DNA of 64,000 nucleotides from Plicaturopsis crispa FD-325 SS-3 (taxonomy: Eukaryota > Basidiomycota > Agaricomycetes > Amylocorticiales > Amylocorticiaceae): the NCBI GenBank assembly GCA_000827205.1, contig KN832575.1, forward strand, positions 147,443 to 211,442, in the 5' to 3' direction. The translations under genes and the position numbers were made by a program. Shown piece by piece: positions 1 through 64,000 of this stretch; the stretch's first letter is position 1; the number at the start of each line of letters is the position of its first letter. A model generated the notes under the pieces. That model saw nothing but the letters and a program-made list of their open reading frames with translations, made no database searches and had not been told where the DNA came from.

Positions 1-664
1 ATGCATGTCCGTAAGCTTGTCGTACAGCCCCTTGGAGGTGGCAACGCCGTCAACTTGGAGAGCGAGGTTGTCGGAGATGTACTGCATGATGATGCCGTGG
101 GCCTTCGCGTCGCGGATCTCCCAGGAGTCGGTGGCGGCCGACAGCTTGGCGGAGATGCTGGAGTCGGTGTCGCCATGAGGCGTTCCGGGAGTAGAGGCGG
201 AAGCGGCAGCAGCAGGTAGAGGTGCAGCAGCAGCGGGTGGACGTGCGGCTGCAGCAGGTGGAGGTGCGGCTGAAGAGGGTGCTAGTTCGGCGCCGCTGAC
301 GACACCGTAAACCTTCTCCACCCGCAGCTTTGCGGTGATGCGGAGTCGCCATATCTGGAAGTTCTCCGGTTCTTGGAGGACCGGACACGTAGTTGAGTCC
401 GAGGTGGACATTGCACGCTGAGCGGGTCAGGCTACGAGCGCGCGGTGGTGAGTCGAGTGACTGAGGATAGTCTGTGGTGTACGAGGGTCCCTAAGCGTCC
501 CCGGGGCTCATAACCTGTCAGAAACTATAAGTGCGAAGCGGGTCGCGTCTCAGTCGCACTGCAAAGATAGTGTAACGACTGCATTGTATGTACCTATAAG
601 TGCGAAGCGGGTCGCGTCTAGTACATGAATGAGTATTAAAGTAACTGTGTAATGTAGTGGAACA
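1..664 (-). mobile_element. Ty1/copia-type LTR retrotransposon, 5' end (cut by window edge)
   Basis: Fossil of the Ty1/copia family, read on the minus strand and running off the left edge. A gag-like reading frame starts at 411 and stays open to position 1. It has the N-terminal pattern of copia gag proteins (a P-E-N-F-x-I-W-R motif near residue 17, then an Ala/Pro-rich stretch). A primer-binding site at about 504-515 matches the anticodon stem-loop of initiator Met tRNA (GGGCTCATAACC), the half-tRNA priming typical of copia elements. The LTR appears to be about 516-664, with TG/CA ends; its outer end is uncertain. Only the leader and the start of gag are visible, so whether the whole element is intact cannot be judged. 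The readable gag suggests a fairly young copy. Confidence 0.75.
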
Positions 665-705
665 CAACGTACCTCAGTCGCACTGCAAAGATAGTGTAAC
701 GACTG
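525..705. repeat. Duplicated LTR-region blocks
   Basis: Two exact repeats are interleaved here. A 26-base block (start CTATAAGTGCGAAG) occurs at 525-550 and 594-619. A 31-base block (start CAGTCGCACTGCAAAG) occurs at 551-581 and 675-705. The first copies are adjacent; the second copies are separated by 55 bases. This looks like overlapping or partly duplicated LTR sequence next to the copia element. Confidence 0.85.
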
Positions 706-719
706 AGGAAAGAGGGAAA

Positions 720-1740
720 GAACGAATAACGAAAATTGTCCGTGTCCGACCGTGGGAAATGCTTACGATGTAGGCGTCGAGTGCGCCGGACAGCTCGACG
801 CCTACATCGTAAGCAGGGGTCACGTGACCTGTGGCTGAAAAGTCCGTGGGTTCAATTCCCCCTGCAGGAAAATGTTTCTCCACTGGGTGAAGGATGCGCG
901 CGGGCTCTCCTATCACCGTCCAGTTTTGACACATATTATCTACTCACTGCATTTGTGCCGCCATAGGGACTAACGACGGTACCAGCCCATGGTCTGCAGC
1001 AAGCTTTCGCACATCAAAGGGCCAGGCTCATCACATCACTTTGATGTGGGCACGCAAGTGCGCTGCTCCACGAGCACACAGTGGGACAATTGACTTAATA
1101 TGCAGGTGATGCACGTGCCGCTGCTAGATCGGCACATTTTCCCATCACCGCCCCCATCAACTGTATGCCAGTCCTCCTTCCCTGAGCTCCGAGGCGCGCA
1201 GCACCGGCCTGCGCTTGGGCCTGTCATGAACCAACCATTCTACTGGTTTAAGGGGATTGACCTGTGCGATCAACATATATAGCGCTCGCAAACTAATATC
1301 AGTAACCTGATATTGTGGCCTTTTGGCTCAGTGGTTCTGGTTTCATTGCGAGTGGCCCGGTTCTTACAGGGCCATGCCTTGCGAAAAGCTAGTGCGGAAG
1401 CTGAGAGCACCTATAGAGTACCGTCAGGTTAGGCATGTTGCAGGTGATGGACAGAGCTATGCGCGTACTCACAACAGGACTACATAGGCCATAGCAACGA
1501 GCAGTAAGTAGACGACAGTGCGAAGCTCCCTCTGCGTGTGTATCTCTCTAGAAACAAAAATTGGGGGCAGGAATGTTGGGCAGATGAGAAGTAGGGGACG
1601 GAGACAGTCGCAACCAAGTATTTGGCACAGGACGACAAAAGAAGCGGCTCAAATGCTACCCTAAGCTGTGAGCAACTCCCCCTTTGTATGCTAGGCCCGC
1701 CTGCACAGCACTGCTCATATGCCCGTCACACCTATTTTGA
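720..1740. other. Non-coding stretch with Pol III-like motifs
   Basis: I see no gene here. It holds the hairpin listed separately, a perfect B-box consensus at 849-859 and an A-box-like TGGCTCAGTGG at 1324-1334. The two boxes are in the wrong order and far apart, so they do not make a tRNA gene. Confidence 0.5.
760..815. repeat. 22-base perfect inverted repeat (hairpin)
   Basis: Positions 760-781 and 794-815 are exact reverse complements (22 of 22) around a 12-base loop. The arm begins TGCTTACGATGTAGG. No coding frame explains it. A B-box-like GGTTCAATTCC follows at 849-859. Confidence 0.9.
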
Positions 1741-1744
1741 TGAG

Positions 1745-2120
1745 GGAGCGCAGCACCACATGGAGAAGAGAATGTAGCGGTCGGAGAGGAATTCGCTACA
1801 CACGGAGGAGAGAGCGCAGGCCGCTCGGAAAGAGCTCAGCTGTGCGTGGCTCAGAGAGCACAGCTATACGTGAAGTAGAAAGCAAAGCCGCATTGACAGA
1901 AGACGCGGCTTCCTCAGGTGGAAAGGATGTGGATGCTCGCGGAGAGAACATAGCTGCGCGAGAAGGAGAGCGCAGCTGTGAGCAAAGACCGTAGCTGCTT
2001 GCAGGTAAGAAAGTGCAGCTACATGTGGAGAAGAGGACGCAACTGCGCGCGGAGGAAAGGACGCGGCCTGGGCTGGTGTGGCAAAGGGGAGACCGCAGCC
2101 GCTTGCAGAGGAGAAACCTA
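1745..2120. repeat. Degenerate purine-rich minisatellite
   Basis: A degenerate tandem array of roughly 25-35 base units built on variants of GGAGAGCGCAGCTGCGCG. Units differ in length and sequence. The open frames on both strands here are by-products of the repeat. The flank up to about 2450 holds nothing recognisable. Confidence 0.6.
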
Positions 2121-2465
2121 AACTGTTTGTGAAGAACGAAAGACAGGAGACAAAGAAGAGAATGTGGGAGGCTTGAGAGGATGTCGCCCTGACGTGCGTA
2201 TAATGACGCGGAGAGGGAATCTGTGGGTTCCAAGTAGTGCTACACAAGTCCAAAGCGCTTCAATGGAGAATCGGATCTCTGCAAGGACTGGAAACTCGTA
2301 GTGATGCCTAGAGTTGTGTGGGCCGGGGTGAGGAAAGGATCTTCCAGAGGGTAGTTGGTGGTTCTGTGGTAGAGCTAGGAATTTGCCGTCGCCGATGTGT
2401 ATGGTCGTATGGACGATCGCTCGCACGTGGCGTCATGCATATCTGGACCCATTGTCAGACATATA

Positions 2466-2738
2466 CTGTATAGATTCGACCTCAGGTTCGTCGATATTTT
2501 TTGTGACCTGGGTCACACTAAGTTCGGAGGTTCATTTGGCACTTTGGGCTGTGACCTAAGTTCATTTTGACCCTAATCTCGCCCAAAATGGCAATTTAAT
2601 TCAATATATATTAAATATTTAATACATTTGGTCACAAATCCAGTTCACGGGCCAAATTTCGGTGGGACAGTCACGCGAAATAGGTTCAGTTTGGGACCCA
2701 GCGTGACGCGTGACGAACTGGAGGTCGAATCTGTACAG
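2466..2738. mobile_element. MITE-like element, 273 bases, TA target duplication
   Basis: Terminal inverted repeats of about 27 bases start at 2466 (CTGTATAGATTCGACCTC) and end at 2738 (GAGGTCGAATCTGTACAG). They match with only a few mismatches. TA flanks both ends (2464-2465 and 2739-2740), as expected for a Tc1/mariner-type target duplication. The centre is AT-rich and has no coding capacity, so this is a non-autonomous element of the MITE type. The nearly matching ends suggest moderate age. Confidence 0.8.
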
Positions 2739-2740
2739 TA

Positions 2741-4140
2741 GCATCCACCCGTTGCGAATATTCAAGGCCCGGAGCCGAAGACAGCAGGCACTTCCAAATC
2801 ACCAGCGAGCTGAAGCACTCTCCACAGGCCTAATCTTCGCTTCCCGCAACCATAATCCCCGTATGTGTCGTTCTAGTATACACGCGAAGCGACCGAGGGA
2901 TAAGCCGTGTTGCGAGAGCTATGCCGTGACCCCTCATGTTACAGCGCCGGCGCGCATGTAGCGATGTTATTGTGCAAGCCAGCGGCGTCACCCCGTTATC
3001 GTCTTATACGCAGCGCTGTCGCGCCAGCTCGCAGTTGGCTGGATTCACACCATGTCCTGACTCGACCAGCACTGAGCACATCCCCCGTCTGCATCGCGTC
3101 TCCCGCCGCTCCATCGCGCTCGTATACGTGTTTCTGGGCCTCGATGCAAAGTGTGCACTCCTCCGGGTCAGAGGGGCGCAAAACCGCACGAACGAGGGTC
3201 GGGAGGCTATGAGGAAAGATTGTGTGCGTGCGTGAGGAGCGATCGTGTGCGCAAGTGACGGGCTGTGCGCGTGTGCGGGGAAAGTCTGGCACGCGTGCGA
3301 CATCGTCAGGTCGGGCAGAGTTAGGTCTTATAGGGAGTCATATTGGGTGCATCTGAAGGATATGATTAAGGGGATCAACCAATAGACAAAAATATCAGTA
3401 CTCACGGCGAGCGCAAAAACAGACAATAGATATTCCAGCATAGGGGATCCCGGGATTCGCGCGTGTAGCTCCTCATGAGCATTGTTCGAGGGTGCGTGAA
3501 CTCGGAGAGAGGCAATATAACGTGGCTATGTGTATGAAAGCCTAAATATCACCGCCGGTTCTCCTTGAGGGTACCCAGAGTGCCCCAGACGCGTATCGCG
3601 GAGTGTGTACGAGAAACGGGAGGTTGTACGCGGCGCGCGCAGACCCTAGCGTGTTTGACGTTGGGCGGGGCGTCGAAATTGTATGTTATAGATCTGTAGA
3701 AAATGGTCAGGGCTTGCACTTGGCCGATGCAGAGACGTACTCACAGACATTCGCGAACGGGCACTTAGCACATTCATACCCGGCAACCCATGAGAGCGCC
3801 AGAATGATGGCTCAGCTATGAGAGCGCGTACTTGCACGGAGCGTATGCGCAGAGCAGCGGGAGAGATGCGTGACAGCGTGTGAGCGTTGTCCTCGAAATC
3901 AGCGCGGGATAGACACGGCGTGAAAGTGAGGGTTCATCCGCGACGTTGCAGTGACGAAGAACCGACCAAGGACGAGCATTTGCTGCATGAGATCGGTGGT
4001 AAGGTCCGTAGTAGACCTGGGACATCGAGTACTATAGCTAGTGAGCACACGAGGTCGGTCGGTTGCGAGGCATTGAGGGGAGAATCGGATGTGACTGAGT
4101 ACTGAGCCCTGCAACAGGTATGGACGACCTAGGACGCGTA
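2741..4140. other. Gene-free stretch
   Basis: Open frames on both strands at 2907-3303 overlap each other in several frames and show no domain, splice pattern or codon signal that I recognise. I see no supported feature. Confidence 0.4.
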
Positions 4141-4178
4141 GCCACGTGGGTGGGGAGAGGCTGCAGCCAAGCACGCGT
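4141..4178. repeat. Dispersed direct repeat, copy 1
   Basis: It contains GCCACGTGG (4141-4149) and a 22-base block at 4157-4178 (GAGGCTGCAGCCAAGCAC then GCGT) that recurs exactly at 5713-5734 in the same orientation. The stretch from here to 4671 holds no gene that I recognise. Confidence 0.85.
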
Positions 4179-4671
4179 CCACACATCCCATCGAGAGAGC
4201 ATCCGTACCCAATCCGTGCGTAGAGACGAGACTGTCACCTTCGGCGTCGCCAGTAAATCAGCTTAAAGTCCACCGTGACTAGTGACGAGATTTGAAAGGG
4301 GAGTCTTGGACAAGAGGGCGCATAGCAACATCATTTTCAAAGGCCCTGCAAAAGGTATCCGAGTCTGCATTTCATTCTTCCGGAGGCACAAGGACGTGAA
4401 TATATACCGCGTGGATGTGATTACCGAGGTCGCGGCGTACGCGCACTGTATGACCGCTATACCACTGCCAGGGGTCGCGGAGCAGCATCGAGTACGCAGC
4501 GAGTGTGACACCGCGTCTCGTTCGCGCACAGACCTCGCGAGGGCGGCACCTTCCACCCCGTGGGGCATAGATGCATCCACTACCTGGCGCAGCACCCCGC
4601 GGCTCGATTCCACGGCCCTGTCGCAGACGGCGTGCGCTCGTGGACATAGCCAGAAGTTCCACCGTGTACGT

Positions 4672-5627
4672 TCACAGGCCCGCGTTCCGCCGTGCCTTCA
4701 TCTCGCGGTAGCGCCGCACCGCGCCCTCGCGTGCCTCCTCCATCTGCAGCTGCTGCGCAATGCCCACCGGCAGCCGCGCGAACTCGCTGTCTTTCTTCGC
4801 CTTAGTCTCTAACCCCTTCGCCTTGCCATCGATGCCCTTCCCGCCGTCACCCTTAGCGCCTTTAGAGCGGAACTCTGGGGGCGCCATCGCTATATCGTTG
4901 AGCCGCCGCGGGGCGGCGGAGGACGTGGTGACGAATTCCTTTGGACGGTTCGCGTGGCGGTCGGTTTGGGTATCGTTAGCGGGTGCGACGGCTGATTTTT
5001 TGGAGGAAGAGGGTTTTGGTGGTGGTTCGGAGGTGGGTTTGGATTTGGATTTGGATTCGGGGTTTGGTATCGTATCGGGCGCGTCGTCGTCGTCTGCAAC
5101 GTGAGACCCCTTGTTCGATTTCGCCTTCTTCGCCTGGATCTCCGCAGCCTTCACTCTGCGCGCGTGGGCGGACGAGGATGACACGGCGGCCTTGACGAGC
5201 GGGGCCATGTTCGACTCGACACGGCTACGGCATTCGATTGATAAGCACCAGAGAGAGCACAGCAAAAGCCGACGCACCGATTGAAATGCGCGAGCGTCTC
5301 GCCGGGCTGTATACCCAGCGCCTTGCCATCCTTCTGATCGCCCTCGTCTCCGCTCCTCTTCACCTTCTTCTTCCTCGGCCCGTCGTCTCCATCGTCGGCT
5401 CCGCGCTTTCGAGCACGGTACTCTGCCTGCACGGCTGCTGCATTCAAGACGCGTGCAGCGGATTTCGGCAGGGGCTCGGAGGAAATGTGGACGGTGGGCG
5501 CGAGGTTTGTGGATCTGGCAGTTTAAGCGGGTGGTTAGAAAGAAAGGGAAGGAAACGAGAATGGATAGATTTGCTTTGCGGATTGTAGCTGCTCGCGAAC
5601 GGAGCGCTTGGGTCGTTTATGTGGCAT
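4672..5627 (-). CDS. Conserved basic, probably nuclear or nucleolar protein
   Basis: Three exons join in frame: 5557-5627, 5278-5514 and 4672-5224, for 286 residues. Introns are 42 and 53 bases; the first has a CTAAC branch site. The start ATG at 5627 gives a basic N-terminus (MPHKRPKRSVREQ). Residues about 70-90 carry a KKK-type nuclear-localisation stretch. A conserved-looking GETLAHFNRRVE motif spans the second splice junction, which supports the exon join. The C-terminal half is Lys/Ser/Pro-rich with an Asp run, and the tail is helical and basic (REMKARR). I recall similar uncharacterised fungal proteins with a GES/GETLxxFNRRVE motif but cannot name the family. Two copies of a 22-base repeat flank the gene. 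Confidence 0.8.
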
Positions 5628-5693
5628 CGAGGGCAGAGGCGAATTGAGGTGCGATCGAGGAAAAGGCTTGGAAAAAATCGATGAGGATGAGTG

Positions 5694-5734
5694 GCCACGT
5701 GGACGAATTTCGGAGGCTGCAGCCAAGCACGCGT
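5694..5734. repeat. Dispersed direct repeat, copy 2
   Basis: It contains GCCACGTGG (5694-5702) and the same 22-base block as 4157-4178, here at 5713-5734. It lies just upstream of the ATG at 5627, so it may sit in that gene's promoter. Confidence 0.85.
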
Positions 5735-5749
5735 AAATACGTCCACTAA

Positions 5750-7530
5750 GTTTGCGCCCGACGTTTCCATGGTTGGCCCAGCAGAACTTGTTGTCTCAGC
5801 CTTAGCGATTGCCCATATACGAAGTGGCAAAGCTCTTGATAGGCGTTGCTGAGAGCTTGCTTGCGCTGGCGAAACACTCTAGATTCTCCTCATATCAAAC
5901 ATGTCCTTGTCAACGTATCACTTACTTTCAGCCATCGTCAAACTGTTTTGCCTCGGCTCCCTGGTGCCACGTGACACTGTTAATCTCGTTTTGAAACTGC
6001 TCTCGAACAGGTCCTTCAAGATCATGATAGTCAACTCGCCAGCCAATCCCGCTTAAGAAACCCGTTCCGGCGACGAGTCACGACTCCGATGTGGCTTTAG
6101 CAGCAATTCCACCGCCTCCTCATTCTCATCCATGTTCTCAGGTATCTTCACGTTCGTCAACTCTAGCTACCACGGATGACACCTGCCCCAACCGTCGTCG
6201 TACTTCTTCAAGTTTTTGCGGACTTGGGCGATTGGATCAGTCATTTTTCACGATAGACTCGATGGGAAGACTCAGTGCGCCCGCGTTCGAGTACCGGCAT
6301 ACCGTGCATGACTCAACACCTCCTCGAAACAACCGCCACTATCCCCCACCAAGTCAGTGCGTACACCAGCACGTCATATGTTCTCCCTCGTACACAAGCC
6401 GTAAAGTCTTATCATTGACCTGTGAGTCGTCCGGTGACTACCCCCGCTATTATCAATTTTGTCAGCTAGCTAAAAATCAAACTCTAGGCCTATTCTATGT
6501 TTTCGTGCGTATCGCGTCGAACATGCGTTTCCCTAATCTTGGCATCGTCCTTGGCCGCTTGATTGTGTACGTCTCTACTATGTCTTTATAAATATTTCGG
6601 TGAATGGCTTGCTTATCTACCTGTGATCACAGGACTTGCCTCATGTCGACTTTGCGCCCGCACCTACAAAGTGCCATCATTTCCCCATGAAAGCTTACCT
6701 TGCGAAGACGAAGATGCTCATCCAATCTCCATAAAGCAGTCGTACGGACTGCGAAAATTAGTAGGCGGCGAATTTCCATCCGTCGACACACCTTTTGCGT
6801 TATTGACGATGAGTCTTACGCTGGAACTCGAAGCCTAGTCCCGTCGGATAGTGACTTCACAAATGACATCGGTGGCCTCGCGTGCTCCCACCAGGACTTC
6901 GTGCCATGGGAACATATGTGTCGTTGGCCAATCATCGAAGCGTGCGGGTGCCTCGGGCGTCCATGGATAGCACTCAGGAGAAACTATCTCTGCGTGCGTG
7001 ACCACTCGACTGACACGAACGGCAACAACTTTCGGGACGGTTCGGCGGACACTCCGCACGGACACGGACTGCAGAGGTTGTTTGACAACTTTGTTCATCA
7101 TTTCATGCGCACGCCACAGCCCAGGCATCAACGTCGTGGCTCAGCGCTTAACGCTTAAACGATCAATGCCGCCCAAATACGCCTGTCGAATTGCCTCGTA
7201 GAATGGCGTCGCCTGTGAGGATCCACGGACTCAGCCGGCGCAAAATTCGTTTTCTGAGGCTCTACAAGCGCTATTCCTTGTTCAGGTTTGTCACCTGATT
7301 TGTCTCCAAATGGGCATTGACGAACATGGATGTTGCAGCAACGTTCATTCGATAACACATATGTACCTTCCTCTTCTCCTCACGGCATCTTCGACGCGCG
7401 ACCAGGCGGAGTTACCGCGTTCTCCTTGCCGACACCATTTCATATCATATCTCTCCATACCACTCATGTCACCCCGACGGACTCGACTTATTCTGCCCGT
7501 GTCCCCCGAGAAAAATGGACATGGGTATCC
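5750..7530. other. Unassigned stretch, perhaps decayed coding sequence
   Basis: Moderately long open frames occur on both strands (for example 6091-6591 plus and 6835-7131 minus). None shows a motif I can name or a convincing exon chain. It could be the remains of a gene or transposon. Confidence 0.35.
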
Positions 7531-7531
7531 T

Positions 7532-7537
7532 TATAAG
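7532..7537 (+). promoter_or_regulatory. TATA-like box of the first P450
   Basis: TATAAG lies 59 bases before the ATG at 7596, a usual distance for a fungal core promoter with a short leader. Confidence 0.4.
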
Positions 7538-7595
7538 CAGTGCGTGGTGTGTTCATTTTGTTCCATCCTGTTTCCCAATTTCAACGCACAAGACA

Positions 7596-9972
7596 ATGAT
7601 TGTGTCAGTACTCCAGGCCGTCGTGGCGCTCGCCGTGTCCTGGGCGCTCTGGCGCACCTATAGGAAAATATTCGGCAAATCGTGCCTCGACAACATCCCT
7701 GGCCCGCCCTCGGAATCGTTCTCCAAAGGTGAATGTTGCGCTCGTTTATCTGCGCCCTGACTGACGTTCGAGCATTTGCCCACACAGGTAATCTCGGGCA
7801 GTTCTTCGACATCAATCCGTACGCGTTCCACGAGTATCTGCATTCGACCTTCGGGAAGGCGATGAAGATCCACGGCATGTTTGGTGTACGACTCGCTTTC
7901 TGTCGTGGTGATCGGTGGCGCTGACGATGGTATTGCAGGACGAGCAGCTGTACGTGTACGACCCACTGGCTCTGCACCACATCGTCGTGAAGGACCAGCT
8001 CGTATACGAGGAGACTTCTGTGTTTGTCGAGTGCGTGCTTCATATGATTACATTGCCATAACAGCGTTTTGACCCTGGTCCTCGTAGATCCAATAGACCC
8101 TACTTCGGCCCGGGTCTACTCAGCAGCCTTGGTACGTATCTGCTTTTCTGCATCGGCGTATTCTCCGTCTGAGCACTCCCCAGGCGACGAGCACCGCAAG
8201 CAACGCAAGCTGCTCAACCCGGTGTTCTCTATCAAGCACATGCGCGAAATGGTCCCCATGTTCTACAAGATATGTGAAGATGTAGGTCCCCGCTTTTCAT
8301 GCTGCCTGTGCACTGCGGTTGTTGATCTGCGGTCGATTTCTTCAGCTTCGCGATGTGATTAAGCCGCAGGTGTCGAACGGCCCGGCGGAATTGAATATGC
8401 TCGACTACTTGTCCCGTGCGGCGCTCGAACTCATCGGACAGGTATGTCTTACGCGATGTCGGAGTATCGTCTCGTGCTTACGGGTGCACAGGCGGGACTC
8501 GGATACTCTTTCGACGCGCTGAACATGGACATTCAAAACGAGTTCGCCAACGCGGCGCGGGAGTTCCAGTGCGTGCATCCGTTCCCGGACTTTCGAATTG
8601 ATCTTCTTACTCATTCATGGCCACTAGGGGCGCTGAGAGCAACTTATATCTCGTGCGGCAGTTCCTGCCATGGCTCGTTACGCTCGGGCCTGCCTGGCTG
8701 CGCCGCCGCGCCGTCGACTTGCTGCCGTCGAAGGACGTGCGACACTTGCGCGACACGGTCGACATCGTTCAGCGCAGCTCGGTGGATATCTTCGAGCAAA
8801 AGAAGCGCGCGTTCCTGGACGGCGAGGCCGCGGTGCTGCAGCAGGTCGGCCAAGGGAAGGACATCATGAGCGTTTTGCGTAAGGCCGTGTTTCTTTCGAG
8901 AGCACGGGAGCTGACATGTGCTGGATGCAGTCAAAGCCAATATGGAGGCCAACGAGCAAGACCGCCTTCCGGACGAAGAGCTGATAGCGCAGATGTCGTG
9001 AGCAGACCTCTACTCTTGACTTGCTCTCGTCTGTATGCTAATGCTCGCATCCGACGGTGCAGGACTCTAATATTCGCAGCCTTCGACACAACGTCGTCGG
9101 CGCTTTCACGGATTCTGTGCCTCCTCGCTGAGCACCCTGAAGTGCAGGAAAAACTACGAACGGAAATCACTGAGGCACGTCAAGAGAAGGGTGACTTGGA
9201 TTACGACGATCTCGTCGCGCTCCCGTATCTCGAAGCCATATGCCGTGAGACACTGCGCGTGTGAGTTTCTACCGTCCGTATATGCGCACTATCATTGACA
9301 CCATGTTCCAGCCACGCTCCCGTACCCTTCATGTCCCGAACGCAAGTCGTGTCTCTCAAAGCTACCTCAGAGGAAGGGATATGCTGATGTGTTTGCTTTA
9401 GTGTGCGTAAGGACACTGTCCTGCCTCTGTCGCAGCCGATCAAGGGCGTCGATGGGACGGACGTCCACGGGATTCCGCTGAGCAAGGACACGAATGTGAT
9501 CGTCGGCCTGCTCGCGGTCAACTGCGACACGTCCATATGGGGCGAGGACGCTGCAGAGTGGAAGCCCGAGAGGTGGCTTGCGCCGCTCCCGGACAGTGTT
9601 GCAGATGCCCACGTCCCTGGCGTATACGCCAATTTGATGACCTTCCTCGCTGGATCGCGCGCCTGCATGTTCGTCTCATAGTTGCTAGATCTGTCTGGCC
9701 CTCAGCTAATTATGGTTTTTAACTACAGTGGTTTCAAGTTCTCGCAGCTGGAGATGAGTGCGTCGATCTCAAATCTACCCGTGCCATGCTCTAACTTCTC
9801 CGTTGCCCTTGCAGAGATCGTTCTGTGCCTTCTGATTGAGTCGTTCCGCTTCGCTCCCGCTAAGGACCTTGCGTGGAACATGGGTGCTATACAGTTTCCC
9901 AGGGCTGTCGGGACGTCCAATTCTGCTTTGCCGTTGAAAGTGTCTTTGGTAGAACGCGCCACTCGGGGGTAA
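7596..9972 (+). CDS. Cytochrome P450 monooxygenase (14 exons)
   Basis: A haem-thiolate monooxygenase of the ER membrane. Fourteen exons join in frame: 7596-7728, 7788-7885, 7939-8030, 8088-8131, 8184-8281, 8346-8441, 8492-8568, 8628-8878, 8931-8997, 9063-9260, 9312-9341, 9402-9668, 9729-9757 and 9815-9972, giving 545 residues. An N-terminal hydrophobic anchor is followed by a proline hinge (NIPGPPSES). The I-helix reads AAFDTT, and the K-helix ETLR lies just before an intron. The PERW motif is present, and the haem loop FLAGSRACIGFKFSQ, with the Cys ligand, is assembled across the 9668/9729 junction. Intron 9342-9401 has a GC donor (GCAAGT). The gene looks intact. Its sequence differs clearly from the two P450s at 30 and 45 kb. 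The CYP family and substrate cannot be told from sequence alone. Confidence 0.95.
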
Positions 9973-10916
9973 ATGGGCGTGTCCGACGTCACATCGAGCC
10001 ATCCCTCTACGGGCTTCGAGCAAGCATGTAGTGTCCGACGGATTATAATGAATCCTTGTACAAGTATGTTACTTGTCTTGGATCGCGAGGAGATTTGATT
10101 ATCAGTGTACGATGGGGTGTCCGGTTCATGTCGCTCGGCTGGGTTGGCGCCGAGCAGATTTAACTCGCCCTTAGCGACTACATAACCCCGACTCGATCCC
10201 TCGAGGTCCGCGTGCAAGCGCTTACATAGCGCTTAGCGAATGCTGATATTGAATTCGAAGCCTCTAAAGTTTGAGTGACGATCCGAGGACTCCGCGCGGA
10301 ACCTGAGTACAAGTACGATATGTACTAGACAGTTGACGCTACTAGCCGGCAGCCTTGCTGTCCAGTCCCAGTCACGGGTCTTAGCATTCAGTCAGCCGCG
10401 CTGCCTTAATTTTTTGCGGCACGGCGAATTCAAAGGCAGAGATGCCCACGATGGAGAGGAGGATGAATTCGATATTGCGCAGCGAACAAAGGGCTAAGAT
10501 GCGGATGTCCATGATGGAGGGACACTATAATTGGAAACGATTAATGTACACCTTGACTCTTTGACACACAAAGTTGTGTATAACCGGGCGCTGTGCAAAC
10601 CTCGTTTAGATGGAGCTTACCAAATTGAAGGACACGAAACAATGAAGTGGGACCCTGCGACGATGGCTTGAAGACTTGGTCAAGAATCTGAAGAGGAAAA
10701 GGAAAGTCAGTACGTTCGTCGCAAAGGCAAATTCCGAAGTCCGACCTCGCGGAGTTCAGAAAATGTTGGACGGTGCACTATAGTATATCCACCGACAACG
10801 ACGACGACGTTTTCAAAGCCCAGGCGACAGCTTTCCACCTGGTGTTCTCGTTCGCTGAAGTTACAAGGAAACCTTTGCATCTTCCTCGGACGACAAAGAG
10901 GCGACATTCTCTTTCA
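9973..10916. other. Intergenic stretch between the P450 and the PPR gene
   Basis: I see no gene. Short frames carry no recognisable motif. The last part should hold the promoter of the PPR gene. Confidence 0.5.
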
Positions 10917-13769
10917 ATGCCCTTGCGACCATCTGCTCTGCCACCTGCCCTTTTGGACTTGACATTACACCGTGCCTCCGCGCGTCTTCACTCCCTTTAT
11001 TCCACTCGCAGTCGGCGGCTTCATGCAGCGGCATCATCTCCGCCGACGCAGCAGGTTGTCTCGTCGTCCTACGCGAACGATGTAGCGCTCCTGGGAAAGT
11101 CCCTATACAACGATCGGTGCGTTGCACTTTCTCTCTTGTTCAAGAACGTTGTGCCAACGGAATTACCCCCAGTCGCAGGAAATCAGGGAGGCAGGAGTTA
11201 TCTGTCAGAGGGGCAGACAAAACCGCAAGCCCCGCGGAGAATCATGCAGCGCAGCTTCAGCGACACATTCAAGAGCTGCAAGATGCAGTCGATTTCCAGG
11301 TGCGTTTACGCGTTCCCCTTTGTGCTCCTCGTTAACGCTATTTCAAGATTGAATCACCGGAAATGACGGAAGAGGACCTCCTTGGAATATACGAGGATGT
11401 TCTTGCGCTACCTCCTACTGCACCTGAACTTCAGTCTCAAGGGTCTCTTCGTCAACCATCGCACTACGAAGTCGACGCCGCCATCGTGCATACAGTCGCA
11501 TCGCGTCTCCCTCCTTTACCTGCTTCGCAGTCCCCTCCACTATCCCGTTTCTTACGCAGTCGACACACGCAATTGACGGCACTTCCAGGGCCCATCGCTA
11601 TTGAGGAGTACGCGTCCGCTCACCGACGCGTGATTACGCATCTTGAGCGCGTAGCTGAGCGGATAGAGACCGTGGACGCTGCACCACCTCATCTTGCCCT
11701 CGGACTGCTTGCTCCTTCCGAATGGGCCGCTCTCGTGCGGGTTTGCGTGAGCATTGACATCTCTATTGCATAGTGACCGTAATATTAACCTGTGGCCGTA
11801 GATCTACGAAAAAGATTATGATGCTGCGGAACGTGCTACGCTTGTCATGCAGGTACGTTCACCCGCGTCTAATAACACCGTGCGGGCATTGATCGCGGGA
11901 GCCCGGAGCAGCGTGTAGGCGCAGATGCAGATGTATCCGTGAACGTTATCCTCGAGGAGTACGCCAACCTGGGGAATGTCGCCCGTTTCGAAGCCTTCCT
12001 CGGTCGTTCCCTCCAAGGTGCGTTGCGTCCCCCCACGCCCTTCTTCTGCTAATTTCGTCACAGACTCCCCAAGCCCGCATCGCATCGACCAACATATCAA
12101 GGTTCATCTCCGTGCGGCTCCCCCGCATGCGTTTCCCACGCGTGCGCTCGCCCTCGCACATAACTATGAAACGCACGGCCACCTACCCGCGCTTCAGACG
12201 TACACGCGACTCATCGCCGCCCTCCTCGCTGCGCCCACGCCAACCGCACATGCGCACGCCTTTGACCTGTTCGCGCATATGCGCTACGTGGCCCACCCAA
12301 CGCCAGACGCGTTCCTATATGCGCTCATGTTGCGGGCGTGTGCTAGCTCGCCCGTCGTGGCCGCGGAGCCCGAACGCGCACTGGATCTTTGGACGGAAAT
12401 GACCGTAGACAAGGGCATCGCGCCAACGGCGCACGCGTACGACGCCGTGATTCTCGCGCTCGCGCGTGCCGGCGGACGGTCGTACGTAGCCGAGGCGTTC
12501 CGGCTTGCGCGGCAGATGCTTGACGCGCACCGCGATGCGCGCGGGCGTTCGGCATTCAGGCCCGGGCGGCGCACCTTTGCGGCGCTGCTCGAGGGTGCCA
12601 AGCGTGTCGGCGATCTCGCACGCGCGCGCTGGATTCTCGCGGAGATGGTGCGCGGTGTCGCGGGAGACGGCGTGGAAGGTGCGGAGGATTTGTTTGTGGA
12701 CGAGGCCATCATGCTGCATGTCTTCCATGCGTATGCGGCATATAAACCGCCGTTCAGACGGTCGGCGGTCAAGCAGTCGGCGGAGGCAGCCACGGAAGAT
12801 TCCCACGTCCCGGCAGAATCGTCAGACGAGGTTTCGGATGGATCCACCGGAGACGGAGGGCTGCCCACAGCACTCGAAGCACCGAGTTTCTCCCAGATCC
12901 CACCGCAGACCCGCTCCGAGGTCGTCGGTGAAGCTCGTGCGCTCTTTGCCCGCGTCCTTGCGGATACTGGGGCATCGCCTCATGCCCAGAGCCGTGAATC
13001 GCAATTCCTTGTCGACGGAAAGTTCTCGCGCGTAGTTCTCACGCCGCGTTTACTCAATGCGTATCTCGCCGTCTTCTACGCGCATGCTCCAATACAATCC
13101 GGGCGGACACTCTTCGTGGAGGTTGCCGCGCTTGGGGTAGGGAGAAATGAGCGCAGCTACGTAGAGGCCCTCGAACGGTGCTCCCATGCTCGTAAGGAGG
13201 AGAGACACGTCGCGGCGGAGTGGGCGGCGGAGTTGTGGGCAGAGTGGGAGGTAATGGAGACACGGGGTCGAGAAGAAGGCAAACCCTTGAGTGCACGGAT
13301 GGTCGAGCGTGCCCACACAGCCATGATCCGCATCTCCACGTTGTACGTTTTTTTTTCATCCCAGACTTCCATCGAAGGCTAGTATACTAATGAGGTGTGC
13401 TACAGGCTGCGAAACTTACCCCGTGCCGTCGAACAACTCAAAAACTTTGTCCGCAGGTACCCACCCTCAGATGTACGCGCCGCACCCATTAAGCCAGCCT
13501 TCCGTTCGACCCGGACATCGCTCGTCGGTGAACGGCCGCTCGTGCGCATGATTCCGTCAACTGATATCCCGGATGACGGTGTACCTCCACTCCTTCTCTT
13601 CCGTGACCTCGAGATACTCCACCATCGGCTCGTCGCAGCCGGAAGTACTCAGCGGGATGCGATTGGATATGTCAAATACGTGTGCAAGGCGTACGAGGGC
13701 TCCCTCAGGATGCGCAGGATCAATACGCTGCGTGCCGAACCGGAAAGCAGAGATCGGCCTGCCGCTTGA
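10917..13769 (+). CDS. PPR-type mitochondrial protein (7 exons)
   Basis: Seven exons join in frame: 10917-11116, 11179-11299, 11348-11746, 11802-11852, 11912-12017, 12064-13342 and 13406-13769, giving 839 residues. The N-terminus is rich in Arg, Ser and Ala with few acidic residues (RLHSLYSTRSRRLHAAA), as in a mitochondrial targeting peptide. The long sixth exon has helical repeats in the pentatricopeptide style, with pieces such as YTRLIAALL, DLFAHMRYV, PDAFLYALMLRACA and TFAALLEGAKRVGD. Such proteins bind organelle RNA and act in processing or translation, so I infer that role here. Intron 11853-11911 has a weak acceptor and its 3' end is my best guess from frame. The specific orthologue is not clear. 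Confidence 0.85.
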
Positions 13770-15712
13770 ATTTGTTTAGATGACCTATCTGTGGAGGGGT
13801 TACATACATAATCTAATGGTATGTACTCATCGATATTCGTCAATCGATTGATTCGCTACTTTATGGCGGTCTATCTAGCGCGGCAAGTTAAGAACATTGA
13901 CCGTGTGATAACGCAAAGCAAGTACACTCGCATGAATTTACAATCCGTGCGTTACGAGGATCGCAAGCTTCACGACACGTACCACGTATTGACACAGTTG
14001 GTTGCGGACACTCGTGCCCTTCAAAACGTCAACTGGTCACCTCTTCCCGTACTTCAAGTTGCGTTTCCCCGGTACCGGTTTCCGTTTGACGGACATCGGG
14101 CGCAATACGTAGGTATAGATAGGAGGGGCCTTATCGTGGGTATGTACTAACGGCATGCACAATTCTCCCCAGACGATTTTAATGTAAAACTCGTAGCTTG
14201 AATTTGTGGTGAGAATATCGGCCGAGAACTATAGGCAAGCGCTCCTGTCAGACCTGTCGGTGTTTTTTTAATCCACTAAAATGTATATGCTTCAAGGTTG
14301 CCAAGCTTCACGGGACGCTACTGATAAGGTTGGTCGTGGACCGCGGGAGTCAACATTTGCTGCAGGAAATTTCTAGGATCTTGGGCTCCAAGCGACGTGT
14401 ACGCCATCCGTGAGTCTTATACCGTCCGATGTTTGCTCATTTCCAACATGTATAGACCTAGCACCCTCGATATTCGCCCGCAGTTTTTTACGTGTGCCCG
14501 CCTCCAGGCCTATGTGAACGTTTCCGTGCCTTCGGACTGCATTTCTCCGACCCGAAATGCAATAGCACCTCTGGGCGGTTTTCATGTGAGTCCCACGGCG
14601 CTCAGCGGCATTTTTCCTGTCATCGCAGTATTTGACTTGACGAACGAATAGATCCGACGCTCAATCGTCCCTGCGGGGCGCGCGTTGACTCACATGTATG
14701 ATGTCCTGGGTAATTTTAAGGAAAGACGGTTCCCTCCGCAGAGCCTTTTTACGCGGTGAGTCGTGCTTTAATGTCGTTGTCAATGCACTGCACTGCACTG
14801 CCCTCAGCATCATATGCTCAATATGTCCTGTGTACACGACAATAACACTCGCAAGTCTCGAACACCTGCAGAACAAATTCATTTGCGACCGGTATTTTTT
14901 TCAACCCGGGCTTTGCCTTGCGGGTAGGGGTCCGGACTCGCTATGCCCAGCATCACTTGGTAGCCCTCGATTATCCGCGCGATTGCAATTTCCGCTTCCA
15001 GATTCCTCTTACCCAGTCTCCCGCCGTCGACTGGTTCACCGCCTACACGTGGTGCGGCTTCTGCCGCGACACTTGTATCAAGCCTACCGATTTCCTAACC
15101 GACCCCCGATCAGTCTGATGTCTTCAACTGCGCCCATCTTTTGCCACTCGGTCGTTCACTTACTTGGACGCCTAAATCTGGGAGCGCGACCACCTCTTCG
15201 CGTTCCTGTCACCATATCTGTTTTTCTTTATATTCAAACATGTGGTGCCCGTCTCTTCTCGCGTACCTAACGGAGTCTCTTGAGCAGGCCAGGCTTGCAA
15301 CTGCTTGCAATCATTGCCGCCCCTTCATAGCTCCGGTGCTCATGAAGAGACGGTAATGGTTCCACTTTGATCGCCTGCTCATTTCTTTCCTCGACACGTA
15401 GTTGACTCGGCGTCTCCCCCCCTTACCGACTCTTCGCCGTAATGATTTACATGCTCCCCCCGATGTTCTTATTGGGGAAGATCTTACCCCCGTTCCATAA
15501 CGCCACCGAAATGGAAAAGCACTACCCTTTCATTAAGACCTTCCATTCAGCAGGCGAGTCATTTTTCCCATTGTGCTATGCACAGCCGAGCGCTTTGACA
15601 AATTCACCGAGGAATATATAATCGCGAGGAGTTGTCTTCGACGACCACAAATTTGAAGCCACCCCCAACGCCTGCTTACCCTCATAAAGTCCCTGCATCC
15701 CTTCACCAAGCT
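13770..15712. other. Unassigned stretch with exon-like pieces
   Basis: Around 14346-14756 several frames join across plausible splice sites, for example ...ISRILGSKRRVRHP, then IAPLGGFH, then IRRSIVPAGRALTHMYD. I cannot extend them to a gene or name a family. The rest shows nothing recognisable. Confidence 0.35.
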
Positions 15713-16117
15713 ATGTCCACCCCGCAGCAGGTGAGTGCGCGTCCATGGGGCGTCTTTGCGGACGAGACAGCTAAAACCCGCGATTCTGGCAGAGAAAAAC
15801 CAGTCAGACGAAGTCGCAGAACGCCGAGTACGATTCCGATCCAATATGGGACTCGCAGCGCGTACCAAGACGAACGCCAATGGCGTGCCAATTCTGCAGA
15901 GGCAAGTATTCTTGGCACTTCGAGAAAACATCTTGAGTTGATTGAGGGATTCACAGCGCGTAAAATGCGATGCGACGGGTTGCGACCAAGTTGCGGGAAC
16001 TGCACGCGGCGCACCCTTGCGTGCAACTACGTGCCCGTGTAAGCCGGTCCACTCCCACTATTGAATTGCAATTGATCTCGGTGACATGCTCATAGATCTG
16101 ACGAGCAATCGAAGTAA
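15713..16117 (+). CDS. Short Zn2Cys6 (fungal binuclear cluster) protein
   Basis: Four exons (15713-15730, 15793-15901, 15957-16038, 16096-16117) join to 76 residues. The zinc cluster CQFCRARKMRC...SCGNCTRRTLAC has all six Cys at the usual spacing (C-x2-C-x6-C-x5-C-x2-C-x6-C), so DNA binding is expected. Intron 15902-15956 has a GC donor (GCAAGT); using it restores the canonical CRARKMRC spacing. The protein ends six residues after the cluster (SDEQSK) and lacks the long regulatory domain of most members. It may be a real mini-protein, a truncated gene or a gene whose later exons I miss. The following 1.8 kb has no clear continuation. Confidence 0.75.
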
Positions 16118-17950
16118 ATGGGCGCAGGTTAGCTACGCGCATGGGGTTGCGCGACATAGTCGACGGTCAGAAGGACCATCAAAAGTAGCGATCGCGGGAG
16201 GATGGGCGAAATTGCCTACAGACTTTTTTACTCACGGACATAGTAATGTACATTCTGCGATGGATCCAGTACATATGTCACAAGTTCCGGACACTGAAGG
16301 CTTGGAGCACTTCCTTTGTACATGCGTCGCGCTGCATGGCAAAAATATGCATCGTGCCCAAAGGCGTGTAAATTTTCGGTTACCGGCAGTCTCAGCTTGA
16401 CCAGTCTGGGTCCGTTTCTAGTAGTGTAACCAGCTGCCGGCCGCGTATATAGAAATAAGCTACGGCGTATCGCCCTCTGTGGTATGAGGTGCGGAAACAA
16501 ACGCATACTTGCATTCGCCTCAGCTCAAACAACAGTCTCCGCAGATTCAGTAGAGATTGAACATGGAACGCTGCTAATAGGCGCATCGCGGCTAGATTCT
16601 AACGCCCTTTGCATGCGGCGGCTACAGCATTGGCAGGATAGCTGCTGTAGGCGTGATTGGACAATCCGAGTAAACGAGGCGCGTAGTACTAAGTGCGGGC
16701 GTCCGATCGTGGCGAGCCGCCGGGGATCTGGGGGACCTAGGACGCTATGTCCCTGGATTAGCACACGTTGCCGATACATTTCTGACCCTCTGCGTACCAC
16801 ATATGAGCTCGCCCGAGAGTTGAGGGTCCACAGTCTTCCTCGAGCCTCGAGGATTACGGGTCCATCCTCAGAAATGTAAAGGTGAGCGCCTGTCTCGGTA
16901 TTCTAGAATATAGTAGCTCGTACCGCCTGTGTCATGTCAAGGGTGGCTTCCTGAACAGCATGGTATAAATGGCGTCCGGGGTGGCCAACTTAGCGAGCCA
17001 TGTGATCGACAAAATGATACTCAGTACCGCAAGAGACGCACTGGTGCAGTCGATATACCGTATCGACCTCAACACGTTTGAATCTCTGCATGAAATAACC
17101 CCCGATCAATTACTGTGCAAGTATATGACTTGGTCACTGGGCTGCTCACCTATCATCTCGTTTTTCTGGAACTGCTTTCCTTCGAGCGGACGAGTGTTTT
17201 CTTATATCCAGTAAGACATCATGATGCCGCAGAAATGACAACCGTGTTGGGACGTGTTGGCCGTAGATTTCGAGAGGATGTCAGTGGGGCAAAGTCCACA
17301 GCGAGACTAGACAACTGAAGACGCCCACACACCTATTTTCCCGGACCGATATCTAAGTTGATATCTATCCGGTTTGGACCCGACTGGGGCTACGAGGCTC
17401 GCTGAGTCTGACCGCAGACTTGGTGTCGAACGTACAGCGTCGACAGTCTTTCTCAAGGACCTCCCCCATTGCCTTGATAGGTTGGGTTATTCGCCGGTAT
17501 GGAAAAAGTACAGGGCTGAGAAAATATCGGAAAGAGTCCCGGGGACTGTACAATCCTTAGTTGCTAAGGCTATTCGGTGGTCGCGATCATTACTCAGTAA
17601 TAATGTTAAATAAACCCTTAGTACCGAAGCATTAAATATGCCCGGCACATACAGGAACTGCCCGTTGTCGACGGAGATCATTTACTTGGCTGTCTGACTT
17701 GAACGTAGAGGCCTTGGACATCCTTGGACTTCACTCGGACTGGCCCGCGGCGGAGCAACTTGAACGTTCTTTCGAACCGCCACTGCTGAGCGCTGAGCAC
17801 CGACTTATTGCAGCGTTCCCCTCTTCTGATCTTCTCATTTGTGAGCTGTCATCTAGCAAACCTGCTAATGACATCCCCTAGCAGCTGATCGGCATAGACA
17901 AATCGGCGTGCATTGGGCCAGCGCAGGCCAAAGCTGTTCAACAGGAAATC
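16118..17950. other. Unassigned stretch
   Basis: Frames such as 16969-17214 and 17374-17613 look weakly coding, but no domain is recognisable. They could be the remains of the zinc-cluster gene's missing C-terminal part or unrelated sequence. Confidence 0.35.
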
Positions 17951-19130
17951 ATGAAAATTTCTCCCTTTCTCGTTCCCGGATCCGAGGAGGTTTACTATAT
18001 CTCAAATTTCGTCTCGAACGCTGAAGAAGAATATTTGATCAGAAAGGTCTGGGGTCTGTCCACATTACCTAGTATTCGAATGAGCTAACTTATGCATCGT
18101 ATGCCCAGGTTTGCGAGTCGCCAAAGCAGAAATGGAAACATCCGGCGAATCGTCGGTACGCTTGTTCTTCACTGCTACTGGTGGGTCACTCTCGTTGACT
18201 CTATGCTCCGAAGTTTGCAGGTGCTTGGTGAGGGCAGCGTCGGATGATTTTTCCAGCGGTGTATAATTTATTTCCAGGTGGAGAAATCACCCCGAAAAAC
18301 CAGCTGCTCAGTCAAGCTATGCCCGCGTACATCGATTCATAGTGAGCTACATGCAGTTTCTTTACTCTCACAGTACGAGACGTCAGTCTCGCTCAATAAT
18401 GCGTTCGCCAAGTCCCGACATTGTCACTCGACTGCGTGAAACAGGAGCCTTTCGCTCTTCGCCGCACGGTGGACCTAACCACGTCATCCTAAATGAAGTC
18501 CGTTGTGCATGTTGTCTGACCGATGTTCTCGAACTTACGGACCCTGTTTGACACTCAACAGTACCTTCCGGGACAAGGGATAATGGTGTGGCCCCTTCAA
18601 AATTCCACCGCTCAGCCAATCTGATATCCTATAAGCCACACGAAGATGGCCCCGCCTATTTTCCAGTCGTCGCCACAATATCTCTCGGTTCTCATACTGT
18701 GTTTCATTACTACAAGTACAGGTCCGACGTCAATTCCGACATCCCGGTAGAAGGCGGGGGTCGTGCGGTGAACTCCAGTCCAGCCTTGTCGATCTTACTA
18801 GAGCCGCGCAGTGTGGTCATCACCATGTCTTCGTTTTACTCGTCGTGCCTCCACGGCATCCAAGAAATCGCGGAAGACGTTATTGCCGTCCCCCCTCGAT
18901 TGGATGACAATGGCCACGCACAGTCGGACCATATCCCAGGGCATCAAGATGAGGAGGACATACCTCTTCTTGCAGGTGTAGGGAGCAGGGTCGCGAATTG
19001 GAAGATGATAACGGGGGAGAATAGAAGGCAGATTTTGGATATGGGCGGGGTTATGAAGCGGTGCACGCGGTATAGTCTGACTTGCCGAGACGTTGAGCGT
19101 GTATCCAGGGCCTCAATCGGAAAACGATAG
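17951..19130 (+). CDS. ALKBH6: ALKBH6-type 2-oxoglutarate/Fe(II) dioxygenase
   Basis: Seven exons join in frame: 17951-18046, 18109-18155, 18214-18227, 18278-18341, 18413-18497, 18562-18585 and 18636-19130, giving 274 residues. The product matches the ALKBH6 branch of the AlkB family. It has NFVSNAEEEYLI at the start, NRRLQVLGGEITPKN across three exons and [21 protein letters not shown] with the iron-binding H-x-D. The second His is in CLHGI, and RYSLTCRDV near the end holds the 2-oxoglutarate Arg. AlkB proteins remove alkyl groups from nucleic acids by oxidation; the substrate of this branch is poorly known. The third exon is only 14 bases and the sixth 24. The first Met in the aligned region was chosen as start; an upstream frame has no ATG that I can support. 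Confidence 0.92.
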
Positions 19131-19595
19131 GCCTTCGCGTTCGAGGGTACAATGGCTGTCAATGGCCAGGCATCGACTAAACCCCGTAGGAGATTAATCG
19201 GACGGCTCGAAGTGTCTAAGATTTCTGATCATGGTAAATCCTACACGTCCAGTGGAACAAGGTAACACCGCGTTGTCACTGCGTGGTCTTCGTAGACAGT
19301 GCGTGCGACGCAGGAGCATATATTCTTGGCCGGTATAGGGGATAAGCAGCTCAGACGATATCGAGCTCCCATCTTCTTGCACCGGACTTCAAGCTTCAGT
19401 AGTGTCGCTGGCTGCTAGCCATGTATTCGTCATTTTCAATCGAAACCCAATTCCGCAGAGCACTACACATCGAGAGAAGTAAACCACGAAAAGAGCGAAA
19501 ATCAAGACCCTAGTAAACTATGGAAGATATGCTGCCAGAAACCCGCTTGCCAAAGTAGCAGGACGGAAGATGGCCTGCGTATTTGACGCTCATGT
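19131..19595. other. Convergent intergenic spacer
   Basis: This lies between the 3' ends of two converging genes. A possible alternative last exon of the deaminase may reach to about 19520. I see nothing else. Confidence 0.4.
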
Positions 19596-20442
19596 TTACC
19601 ATCCCTGAGTACGCCTGTCAGTCCAGTAATCAAAACCGGGGATGATGGATAGACTGACCAGTCCCGCGTATAAGCGCACGTCGGCGTGCGTTTCGTAGGC
19701 AGTACTCTCTGCGTTGTTGACCTTCACGACCTCGAATACGCCCTCCTCGTTGTTCCAGTGAAAAATCCGCTTCACGCCCGCCCAGCGCGCCCACTCTAGG
19801 CAGCGCCAGCACGGCTTGCAGCTCCCCATTCCCTTCTTCGTCACACGCACGACATAAAGATCAGCGCCGTTCACTCTCGGGTCTCGTCGCCGTGCATCCC
19901 ATCGCTTATCGGCCGACTCCTTAGTCGAGCCCCCTGCACTTTCGCCACACTCCCCACTACTGCTGGGCGGCGATGCGCAATGGCGGCAAGCTCGTCGTTT
20001 CTTGGTTTTGGATCGTTTGGTTCTGGGTGGGGGCCCCTGAAAGACACTGCTCTCCGAGGCCGGCACTCCCTTTGGGGATCGGCGGCCCTTCTGTTTCATA
20101 CGGTGGTTTTCGTGCGAATGGCGCAGTGCATCGCTCGAGGCCTTGAACTTGCTTCTTGAAAGATGGAGACATGCCCGTAACGTTGAAAATCGCATGCATC
20201 TCAGCATGCATGGATACGGGCTTGCGATGGCCATGGCTCTGGAGCTCAGTGCCATTGTATCCGGGTCGCTGGTGGTTGTAGCCGGTCGATATGATCTTGC
20301 CTCCCTTGACCATGATGGATCCGAGGGTGAAAACCATAGAAGACTGAGGGGGCTGTTAACGATAACCATTCATCTGCAGCGAGATGCTTACCTTCGAGGC
20401 TGCCTCGACACACTCCGAAAGATAGTACTGCGTCTTGTTCAT
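19596..20442 (-). CDS. Zinc-dependent cytidine-type deaminase family protein
   Basis: Exon 1 is 20392-20442 and intron 20344-20391 is clear. The next exon carries the zinc-binding HAE motif (SMHAEMHAIFN), and a later part carries PCWRC, the matching PCxxC, followed by a typical strand/helix (GVKRIFHWN). These are the catalytic residues of the CDA/dCMP/AID-APOBEC superfamily. The two halves lie in different frames, and a 133-base intron (19934-20066) would join them as 221 residues. That join is my inference. An alternative 3' splice (GTCAGT donor near 19650) would replace the last residues and extend the gene to about 19520. Between HAE and PCxxC lies a basic, Ser-rich insert longer than in dCMP deaminase. 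Start at 20442 gives MNKTQYYLSECVEAASKSS. It lies downstream of CHO2 on the same strand. The substrate is unknown; free nucleotide, tRNA or DNA are all possible. Confidence 0.75.
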
Positions 20443-20873
20443 GATATGATGTTGTGTGAGGGATTCAACTGATGACAACTGATCAAGACCAGTCCAAGTC
20501 CAAGCACTCTACAAACGCACTCTGATTACTTTCGCTAGATACAGATTGATCTGGTGTGAGTGGTTTGGTCAAGGTATGAAGTAAATCACTTGACAAGAGG
20601 AAAGAGACAGCGTCGAGGTGGTGGTCAGAAGATAGACGGCGGATTTTTCGTACTTTTCGATCTCAGCGAATCTGCAACGGAAATGGCACTTATGCGCCCG
20701 AACTGGCTTCACATACTTGCCTGGGCTCCGCCAGCCCCGACTCCTCCAGAGTCCAAAATGCACAAGGGTTCCAGAAGTAAACCTTCCAGTGTGTGAGATT
20801 GAAGTGAAATATATGACATGTCTACTTATGCGTAAATGTCTAGTCGTGTAAATCGTACGTGATTTTATGTCGT
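20443..20873. other. Spacer between CHO2 and the deaminase gene
   Basis: It must hold the CHO2 3' region and the deaminase promoter. No motif stands out. Confidence 0.4.
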
Positions 20874-23800
20874 TCATGGCGTCAAGATCTCCTTTGAGAC
20901 CAATATGCGATTTGCAAGTGCCGACAGATTCGCATCCGCCATGACGACCTGCGGCACGTACTCCACCCCAAACGCCTGCTCTATAGCTACGCATATACGC
21001 CTCGCCTGGCGTTCGGACCAGAAGCGGAAGTCGTCAGGGTCGCGGTCTTCGTCCTGTGGAGGCGTCCCGGGAGCAGCGCATGACATCGGAATAAGCGACG
21101 GGTCAGAATCAAGGCAGAGGGGAACGATGTGCATGAGGCAGGTCCGGACGGACGCAAAATCCAGAGAAGAGGGTTTGTCCACTGCATCATGATAGGTGAG
21201 CAAAATGATTTATAGATGACAGAGAGAAATGTTACCGAAAATCTCCATCGGACCGTCAAGCCCCATGACGTTGTATTTTCCATCATGGTGGTATCGGATC
21301 TTGAAGGAAAAGGCAGTGGGTATACAGTAGTAGCGTGAAGCCGATGAGGACATACCTCGTAACGCCCGACCAACCACGGGAGTGCGTTACCTTTGAAAGT
21401 GACAGTGCCGCGCTCTACGTCCTTGCTTTGCGAAGGCTCACGCTTCAAGCCTAAAGGTACGTCGCCATCCCATTCCTCGTCGTGGACAGGAACCCACATT
21501 CCTAGCGACGAGGTCTTCGTGACAAGATTCGACTTGTTGGCACCAACCTAGCGTATTTTGTCAGACAGGCGCCAGGCTGATTCAGATGTATGCGCACCCT
21601 GTAGATACCTATCCAATCCCGGCGTGAATGATGGTAGGGAGCTTGCCAGTTCACAGTGATCGGTTGGCCAAGGTGGAAGCGCAATGCACCCCCCGGTTCA
21701 TCCGCTACAACGGAGATCTTGTACGCAGACGTGTCGTACGAGGAGATATCGTTCGCCACGCGTCTTCACCAAAAAGTTTATAAATGGGAAGACATGCCAC
21801 TTACGACTGGAACTCACGTAATAACCAATCGTTCCCTCGACTGCTGCAGCAGAATTTTGGTGTCTTGGACCACTTCAGAAATCATTGGCCTCGCTGGGAA
21901 TTGGTGTATGAATGAGCATTTGGGAAGAAATAGTAGGCAGCGGGGCTTACATTTTGCCAAGAACTCTTCAAGAGCTTCCGCAGTCTCGTCGTACACTTTT
22001 CCGAACGTGCCCTTGACCTCCCTTGCTACTCTTTTGATACCAGGCCCGTGACGACCCGCGCGAGACTCGAGGAGGCGGGCGTTTTGACTGGCGACATTTT
22101 TGATAACTTTGAGGAAACCCGCCTCCTTGCGAAGGGAGTCGCCATACAGCTTGCGCATATGAGGGCTGATACACGAGATTTTAATCATCCGCGCAACGTC
22201 GATTAAAATGCAAAAGACCAACTTTTCGACGTAGGACAAGAACCACCAATGCGAGAGATACCGGATAACGGCCAGAGATAAGACAAGCTTACTTCCACTG
22301 ACGAGGGCGAGGCCGAAGAAGGAGACACCGCTCATAACTTCCGGGTTGTTGAGGTAACTTCAGGATGCAGATTTGGGATATGGTGGAAAACATGAGAAGG
22401 GTGAACACTCACCGATAGATACCTGTATACTCGAGGTGTGCTGGGAAGTCTTCCATGAAGAAATCACCGAAGAACCACCCTGAATGCAGCATTAGTTGGC
22501 AGATGCACACCACTGAGAATGATGTGAACGGTACCAAAGACACCGAGGACCTCGTAGGATTCGAGGGTAGCCCAAACATGAAGGCCCACCATGACCTACG
22601 TCACAGTCAGTGCTAAGCCTCACACAAGCGAAATACATAGGAAGACTGACGACACCCATCGTGTGGCGAAGCAGTTCATCGCCAACAGACCAATCCACGG
22701 GAACCTTATAGGTTTTCAACGCGAGGCCGACAAAGGATACTGCAAGCCTAATGAGAAGCTGATATGCGACATTGAAACAAATAGCACGTACCATACGTCA
22801 TGCACAAGCTCAGATTGTACACGCGCTTCCACTCCGTGAACGCCTCCCGAACAGCGCCGTTTGCGTCGTCGTGGTGGGAGTAGTGATAGTGCTTCATAAA
22901 GTGCCTGACGAGAAACTTGCGCTCACTTTGAGCCTTAAGGAGGAGTCCCAGACCGAACGTGTGGAACGTCGACCAGGCGAAGGCGTGTGCGAAGTGCATG
23001 ATGAGGGTGCCACGGGCAGAGAGCGCTGGGAGAAGAGACATGGACAGTGCATAGCCGATTATGAGGACAAGCATGAAGTCGGAAGACCTAAAATCACAGT
23101 TGTGTCAGAATTCGCCCAGGACATTCAAAGAGAAAACCAACGGACCGGAGCAAGTCAATGTTATGCAGTAGTACAGTATCGTTCCGGAAATATCTGTTAA
23201 GCAGGTCGTACTGCGAAACTGCTTTACTCGTCCGCTTCCCGTCTACGACCAGCTTCGTTTGCGATGAGCTAGGGGAGAACGCATTTTTGCTAGACTTCTT
23301 CGACAGGGGGCGGATCTGCTGCTCGAGTTCATGTTCTGTTTCCGTCTCTAGTTCGGACGTCTCGGTTGCAGTCTCGCCCTCCGTGATCGCCGGTGTATCG
23401 GCTGTCGAGATGTCGTCCACCAGGTCTGGCGTGTCGAGCCGAGTAGTAGACTGGCTGGAGGACGCCGACTTCCGCGTTTGAGGGAAGAGAGGCGTGCGCT
23501 GGGCGATGGGTTTGCGTTGGCCGTACATCCGTTCGATGTCTTTGGAATGACTCAGCCTCTCGGAAGATAATCCGTACACATGAATGAAAACATACGAGGG
23601 TTTTCGAAAAAGACAAGGAATGCAAACTGTGCCGCATGTGCTGCCAGACTCACGAACAACACTGGGTAGCTGCCAACGATCAGTGACAGCCCATAGTATC
23701 CAGCGTAGCCTACAACGAAGATGTTCAGCGACCTAATGGCGGTGCACTGAGAGAAGATGCCAGTAGTACTCACCAACTGAATACATAGGATGCGGTGCAA

Positions 23801-24801
23801 GTTCGAAAACTCCGTCGAATACAAGTGCACCACGCTGGAAGAAAGTGTCACCCCAGTACCAACCATAGTCTTTGACTACATTGTGCGCCTCCGTCTTCAC
23901 CCATAGGTTGAATCCGATGAGGGCTATGCCGCCAAGCCATCTGAAGCATGTACATGAGCACTTCCACATAAACACAACACTGAATACGTACCGCATGATA
24001 TGTGTGCCGATGGATAACCCTTCTGGCACTCGGAAACAAGCGAACGCGAACATGCAATAAGCCACGAAATCACTACGCCGGAAGTTAGATTATTGCCTGT
24101 GTAACCTGGAGACGACGCACTTCAAAAGGATGATGTCGACGGCCTGCCGGAAGAGAAGCCAGGCATTATATTCCAGAGGGAGCTCCTGTATACAGTCGCT
24201 CAGTCTACGCTCCGTCGGGAATTTGGTGAATTTGGACGAACATCAAACGAGTAATCCTTGCCCATCTTCCCGGCGAGCTGCGCGCGAATCCAGTTGCGGA
24301 CCGCAGGCCTCCGCTTCTCATCCAACCACCCGCGGCGTTGTACTTCCCGGACGATCCATTTCTTCTTGCTCTGCTTTGTGAGCACCCAGCCAAGACCGGC
24401 ATCGTACGCTGCACGCCAGAACGCGAAATAACCCAGAAAGAAAATCCTCGACACGTGCAGCGGCAGATAGAAGAACAGTGCGATCTGGAGACCTAGCAGA
24501 CCGAGATTGAGCAGATCGAGATGACTTTTGGGGTACGCCGGGTGAAACAGCGTTAGAACATCGTGCGTAGTTGGAACACGGAAAACTGGTCCATCGGATC
24601 GATTACTGGTCAGCAAACCGCAGCAGAGAAATCAGTTCGCGAAATACCTTCGCCCCCAGGGGTCTTTCCCCACACAATCTCGTCGCGCGTGGATCGCGTC
24701 GCCTTCGCGTCTGCTGTCGTGTGCTCGGCTTCAGCCATGGTCGCAGTGGACTGTTGCAAGCTCCTTTTGCGCAGAAAGCTCTGCGGCGACGATGGGGCCA
24801 T
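20874..24801 (-). CDS. CHO2: Phosphatidylethanolamine N-methyltransferase
   Basis: An ER membrane enzyme that makes the first methyl transfer from S-adenosylmethionine to phosphatidylethanolamine, on the way to phosphatidylcholine. The gene has more than ten exons, and the junctions I checked in the N-terminal half all join in frame. After MAPSSPQSF there is a short hydrophilic head, then membrane helices ([17 protein letters not shown]). Next come the methyltransferase signatures [15 protein letters not shown] and [18 protein letters not shown], which mark the first of the two PEMT repeats. A Ser/Thr/Glu-rich loop ([14 protein letters not shown]) precedes the second repeat, with [13 protein letters not shown] and [13 protein letters not shown]. 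The C-terminal domain ([12 protein letters not shown]..., RIRVA-like tail ending [12 protein letters not shown]) is also of CHO2 type. Length is about 930 residues, as usual. Transcription would start near 24.8-24.9 kb. Confidence 0.95.
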
Positions 24802-25830
24802 GCTGGAAACGCAAGGCAGACAGGTGGCGAGCGTATGGCGAGCTAGCAAGCTGGCAAAACGTAACAACAATTTTCTCGCCCAATTTCTAGGAAATTGAAG
24901 CGGCCGAAGGAAGTCTCGATATGGAAATATCCGGGGCAAGAATCACAGGGTTCTGGACCCAAAGCCTTCGGTCAATAAAGCCAAACAACGCCTATTCGCC
25001 GTCTGCATCGGGCGAGCAGCGTCGAGACTCGACGTTCAAGTACCCGAACCAGCGTACCGATACCCAGTGCATCCGTGATCTAGCATGCATCCCAGCGCAT
25101 CTGCGGTTGTCGTACGATGATTTCGGAGCACTCAATGTTATCGAGCATCGAGAACGCAACTTCCTGGGAAGTGCAAATGCTAGGTTGTGGTGAATAGAGT
25201 CAGTCTAGTTACGAGTTTCAACGCATAGAGCGAACAGAAATACGCCCCTCGCAGCCGAATTGAGACCAGCGATATGTGCGCGTGCAGGATAGGACGACGA
25301 TATGGCGGGGACGTTGAGAACAAGTCGGTGCCGATTGACGTGCCGAGATCCGGTGAGCCTGAGGGCGCGACGCCGCGATACGCGTTGTTGAACGACTTCA
25401 ACGCACCGCGTTATTTGTCCCTCCCGCTGCCGTATAAATACTGGGTGCTCGCCACACTTTTCCTGCACGCCCAATTGACCATATCTGCAGTCGGGAGTTG
25501 GTGGAGAAGCCTCTAGCGGCCTATTCGCGTCGGGCGTTCATTCATTCCCTAGACAATACCGTCCCTCGCATCCTCTTGCTCCTTCCCACATCTTGACAAG
25601 GTAATCAATATCTCTCTAACTCAACCACGGCGCACAATGAAGCCCTAAGTATCAAACATAAGTCTTTGTTCATGTATGACCCTTTGTCTCACTGCTAATG
25701 CACATGATTGCCCATCTCCCCACCTCCTACAAACTGCTCGCGCTGCTCGCACTTATGCTGCCCACGCACGATACATGTCACGACGACAACCAACAGCAAT
25801 TGGACTTGGAGTGAGAATGGGTTAATGAAA
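24802..25830. other. CHO2 upstream region
   Basis: A GC-rich open frame at 25274-25516 (plus) reads smoothly, but I cannot assign it. It could be a lost part of the decayed phosphatase gene next to it. Confidence 0.35.
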
Positions 25831-25834
25831 CGGT

Positions 25835-26545
25835 ACGTCTTGATGTCCTCCGGACCGCTCCAACATCAACGACCTGCTGCACAAATTCAAGAACGACGGC
25901 TTCGAGCCGTCCCAACTCGCTTGGCTTAATGGCGGCTTCCAGGCCGTCTGGCACAAGTGCCGCGACCAGGACCCGCGCCATCCCGACACCGACGACGACA
26001 CAGAGAACGACGGCCGCACCACCGACACCACCGCACTACACACGCGACACCTACACACGTCCGCGTTCTCCCTCGCCTCGACCACTCGCAACAACAAGCC
26101 CACTGCGTAGCCGAAGCACGCATTTAACCCGTTTTTTTTATCATTTGCCACAACACCAAGCTCTCGCATTGCATCACCGAGTGCATACCTCTGCGGTTGC
26201 CGGCGCATAGCGGACCTGCCGTTTCGCTGGCTCCATGACATCGCGCGGCGGGCAGCACCCTTCCCGACCTTTTGACGACAGGTCGAGAGACAGTGATGGG
26301 GACGATCCGGCGTTCGATTTCGCTGATGCGGATGAGGGGGTGGAGGCGCTCACGATGCAGTCCTATTGCAGGCGCCACAGTGAAGTGCGGCACGTATTGG
26401 ACCAAGGACTTGGATGAGTTCTTACAGATCAAGCCTGTTTGCTTGACCGAGAACTCGACCCCCACCCCGAGCGCATGGAACACCGTGAAGCAGACATTCG
26501 AGTCCACACTCGCGTTCTCGGGAAATTGTGTGTTTCATCCTTGAC
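25835..26545 (+). pseudogene. Decayed rhodanese/protein-tyrosine-phosphatase gene
   Basis: Fragments in order resemble a fungal MAP-kinase-type tyrosine phosphatase with an N-terminal rhodanese domain. The first piece, near 25865, reads NDLLHKFKNDGFEPSQLAWLN then GGFQAVWH, as at the end of a rhodanese domain. At 26204-26260 another frame reads RIADLPFRWLHDIARRA. At 26300-26365 a third reads DDPAFDFADADEGVEALTMQ. At 26376-26480 comes VKCGTYWTKD, as in the start of a PTP core strand. The pieces lie in different frames, a stretch of some hundred residues before VKCGTYW seems lost, and the active-site HCxxGxGR motif is absent. I infer a pseudogene. The family call rests on my memory of such proteins. 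Confidence 0.5.
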
Positions 26546-27508
26546 GGATATCTGCAACTCATGAGTCACCGCGCAGATACTCGAATATGCTTTCAGCTAC
26601 GTTCAATGCCCGTACTAGGGTGATGCACGAGGCGGATACGTCCACATCATCTAGGACGAATCCGGAGCAGTTCCGCCTTGGCGAGCGTCACTCAGGCGAG
26701 CCGGGCTCAGCAGCCGCGATTCAACAACGGCCGGGGCATCGTGCACATACCGAAAGATGTGAGTGTCGCTGTCGACGACTTTGACTACCTGGTATGCCCT
26801 GATCTCCATGAGTCCTGGACGTCACTAACACTCGCTACCAGCCAACGAGTGAATGCCCCGACAACACATATGGGTACCTTGGCTCGCATGTTTAGCAGCG
26901 CCGCTCTCGCTCCTCTGGGCTTGCAAAGTTAAGGCATGGTCTGGACTACTGAGGCATACAGTTTTTCCTGCTTTAGGCTTCGACCTCAACGGGACTTTGT
27001 AACGTGTAGATCATCGATAATAGCAAATTTTCAGCCCATATCCAATGACTCTGACAGTACGCATGTGCATGACTATTGGTCTCGACAATATCAGACGTCT
27101 GTTTTCTTTTAGAGTCTCTCCAAACTTGTTGTCAACACATCAAAGGATATCCATTGTCCCGAGGTAAGGTACAGTATGTATGCGACAGTGTCAGACCGTA
27201 ATGTACAGGCTGGGACTGCATAAAGTGTCAAGTATGTAAATGCATCTAACTACAGTGAAAAGGGGTGAGTTTGTAATTCGTTAACTAGCGTACATGGCGT
27301 GTGGAGGGGGGGGAGTGGGAGTGTCGTGAGTTGTACGTATATACAGTATACAGTCGGGACGAGTCGTGAAGGGTAGCATCTACGTACCAATACATGTACA
27401 TTCCGGTGCAGTGTTGAACAACAAACGAAAGCGGGACGAGACGAACGTGGAAGGAAAAATGAGGATGCGAGGAAAGGCCGTGCCTAGACGGAGAGACTGA
27501 GCACGGCT
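26546..27508. other. Gene-free stretch
   Basis: Frames at 26587-26932 may be further eroded parts of the phosphatase gene. From 26940 on I see only spacer and the probable 3' region of the first UbiA gene. Confidence 0.4.
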
Positions 27509-28548
27509 TCAAACGGCAGCATAGGACCGCCAGTATCCTGGCAGTGCATGCGCCGCCGATAGCCAAACCTTTAGAGTTCAGGGTCAATATATGGTTGCCG
27601 ACGGCAGCAAGGCGAGCTTACATTGTAAAGGTAGAACGACACCTGGTCCTGCGGCACGGATTTAAGTGTCATGAACCTGACGCCGACCAGCAATGCCAAC
27701 GCGTGGAAAGATAGGCTCGTCATTACGTCCACCTCCCAGATGAGAGTTAGCGCGGCGCTCCAGCTCAGCAGGCCAGCGATGACAGTGTAACGCGCAATGA
27801 ATGGTACGACGATCGGCAACGTCTGGCGACCAATGAGGCGGTCCCCTTCCGTGTCCTTGAAGTCTTGTGCCTGGATCGTCGTGAAGAATATTCCGAAACT
27901 GCACATAACAGATACGATGCCGGCGCCGTCCAAACTTGTGCGGTCACAGCCTGTTGTGAAGCGTCAGCTACGTAGCCCATTGAGCAGATCTTGCGAGTAC
28001 GCACGTGCAATCAAAGTCGATCCGTATTCAAACGATGCAAAACCGCACGCGTTGATGAAATTACGGACGGCCCAGTGGCCCGCGTGGCCGCCGCATTCGT
28101 CGTACAGAACAGTGAAGAACACGAGCGCGACGCTGGCCCAGAACACCTGCAGGCTATAATACAAGCTCAATGCAAAGCATGTCGGGACCAATAGCCAGCG
28201 AAGAATTATCGCGTTTCTGAAGGTGATACGCCCCGAGGGGAGGGGCCGATCCTTCTTGTTGTTTTTGTCCTCCTCTGGATCGAGTGTCTGGTTGGACACG
28301 TCAAACTGGAGAAGGTGTAGCCATATCCAGAAGACAGCATGTGGTATCGAGGAGAGCGAACAGGCGGGGGCGGATACAGTGGCGAGAATACTCTGGAAGA
28401 GGCAATTTGGTCAACGCAAAGTGAGTGAGACGGACAAAGAACGTACAATTGGAATGAGAGTCGTCTTGATGTCAGACTTCGTGAACAAGAATGCAGTGAC
28501 TGTGTGGTACCAGAGTCCGGACGCGATGGAGGTAATGAGGGATGCCAT
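27509..28548 (-). CDS. UbiA-family prenyltransferase or terpene cyclase, copy 1
   Basis: Four exons (28447-28548, 28005-28392, 27622-27950, 27509-27568) give 292 residues. The integral membrane protein has both Asp-rich motifs of the UbiA superfamily: NQTLDPEEDKNNKKD (N-x3-D-x3-D) near residue 70 and QDFKDTEGDR in the second half. These bind the prenyl diphosphate through Mg ions. UbiA enzymes move prenyl groups onto acceptors; some fungal members cyclise farnesyl diphosphate instead, as in fumagillin synthesis. Which of these applies here cannot be told. The copy at 56.2-57.3 kb has the same exon plan, with exons 2-4 equal in length. It is followed upstream by P450, SCCPDH-like and GMC genes on the same strand. 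TATAAAG lies about 45 bases before the ATG. Confidence 0.92.
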
Positions 28549-28592
28549 TGTACAGACTTGGTCAGGATATCGACGTACCTGTCCATGTAAGG

Positions 28593-28599
28593 CTTTATA
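28593..28599 (-). promoter_or_regulatory. TATA-like box of UbiA copy 1
   Basis: TATAAAG on the minus strand, about 45 bases upstream of the ATG at 28548. Confidence 0.4.
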
Positions 28600-30010
28600 T
28601 CTGCCTCGCCAGGTGTCAAGATCAAAGAAGAACAGCTGCAGTGTTTGGCGGGACCTTTCACCTACACAGTGACTCCTGCGCTGTTTCGAAGCAGAACACG
28701 ATAAGCCTCTAGAACTGAAAAATGACGATCAACGGAGATAGAATAATGAGGGAGGAGAACAGGTTTGCGCACAAAATCTTGTGCTTGCGTTACCCAATAA
28801 TTGCCCGAGGCCTGCCAGCCTGGTCATTCTGCTATCAAAAGATGCGAAGGTACATAAATCGACGGGGCTCAACCGGGACGATCAAGCCGTAAACAGTGCA
28901 TGGCACATGGGGTACATAAGGGCCTATGACTTTAGGCCCCTTGCTCTCGCGGCGCTTGCACATCTCGTGTTGGGCTGCGCATTTCCTGTTGGGAAGATAG
29001 GTGAGAGTGGCGCTCAAAAAAACGTAGAGACATAGCAAATCACTGCTTACCAAGTTGCACGAAAAGATGTGTGTTATGATATCAGTCGAAAGATGTGTGC
29101 AATGCGAGTTCAGAGCAGCCATGATGCAGGTCGAAGAAGGTCCCACATCGTAATCGCCCTCCCGATCCTGTCAGAAGCACCTCCCGATTTATTAACGCGC
29201 GAGTACTTAATCAGGACTTCCCTTTGTACATTTCTGCGGGTAGGCGGCCGCGAGATTCCGTATGTTGCCCGCGCCAGTTACATGAAGACCATTGCGCCTT
29301 CCGTATGCCGTAGACACCGCTGTATTAATCAGTAGATTTCCATCAAATACGCCCACCGAGAAGGACGGCCAACATAGCCTACCATTTTCCTGACCATCCA
29401 GAGGCGAGTGCGATTGATACAGAGCATCTGAGAGCATTTGACCATGCTGCTGTATGTACACAAGCGAGAGCAATCCAAGCCTGTGACTGTCGAGATCTGG
29501 AGCGAAAGATCGAATCAGACCCGAGTCGGAGATGCCCGCTCGCATGCGCATCCGGCGGCCCCAGCACATTGGCGGCGCATACTGTAAGTATTTTGCAAGT
29601 AGCGAGCGCTCCGAGTGTGGCGGCAAGTTGCACCCACAAAAAGTTGTCCACTCGGCCGTGATGCACCACCAAAAATCTTTAAGTACTGGTCATTTCAGTG
29701 CATTACTCGTGAATCGTGATGTGAGTATGCACAGCGCGGACTACTGCTACGTTTACAAGGGTTACACACAAAATTACATCACCTGGAAGCAACAAGAAAA
29801 TAAAACAATGGGAAGCAAAGCAAAGCGATATAACATAGCGAGCGGCATCGAAAGTAGAGGAAAAATAAGTCGTATCGTAAAATCGTTAGGCGAGCATGAT
29901 GACCTGCAGTTGACAAAATGGTGAGCATTGATGCTCGCCTGTTGGTGAGAACGCAACCCACATTAAACAGCGTTCATCTCGTGGATCAAAACTATATGCA
30001 CCCAAGTGCA
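28600..30010. other. Spacer between UbiA copy 1 and the P450
   Basis: No gene is supported. Frames at 28781-29035 and 29207-29672 lie in conflicting frames on both strands. Confidence 0.4.
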
Positions 30011-32056
30011 TCAGAACGACTCTTCTGTCTGTGCAATCACGTCCGCAACTTCAGGGAATCTGGGTGTTATGTCGCACTCGAACGGCATAGCACGCCTGCC
30101 GAGGACCGTAAATCATCAGCATCGCATGCAGTAGAAATACCACATGAAGGAACGCACAGTATAATCCCGTCGCTCGTATGATTCTTAATGTCGGGAAGTA
30201 TTTTCTGGCCCGACGCGTCGACAAGAGGGGTGAAAGAGCATCCCCATAGCATGCATGCGATGTCAATGAAGAGGCTATTGTTCGCGAGGAAGCGTCCCGG
30301 GCAGATGCGGCGACCGTAGCCGTACGTGACATGGCCTTCCTCCTTCGTATATCGCGGCGCGGGGGCGAGGATGGCATCATCTTCGGGCCTATAGGTATAG
30401 CTCGACATACCATCAACCGGCGAGGACGACCGGGATGACGCGAGGAAACGTTCCGGGCGGAATTCGGTGGCATCGGGGCCATAGACCTCAGGGTTGCGGT
30501 TCATTGCCCAGATGTTCGGCAAGACTATGGCACCCTTGGGAATGAAGTAGCCATCGTACCAATCGTCCTCCATAAGCATGTGCGGCATGCCACCTATTCC
30601 AGGATCAAATCATGATGCGGCAAGGACTCCAGATGATGAAACATACCAGGGCCAACAGGTTTCCAGCGCAAGGCTTCCCTGGCAATCGCACGAATATACG
30701 GTAGGTTTTCCATGTCTTCAAACGTAGGCATGCGAGAGCGGCCAACCACTGCGTCGAGCTCCGCTTGGGCACGCTCTTGGACATGCGGGTAGTGCAACAT
30801 TGCTTGAATGAAGAAGACGAGGACACCGGCCGTAGTCTCAACGCCAGCGCCACTATTCTTCCAGTAAGCATATTTTCTCTGTCGCGAACGGTGGAATATA
30901 AAACTTACTAGAACGTTGCCGCGAGCCATGAGGATTCCGCTTTAGTGAGGCCATGCCGTTTCTGTTGCGAGATCAGGGATGCGACGATGCTTGGTTGCTC
31001 GTCACCCTTAGCCTGCAATGTGCTACGTTAGAACAGTGTCCACAGACGAAACATAGTTGGACATACAATCTTCTCTGCAACGCCATCGAAAAGGCTCTCG
31101 AAAACCTTCGAATCACTGTTGTAATGCTCGAGGGCATCGCGTTTCCATTTCGCCAACCACGTGGGCATATATTTCATCCACGTGAACAGTTCGACAAGGT
31201 AGGCGCCTGGTTGTGCTGCGCGCAGTGCGCGGGCCATGAACGCGGAGATTTGCTTGATAGCTGGGTCCGTCGCGCGACGCATAGTGTCGGCACCATAAAT
31301 AATATTGGTCGTGATTGAGGTCGTAGTGCTGATGCGACCAGATAAGCAAGCATAGACTGTATTTAATTTTCAAGAGCACGTACCGAAGTAGATGGGCGTC
31401 AAATTTTGCGGGCTCATCTAAGAGGCCTTTGGTCATGATTGCCGCTTCCATCGACTGTAACCGGAGATAGTCCTTGACACCGGATTTGGACAGTGCTTCG
31501 TGAGTCGACCGACGCATGCGTTTCGACCTAAAACATCGCCCTGTAGTTGGTATGAAGAGTAACAAGGAATTTGACAAAGTCCGGCTCACGTTTCCCCATA
31601 AGAAAGGAATGCAAGCGAAAGTCCACCCGTGAGAAATTCGGAGCCAACTATCGAGCGAGGACGCCCAGAGTAGATAGCAGAACGCTGGTCGAGGAGGTCG
31701 GATGCAACCTTGTGGTCGTTGAGAACGATGACAGTGTGTCCAACAAGGTTCAGCGAGATGATTGGGCCTGGCACACAGTAAAAGTCAAAATTTGAGCACG
31801 TCAAAATTTCGCGACACAAGTGATGATATATACCGTAGATATCCTTCCACTCTGTGAAGAGCTGCCACGGTTGCATGGAGAGCTGGAGGAGATTTCCGAG
31901 GAGGGGAACACCGCGGGGTCCAGGGGGTAATTTGCGGTACGGAGACAGATGCCAACGGATCGCGAGGAGCGCCACGAGGGTGATAGCCATGGCGGCGCCC
32001 AACCTGACGCGCTCGTCATAGGGAACAGCGAAGAAAAGTGCGGACAGAGATTCCAT
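30011..32056 (-). CDS. Cytochrome P450 monooxygenase in the UbiA cluster
   Basis: Start ATG at 32056 gives a membrane anchor (TLVALLAIRWHLSPYRK) and a hinge (LPPGPRGVPLLGNLL). Later exons carry the C-helix WAKWKRD-like region, SAGVETTAGVLVFF (I-helix, A-G-x-E-T-T) and REALRWKPV (K-helix E-x-x-R). Further on are FRPERFL and the haem loop YGYGRRICPGRFLANNS with the Cys ligand. The last exon (R-A-M-P-F-E-C) joins after intron GTGCGT...CGGCAG, with the stop at 30011. At about 520 residues the length is normal, and no break was seen. The style (DDWYDGYFIPKGAIVLPN) is that of the large basidiomycete P450 group often labelled O-methylsterigmatocystin-oxidoreductase-like. Its position beside UbiA suggests oxidation of a prenyl or terpene product; this is inference. 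Confidence 0.93.
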
Positions 32057-33583
32057 TGCAGGGGATACCGGGGGGCAGGGAAGGAGCAGGGACAGCGGCT
32101 GGAATGAAATATTCGCCCATGTATACCCCAGTCGAGTATATGGGCATCCCGAGGCCTGGGATCTCTATTTCCATGCTGGACGCGCTGCTGTTACACGCCC
32201 GATTGCAGATCTTACGACAGGAATCATGCCGTTGGCCGAACCCTCTAATCTGCGATTTTGTACGTCAACGTTTCCCGTCTGAGGACTCCCGTTCTCCCCG
32301 GGAACAGTGCACTGTGGACCGTGTAAATGGTCAAACCTACGGTGCGGCGTGCCTCGGCGTCATCTTCTCGTTCACGTACACCCGTCTCCAGGCTTTACAT
32401 ACAGTCATTTGACGAGGATATTTGGTGGCGTCCGTGGCGTCGCAACAGTGCGTAGGATTTGCTAGCCATAATCCGAGAGCAGAGTCGAGTCTGCTGGTGG
32501 AGTTTAGATCACGAAAGGGAACTGAGCAGAATTGCTCACATCGGATGATCATGATCAACAGGTTTGACTCCGAAAACCATGCCGCAATTGACCCGGCGGT
32601 AAGGAAGCGCGTGGCCCACAGGCACGGCTCTAGCGTGAAACCTGAATTTCTGCAAATTGCTGCAAAGTCTGTAACCAGCGCCTGCAGGCGGCTATTGGTA
32701 TCACGGTCGAGCTAAAGTAGAGGCTAGTAAGGGCCATACGCTAGTCGGCCGCGTTTTTAGATAGCGGCCTATAGGTTGCAGTGTTTACCCGCCTGTGCAA
32801 TATTGCCATTGAGCCAAACTACAGTCCACATTTTACCTCGTACCGGGCTATCAAGTGACAAGCGTATTTCCTATCCTTCCGGGTCCATCAGATCAACAGT
32901 CTGGGCAGGTCTCTGCCGCTTGGATGAGGAGTGCGGCAGCAGCGCCCGTGGACGATGGAGAATTAAGCTGGTGCAAATTATGTACGGCAAGACGAGTCCA
33001 GGCGCACGTCGCCGTGTCGGGCGTCGCCCACCATCTTGTGCATCGGAACCTTGCCGCGCAATAATAACGTACTCACCCCGCGTGGGCCAGCTGCCTAGAG
33101 CCGTCCCATGTTCCGTAGCATCGTGTTACCTACCCCGTTGCTACCGTTGAATATCGTCGAAGCCCGACATCCTACGTAGTATACTGGAACTTACACGGAA
33201 TGAAGTGATCGACGTCCAGACGTCGGTAGTTAATTGCGGCCTACGACCCTAGTATTTAGAAGACCACCAACCGCCTACTACAAGATGCGAGCGGAATAGA
33301 TAAATTAATGTGGAGATATGTAATGCGGCCTTGACTACGATAATGATAGGCTGCACTGGTAGAGCGAAAGATCGTGGAGGCGCACTGCGGCGCGTAGGGT
33401 ATAAAAGATCTAGGCGACTGCCGGCGACACTGATCGCTCTTCCGTGCGCAGACGCGGACTGGCAGCTGAAAAAGGCGAAATTGTCAGAAGACAAGAAGGG
33501 GACCGCACAAAAAAACGGCGTCCCGTACCTAAATTGAATTCGAAAGGAAGCGACTCGCCGGTACCGCCAAGGTACCACGGCTA
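32057..33583. other. Spacer
   Basis: No gene is supported. Frames such as 32422-32715 and 32776-33150 have no recognisable motif. Confidence 0.4.
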
Positions 33584-35915
33584 CTATACCCGCTTCTTCG
33601 CTGCTGCCGCATCAGTGGCACATGCTTGTGCATTGACCTGCAGCTGAGTACTCTTGACCAGTCCACTCTGTATGTCGAAGCGTCCGGATCCTCTGAGACG
33701 ATCAACCAACACGTCACCAAGCGCGCTCATCGGCGTCAAGATACCACCTTCGCGTGATGGGAGCGATTCGTGCTCAAGCGCGAGCGCCAGTGCACATTCA
33801 GTGGCGAATACTAGTGGAGATAATGCATGTCGTCAGCTTTCTGAATGTGTGGGATGATAAAGACAGAACAAGCAACCCCGTAAAGCTAGTTAAGCGTTAG
33901 GGCATAGGATAGCTGATCCTGATGGAAGGGAAGGGCAGCTTGATGTAGGAATGCAAGGCCACGAGTATGGACCAGAAGAAATGTGCACATGAACACCCGG
34001 GACATATTGAAGCAACGGTGATCAACGTAGAGGTAATCCACTGCAGCTCCCGTGGTCACTGTTCGTCGGTCACGGTTCATGCTAGCATGCACCGCGAGCC
34101 GAGACATGAGCGCCACAGTGCGTACCCGGAGCACATGAAGATAGGCCGGGGAAAGAATATAACAGCGGCACAACCAAAACAAGCATATGGACAAAGAATG
34201 ACACACCTGCAGTGAGGAGATACGACGGATCACCCTTAGCATTAAGAGTGCTTTTCACAGTAAGGTGCGGGTGCCCTGATATAGTAGAGACATTGGTGGC
34301 GTTGATCCAGCCTTTTGCCATGGTCCTGTCACGGAGGCGGTAAGTATGATGTAGACACAACTTCGAGCTTACGCAAAGCGGCGGGAAGTTAATCTCCTAT
34401 GCCGCCGGGAAATGCTGAAGAGCGTGGCAGATAGAAATAGAAAGCATGAGACGCACTCTCTAGCCGGCCCGGCACCGGGGTATATGGCTATCTTTTTCAA
34501 CAACCAGCGCACCTGCAATCACTAGCATAAGCTCCAAGCTTGAAGACGATAGATTGAGATACCCACAGGCGCAAAAAATGCCAAACAGATCGCGCTGATA
34601 GCCATGGTGGTAGTGACTAGGGCAGCGACTATGCGTCCGCCTTTCACAACCATCATCTCGTCATATGTAAACTCGTCTTCGACGACGGTAAAGTATCTCG
34701 ATGCGGCGACCTTGGCGAGTCCGTTTAGGCCGCTCATCGAGTCTGCTGGATGTCCATTGCCGTTTGGATGTCCGTTGGGGAGCATATCACCGTTCGCGTG
34801 GCCGTTTCCATTCCCATTCGCGTACGCGGTGTAGGATGGACAGACGGTGAGATGTGATCGTTGACGTGCCTCTTGAAGCCGCATGAGCCCCCATGTTCTA
34901 TGCACGACGGCACGATTCACTGGCAACATCGCATAAAACGACCCACAGACTGTAGGATGCTGGTGCGGGAGGGTGTATACAAGCTGAGGGGGTAGAGAGG
35001 GCAAGCCCTTAACTGTAGAAAACAGTGAGATTGAAATTAGAATGAAAACCGGTAAACTTCTGCACGAGGCAAGCGGGAACGTACAGGGACTAAGAGCCCA
35101 ATCGGAATAAGCCTGCTTTACCTTCCAGCGCGGCATGTTGTCGAACATCCCCAAAAAACTGGTCAGAGAGCCGGCACTCAGTTCCGACATACTCAAATCA
35201 AACGCGGTTCGACTGCGCCCAAGATAAACTGGCGAGTTTGAGAGGTGGGATACATGTTTGCGAGCAGTCTGGAGCGAAAGGTAGACCAGAAGATCCGAAG
35301 GAACGGAGTCGAGTCCACAGGAAGGAATCACGATGCTGCCTGTCTTGGTAGCTAGGTAGTCGAATCTGCACAGTACGCACATTATTAAGAGGACAAAGTG
35401 CGAGGCAACGAGAGGAGACGAAAACGCACTCTTCAATGATGTCACGTACCCAGGTGGTCTCTGCTGTTAGATCAACGTAATGGACACCATACTTTACACA
35501 TGCCCTTAATGATACGCGCTTAAATGCACGTCGTTGAGAAAGAAGGCGACGCGACTCACCGGACAACCGGTGTGCCATAGGTCCAATAAGGGCACACGAC
35601 GTTGATAACAACGCGAGCGCTCCTTACTGCAGCATCGACCGCAGCGTGGTCCTCGACATCCACCACCTGAAGCTGAACACCTTCAGCCTCAACAAGTTTC
35701 AAGGTTGCGGCGAGCGACGCAAGCTTATTAGCAGAGCGACCAGCGAGGATCAACGAGAACTGGTCTCGTTGAGGGTGCGTCGCGAGATACTCAGCGATGA
35801 GCACCCCCGTAAAACCTACGTCCGCCACGTCAACATGAGTCGGGAGCGCATTTCAGAGATGGCTCGTACCTGTCGCGCCCAGAAGGAGGACATTGTTGTT
35901 CTTCTCCTGGATCAT
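33584..35915 (-). CDS. Saccharopine-dehydrogenase-like oxidoreductase (SCCPDH type)
   Basis: Start at 35915. The first exon (MIQEKNNNVLLLGATG) joins FTGVLIAEYLATHP across a short intron, giving the NAD(P)-binding Rossmann fold G-A-T-G-F-T-G. Then follow VINVVCPYWTYGTPVV, KYGVHYVDLTAE, GSIVIPSCGLDSVPSDLLVYL and, near the end, a single membrane-type helix (TTTMAISAICLAFFAP). These are the marks of the SCCPDH-like trans-acting enoyl reductase/saccharopine reductase family. An Asn-Gly repeat insert (NGNGNGHANGD...) lies before the helix. Two further exons that the long frame misses continue it: TMAKGWINATNVSTISGHP and VFATECALALALEHESLPS, ending AAAKKRV at 33584. The last intron (33811-34206) is 396 bases, far longer than others in the window. 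The substrate is unknown. Confidence 0.88.
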
Positions 35916-36513
35916 GCTAAAAGCGCACCAAGACTTCCACCCAGTGGACAACGAAAAGAAATAAATAAAAGAGATGTCGTTCACACCTCATGTTATACCG
36001 TCGTAAGTGGGACTTTTTCCCGGAATCAGAGGAATCTGCGTTGAAACCAATAATGGGAAGCAGGGGCAGGACAGGGGCTTTCATTTCGGCGAACCGGCGG
36101 CTGTCCTAAATTGCAACGGAACCAAATCAAAGACAGTCGGTGCCGGTCAATCGCTCCAACTCAACTCCTGCGCTGTCGGAAATGGCTTCGTCGTCGTCGT
36201 TGCGTATGCTAGCTGCGATATGTGCGCTCTCGGTCGAGTACACTGTACATGTACGGACGTTCAATGAGCACAAAGATATCGCCAACAATCCCGGTGGCCC
36301 TAGTATGTGCCTCAAATCCAACCTTGACGACGAGGAACTGGCACCTATCGCATTGGTTCGCAATATGATATTTACGGGTAACCGTACGTTCTCCACATGT
36401 GCATCCGAGTCATCATAATACATGCTCTGTGCTCTTTTTACTCTACTATACACGATGAATATTGCCCAGCGATTCCTATTTATATGTAACGTTGAGTGCA
36501 GTTCGATGCACCT
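35916..36513. other. Spacer between the GMC and SCCPDH-like genes
   Basis: It must hold the SCCPDH-like promoter and the GMC 3' end. No other feature is recognisable. Confidence 0.4.
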
Positions 36514-39241
36514 TCAAGCGCTTGCTTTGATGATGTCTGCGGCCTGAAGGCACCAGACGATATATCAGCACATAGCTGCGGAGGCGATATAATGGTGATG
36601 TGGCTCACTTTCTCCGCAATTGCGTATACCGTAGCCTGTGTGTGCGCCGATATCTGCAAGGGGATGATAGACGCATCGACCTGATAGAACGATCCCGATG
36701 GTGTCGTTAATAAGGTCACGTAGAAACAAGCGAGCTCCACACATACGACGCGCAGATTTGCAGTTCCGTATACCTTCAAACTGGGATCCACAACGCCGCC
36801 GTCTGCGCGGGGGAGCATGGCTGCCGTGCCGAGAGGATGGAAGCTCGTCGACAGGGTGTTCCGAACGTACTGCTCGAGCTCCTTCTTCGTCCCGGGCCCA
36901 GGCATCACCTCCTTTCCAACGAACGCGCCCAGAGCATTTGTCGCGATAGCCTTGCGCACCAGGTCAATTCCCGCAGCGAGTAAGGCTACGTCGACACCGT
37001 TGTCCAGGAAGCGCGGGTCGATGGCGGGCGAGTCGGTCGGGGTAGCTGACGTTATGTGCACTGAGCCGCGAGAGAACGGGTGCGTAAGGCCGACGAAGAA
37101 GAAAATGTACTTCTTTCCTGCCTCCGGCGTCGTTCCGAGCGCCGGGTAGAAGGCAGGAAACTCAGAAAACCTGGATTAACAGTATTGAGCGGCACTTGTC
37201 AAAATATCGCATTAAGCTTGCGACATACTCGACGACAGACGCATTATCGTCAGTGAGCCATTGTTTCTGCAACTCCAACCCTTTCTTCACACCCTCGGGG
37301 AGGTGATCAAAGCTGATGGCCTTCGCAGCCTCAGTCACCTCGGCGGCATAATCCTCAGACAGCGTCTTCAGCGGTGTGAATGCGAACACCGAAGTTGTCG
37401 ACGCGAATATGCCTTCCTTCTTCTTCTCACTGAGTATACTCACATCAGTGTCAAGAGAGATCCAGCAGCAAGCACTGGCGTACTAGAGCTCCCACTCAGC
37501 GGCAGCGCGAGCGGGGTCAGTGAGCAGAACGTCGACGCTTTCTTGTTTCGTATCCATCTCAGCCGTGAGGCAAGTAAACGAATGGTCCTTCCCAGCGAAT
37601 ATTTTAAGCACACGATAGCACGCTTATGAAGTAGGAGCTGAAAGTGACTCACCTCTGTCATGAAAGCAAGTTCCGGGGGTGTCAGAAAGATAAAACTTCG
37701 TATGGGCGTGAATGCCATCGAGCGAGCTTACGGAGGTTGTTTCCAACACCTGGTAGGTCGACAAGGACCGGTATTCCGTGTGCCCCCAGTACTTTGCTGT
37801 CGCCAATTCCTGATAGCTCCAGTAGCTGGGGTGTCTGGTATGAACCTGTGTATCGCATTTTAATATGAGTTTCTCGTTCGTCGGCATATGACTGTCTAAT
37901 ACACACCAGCGGCTAGGATGACCTCCTTCTTCGCGATAGCGACGAGCGTCTTGCCATCCTGAATGTACTCGACGCCCTCCGCGACCTTACCGGCTTCGGC
38001 GGAGTCGGTTTTGAAAAGCACGCGGGTGGCGCGCGCGCCGAGGATCGTCGTGAGATTCTTCTTAGAGCGGTTCGGCTCGTAGTATGCCTTTGATAAGAAT
38101 TGACCCATTAATTGACCCATTAATCCTGGACGTGACGAATATCAATGGAAAGACGAACTGTTGCGGCCGAGCTGCGCGTGACTTCCACAGGGTCGAGGGC
38201 GGCGTAGCTTGCCCATGTGCCGATGTTGTTTCCGTTGCTCTATTCAAGATGTAAAATTGATGCATGGACCAGTGGAGTTAAGTGGAGTCAGGACAGACGG
38301 TTTCGGGGTTGTATGGCACGCCTAGTGCCTTGAACGCTTCGATGAAGGCGCCATGCGCATCTGTTATCCACCGGGGAGTAGTTTTCTGAAGCGGTCCAGA
38401 GCTACCATGCGCAGATGTATCGACCTCCATGGCGAGCTTGGTCGTGGCTTCCTCGGTATACGTGAATGTTTCTGACTGGGGGAGAAGAGAACATCGATAA
38501 AGATTTTGGCATCTGGTAAGGCAGAGGCGTACTTTCTTAAAATACTTGAACAGCTCTGCCCAGTTCCATCCCGGGTTTCCCAGCTTCTCGAAGGCTTAAC
38601 GCCGACGCGGGGACATAAGTCGACGAGTATGAATGCATAGCAAACAGCATTGGACGCACCATCATACTCGTCTGCATGGCCCCTGCGTTTGGAAAAATGT
38701 CAATGATAATGTATGCAGTCAAATCAAGCTCGGGGCCCGCCTTGTGAGGAGCATAAAATTGATCTGGGCATGACGACATCAGGAAGTGTGGTAGATCGCT
38801 GATAGATAGTAAAGCGCACGAGGGTCGATCCACCGAGTCCCTTCCCTCTGTGATGGCGTAGATTAGCATATATGTTATATCGCCCGGTGCAAAGGGCACC
38901 ATCTCAAAGAGACCTGGGGAGATAGATTGGACGCCCGTTGGCGCCTGGTTGCGGCGTACTCATAAAAGTCCAGTCAACTTCGGGTTTCGTCAGGTTCTTC
39001 TGCATAAACCCTGCACATACGCGCGCGCAATCAGCTCGTGCACATCCTAGGCATCGACATCTAACTCACCCGGGATTTTGACATTGGTGCTGATGTCGGC
39101 AAGCGATGTGGTGTCCTGTCCAGCCTCGATGACGCCCACCGTGACATGCGGATCTTCGGCAAGGCGTGCAGCGACGACGAGGCCAGCGAGACCTCCGCCA
39201 ACAACAAGATAATCAAACGATAAGCCTTCTGAGGATGACAT
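36514..39241 (-). CDS. GMC oxidoreductase (FAD-dependent)
   Basis: The flavoenzyme starts at 39241 with [19 protein letters not shown] (FAD Rossmann motif) and the typical VGVIEAG strand. Later exons carry RGKGLGGST (second signature), [36 protein letters not shown] (second GMC signature) and [13 protein letters not shown]. The C-terminal catalytic pair is the His of [10 protein letters not shown] and the His of [19 protein letters not shown]. The stop is at 36514. Relatives oxidise alcohols, aryl alcohols, glucose or choline; the substrate here is open. Intron 38683-38740 seems to use a GC donor. Joining NNL to QDH needs a 2-base exon at 37653-37654, flanked by clear acceptor and donor sites. 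No disabling break was seen. There is no clear N-terminal secretion signal, so I infer an intracellular enzyme. Confidence 0.93.
37653..37654 (-). other. Apparent 2-base micro-exon in the GMC gene
   Basis: On the minus strand the sequence reads TTCATGACAG, then AG, then GTGAGTCAC. Upstream the exon ends CTCC before GTAAGC (donor at 37731). Downstream an exon starts GACCAT after CTGGGAAG (37588-37652 is intron). Only by keeping AG does the frame give L-Q-D-H, the invariant GMC motif. Confidence 0.65.
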
Positions 39242-40345
39242 GGTGCGGATGATGGGGCAGAGGCAAGAGAGACATCGGGCGCAGACAGAAGTCGCACTTA
39301 TAAAAGGAGCTGAATGGACTTGAGCGGCAATGACCCTACTTGGGCATGGATCTCACCAGGAATCAGAGTTCCATTGATGACCGGTGTATCTCTAGGTCGA
39401 GCCAGCGCCTGATAAAAGTTAGAACTTGGAGCAACCTAAGAACCAGCAGAGAATTGCAAAGATGTATAGCAACGACAGCGGTGCAGTCTGGCGTCCTTGT
39501 GGCGTTGTGTCCAACCAAAACATATGATTTAGAGAGAAAAGACGGAAGCAAAACGCTAGAAACTCTAAAAGTTGGGAGACGTGCAGACAGGGGCATGTCA
39601 AAATGTGGATGCCATGTGGCAGAATTGTGGCGTCAGCAGGCGTCAACACTTCCTGAATGCTTCGTACTCCGTAAGTCCATCTGGTTTTGCTGCAGCGAGT
39701 GACCTCTGGTGAAGCTGGTCAAATGTTTTCTGGCTGTATTCGCATCAAGTCCTCGCTATCTCTCGTGTGTTTACCCGAACGCACTCCAAGGCCTTGCTAT
39801 ACACGACCAAAAATGCTTAGCGTCTACGAGCGCTTATGATCTATCTCACGTTCGGACTGCACCTCTATATCATCGCCATTACTATCATGGGTCTATTCAA
39901 TACTAGGCGCACGCGATGGCACACGAAGGTATTCTACAATGATCATCATGATGCCTTTGCTCGTTTTGCCTTAATCCGACACCTGGTAGAGCCACTTCCA
40001 GCGTGCGTGCTCACACGCGGACTCTCAGGCGGTCCGCATACCATGGCCATTCCGGCCCAAATGTCCCAAATGTATGATACTGAAACACCTCTTGTTCGCC
40101 TCCCCCTCAGGTCAGGCCTCAGCAGCGCGACTGTCGGACGTGCACTTGATTCGTGGACCTGGTTCGGATGTTAGTGATCATCCCGTGAGCGCAAACTTTA
40201 TTCTCGATAAGTCGCAAAGTCACGCTGCAATCAGGAGACACATCAGCGTCCGCAGAGCATGCAGACGCTGTGTTTCTCCATGTTTCTATAAGTAAAGTAG
40301 CGCTCCCTCCTTTGTTGTACTGCCTGCATCGAAAGGTCTTGTACG
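39242..40345. other. Divergent intergenic region
   Basis: Shared upstream region of the GMC gene (minus) and a DUF6534-like gene (plus). CCTTTTATAAG (minus strand) at 39297-39307 could serve the GMC gene about 55 bases before its ATG; read on the plus strand it is TATAAAAGG. No other gene is recognisable. Confidence 0.4.
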
Positions 40346-42027
40346 ATGTCGGGTCAGGCTAGTGCTCCTCCTGCAATTGCTGGTGAACAGCTGCGCCTGT
40401 TGTGAGTGTCTGATTCATTGCACCGCACAAATCAAGAGCTGATAGCCGCCCAAGAATCGCGCCCTTTGTGAGTCTACCACACTTGCTTCGGTCGTGGCAC
40501 TCGCTCACGTTGCCCAAACAGTTTATAGGATGTTCGTTAAATTGGTCTCTCATGGGAATCCTGACGGTGCAGACGTGTATGTGTCCCTTGATATCAACAC
40601 CACTTTCGTGACTGAAATTATCATCATGCAGACATTTACTCGACTGTCCAATCGCCAGATCGATGGTTTATCAAATGCCTTGGCACGTCTGTTCACCTTG
40701 ATCTTTGCATGTGTGGGCGCTGACGGGCCACAGTCTATGGCATCTACCTGCTTGAGTGCGTACAGACGGTGTTTGCTACCCATGCAGCATGGGCATATCT
40801 CGTGGCAGGATGGGGCGATCAGGCTGTTCTAGCAGCATCGCCGTGGTCTGGCTCCGCATTAACGATATGCAGTTCAATAAGTGAGCCAGCCGTGTAACTC
40901 GCCTCAGGTTCGGAGTACTCATCTCTCTCTTCGTGCCGAGTAGTAGCAGCAATCGTCATGTGGTACTTTGCTTGGTGAGTCTTGCCGACCAGCATGTTGT
41001 GCTTTCGACAGATCTGAGCGTCGACTTGAAATACGACAGGAGGATATGGGTGCTGAGGAAAACGATTATAATGCGTCTTGGTGTCGTTCTTATCGTTTTA
41101 GTACGCTGGCTTGTCCATTTCATCTCGTCTGCGATTTTTGACAGTCTGATAAGGTCGCCCTCATGCAAATGGTCAGTGCCATCGTAGCATCCGTGCTTGC
41201 GGTCACTGCCGCGACTCCAACCCTGGAGCTGCTTCACCAGCTCCAAGCCGGTTTCACAATATGGCTCGCAGGAAGCTTTGCGGCCGATGTCCTCATTGCC
41301 AGTAGTATGATGATTATCGTACGTGCTTGCATCGCTGTCCCGCAGACTCCTGCCTAATTGTCATTTCATCATCAGCTCTCACAGATACAATCGGAAACAG
41401 CGTTTTCGTCTACGAAGGGGATGATCTCGCGCCTCATGGTGCATACCGTCCAGACAGGGCTTGTCACTGCAGTTGCAGCCGGTGTCGAACTCATTCTTTT
41501 CCTTGTGTTCACGACTAACAATCTTCACGCCACTGTGTAAGCGATTTCTGTGTTGAGCCCCTGCATCTTATATTAATCTTCCTGGTTCATAGTGCGTTTA
41601 TCCTTGGGAAACTGTGAGGGCTTTCTCATGTTCTTTGGCCGTGTGGGCGCCGACGAAACTCCTTGACTTGATTAGCTACTCCAACGTCCTCCTCGCTAAC
41701 CTCAACGCACGCACGCACATGCTCCGCATGTCAGACAGCGGCCGTGCGTCGCGCTCAACTGGAAGCACCTCCGACGCATATAGACTGGGCAGTAGATCTG
41801 CGCGCGATGCAAGAAGCGCTGCACGGATCGATTTCCAGCAACGGATGACGGCCGAGGCTCCCGTGGTGCACATCGCAACGACTGTTGAGGATGACTATTA
41901 TAATTCTGTAAGCTCGGGCATGCTCTACGTATGCAGCTGTGTCGCTGATGATCTGCATTCTGTATAGACACTGGATGACGCGCGGAAGATGGATTTTGGA
42001 CGTGACGGTATCACGAATGCTGTATGA
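40346..42027 (+). CDS. DUF6534-like multipass membrane protein, copy 1
   Basis: Twelve exons join in frame: 40346-40401, 40455-40467, 40522-40576, 40632-40682, 40734-40880, 40941-40974, 41040-41100, 41145-41318, 41376-41536, 41593-41613, 41676-41907 and 41968-42027, giving 354 residues. It follows the plan of the large basidiomycete DUF6534 family: seven-helix-like hydrophobic segments, LNWSLMGILTVQTYIY, VYGIYLLECVQTVFATH, VMWYFAWRIWVL, FAADVLIASSMMII, MVHTVQTGLVTA and FILGKLYSNVLLANLNAR. Function is unknown for the family. Exon 2 is only 13 bases, and intron 40683-40733 has a GC donor. It starts near the GMC gene on the opposite strand and lies upstream of a P450. Confidence 0.9.
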
Positions 42028-44440
42028 TGAGACGCTACACGATGGACGACTATTTATCAGGAAAGATTTCTGTATACATATGCATATGGGACCAAGCCCG
42101 GTGTGTTTCTTTATAACTTAACACGTGGTTTCTCCCTGCTGTATGTACAGTACACCACATTTTGAATTGCAGAGGGGTGGATGAATCTTTCCCTGTAATG
42201 TCTGCAGAGGAATGGCCAGGATATTGCGTGTGGGTAGGTGTGATGTTTATGCCTGCCGTCCTGTGGTCATTGATGCAGGCTATCATACAGATCACAGTAT
42301 GTGAGCTTAGATCTTCAGGGCGCAAAGCTATTTGCACACGACCCCTCCTCGCATATCCCCTCTTGCATGAGAATTTACAGGCCCTTGCTACATCCAATCT
42401 GTGCAACGATATCATCCGCTCGTAACGTCCTCTGTCCCACGCGGCCATAATCTTGCTGACTTCGACTGGCAGGGCACCAGTCTTTGATGGGCCCTGGCTC
42501 CCTGGGTGGTCGTACGAGGCTCGTATCGATGTTAACTCTCGAATGTTGTAGAGGCTGACAGGGACGCCTTTCTGTCGACAGGCACGGCGTCAGGCAGATG
42601 GCATTGAGCTACGCTGCTTGATGCTGAATACTGATTAAGATGCGTCTTTCGTACAGTCAAATTACAGAATACTCGCACCAATTCGGTCCCTAACACGAAG
42701 ACGGCCGGGTACGAGTGACTCAGTCGCCTGTGCACTCAATTCCCAGCGAAGAGAGTCGTGGTCTAATTCGCACGGCACTGGCCTCTTGGAAACTTCAGAC
42801 TGTACAGACTGTACAGCTCTCGGGGTTACACAGTGCGAAACGAGATCAGTGCAAGCCATCGATTCTCCACAGGTATTGTATCGTCGCCTTTCTATCCTGA
42901 TTCCAAATCTTTTTTGACAGCAGTGAAACTTTCATGTCCGCACACGGATTCTCTCCTAGTACTAGTTCGGACCCGGTCAGTTGCTTCCGTTGTTTCATAC
43001 ATGTCCAGTAAACTGACCCTTCGTGTTGTAGATCAAGGAGCTCGAGATGCCACTGGTGTAATCCATCCTCCGGCTCGAGCCAGTTTCATTGTTCTCACCG
43101 GTCTCCGCCTGTCGCAGTCACGGCTGTTAGGTAAGTACGAATTATAACATTGCCCTTTCAATATCTCACTGAAGCATATTGCAATGCTACCAGTGCAGCA
43201 TGCACGCGCAGTGGGAGTGCTATGCGGTACATGCGACAAGGATGTCATGCTTCCGCAGTATGCAACGCCTTGACAGCGGAGCTCTCGCTGACGTATTTCG
43301 AAGCGTATACTAGGACACAGCGGCTAGCTCTGGCAGCTGCGTCTTTCGGATAGATCCTGGAATCGATGGCTCTCACCTTGATCTTCCGGCTGAAAGATGA
43401 AGCACCTCCAAAACGTATTGCGTACTACGGTTGCATGACGTGGGGGCGTCAACCCTACATAGAGGGCGGTGGATCACTTGTAAGTTCTGTTTGCGCTTCC
43501 AGCTTGCTTTCCTACTCATCGCTCATTCTGCAGAATATCTCCCCTGCTGTTCTCGCCGTACGTTCACCGAGTCTGTGGGTTGTTCTCTCACCGAGCACTC
43601 CATCCGGCATCAGGGATGACACCTATGCCACCTATCTCGCAGACCGGCGACATCCTCAAGCCTTCGAGCTTAAGTACCTCTTCCAAGGTGTCCCGCCGGA
43701 ATCTTCACCTCCAATTGCTTTCTGGTGAGGGGGAAGGACATCGCAAGAGTTAGGATTTAACTGCGACAACAGGTCAAATTGACGCTTGTTGTATTGATAC
43801 TGATGTCGAGCGCGCGAGCCTAACCAAGCATAATATACCTGCATATGTCTAGCGTACGTGTACGTGTCACCGTTGTCCCATTTCACGCTATCCCTCAAAT
43901 AGAAAAAGACGCGTGAGGACGCTCTGTCTTGACACCTCTGCATGAAGTGATTCGCTCGTGTGGGTGAAAGCGGTCCTTTGAGCGGTGGATTATGGAAAGG
44001 ATCAACATTGCCCGTATGTGTGTAGGACTGATCCCGAGTAGTGGAGTACCGACGTGCAGAGAACGCGCGGCTCTGTTCGGGGCGCAAGACAGAGGACCCG
44101 GACGATAGTTCCGTGGCGGCATCAGATCAGACGGAGTGCTCTGGATGGATAGCAAGCTGAAGACGAAACCTACTCAAGAGTATTGTGTGGCTGTAGAATC
44201 CATCGGGACCATAGTCCCGGCGGTCAATATCTAGAGAGCGGCCGACTGGATTCGTGAAGTGGGGTAAGACCGGACAGCTCGTGAGATGCTCGACGACAGT
44301 CATGTCCAAAAAACTATATTTGAGCAGTTCCAGGAAGTGAAATTAAGCCTCGAGAGTGTGTCGTAAACCAACCGCTCAGGAAGCACGTTTGGTTTTCTGT
44401 AGAGTGCCAAGCGTGAGATCGTCTGTTCAGTCCAGTTGAA
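42028..44440. other. Unassigned stretch
   Basis: Pieces such as 43040-43131 (GARDATGVIHPPARASFIVL) and 43366-43728 read like exons, but I cannot join them or name a family. No supported gene. Confidence 0.35.
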
Positions 44441-44454
44441 TTTTGCGGAAGACA

Positions 44455-44945
44455 CGGGACAGGATGCCGCTATCGGATCGTACCTCACTGAACCTGACAG
44501 ACGGGGTAGGATGGGGGTTGTATGCTGGACTGATAACAGCAACTTGCTTGCGGGATCGGGTGACTGGGTGCATGTTATCGTGGTCTCGGGAGCGGCCGGG
44601 GCTTCCCAAGAGGCTTGGAGACCTCGTCTGTCTCCGTGAATTGCAAACGGCAGACGTATTACCTATTGTATGGCTCACTAGTTGTGGTGTTGGTAGCGGA
44701 CGCCAGCGCCGAGTGTCTGCTGCAAGTAAGCGCCACACGGACTCTAAAGGCGATCTGCGTCGCGGTTGAAGTATATCGAGTGTATCGAATGCAAGATGTC
44801 AGTAAGCCTTGACCTCTTCTAGATAGAATGGTGATGTGCCGTACCTCTATTATGTAGCATCGTTTGCTGCTGCATGTGCTACGTGGTACCCACGGACTCG
44901 GAGTTGATTCTACTCCCAGGCGCACTCTCTGATCCACGGCGAGGT
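44455..44945 (+). pseudogene. Possible fragment of a DUF6534-like gene
   Basis: A start at 44465 gives LNLTDGVGWGLYAGLITATCL, and another frame gives QTYYLLYG followed by TRTLKAICVAVE. This recalls the N-terminal helices of the DUF6534 family (L-Q-T-Y-x-Y ... L-K-x-x-V). I find no later exons and no C-terminal LYxNSLLANLN motif, so this may be a truncated copy or chance similarity. Confidence 0.25.
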
Positions 44946-45709
44946 TGAGACTGGTTAAGGTTGTCCGCCTCCGTCGGTGCTGATCATGCCAATATCTATC
45001 GTGGTGAATAGCCGGTCCTTAAAGGTATAGATGGGCGATCACTAAATAAACTTGGAAAGCAGTTAGTTTGTAGAGACTGAGCGAGATTCTCCTCCGTGTC
45101 TTCTATATATGTGCATGTGGCTACGAAAACGACTGTTCTGAAAATTGACTGCCTCCGAAATGAATCACGCCCAGGTCAGTGTACCTTCTGGCCGTCTACC
45201 AGGGCCGCCGGCTGAATGCATTTGCTGCCGTGCTCTTGTGAGCTCTTGTCAGGGCGGAAGATGCGCTCGACAAGAGCTGGATGTCGAGTTCGTCGTCGTC
45301 GGGCCCAGGGAGTAGGAAGAGGCTTCATGATCATCATGATTGCTCCCTCGTATGTGTCCTCTGTCTTTCTCGCTGTCCGTGAGCGCTGAGAATAAAGGCG
45401 CCGCCGCCGGCCTGCGAGGTTCGTTCGGTGTAATAGGCGCCATGTGAGTGGAGAAGGTTTCTAATGCAGATCAGAATCCAGTTCTCGAAATCTCATCACT
45501 TTTTTCCGATCTCGATACTTTTTCGATTGCGGTGCACAACGTCGTACCAAACGGCGACATCTCACCAGAATAGCAGTCTTCGGACTTGCAAGATGGAGAA
45601 CAAGGCGCCGCGAGGTCTCACTCCGCCATTCTAGACATAAAACGGAACCAAATTGTCCTGTCGCGCCTCTACTCCTCCCCTCTCAACCTGCATATTCGCA
45701 TTAGTACTC
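44946..45709. other. Spacer upstream of the second cluster P450
   Basis: No gene is recognisable; a minus-strand frame at 45249-45443 has no supporting motif. Confidence 0.4.
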
Positions 45710-47716
45710 ATGGACACCGTCGTCCTGGTTGCCCTCGGCCTTTGTCTCGTCACTGCCCTTTCCCTCGCGTTTACACGTCGAAAACATGCCGCCTACCCTC
45801 CTGGGCCGCCTATGCGACCCCTCATAGGGAACATCCTCCGCGTCCCCGCCAAACATCCGTGGTTAGGGTTTACAGAGTTGAAGGAAACATATGGTGCGTG
45901 TAACTGCTCCTGACAGCAGATGCGGAGCTCCTCTTAACGCATCATACAGGCGATCTTGTGTACTTTAAAGGCCTTGGAAATTCTGTTCTCGTTCTCAACA
46001 CTCTCAAGGCCGTGAACGACCTCTTGGAACGACGAGGGAACATCTACAGTCATCGGCCCATTCTCACCATGGTCGGCGAGCTCATGGGTCTTACACACGT
46101 ACTTCCATCATTTCTTGCTGAAGCGCTCCGCGTCTGACGCGATTCATACAGGGCATGGTCATGATGCCAGCAAATAAGACATGGGCGATGCACAGAAAAT
46201 TTGCCCGGATAGCATTGAACCCAGAAGCGGTGAAGAAGTACCATCCACTTCAGGAAGACCTAGCAACGGTCTTGGTCAAGGACATCATTGCGACGCCTGA
46301 GGACTTCATTCTGCACATCCGTCGGTAGGTTATCTTGCTTCAAGATGATTGTTCATCTTCTTCAACGGTGTTCACCCCTGCAGAGCGTCAGGCCGAATCG
46401 TTATGTCGGTCACATACGGACTTCCGGTAGACGCGTCATACGATGAGGTATATCTGCATTCGTCCACAGCTGAAGAGATCCACTCACATGCTGCATACAG
46501 TACGTTGCTGACGCCGAGCTAGCGATGGAAATCATATGTCAGGCTATGGCACCCGGCGCACACATCGTCGACATTATTCCTGCCTGTGGGTACCACTCAT
46601 CACCGGACAACGTGACCGTCATCTCATTTTTAATTTCTAGTGAAACACCTTCCGCGGTGGCTCCCCTTCATAAAGTTTCACCAACATGGCGACTATGGTC
46701 GCCAGGCCATCCTTGACTCCATAGAGAAACCGTTCAATCGCGTCAAGGAGGAGCTTGTGAGTAATGTGCTGATGCATTCAGTGCAATGCTCATTTCATCT
46801 CGGCAATGTTACAGAAAGCAGGCACTGCGCGTCCGTCGATAGTCAGCAGTCTCCTTGAGGACACCGATGTCAACAGCGAAGACAACTTCCAAGAGACCGT
46901 CCAATGGATAGCAGGCGTCTTGTACGGAGGTTAGTAAGTTCCCTATCATTTGTGTCCGTTACCGTCTGATCAATTATTCAGCTGGTGGAGAGACCGTTTT
47001 CACGACGGTGGAAGTATTCATGCTGCTCATGGCGCGTTACCCGGAGAAACAGCGTAAGGCGCAGGCAGAAATCGACAGCGTGGTTGGAGCGGACAGACTT
47101 CCAACTATCGCGGATCGACCCGATCTACCATATGTTGAGGCGCTGATTAAGGAGACAATGCGATGGTACCCCGCAGTTCCGCTAAGTACGCAACCTTTCC
47201 TAGTTACGCGGGCATCGTATCTAACTCGGTTGATAAGGTATCGCGCGGCGCACCGCGGAAGATGATGTATACCAAGGCTATCTCATTCCTAAGGGCACGG
47301 TTGTCTTCCCGAATGTCTGGGCTATCTCGCACGACGCAGCAAACAGTAAACATGACCCTGCGGACTTCGTTCCCGAGCGATTCCTGGACGACGAGGGAGA
47401 GGTGAACCCGGCCAATTATGCATTCGGTTTCGGCCGCAGGCTCTGCCCGGGAAAGCACCTTGCAGAGAACTCCGTGTTCATCTTCGTCGCGTCTATCCTA
47501 AGCTGTCTCGACGTCTCTCCACCGAAAGATGCGCATGGGAACGAATTACCGGTGGAGGTCACATATACAACCGGCCTCGTAAGGTGCGTACAACTACTCC
47601 CATGCTTTGCGGCAGTCTTGCTCTAACCCTCTTTTTCTTCAAGTTGTCCCGAAAATTTCCGCGTCGACACCGTCCCTCGACCATCCGCAAAAGCAAAGCT
47701 CGCCCACTACATATAA
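45710..47716 (+). CDS. Cytochrome P450 monooxygenase, second in the UbiA cluster
   Basis: The start ATG at 45710 gives an N-terminal anchor ([17 protein letters not shown]) and hinge ([15 protein letters not shown]). Exon joins checked by frame give [21 protein letters not shown] (C-helix W-x-x-x-R) and [14 protein letters not shown] (I-helix, A-G-x-E-T). They also give IKETMRWYP (E-x-x-R), DFVPERFL and the haem loop [17 protein letters not shown]. The last exon ends KAKLAHYI at 47716. At about 510 residues it looks complete. It belongs to the same broad basidiomycete group as the P450 at 30-32 kb but is clearly not a recent copy of it. It is flanked on both sides by DUF6534-like genes. Its role in the cluster is inferred from position only. 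Confidence 0.94.
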
Positions 47717-48056
47717 TCACACCCTCATTTACCCCTCAACATATTTACCCCAGTCCTTCTTCTCGCTACTATTTAACTCTCCCATTGGAATTGCCAACGT
47801 CTTGTTGTAATCACACACACATGCATTATCAAAATAGATTATAACAGCATCATTTTCCGAAAAAAAATTGAAGTGTCGTAAGTTGGATTCTGCTCTTTAC
47901 TTGCTCTGCTCCAGATGTGGGACTTGAGAGAGCATCAACTTGCTACTCGATGCACTAAGTGTGTATCAACAATCGGCCATCGGTCTTCATCGGAGCGTCG
48001 AGCGGCTAGATCTAACGATAGAGTACGAGACTGAAGCGCTCATGGGAAAAATGAAA
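47717..48056. other. Convergent 3' spacer
   Basis: Between the ends of the P450 (plus) and DUF6534-like copy 2 (minus). A short plus frame (47940-48173) overlaps the latter's 3' end and has no known motif. Confidence 0.4.
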
Positions 48057-50086
48057 TCAAGGGCGAGAGATCGTGAGTACGCCAGCACTCAAGTGGTCAT
48101 GAACGCATGGGTGCACCTCGAAGAAGCTGATGACGAAAGTCGTAGGATTCAAGACGCTGAGTTGCGCGACTGAGTGTACACTTTCTTTGACCTCATTCTG
48201 AGCGAAGATGAACGTCCAACGGCCCCGATCCTGATCCCGCTCACGAAGATTGATAAAAACTGCGACGATTTCTTTTAGACTGCGCTCCCCGAAGGCCCGA
48301 TAACTGGGAATGTACGATCCTCGCGTACGGTTGACATCGTTCGCATCGTGGACGCACTCCGCTTCCTGTCCACCTTGATGTCTCTCAAGGTCACCACCGC
48401 AGAATCCTATCGTGCCAAGGTCAGCCACTTGTCGAAATGAAAAAAAAAGAGTGCGCGCCCTGTTGGTGGTCAAATCTGATAGAATCGGTCCTTGCTCCGC
48501 GTGGCGAGCCCGAGTGTTTAGATTAGCAAGGAGACTGTTGCAATAGAGGGGGCACTGTGGGAAGTATAGGCCTCGGTAGATTTGTTCGTTTTTCAGTACG
48601 GCAAGCTGTCGACATCAGCATTTAGTGATAGAACCTCGGGGTAAGCCGCGGGCACGAACTGTGACCACTGTGCACGCAGCGAACGCGGCGGTCCATATAC
48701 CAGTATGTATGGACTTGATCGCAACGCGTTGTAGAATGTGGTCAGAGCTGTATAACATTGTGAGTACGACTAGCTTCAGCACTGTAGATAGCACCAAGTG
48801 GACTCGCCCTTCAAGACCCTCTATGCGGCTTTTCCACAGAAGGTATATTAGCGCAAAGGAAAGCGCAATGTCAACGACAGCAGCCGTCCCGTTGACAGCG
48901 GTAAGAGTGAGCTGCAGCGAGGGAGTTCAAAATCTAGACGGCACGATGCATAATTTGCTTACCTCTGAGCGAACAGTGAAGTGCTCGCGATCATTAAGAT
49001 GGCTACTGCTGTAAGAGCGTCAGAGGTTATCACCAGCATGGAGGACATCATGTACATACCGAAATATGATGAAAACTTTTCCACGTAGAACAAGGGTTGG
49101 AGACACATTCAACGAGAAGTCAGGACGTCTTGAAACGTACCTATAATGCCTACGACTTGAAAAAGGGCAGCGGGCGCCTTCCGTCAATTCAAGACATTTA
49201 GCCAGAACGCTACACGGTTTCGGAAAAAAATTGACTGACCCAAACAGTGGGAATTATCCAGCGCTTCTGGCTGAAGATCCAGATCCTGTAGCAAAAGAAA
49301 CCCTGTGTAGGTACGGAAACCATAGCCTAAGAAAGAACCGCAAATTAGATTGAGTGCCTACGAGTAAGTAGATTGGATTGGATTGCGCGAACCGTGATGA
49401 AGGTCTGCCACTGAAAAGGGTCGTCAGAACTAAGGTCTCCGTTATGTTGGGGGATCTCACCATGAATTCTCTGTCAACAAATCAGTTAGCGGTACGTCCA
49501 CATGTAACATACGCAGCACGTACGGCACTGTGCGGCTGACATAGACATAATTGCCGAAGTAATGAATTAGGACAGAGTAAACTGAAAGGGGGTGGCGACC
49601 ATGAGCACGAAGAGAATGCTCTATGAATGGAGGAGAACTCACGCCCAGTGACTAGGAGCATTGTGTGTGTTGTGTCCATGACCCTTAGAGAAAAGGCGGC
49701 TGAGCATTCTGGGTAGAGTCTGCCGCGCAGTACGAATCATACCAGATCCAGCAGACCTATGCACAGCAGGGGACGGACTCAGTGGGCACTCTCAGATGAC
49801 ATCACGGAAACGTTACCAATGACTTGATGGACCGTCGGTCTCTCGGATAACTAGACGCACGTTAGGGCACACTCGCAGTGGTGAAGGATAGCCACTGACT
49901 TCAGAAAGTACATGAACCTGTCGTGCAGATCAAGTTGTCAGTGTGACACTCTTTCTGCTGTGGGATACAACCAACTTACGTCTGCAAGCAAGTCGCGCCC
50001 CACAAAGCGAAAGAAAAGCAAGTGGAAACGAGCTCCACGCCATAGTACGGCCCTAGATTGACATTGCTACTCACTATGGACGACAT
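48057..50086 (-). CDS. DUF6534-like multipass membrane protein, copy 2 (15 exons)
   Basis: Fifteen exons join in frame, for 408 residues: 49980-50086, 49900-49917, 49817-49850, 49743-49756, 49643-49683, 49524-49581, 49461-49470, 49393-49410, 49240-49326, 49141-49177, 49060-49075, 48963-49008, 48808-48911, 48660-48747 and 48057-48605. Recognisable family pieces are GPYYGVELVSTCFSFALWG, FMYFLNYPRDRRSIKSL, VMDTTHTMLLVTG, FFCYRIWIFSQKRWIIPTV, VDIALSFALIYLLWKSR, RVAIKSIHTGIWTAAFAAC and CPLYCNSLLANLNTR. Exon 7 has only 10 bases. Intron 48748-48807 has a GC donor (GCGAGT). The long C-terminal tail after LANLNTR is not conserved and may hide another intron. Function is unknown. Confidence 0.82.
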
Positions 50087-51753
50087 GACGGGAGAGAGAG
50101 CGAAAGACAAGACGACCGAGGCGTGCTGACGGGTATTTAGCATAGCTGCGGACAGGTCGCCCGGAAGCGAAAGACGGAAGAACTGAGCAGTGGGGCGGGG
50201 TGGAAGCTTGCCGGTGCGGACATCGTTTGCAGTAACTCATGAGCAGGACAGTCTTTCGCCGCTCAACGTACAATTTCGCAGGACCACTTCTTGCAGTTTG
50301 CAAAGAGCGAGTACCCGATCGACCACAGGACTGATTTATGCCGGCATTCATCTTGATAACAGGGCGGATAAGCATTTGGATGAAGTCGAATACATGAAGG
50401 GGAGGGTACCCGGTCGGGGCGGGAGGTTGCCGGCCCGGCGGTAGCATGAACCATTCGGCGACCTGTACAAAGAAGAATAAGTACTACAGAAGTAGACTAG
50501 GAACCCAGCCCGTCAGGCTGGAGCAGCCGCTATCGATGCAGCAAGGGAGACAGAACGACGTGAGCGATCGACAGTTTGCATTGATATGTCGCTTTCGCGG
50601 GGAGTCCGACATGCAAGTCCGGCTTCGGGGTAGATGGCGGAATTTTCCGCCGCTGTACTAGCAAAGACAGCGGATCAGCATCCTGAACGCAAAAACGCAT
50701 CATGCACTCACATATTTACGCTTGGTACGAACGTCGAGCGTGACTCTAGAAGGCAAGCCCACCTCTTGCGCCCTTGCGATATCGCACCATGGCGTCGCAT
50801 CAATATTCGCGTAAAAGATGGCTGCTTGCCTATTTTCTGACTCGAAACCTCGGCGAGGAGCGGAGCCTAGAGCGACGAGGCGTCGAAAAGTTATTCACAA
50901 GGCATGACTAGCAATGAGCCGGAAGGAAGGTTTTGCATGCGTAAGTGCAGGAAGGAGGGGCCTGGGTGTCCGTTGCGTTCGTAGGATAGTCAAACACAAA
51001 TGTCTGGACGGATTTCCACCGCGCTACTACAAACGGAACCATCTTCATGAATGCTGGAGCGGCAGCGGCATCCCTAGATAGTTCAAAAAGCGAAGGGGCA
51101 TGTCCGCAAGCCGTCAGCCACGTTATTTCTAGCCACCCTTCGCCAGTGCCACATTGGAAGTTGGAATTGCCATTCACATTGGCTAAGGCTCGTTGGTGTA
51201 CTATTCACAGGGTTCCAGGACCAGCGGTGTAGATCGTGCAATTCGGAAGCATCTGCATATATATATGAGATACGCACTGTTTCGACCATGTCGCTCACAT
51301 ATTTCTCATCACTGAGATCCCATACGGATGGATGTCTGAATGCGATCAGGATCGTATTGAGCGTCTTCCAAATGAAAAAGTGACTGTGACAGCGCGACGA
51401 TGCGACTTTTCATATCCCGGGTGACGAGAAGGAGGCCGACGATATCTTCGCCGTGTTGACCAACAAGGACGCCCATGCATTAGGTATACAGACAGAGAAC
51501 GGTGACGACGAGCGACCGACAGAAACCAAGTTGTACAAGGAAGGAGCTGGTTGTTATTGTACAAGTCACTTTTATTAAGAACTTCGGAGTCGGACAACTT
51601 CAAGATCTGCAACACTGGCAGCCGCTTCCGATGTCCGAGCCGACGCGCTGCAAGTTGTGGGACCTTGTGGATTACGGATTGCACTTAACGGTCAAGTCGA
51701 CCGCTGGCTGCTGGTCGGACTGTCGCCATTCTCTCATTCTTTAATCTGTATCG
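50087..51753. other. Spacer with an unassigned open frame
   Basis: A minus-strand frame at 50908-51177 (TWLTACGHAPSLFELSRDAA...) reads smoothly and vaguely recalls the C-terminal part of fungal F-box-type proteins, but I cannot support a gene. Nothing else is recognisable. Confidence 0.35.
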
Positions 51754-54592
51754 ATGTCTTTCTTCGCTCGCCCGCAAGGTACTTCGGCTGTCAAGATCGT
51801 CCGCCCAGAACCAGAGGAAGAAACTTTGCCCAAGGAATCGCCTCGAAAGGGTCAGTCGGTTCACATGGCTTCATATAGTCGTTAATGCTGCACGACCGTA
51901 GAGAACCAACGCCAATGCAGGAACATCCTTATCTATGGGTATGCTCGATGTGTGGATTCGCTCGTTCCCTAATAGCACTGACTATCTGCGTCCAGATCAT
52001 GTAAGTTCCAGGACAAGGGTTGCATATACTATCATCCCCCGGTGAGTTTGGTTTCAAATCCGGGCGCGTCTTCTATGAATGAGGGATCAATGCTTGGACT
52101 GGACCAACAAGTGCTACTGGCTACAAGCTCCTGTTACATTTCACGAACGCGACGTGAGAGTCCGGTCCAATGCACCGACTAGTCAACATCTTCAACCTCG
52201 GAGATCGGTGTCGATGGCATCGAATCTCTCATTCAGCGCCAACCTACTACTTTTCACTCACGCTAAATTCTTCACTTATCAGGCACAAGACGATACCATT
52301 CCTACGACGGACACCACGTCCCCGCGCATGTCCAACTCCACGCCAGTCAAACTTTCTGCAGCGGTAAATGCTCCGGTTTTTGTCCCCAAATCAGCCGTCG
52401 CCGCGGCTTTCTCGCCACCTAGCACTCCGCCTCCTCCTTCTGCCGCGTCGTAAGTCAGCCCCAATGTGGTCATCTGGTCAAGAATTCCAACGGTGCCGTT
52501 TGTAGTACGCCCTCGGTTCAGGCCTACAATGACCAAGACCAGGAACACGATCCTTACAACCCTTACTCCTACCCTGCCTCCCATGATGACGAACTCAATG
52601 GCCATGCAGGAGGCGTATGTCTTGTCCTTGCTCGTATCAGACGCCTAAGATTATTGATAACTTAATTCAGATCGATCCGTATGAGGCATCACCAGATATG
52701 TATTCTTCGGGATACGATGCCTCAAATGGAATGGATCCATTCTATCAAACTCCGCAGCCCACATTCGTTCGCCAACCCGTAAGAAAGACCTCCGCGAATT
52801 TCATCCCGGTACAATTGACGATCCAGCCTCTAGCTCCTGTATCACCTCTACACAGCTCCTATTCCGGCGCCCTTCGATTCACACTTCCTTCCATCGGACC
52901 TGCGCGAGAGCCTTACACAACGCGCCGAAACTTTACGCACATATCCTGCGTCGACCCTCGCAGGCCTTCCAGATGAGCTTCAAGGGTATCATACCCTCGT
53001 TCCGCTCGAAAATACGTCCAATGAGCGGAGAAAATTTGGAAATTGGTACTCTGTAGTGTATCGCGCGACGTCGTCAGTCGATGGCGGGACGTATGCCTTG
53101 CGTCGCGTCGAAAGTAACTGGCATCTTCCCGTATACCTTTCGACACATCACTCATTGTTTCAAAACAGATTTTAGATTAATGCACCAGGCTGCCTTCACC
53201 GCCATCGAGACGTGGTCACGGATTCAACATCCAAACATCGTCTCGGTCCGTGAGGCATTCACGACTCGCGCCTTCAACGACAATTGTAAACTCGTCCCTC
53301 CCACCCGGCATACGATCCCTGATTGACTCAACCTGCTTTCTAGCCCTTGTCGTGGCTTACACTTATCATGCCAACTCCCTCACGCTTTTCGATGCCCACC
53401 TGAGCTCGACTGCTGGCCACAAACAGCCGTCTCCCCTCCCTGAACGCACACTCTGGTCGTATCTCATCCAGCTGGCCAGTGCTGTCAAGGCGGTGCATGA
53501 TGCTGGCCTCGCAGTGCGCGTTATTGACTGTACAAAGATCATCGTGACGTCCAAAAACAGGTAACATACTGTCAACATAGTGTATACCCCTCTCTGCTCT
53601 AACGGTATTGCATCACAGAGTCCGTATCGGCTCATGTGGTCTCGTCGACGTCCTCACGTATATTCCAAACCTTTCGCCAGACCCCGCGCTTATTCAACAT
53701 CAACAAGACGACATCATATGCCTAGGGCGTGTTATAATGGCCCTTGCTACTCTGAACTTGGCTGCACCTTCAAACCTCCCTAAAGCTCTCGATACTATGA
53801 ACAGGCTTTACAGCGCGGAATTGAAGAACGTGGTTTTATGGATGATCGGTGTCACAAAAACAGGTGTCCAGCGGGTGAGGTTGCATCCTCTGACGGGTCT
53901 GAGCTGAAGGCTCATGTGTCTCTTCTGGCAGACAATTGCACAGGTCTTCGAGCTCATTGGAAGTCGCGTAGCGCTCGAGATGGATGAGGCGAACAAGTCA
54001 GTTCCTGCCTATTCGTACGACTGCACTTGCTGATATATTTCGTCGCGGTAGTGCCGTTGACAAACTTGAGGGCGAGCTCATGAGCGAGCTTGAAAATGCT
54101 CGACTCGTGCGTTTGCTGTGCAAGTTTGGTTTCATAAACGAGAGGCCCGAGTGCGTTTCATTCAGTTATTCTTCTGCCCCGTGCTAAAAACGTGAATACA
54201 CAGATTCTCCCGCGAGCCACGGTGGTCGGAGACCGGGGATCGATACATCATCAAGCTTTTTCGCGACTACGTCTTCCACCAGGTCGACGAAGCCGGCAAC
54301 CCGGTGGTCAACCTTTCGCATGTTCTTACATGTCTAAATAAGGTTCGTGTGTTGCTTTGTACGCATATCTGCTGTTGCTCATAGCACTGCTATTAGCTGG
54401 ACGTTGGCACGGAGGAGCGGATCATGCTTGTTGCGCGTGACGAGCAGAGCTGCCTTGTCGTTAGTTATAAAGAAGTAAAATCGTGCATAGATGCGGCGTT
54501 TAGGTGGGTCTTGTCTCCGTTCGATGGTCACTTCTCTGTTACCTGACTGATGCCACGACAGTGACCTTGCTCGGACGAGCTATACGCAATAA
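51754..54592 (+). CDS. PAN3: PAN2-PAN3 deadenylation complex subunit PAN3
   Basis: Fifteen exons join in frame from 51754 to 54592, giving 624 residues. The N-terminal CCCH zinc finger reads [21 protein letters not shown] (C-x8-C-x6-C-x3-H). A Pro/Ser-rich linker with a tyrosine-rich part (DPYNPYSYP) follows. Then comes [11 protein letters not shown], the PAM2-like/linker region, and the pseudokinase domain ([54 protein letters not shown]). The C-terminal domain has [31 protein letters not shown] and [21 protein letters not shown]3 binds poly(A)-binding protein and brings the PAN2 nuclease to mRNA tails in the cytoplasm. The kinase fold lacks normal catalytic residues, as in the family. One intron (52042-52282) is 241 bases; the others are short. 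It is a housekeeping gene inside the cluster span. Confidence 0.96.
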
Positions 54593-56245
54593 CGGGGCGC
54601 TACGACAGCTAAGCTGATAAAATAGGTAGAATCAAAAAAAAAGACGAGGAAAAATATTAAAAATACAATTTGGCCTTTTCTTTTCGATCACGGGGAGTGG
54701 AGGATTGGGATGATGTGCTCGCGCGCTTTGCTTTGTCTCTCGCAAGGGGTGGTCCTCGGTCCTCAAATCAGCCCTGGCAGTGGTAGTACTTGAACGTTCA
54801 GCACCCTCGGTGTCCCTCCCCGCGAGTCACGACTTACATACCTAATTTGGATATGTTTTCTTTCATTTTGAACCCCGCGGCATTGGTAGTGCCACCCCCG
54901 GCTCGAGGATGGGCCTGGATGGCACGGTGGCGATAAGATATAGGACAAAACAGGGTAGAACGTGTCTCCGATATCATGCCTCGTTGTCCTTTTCCATCAG
55001 GAGAATGGCAAGACATATTGCACTTGGTTCATCGACTTCAGAATCAAAGGAGAAATTCCTAATCAGCGAGCCGCGTCCCACTTCTGCGTCGTACTACTCA
55101 ACGCCATCGCTACGCTCCGCGCGATGTGGGATCTCTTTCTCCATTCAAGGTGTACAACTCGCCAGTCGGTGTAGGCGACTCGGAGATCATGCTCTCCTCT
55201 TTCTCTCCCCTGTTACAGTCTTGTCCGCTAGTGCAGTCCGACTGGTCCTGCGGTGCTTATCCGTGATCCTGGATTGGCCAGTCGAGACATTGGGTTCACT
55301 AGTAGTAAGGTGATGAGGAGTCGTGATTCGTTGTTGCTGACACCAATACATGCCTGTTCTGCAGGCGACGTGGCCGACGTCGGGTCGACGCCGCGTCTGG
55401 GTCAGCTCGCCCGACGCCGACTCACATAAATGGTTCTGCCTGAGGATTCAGAGTAGGGCAAATCTCCGATAATTAGCCCTTAGGCGCAATAGGCAGCCAA
55501 GCAATGGGATATGTCATGATTAACATAGCGTTATACGTATACGATGCAAGAGGGCGTGGCTTTGAGCTCCGAGTCGGTTGTCTGGATGGACGTAGTACGC
55601 GTTTTCACCGCATGGCACGCAGTACCCAGTGGACCAGAATGTTGGTAGAAGGTGTCCATCATTTGTTCAGTCGAGCACAAGCTAAGATTCGAACTGTTGG
55701 CGCCCAATGACTTCGGCGTACGGGCAACGTTTCATGACGGTGCGCCACAAATCAGATCCACGTCGGGCATACCTCGTATAGACATTCGCGCTGTACCTAC
55801 TTATATACATCGGTGCCCCTCTAATCAAGATGCATTGCGATATTCACCTCCGTCATCGCCGCGTGTTAATCTTGCCCGTAGAGTCTGATTCAGGGCTGAA
55901 AGTGTGGCGGGACGCAGCGTGCTAGTGGCCGCTGACCTAGGCGCCACAACTTGCCGCCGGCTTGTGTTCATTATGGAACAGCCGCAAACTGCGCCGAAAT
56001 CTCATTACTCCCATATCTAAGTCTTCCCCGATTACTCGCCACTTTAAATTGACAGAACGTGTGTTTGCTAGTGGTCCAAGCCATCGACGTATGCGGAAAA
56101 GGGTGTACAATATATAGATTGTACATCAGTCATCTACCCGCTACATAGCATTGAAATCGGAGAGCAGAACGGGAAAAACTAGATCGTACCGTCGACTACG
56201 TCGCGAAGGAAAGCAAAGCAAAAGGAAACGGGAGAGTAGATGGGT
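54593..56245. other. Convergent spacer
   Basis: It lies between the 3' ends of PAN3 and UbiA copy 2. Short frames at 54909-55313 and 55504-55888 show no motif. I see nothing supported. Confidence 0.45.
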
Positions 56246-57301
56246 TTAGACTGCTACGTAGGAGCGCCAGTAACCAGGTAGGGCATGGGCAGCGGAAAGC
56301 CACACCTAAGGACAAGATGAGCACTCGGTGAGCGTGAGAAAAGCGGAGAAGGGCTCACGTTGTAAAGGTAGAACGACACCTGATCTTGCGGGATGGTCTT
56401 GTATTTCAAGAACCGGACCCCAACCAAAAGCGCGAGCGCGTGGAAGCACAAGCTGGTCATGATGTCAAGCTGCCAGAGGAAGCTGAGCCCAATGCTCCAG
56501 CACAACAGTCCGGAGATGACAGTGTAGCGCGCAATGGACGGGACAACGAGGGGCAGGGTCTGCCGGCCAATAAGGCGGTCACCCTCCGTGTCCTTAAAGT
56601 CCTGCGCTTGGATGGTCGTTAAGAAGATGCCGAAGCTGCACACGACGGAGATGATGCCGGCACCATCCAGACTCGTGCGATCGCACCCTATTCAAGAATA
56701 AGGGTCAGAGAAATGCTATTGCGACGAGGGGGGCAAGTACTCACGCGCAATCAGGGTGGAACCATACTCAAAGGAAGCAAATCCACATGCGTTAACAAAG
56801 TTGCGGACAGCCCAGTGTCCGGCGTGGCAGTGGCACTCGTCATAAAGAATCGTAAAGAACACAAGCGCGACGCTCGCGTAGAAGACCTGCGCACTATAGC
56901 ACAGGCTCAACGCGAAGCATATCGGGACAAGTGCCCAGCGGAAGATGATAGCGTTGCGGAAAGTGATGCGCCCGGAGGGGAGTGGTCGGTCTTTCTTGTT
57001 GTTCTTGTCCTCCTCCGGGTCGAGGGTCTGATTCGACACGTCGAATTGGAGGAGGTGCAGCCATATCCAGAACACGGCATGGGCAGTGGAGGAAAGCGAG
57101 CAAGAGGGCGCGGAAACAGCGGAGAGGATGCTCTATGAAGATAATAACGTGTCAGGCTTCACACTGAATGTTCACAGGAGAGAGAACAGCACGTACGATG
57201 GGGATGAGGGTGGTCTTGATGTCGGATTTCGTGAAGAGGAAGAGCGTGACGGCATGGTACGAGAGGGCGGAGACCGCCGAACGTACAAGATTGAGAGCCA
57301 T
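56246..57301 (-). CDS. UbiA-family prenyltransferase or terpene cyclase, copy 2
   Basis: Four exons (57197-57301, 56745-57132, 56359-56687, 56246-56305) give 293 residues. Both Asp-rich motifs are kept: NQTLDPEEDKNNKKD and QDFKDTEGDR. Exons 2, 3 and 4 have exactly the same lengths as in copy 1 (388, 329 and 60 bases); exon 1 is one codon longer. Large parts are identical in protein sequence, including TKSDIKTTLIPI, HLLQFDVSNQTLDPEED and YNVWLSAAHALPGYWRS. Differences are conservative and spread over the gene, while the introns differ freely. So this is a true paralogue under selection, not a recent exact copy. TATAAAAT lies about 105 bases before the ATG. Enzymatic role as for copy 1. Confidence 0.92.
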
Positions 57302-57404
57302 TGGGAAGGAGTAGTACAGAGGGGAGGAGAAAAAAAAAGAGGAAAAAAGGGAAGTACAGGCGAAGCTACAACTTGCACTGGGATAAGTTCGGGATAGGAC
57401 GAGG

Positions 57405-57412
57405 GATTTTAT
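57405..57412 (-). promoter_or_regulatory. TATA-like box of UbiA copy 2
   Basis: TATAAAAT on the minus strand, about 105 bases upstream of the ATG at 57301. Confidence 0.35.
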
Positions 57413-59746
57413 AGATGGCTCACCTCCGTATCAATCGATGGCCCGGCGGTCGCGAAGCAGGGAGCTGGCTGCATGTCGGATTATACAAATCTAACATATG
57501 TATCTAACAAATCTGTAGATGCCGCGCTACGTGGTCAAAGTCGATCATCGAAGGCACGGTTTTCTGTTGCGGTCAACTTGCGGACATGAACGATGATGGC
57601 GGCGAGAATCTAAGCGATCTAAATAATTATTCTCGTCGAGGGAGACCTAAACCCGAACTCCCGGTCCGCTCATTCTGTCACCTCTCCTCTTCTTCACGGT
57701 ATTTGCCATGGGCGCTCTCTGCCGTGCGCTGCTCCTGCAAGTTCACACATCTCTTTTCGTATACGGGATTCAGTATTTCAAGCCGGCATTTTTGCGTTTT
57801 CAACCGTGCCAACTGCCTGCTACGTAAATACTTGCAGCATGCCCCTCCTCGTGCTCAGCGTGTTCCAAAGTGGGAGCTTGACGGGTGGTTGCCTGAATTC
57901 TCTCTCTTAGGCGAGCGACACGTTTGGAAGCGTCCCACTGCTTGTCCCTGGATCCCGGACCGTTCCTTCGTCGTGGTGGCGTCGCATCTCAGTGGCCTCG
58001 CCGCTTTCACGAGTTTGAAATGACCCTCCGCGATTGTGGGCTACTGCGGACGATTTTATGCTGGGATCAGCTATTTCCCGACGTGACCGTGCAATGTCAA
58101 GGTATGCACTTCGCTTGCGATTGCTATTCAGACTTCAAAGCCTGCGAACCTCTCTGCGCGTGTGTGTATGTCTGATATCTTCATCTGTTCTGACAGATTC
58201 TGGACGTATGTATAGGCCTATAAAACCTCCTTCATGCACAGGATGATGCCCGGCTAACAACTGCGGGTACTTGGGAGCCACCAGAGCACGGCATCATCGG
58301 GCACCGTGCTCTGCCCGTGGAATTAGCCGCTAAACAAGTGGTTCAGGCGCCTGTAGCTTCCTCCCTCAAGGCATCCGTCTACTTGATGGTTGGGCGTATC
58401 GATGACAAATAATGCAACTTTTGCCCATATCTTGTTTAGTTCAGGGGGCTAGTAGGTTAATATAACTATCATGTAAGTACGTGATTATCGTGCTCTCGAT
58501 GTATCGGTCGCTCATGTTTTCGTCGCGGAAACCATTTTGCATGGTCCTAGTAACATTAGCATTCTCATCGTGGTCATCCACTTGTGCTTCTCCGCCACTT
58601 GTTTTCGGCGAGACACAACGCAGCGCGTCAAGAAGATGGTTCTTACGTGCCTAAAGTAAGGGTCCTACATGTACTTGCGTGCGTTTGTTTCAGTGCTTTC
58701 TTCCTAAAAGTTGAACCATGATGAGATCTCTAACTTCCACCCGATAGGTAGTGCACAGCGCCCATTGGAGAACATGGGCTAGCGTGATCTCGCGTTGTAT
58801 GCCGGTCCATTCTGCGCGAGAATAGCATTATGTACGGGTGTTATAAGCACGTTAGCAAGTGGGTTCGTGTTTTATATTTTCTCTATCAGCCTGCGCCAAG
58901 AATGTGGCGTATCACTGAGGGCAGGAGATGTCAGATAACATGCAGCGCCTTCCGCTAAAACAGCCATTTTCGAGTTCCCCGCGCCTAGCAAGAAAAATGG
59001 AGCTGTACGCTCATAGCCTGCTCGCTGTCGACATACATGACGTCCTGTAGCGCTGAACGAATCCCGGTTTCCCCGCGATAACGCTTTTCTGCGTATAGGT
59101 CAAGAATCATCGGAGCCAGTCTTCGAACACCTCTGTGCCTACGGCCTTTCGATTCGAAGTCATACCGGGGGGCACGGCGGTTCTGATTCGGAATGGCAGA
59201 AGGGCTGCAGCCGCGGGAGTTGGATGTACCGTATGTCCATGTCCCACGCACACTTGTCGCGGACAGTTTTAGATCATGATGCTAGCATGCAGTTGCGAGC
59301 TTAGCGGATTGAATAGCAAGGTGCGTACTTCTCCAATTCTTTTGGTTGAGTTCGCTGATGGCTTTGTAGCACCATGAGAGTTTGCGCGAGCATACAGTGC
59401 ATTGTTCATCTCCTGGGAGTCCGCAGACACCTCGTCTGAGCCCGATCCCAGGTTCGATAATAGCGTTCTGACCTTGCCCATTTCTACTACCGGGAGGTAT
59501 CCCTTGTGGGGGAGTCTGATACGCTCTGGTGTCGCCGATCTCGGTATCCCGACATCGTTGGACTGCTTTGTTATATACGTAGGCGCGCAACAGATCTAGA
59601 GTATATGACCTTGCCAAGTTGCCTATGGCCAAGTGTAATCCTGATCACCGGAAGTACCCGGCAACTTGTGGGACGGCCTCATGTGATTTTCCCCAGTTAT
59701 TGAGTCTGGCGTGCCGCGAACGCAATTGTCGTCCTCGTCGTCCGCA
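57413..59746. other. Spacer between UbiA copy 2 and the Lon gene
   Basis: A plus-strand frame at 57586-58023 and minus-strand frames at 58985-59251 and 59282-59632 are open, but none carries a known motif or convincing splice chain. No gene is supported. Confidence 0.4.
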
Positions 59747-62700
59747 ATGTCGAGCTCAAAGCTCCGAATTCTCCCGCTCCCCCATCCGCTCGTACTTTTA
59801 CCCTCTGCGCGGCTTACCTTTCCAGTCTCCAGGTCGGTGGCTGCTGTTCTCGTAGACCTCATCGACGACCAGCAGCCGGTGCTTGCTGCCGTGCCCGTAA
59901 TCTCCCCCTCTCGGACGATCAGTGCCAGCGTAGACGCCAACAACACCGATGGCGCCCTATGCGAATACGGAACTGCTGTTAGAGTGACTCGGCTCTCTCG
60001 ACCGCCTGCTCGCAATCCTCGTCAACCGTACATGCTTACTCTGCAAGGTCTAAGCCGCATACGTATATGCGGTCCACTGCCGCCGTCTACTGGTGCTGCT
60101 ACACTCGTGGAGCACGACATAGAGTATGCAGATGAAGGCGGAGTGCCCGACCGCGAAGTAGTCGAAACGTTCAAGAGCGCCGCTCTGCGACTTCTGGACA
60201 GGCTTGCGGGCGACGCGACGCAGCAGAGTCGGCGGGAAGGGTGGGTCAAGGTGGCGACCATGGTCGAGGACATCAGTGCAGACAAGGCGGGGTGGCTGGC
60301 GGACGCCATCATCTCATTGGTCAATGCTGAGTATAGTGACAAGCTCGGTGAGTAGTGGCACCACCGACACTCGGTGAAAGTAGTATATTGATGGCTCTTT
60401 CTCGTAGCTTTCCTCAGCACGCCGAACGCTACGGACCGTCTGAAGCTCGCTACAGAGCTCTTTACCAAGCAAGCGTCCATCTCCGAAGTACAGCGGAAGA
60501 TTGCGACCGCGGTCGACGAGTCACTCTCGAAACAGCAGAAAGAGTTCTTCCTCAGGCAGCAAATGGCGGCCATAGAACGGGAATTGCAGAATCTACATAA
60601 CAAGCCGTCCTCGAAGGGCACTATAAGCGGTGGTTCCCCGCGGTCGGAGGAAAAGAGTGGTTCAGAGCTGGACGATGACGCTCATGCTGAGGAGGAGGAC
60701 ATGGCGGATCTGAAACGGGGGATCGAGGCCATGGAGCCTGGCAGCGAGGAGCGCAAGATGGGTGTTCGCGAATGGAGGAGACTAAAGCGCATCCCGGCGG
60801 GCAGCGTTGAGAACGGTGTTATCCGTAGTTATGTGCGTACTTCCCTTACAGCCTTGATATTGTGGCTGACGGAGATGATCCATTCAGCTTGAGTGGCTGG
60901 TGGCAATACCGTGGCCCAAATCAAGCGCGACGGCTCGCGAAGATACGAAAGCGCTCCAGGACCCCGTGTTCCTGTCTCGGGCCAGAGAACAGCTCGATGC
61001 TGATCATTTTGGACTCGAGAAAGTGAAGCGACGTCTGATCGAGTATGTGGCCATAGTCCGCCTCAAAGAGATGAATGCGGCACGAGAGGCCGAGGCACAA
61101 AGCAAGGCTCTCGTAAAGCGCGATGAGAACCCACCTGCACCTACCGTCAAGCGGCCAGCCAAGAAAGGTGTCAAGGGGCCTATACTTCTGTAAGCATCAC
61201 GATCGTCGCGTTCCTTTGTGTCGACTGACTTCTCGGTAGCTTCCAAGGTCCACCAGGGGTGGGGAAGACTTCCCTAGGCCAGTCTATCGCTAAAGCGCTC
61301 AACCGTCCATTCCAACGCATCTCCCTTGGCGGCGTTCGTGACGAGGCCGAGATCCGGGGACACAGGCGCACGTATGTTGCGTCCGGGCCAGGTCTCATCG
61401 TGCAGGCCCTGCGCAAGGCTGGGCGTGCCGACCCCGTGCTGCTGCTTGACGAAATCGACAAGGTCGGCGGAAGTAATTTCCACGGGGACCCGGCGGCGGC
61501 GCTGCTCGAGGTGCTCGACCCGGAGCAGAACCACAGCTTCAACGACCACTATGTCAACGTGCCCGTTGACCTGAGCGAGGTCTTGTTCATATGCACTTCG
61601 AACACGCTCGACACGATTGCTGCGCCTCTTTTGGATCGGTGCGAGATCATTCAACTATCGGGGTACACCTATGATGAGAAGGTCTCCATTGCGAAACGAT
61701 TTTTGCTCCCAAAGCAGGTTGCCGCGAACGGCCTGCCGCCGACGCATGTACAATTGACGGATGGTGCGCTACAAACTATCGCGACGCACTACACGCGCGA
61801 GGCTGGTGTACGCTCCCTCGAACGTGCTATTGGTGCCGTCGCACGGTATAAAGCCGTCCAATGGGCTGAACACGTAGATTCTGGAAAGCCAGAGGACGAT
61901 GCCGGCTATAAACGCACCGTGGAGGAAAGCGAGCTAGAAGCAATCCTAGGGATTGCGAGATGGGATGGCGAGGAACGAGAACGAGAACAACGGAAGGGTG
62001 TCGTTTACGGCTTAGTCGTCACGGGCCTTGGGGAGGGCGGGATCTTACCGGTTGAGAGTATCACCGTTCCAGGGAGCGGTAAACTGAAACTTACCGGATC
62101 GCTAGGCGAGGTGAGTGCCCTTATCGCCTCCTTGTATTACATTATATTTATCTTGTGGCGCAGGTGATCAAGGAGAGTGGCGAGATTGCGCTGAGCTGGG
62201 TGAAGACCCACGCATACGACTTGTGCATAACAAACTCGCGTGCTGAGGACCCGATGAAAGTCCCAGACCCTATCGATGTACATCTTCATCTCCCGGCGGG
62301 TGCTCAGAAGAAGGATGGACCCAGTGCTGGAATAGCCATGGTATGTCGGGTCCTTTCTTTCGGTGCTGCTTCAACTATCTGACATCAAGGACGTCAGACA
62401 TGTGCGCTGGTGTCTTTACTTACTGGCGCCTGCGTGCCCTCGAATGTTGCGATGACCGGCGAGGTGCGTGCCCGCATGAACCGTATATACTATATACACC
62501 TTTTTGCTCATGTAATTGTACGTCTTCAGATAACCCTGCGCGGCAGAGTCACTCCAGTCGGTGGCATCAAAGAGAAGGTGCAGCACCACTACTTCTTGAA
62601 CCTTGCCTTCGCGATTCTCATTATCTGGTCATGCATACAGGTTCTGGGCGCGCATCGGGCACAGATCACCAAGGTTATCTTGCCGTGGGCGAACCGCAAG

Positions 62701-62847
62701 GACGTGGAACATGACGTTGCAGCTGAAGTACGCGACGCGATGCAGTTTGTGTTCGTGCGGACTATCTCCGAGGCCCTGGAGGCCGCCTTCGGCAAGGGCA
62801 CGCTGGGCTGGCGGCGGAACACCGTACTCCTTGAGAGCCGACTGTAG
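59747..62847 (+). CDS. Lon-type ATP-dependent protease, peroxisomal
   Basis: Eight exons (59747-60347, 60408-60832, 60888-61189, 61240-62110, 62164-62340, 62398-62463, 62530-62577, 62641-62847) give 898 residues. Order: N-terminal substrate domain ([19 protein letters not shown]); coiled-coil region ([19 protein letters not shown]); AAA+ core with Walker [10 protein letters not shown], Walker [11 protein letters not shown] and sensor [11 protein letters not shown]; and the C-terminal Ser-Lys protease (catalytic Ser in [11 protein letters not shown], Lys in GGIKEKV). The protein has no mitochondrial presequence and ends E-S-R-L, where SRL is a type-1 peroxisomal signal. It is therefore the peroxisomal Lon (LONP2/Pln type), which clears damaged matrix proteins. 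An acidic insert ([14 protein letters not shown]) sits before WRRLKRIP. The gene is intact. Confidence 0.96.
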
Positions 62848-64000
62848 GAGCCAGAACACAACGGGGACACTATTCATTTTTTTTCCTTCTGCCGCATTGC
62901 ATTTGCTGATTGTGCTGTACATATATAGCCTGGCTGTACGAGTTGTTGTCCCGGATTTCCCAAATGAGGATGTATTTGTGCACTTGCCGTCGCTGTTTCT
63001 CGAGTCTGACCCAACTTCAAAGCTTCAAGCCTGACCCCGAGTGGTCGCCCCGAGCCGCCTCACGGGTTGGGATATGCTTGTTTCGACGGTACACCAAAAA
63101 CCTGTATGTCGTCCCTGCTGCTTGCGCACTGTGTATTCTTATTGCAAATGCTCTCTAGTCGGCGTTGTCATGTGTAATCCAGAGCGCAGTAGGCTACGTC
63201 CAGTACGGACGGCATGTGGGTGCCAAGGTGAGACATGCGAGCAGGCCATCTCGCCCAACCACCAGCTGCGCAACCGCACGCCGTATCCAAATATCAAATT
63301 CACCACGGCTGTTGTTTACCGCTGCAGCGATTATACAGATTTCAATGCGCACCTGACATTCAGCAGCAGGGCTCCTTGGGGCCAAGCATCAGCTGCAGCT
63401 GTTCAGCACGATGCGACGATAGGTATGTGTGCGCGCCTTATGCCTGTCCGGTCCCCACTGCTGAAACCGCCTATAAGTATCTAGCGTTCATCGTTCTGCG
63501 CCGTGGCCCGTTTACTGAGCTCACTGTGAGGAACATTGCACTCAGGCGGGATTTTGTCTAGCAGACAGCTGCCGAAGTTGACAACCTTCGAACTCGTTTT
63601 GAACGTCCAACCACTGTGAAGGAATGTCCTGAGCCAGTTATTTCCCTTCCTCACGGAAAACGGGTGTGGTTTCGTATCGCCGCGATTGCAAAGGTTCCTT
63701 TCTGTTTTCCTCTGTAGCGCGAAGATGAATTGACGAAGACTCGACACAAGAGTGTATTACAGGTTTCAAGTGCCAACAGGGTGGATTACGAGGGTTAGTA
63801 ACTAGGAAAGTAAGTACCAGGTATTGTATGTAAGAAATCCATGTACACGAATGCCGTACTGAAGTCAGGAGATGCAGGAACAGGTACATACAAGTACTCC
63901 GTCTTGTGAAGCGTCCGATGTAACATAAATAAAGTCGTGTCGATGCCGTTCGATGTCCCGATGTGCATGTCCCCCCTCACACCGGCGAGTAGGTCCCTTG
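62848..64000. other. Right-edge stretch
   Basis: It follows the Lon gene to the window end. Open frames here (for example 63041-63484 plus, 63481-63747 minus) conflict and carry no known motif. No gene is supported. Confidence 0.4.

What the first reader, a model, noticed from the sequence alone, without database searches (positions are those of the whole stretch)
27509..57301. Candidate terpenoid gene cluster bracketed by two UbiA paralogues
Two UbiA genes with the same exon plan lie 28 kb apart on the same strand. Between them are two P450s, a GMC oxidoreductase, an SCCPDH-like reductase and two DUF6534-like membrane proteins. UbiA plus P450 plus flavin oxidase is the usual tool set for oxidised terpenoids or meroterpenoids. 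PAN3 lies inside the span, so the cluster may be loose or made of two parts.
Basis: partly seen in the sequence, partly recalled or inferred. Interest (0 to 1): 0.75.

Follow-up and report, generated by a model that had tools for sequence, protein, structure and literature searches.

The report
Small terpene cluster, second copy separate
In the wood-rot fungus Plicaturopsis crispa, one UbiA-type enzyme sits beside three oxidation and reduction enzymes in a small gene group that may make an oxidised terpenoid, while the second UbiA copy 28 kb away appears to be a separate gene and not the other end of the same cluster.

Summary
The reported genes are there. The genome is Plicaturopsis (Plicatura) crispa FD-325 SS-3, order Amylocorticiales, not a polypore. 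Both UbiA genes have four exons with identical intron phases, and their outer ends match the stated coordinates exactly. Two P450s, a GMC oxidoreductase, a saccharopine-dehydrogenase-like reductase, two DUF6534 genes and PAN3 are confirmed. The 'bracket' is not supported: UbiA2's nearest relative is a third copy on another contig, not UbiA1, and PAN3 lies between UbiA2 and the rest. What remains is a compact one-strand block, UbiA1, P450-1, reductase and GMC1 (27.5-39.2 kb), with a DUF6534 gene just beyond. The divergent GMC1/DUF6534 pair has an old duplicate at 64-70 kb. Motifs favour a membrane terpene synthase like Tps1A or Fma-TC over an aromatic prenyltransferase, but not cleanly: one motif position does not fit. 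Best reading: a candidate sesquiterpenoid cluster of a known kind, anchored by UbiA1 alone. Expression could not be tested, and a crude test in other species found almost no linkage, so an accidental neighbourhood is not excluded.

The parts
27509..28548 (-). UbiA1, UbiA-type terpene synthase-like membrane protein, 4 exons (28447-28548, 28005-28392, 27622-27950, 27509-27568), 292 aa; anchor of the proposed core
   Evidence: hand splice; Pfam; motifs
30011..31990 (-). P450-1, 8 exons, 523 aa, PLICRDRAFT_119208
33584..35915 (-). saccharopine-dehydrogenase-like (SCCPDH-like) NAD(P)-binding reductase, 9 exons, 509 aa; last intron 396 nt
   Evidence: hand splice; PF03435; weak matches to two solved saccharopine dehydrogenases
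36514..39241 (-). GMC1, GMC oxidoreductase without obvious signal peptide (by eye), 16 exons, one GC-AG intron, 596 aa, PLICRDRAFT_47095
40346..42027 (+). DUF6534a, membrane-protein family, divergent to GMC1 (5' end approximate)
   Evidence: PF20152 at its cut-off; model; paralogue of DUF6534c
45710..47716 (+). P450-2, possible outlier of the core (start codon chosen by eye)
   Evidence: 32% identical to P450-1
48190..50110 (-). DUF6534b (ends approximate); no match to DUF6534a at E 1e-3
   Evidence: PF20152 E 7.7e-11
52283..54592 (+). PAN3 (model incomplete at both ends); outside the proposed core
   Evidence: PF18101; models
56246..57301 (-). UbiA2, PLICRDRAFT_32827, 4 exons, 293 aa; sister to the copy at C10:784080-785136, read as a separate gene
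59747..62847 (+). Lon-type ATP-dependent protease gene (identity by eye, no domain scan made)
   Evidence: gene model
63977..64000 (-). 3' tip of DUF6534c, which continues past the window end to about 65.7 kb; divergent to GMC2 (67214-69857 in window numbering)
26545..26781 (+). tail-exon relic of a DUF6534 gene beside UbiA1
   Evidence: 40% identity over 63 aa to DUF6534c; no Pfam hit on the + strand of 24.7-27.4 kb
22464..24738 (-). CHO2-type phospholipid methyltransferase gene (identity largely by eye; it goes on to below 22.3 kb), left-hand neighbour
   Evidence: partial gene model; PF04191 match at about 22.2-22.4 kb

Best explanation
A compact gene block at 27.5-39.2 kb (UbiA1, P450-1, SCCPDH-like reductase, GMC1, all on the minus strand), perhaps with DUF6534a and P450-2, is a candidate sesquiterpenoid cluster anchored by UbiA1 alone. 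Inferred chemistry: UbiA1, a membrane protein, ionises farnesyl diphosphate at its two Asp motifs and cyclises it; P450-1 hydroxylates the hydrocarbon; GMC1 oxidises the alcohol to an aldehyde; the SCCPDH-like protein reduces the conjugated double bond or the carbonyl. Shown: the genes, their order and the motifs, and the UbiA fold as predicted for UbiA2. Inferred: every catalytic step, the substrate and co-regulation. UbiA2 is read as a separate paralogue outside the pathway.
Against: No expression data. Motif I position 5 is D, not the G/A reported for the characterised terpene synthases, and the motif as a whole fits NQxxDxxxD, which one paper gives as an example prenyltransferase motif. 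In other species UbiA and P450-1 relatives share a contig length in 1 of 16, UbiA and GMC1 in 1 of 17, P450-1 and GMC1 in 0 of 18. No k-mer reached the sharing thresholds in the promoters of six candidate genes. GMC1 has a duplicate paired with DUF6534c outside the block, so it may serve another role. No transporter or complete regulator was seen in the block.
Confidence: 0.5

Rival explanations
1. There is no pathway here: separately expanded accessory families (P450, GMC, DUF6534, UbiA) happen to lie together between housekeeping genes, each with its own role.
For: GMC and DUF6534 genes recur past the block (GMC2, GMC3, DUF6534c); the C10 UbiA copy has no P450, GMC or reductase locus within 30 kb; almost no co-occurrence on contigs of other species; no shared promoter k-mers.
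Against: Three different enzyme classes within 12 kb of one UbiA gene is rare under random shifts (2 of 200,000), and all four genes lie on one strand with no gene found between them.
Confidence: 0.35
2. One reading: one cluster from UbiA1 to UbiA2, loose or in two parts.
For: Shared exon plan and strand; within 30 kb of UbiA2 lie 2 P450 loci, 3 GMC loci and 1 reductase locus.
Against: UbiA2 is sister to the C10 copy, not to UbiA1; synonymous sites between UbiA1 and UbiA2 are near saturation (dS 3.8) against 0.81 for UbiA2-C10; within 12 kb UbiA2 has one P450 locus and no GMC or reductase; PAN3 lies inside.
Confidence: 0.08
3. The UbiA proteins are aromatic prenyltransferases that build a meroterpenoid (as VibP1, ClaS, HePT8 and LaPT3 do), with P450 and GMC tailoring.
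For: Same Pfam family. Motif I of UbiA1 and UbiA2 fits NQxxDxxxD, given as an example prenyltransferase motif in the introduction of PMC12790560 (parts 1-2 of 5 read), and DxxxD is contained in motif II.
Against: NDxxDxxxD and YxxxK, which the same paper calls the typical motifs, are absent; motif II has the longer QDxxDxxxD form reported for UbiA-type terpene synthases; no aromatic-acid or polyketide gene was noticed in the span.
Confidence: 0.12

Closest known systems
Antrodia cinnamomea tps1 and tps2 clusters (Tps1A, Tps2A, bisabolene synthases; PMC9835599)
   Same: UbiA-type synthase with P450s and reductases nearby (tps1); motif II QDxxDxxxD; conserved Tyr
   Different: Motif I position 5 is D here, not G/A; no methyltransferase seen in the block; GMC oxidoreductase and SCCPDH-like reductase here.
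Fma-TC of the fumagillin pathway and EriG of the erinacine (cyathane) pathway (as described in PMC9835599; the pathway names partly recalled)
   Same: UbiA-type membrane cyclases with the same motif II
   Different: EriG makes a diterpene, and the predicted diterpenoid cluster of Hericium coralloides carries a GGPP synthase (PMC11508549, passages); no polyprenyl synthase hit on contig C22 here. Sequences not compared directly
Basidiomycete aromatic UbiA prenyltransferases (VibP1, ClaS, HePT8, LaPT3; PMC12790560)
   Same: UbiA family, membrane protein, Asp-rich motifs, DxxxD
   Different: NDxxDxxxD and YxxxK absent here
DUF6534 proteins, proposed fungal GPCR-like class (PMC12842992, passages)
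   Same: DUF6534a and b match this domain; DUF6534c resembles DUF6534a
   Different: That role is a machine-learning prediction; nothing here tests it

Membership tests
UbiA superfamily | PF01040 above cut-off, and UbiA fold | tested here: met
   Pfam for UbiA1 and UbiA2; fold predicted for UbiA2 only
UbiA-type terpene synthase (Tps1A/Fma-TC/EriG) | motif II QDXXDXXXD | tested here: met
   QDFKDTEGD in UbiA1 and UbiA2
UbiA-type terpene synthase (Tps1A/Fma-TC/EriG) | motif I NXXX(G/A)XXXD | tested here: not met
   N and final D met, but position 5 is D in both; G/A in 6 of 122 aligned rows. So 'works like', not filed as a member
UbiA-type terpene synthase (Tps1A/Fma-TC/EriG) | catalytic Tyr (Y155 of Tps1A) | tested here: met
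   Tyr in 120 of 122 rows and in UbiA1 and UbiA2; that it is the equivalent of Y155 is inferred by position
UbiA-type terpene synthase (Tps1A/Fma-TC/EriG) | cyclises FPP or GGPP | not testable with these tools
   needs expression in a host
Aromatic UbiA prenyltransferase | NDxxDxxxD motif I | tested here: not met
   position 2 is Q in 122 of 122 rows; the looser NQxxDxxxD is met
Aromatic UbiA prenyltransferase | YxxxK | tested here: not met
   G in UbiA1 and H in UbiA2 in place of K
Aromatic UbiA prenyltransferase | DxxxD | tested here: met
   DTEGD within motif II; it does not discriminate
Fungal biosynthetic gene cluster | contiguous backbone and tailoring genes | tested here: met
   core 27.5-39.2 kb without other genes found; not met for the wider 27.5-57.3 kb span because of PAN3
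Fungal biosynthetic gene cluster | co-expression | not testable with these tools
   no expression data held
Fungal biosynthetic gene cluster | gene order shared with relatives | tested here: inconclusive
   contig-length proxy 1 of 16, 1 of 17 and 0 of 18 other species; orthology uncertain
Fungal biosynthetic gene cluster | shared promoter motif | tested here: inconclusive
   no exact k-mer reached the thresholds; a weak test

The most novel reading that the evidence does not exclude
GMC oxidoreductase and DUF6534 genes form a divergent sensor-enzyme pair that was duplicated as a unit (GMC1/DUF6534a and GMC2/DUF6534c), and the UbiA1 block uses one of these pairs: an oxidised sesquiterpenoid is made by a P450, GMC and SCCPDH-like reductase relay, and a DUF6534 receptor-like membrane protein responds to it or controls it. 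That would give both DUF6534 and SCCPDH-like proteins a role in terpenoid metabolism.
Probability: 0.08. Interest if true: 0.65.

Novelty: new member of a known kind. Interest (0 to 1): 0.3.

Why it matters
Of the 172 characterised sesquiterpene synthases of mushroom-forming fungi collected in PMC10608071 (abstract, passage), the passage names two with a UbiA domain, Tps1A and Tps2A, so further candidates are useful. UbiA1 and the C10 copy seem to be missing from the public protein set searched: apart from UbiA2 itself, no protein among the 120 listed of 231 hits is more than 66% identical to UbiA2. A compact four-gene set is small enough to test in yeast. The case also warns that two paralogues at the ends of a span need not mark one cluster.

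Tried and rejected
Recent tandem duplication of the two UbiA genes: rejected, since synonymous sites are near saturation and UbiA2 groups with C10. Segmental duplication of the whole block: not supported; DNA-level self matches over 84 kb lie in the UbiA, GMC and DUF6534 genes, apart from short repeats near 0.5-0.8 kb, and P450-1 and P450-2 are only 32% identical. A shared promoter element: none found. A second copy of the block around the reductase paralogue on C1: the P450 near it matches the one at 7.6 kb, and P450-1 and P450-2 gave no match there at E 1e-4. Self-written gene finder: over-split and was discarded; searches used, with hand splicing where it was wrong. Domain scan of 39.2-45.9 kb minus and 43.0-46.0 kb plus gave nothing. 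NCBIfam gave only matches far below cut-off. Literature: searches for UbiA with saccharopine dehydrogenase and P450, saccharopine dehydrogenase with enoyl reductase and terpen, Plicaturopsis crispa, Plicaturopsis with terpen and UbiA with GMC oxidoreductase (20 of 44 listed) showed no paper on this locus by title and start of abstract.

Limits: the C10 row in the alignment and tree lacks the end of the protein, because one search printed only the first 260 of 289 residues; one search used the full coding sequence. Motif counts use 120 of 231 hits plus UbiA1 and C10. The UbiA tree has 72 rows (UbiA1, C10, UbiA2 and P0002-P0070). The GMC tree has 46 rows: GMC1, GMC2 and 44 of the other 118 listed hits, picked by rank with P0254 dropped as overlong and five distant rows added. 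The contig lists were typed from three capped listings of 120, omit hits without a species name, and the two shared contigs are 507 kb and 2.4 Mb long, so sharing is not proximity. P450 hits come from 92 scored of 178 candidates.

Full report
What is there. The window belongs to Plicaturopsis (Plicatura) crispa FD-325 SS-3: UbiA2 is identical to PLICRDRAFT_32827, and NCBI taxonomy places the species in Amylocorticiales. It lies on contig C22. UbiA1 (27509-28548) and UbiA2 (56246-57301), both on the minus strand, have four exons with the same lengths for exons 2-4 and the same intron phases.

Why the bracket fails. A whole-genome search with UbiA2 matched three places: UbiA1, UbiA2 and a copy at C10:784080-785136; the other UbiA-family hits on C1, C2 and C19 were not matched. 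In a 72-row tree the three form one clade (100/99), inside which UbiA2 pairs with C10 (99/94), not with UbiA1 (the C10 row lacks its last residues). Synonymous divergence agrees: UbiA1-UbiA2 dS 3.8 (near saturation), UbiA1-C10 1.45, UbiA2-C10 0.81. The C10 copy has no P450, GMC or reductase hit within 30 kb; its predicted neighbours look like housekeeping genes by eye. PAN3 stands between UbiA2 and the rest, and a Lon-type protease gene (by eye) on its other side.

What is compact. UbiA1, P450-1, the reductase and GMC1 lie head to tail on one strand in 11.7 kb, gaps 1462, 1593 and 598 bp. The gene finder put nothing between them beyond fragments of under 30 aa; only part of the span was scanned for domains. 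DUF6534a follows, divergent from GMC1. With the UbiA loci fixed and each other family moved by a random circular shift, 2 of 200,000 shifts reached all three partner classes within 12 kb of a UbiA locus and 11 of 200,000 within 30 kb. The test was made after seeing the locus, with 77 P450, 17 GMC and 4 reductase loci as lower bounds and 41 of 49 contig lengths estimated, so it argues against coincidence without proving a pathway.

A duplicated pair. GMC1 and GMC2 (67214-69857 in window numbering, outside the window) have the same 16-exon plan, share 68% of residues and form a P. crispa-only pair in a 46-row tree (100/97). Each lies divergent to a DUF6534 gene, and DUF6534a and DUF6534c are paralogues, 58% identical over one 52-residue stretch. 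The divergent pair therefore seems to have been copied, in inverted orientation, long ago; the two intergenic stretches no longer match. In Hericium alpestre one gene model joins a DUF6534 domain and a GMC enzyme (P0353), which hints at adjacency there too, in a more distant GMC branch. Among the GMC hits only those on C22 have a DUF6534 hit within 10 kb. DUF6534 proteins have been proposed as GPCR-like by machine learning (PMC12842992, passages), and one lies in a predicted cluster of Laetiporus sulphureus (PMC9602373, passage).

Results against the cluster. Using contig length as a stand-in for shared contig, relatives of UbiA and P450-1 fall together in 1 of 16 other species, UbiA and GMC1 in 1 of 17, P450-1 and GMC1 in 0 of 18; the hits may not be orthologues and only named hits were used. 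No exact 7- to 9-mer passed the sharing threshold in six promoters. No expression data could be reached. Canonical terpene synthase hits lie on contigs C6, C9 and C16, and polyprenyl synthase hits on C1, C2 and C5, none on C22.

Verdict. Real genes, wrong boundaries: a compact candidate sesquiterpenoid block anchored by UbiA1, a new member of a known kind, at about even odds of being a working pathway.

Noticed in passing
15959-16030 (+): Partial Zn(2)-Cys(6) cluster match just below the Pfam cut-off; could be a regulator fragment about 11.5 kb from UbiA1.
   Followed up: no
7596-9839 (+): A third P450 gene in the window; parts of it match a P450 on C1 near the reductase paralogue (36-38% identity).
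   Followed up: partly
26545-26781 (+): Relic of a DUF6534 tail exon beside UbiA1; a nearby frame at 25844-26107 looks like part of a phosphatase or rhodanese-like gene by eye.
   Followed up: partly
L009 and L031, upstream of the window: Long run of N next to a retrotransposon-like open frame.
   Followed up: no
38683-38740 (-): GMC1 uses a GC-AG intron where GMC2 has GT-AG; the public protein agrees with that splice.
   Followed up: yes
UbiA1 (27509-28548) and the C10 copy: Neither shows among the 120 listed of 231 hits, where at 84% and 83% identity they would rank near the top; probably not annotated in the public set.
   Followed up: no
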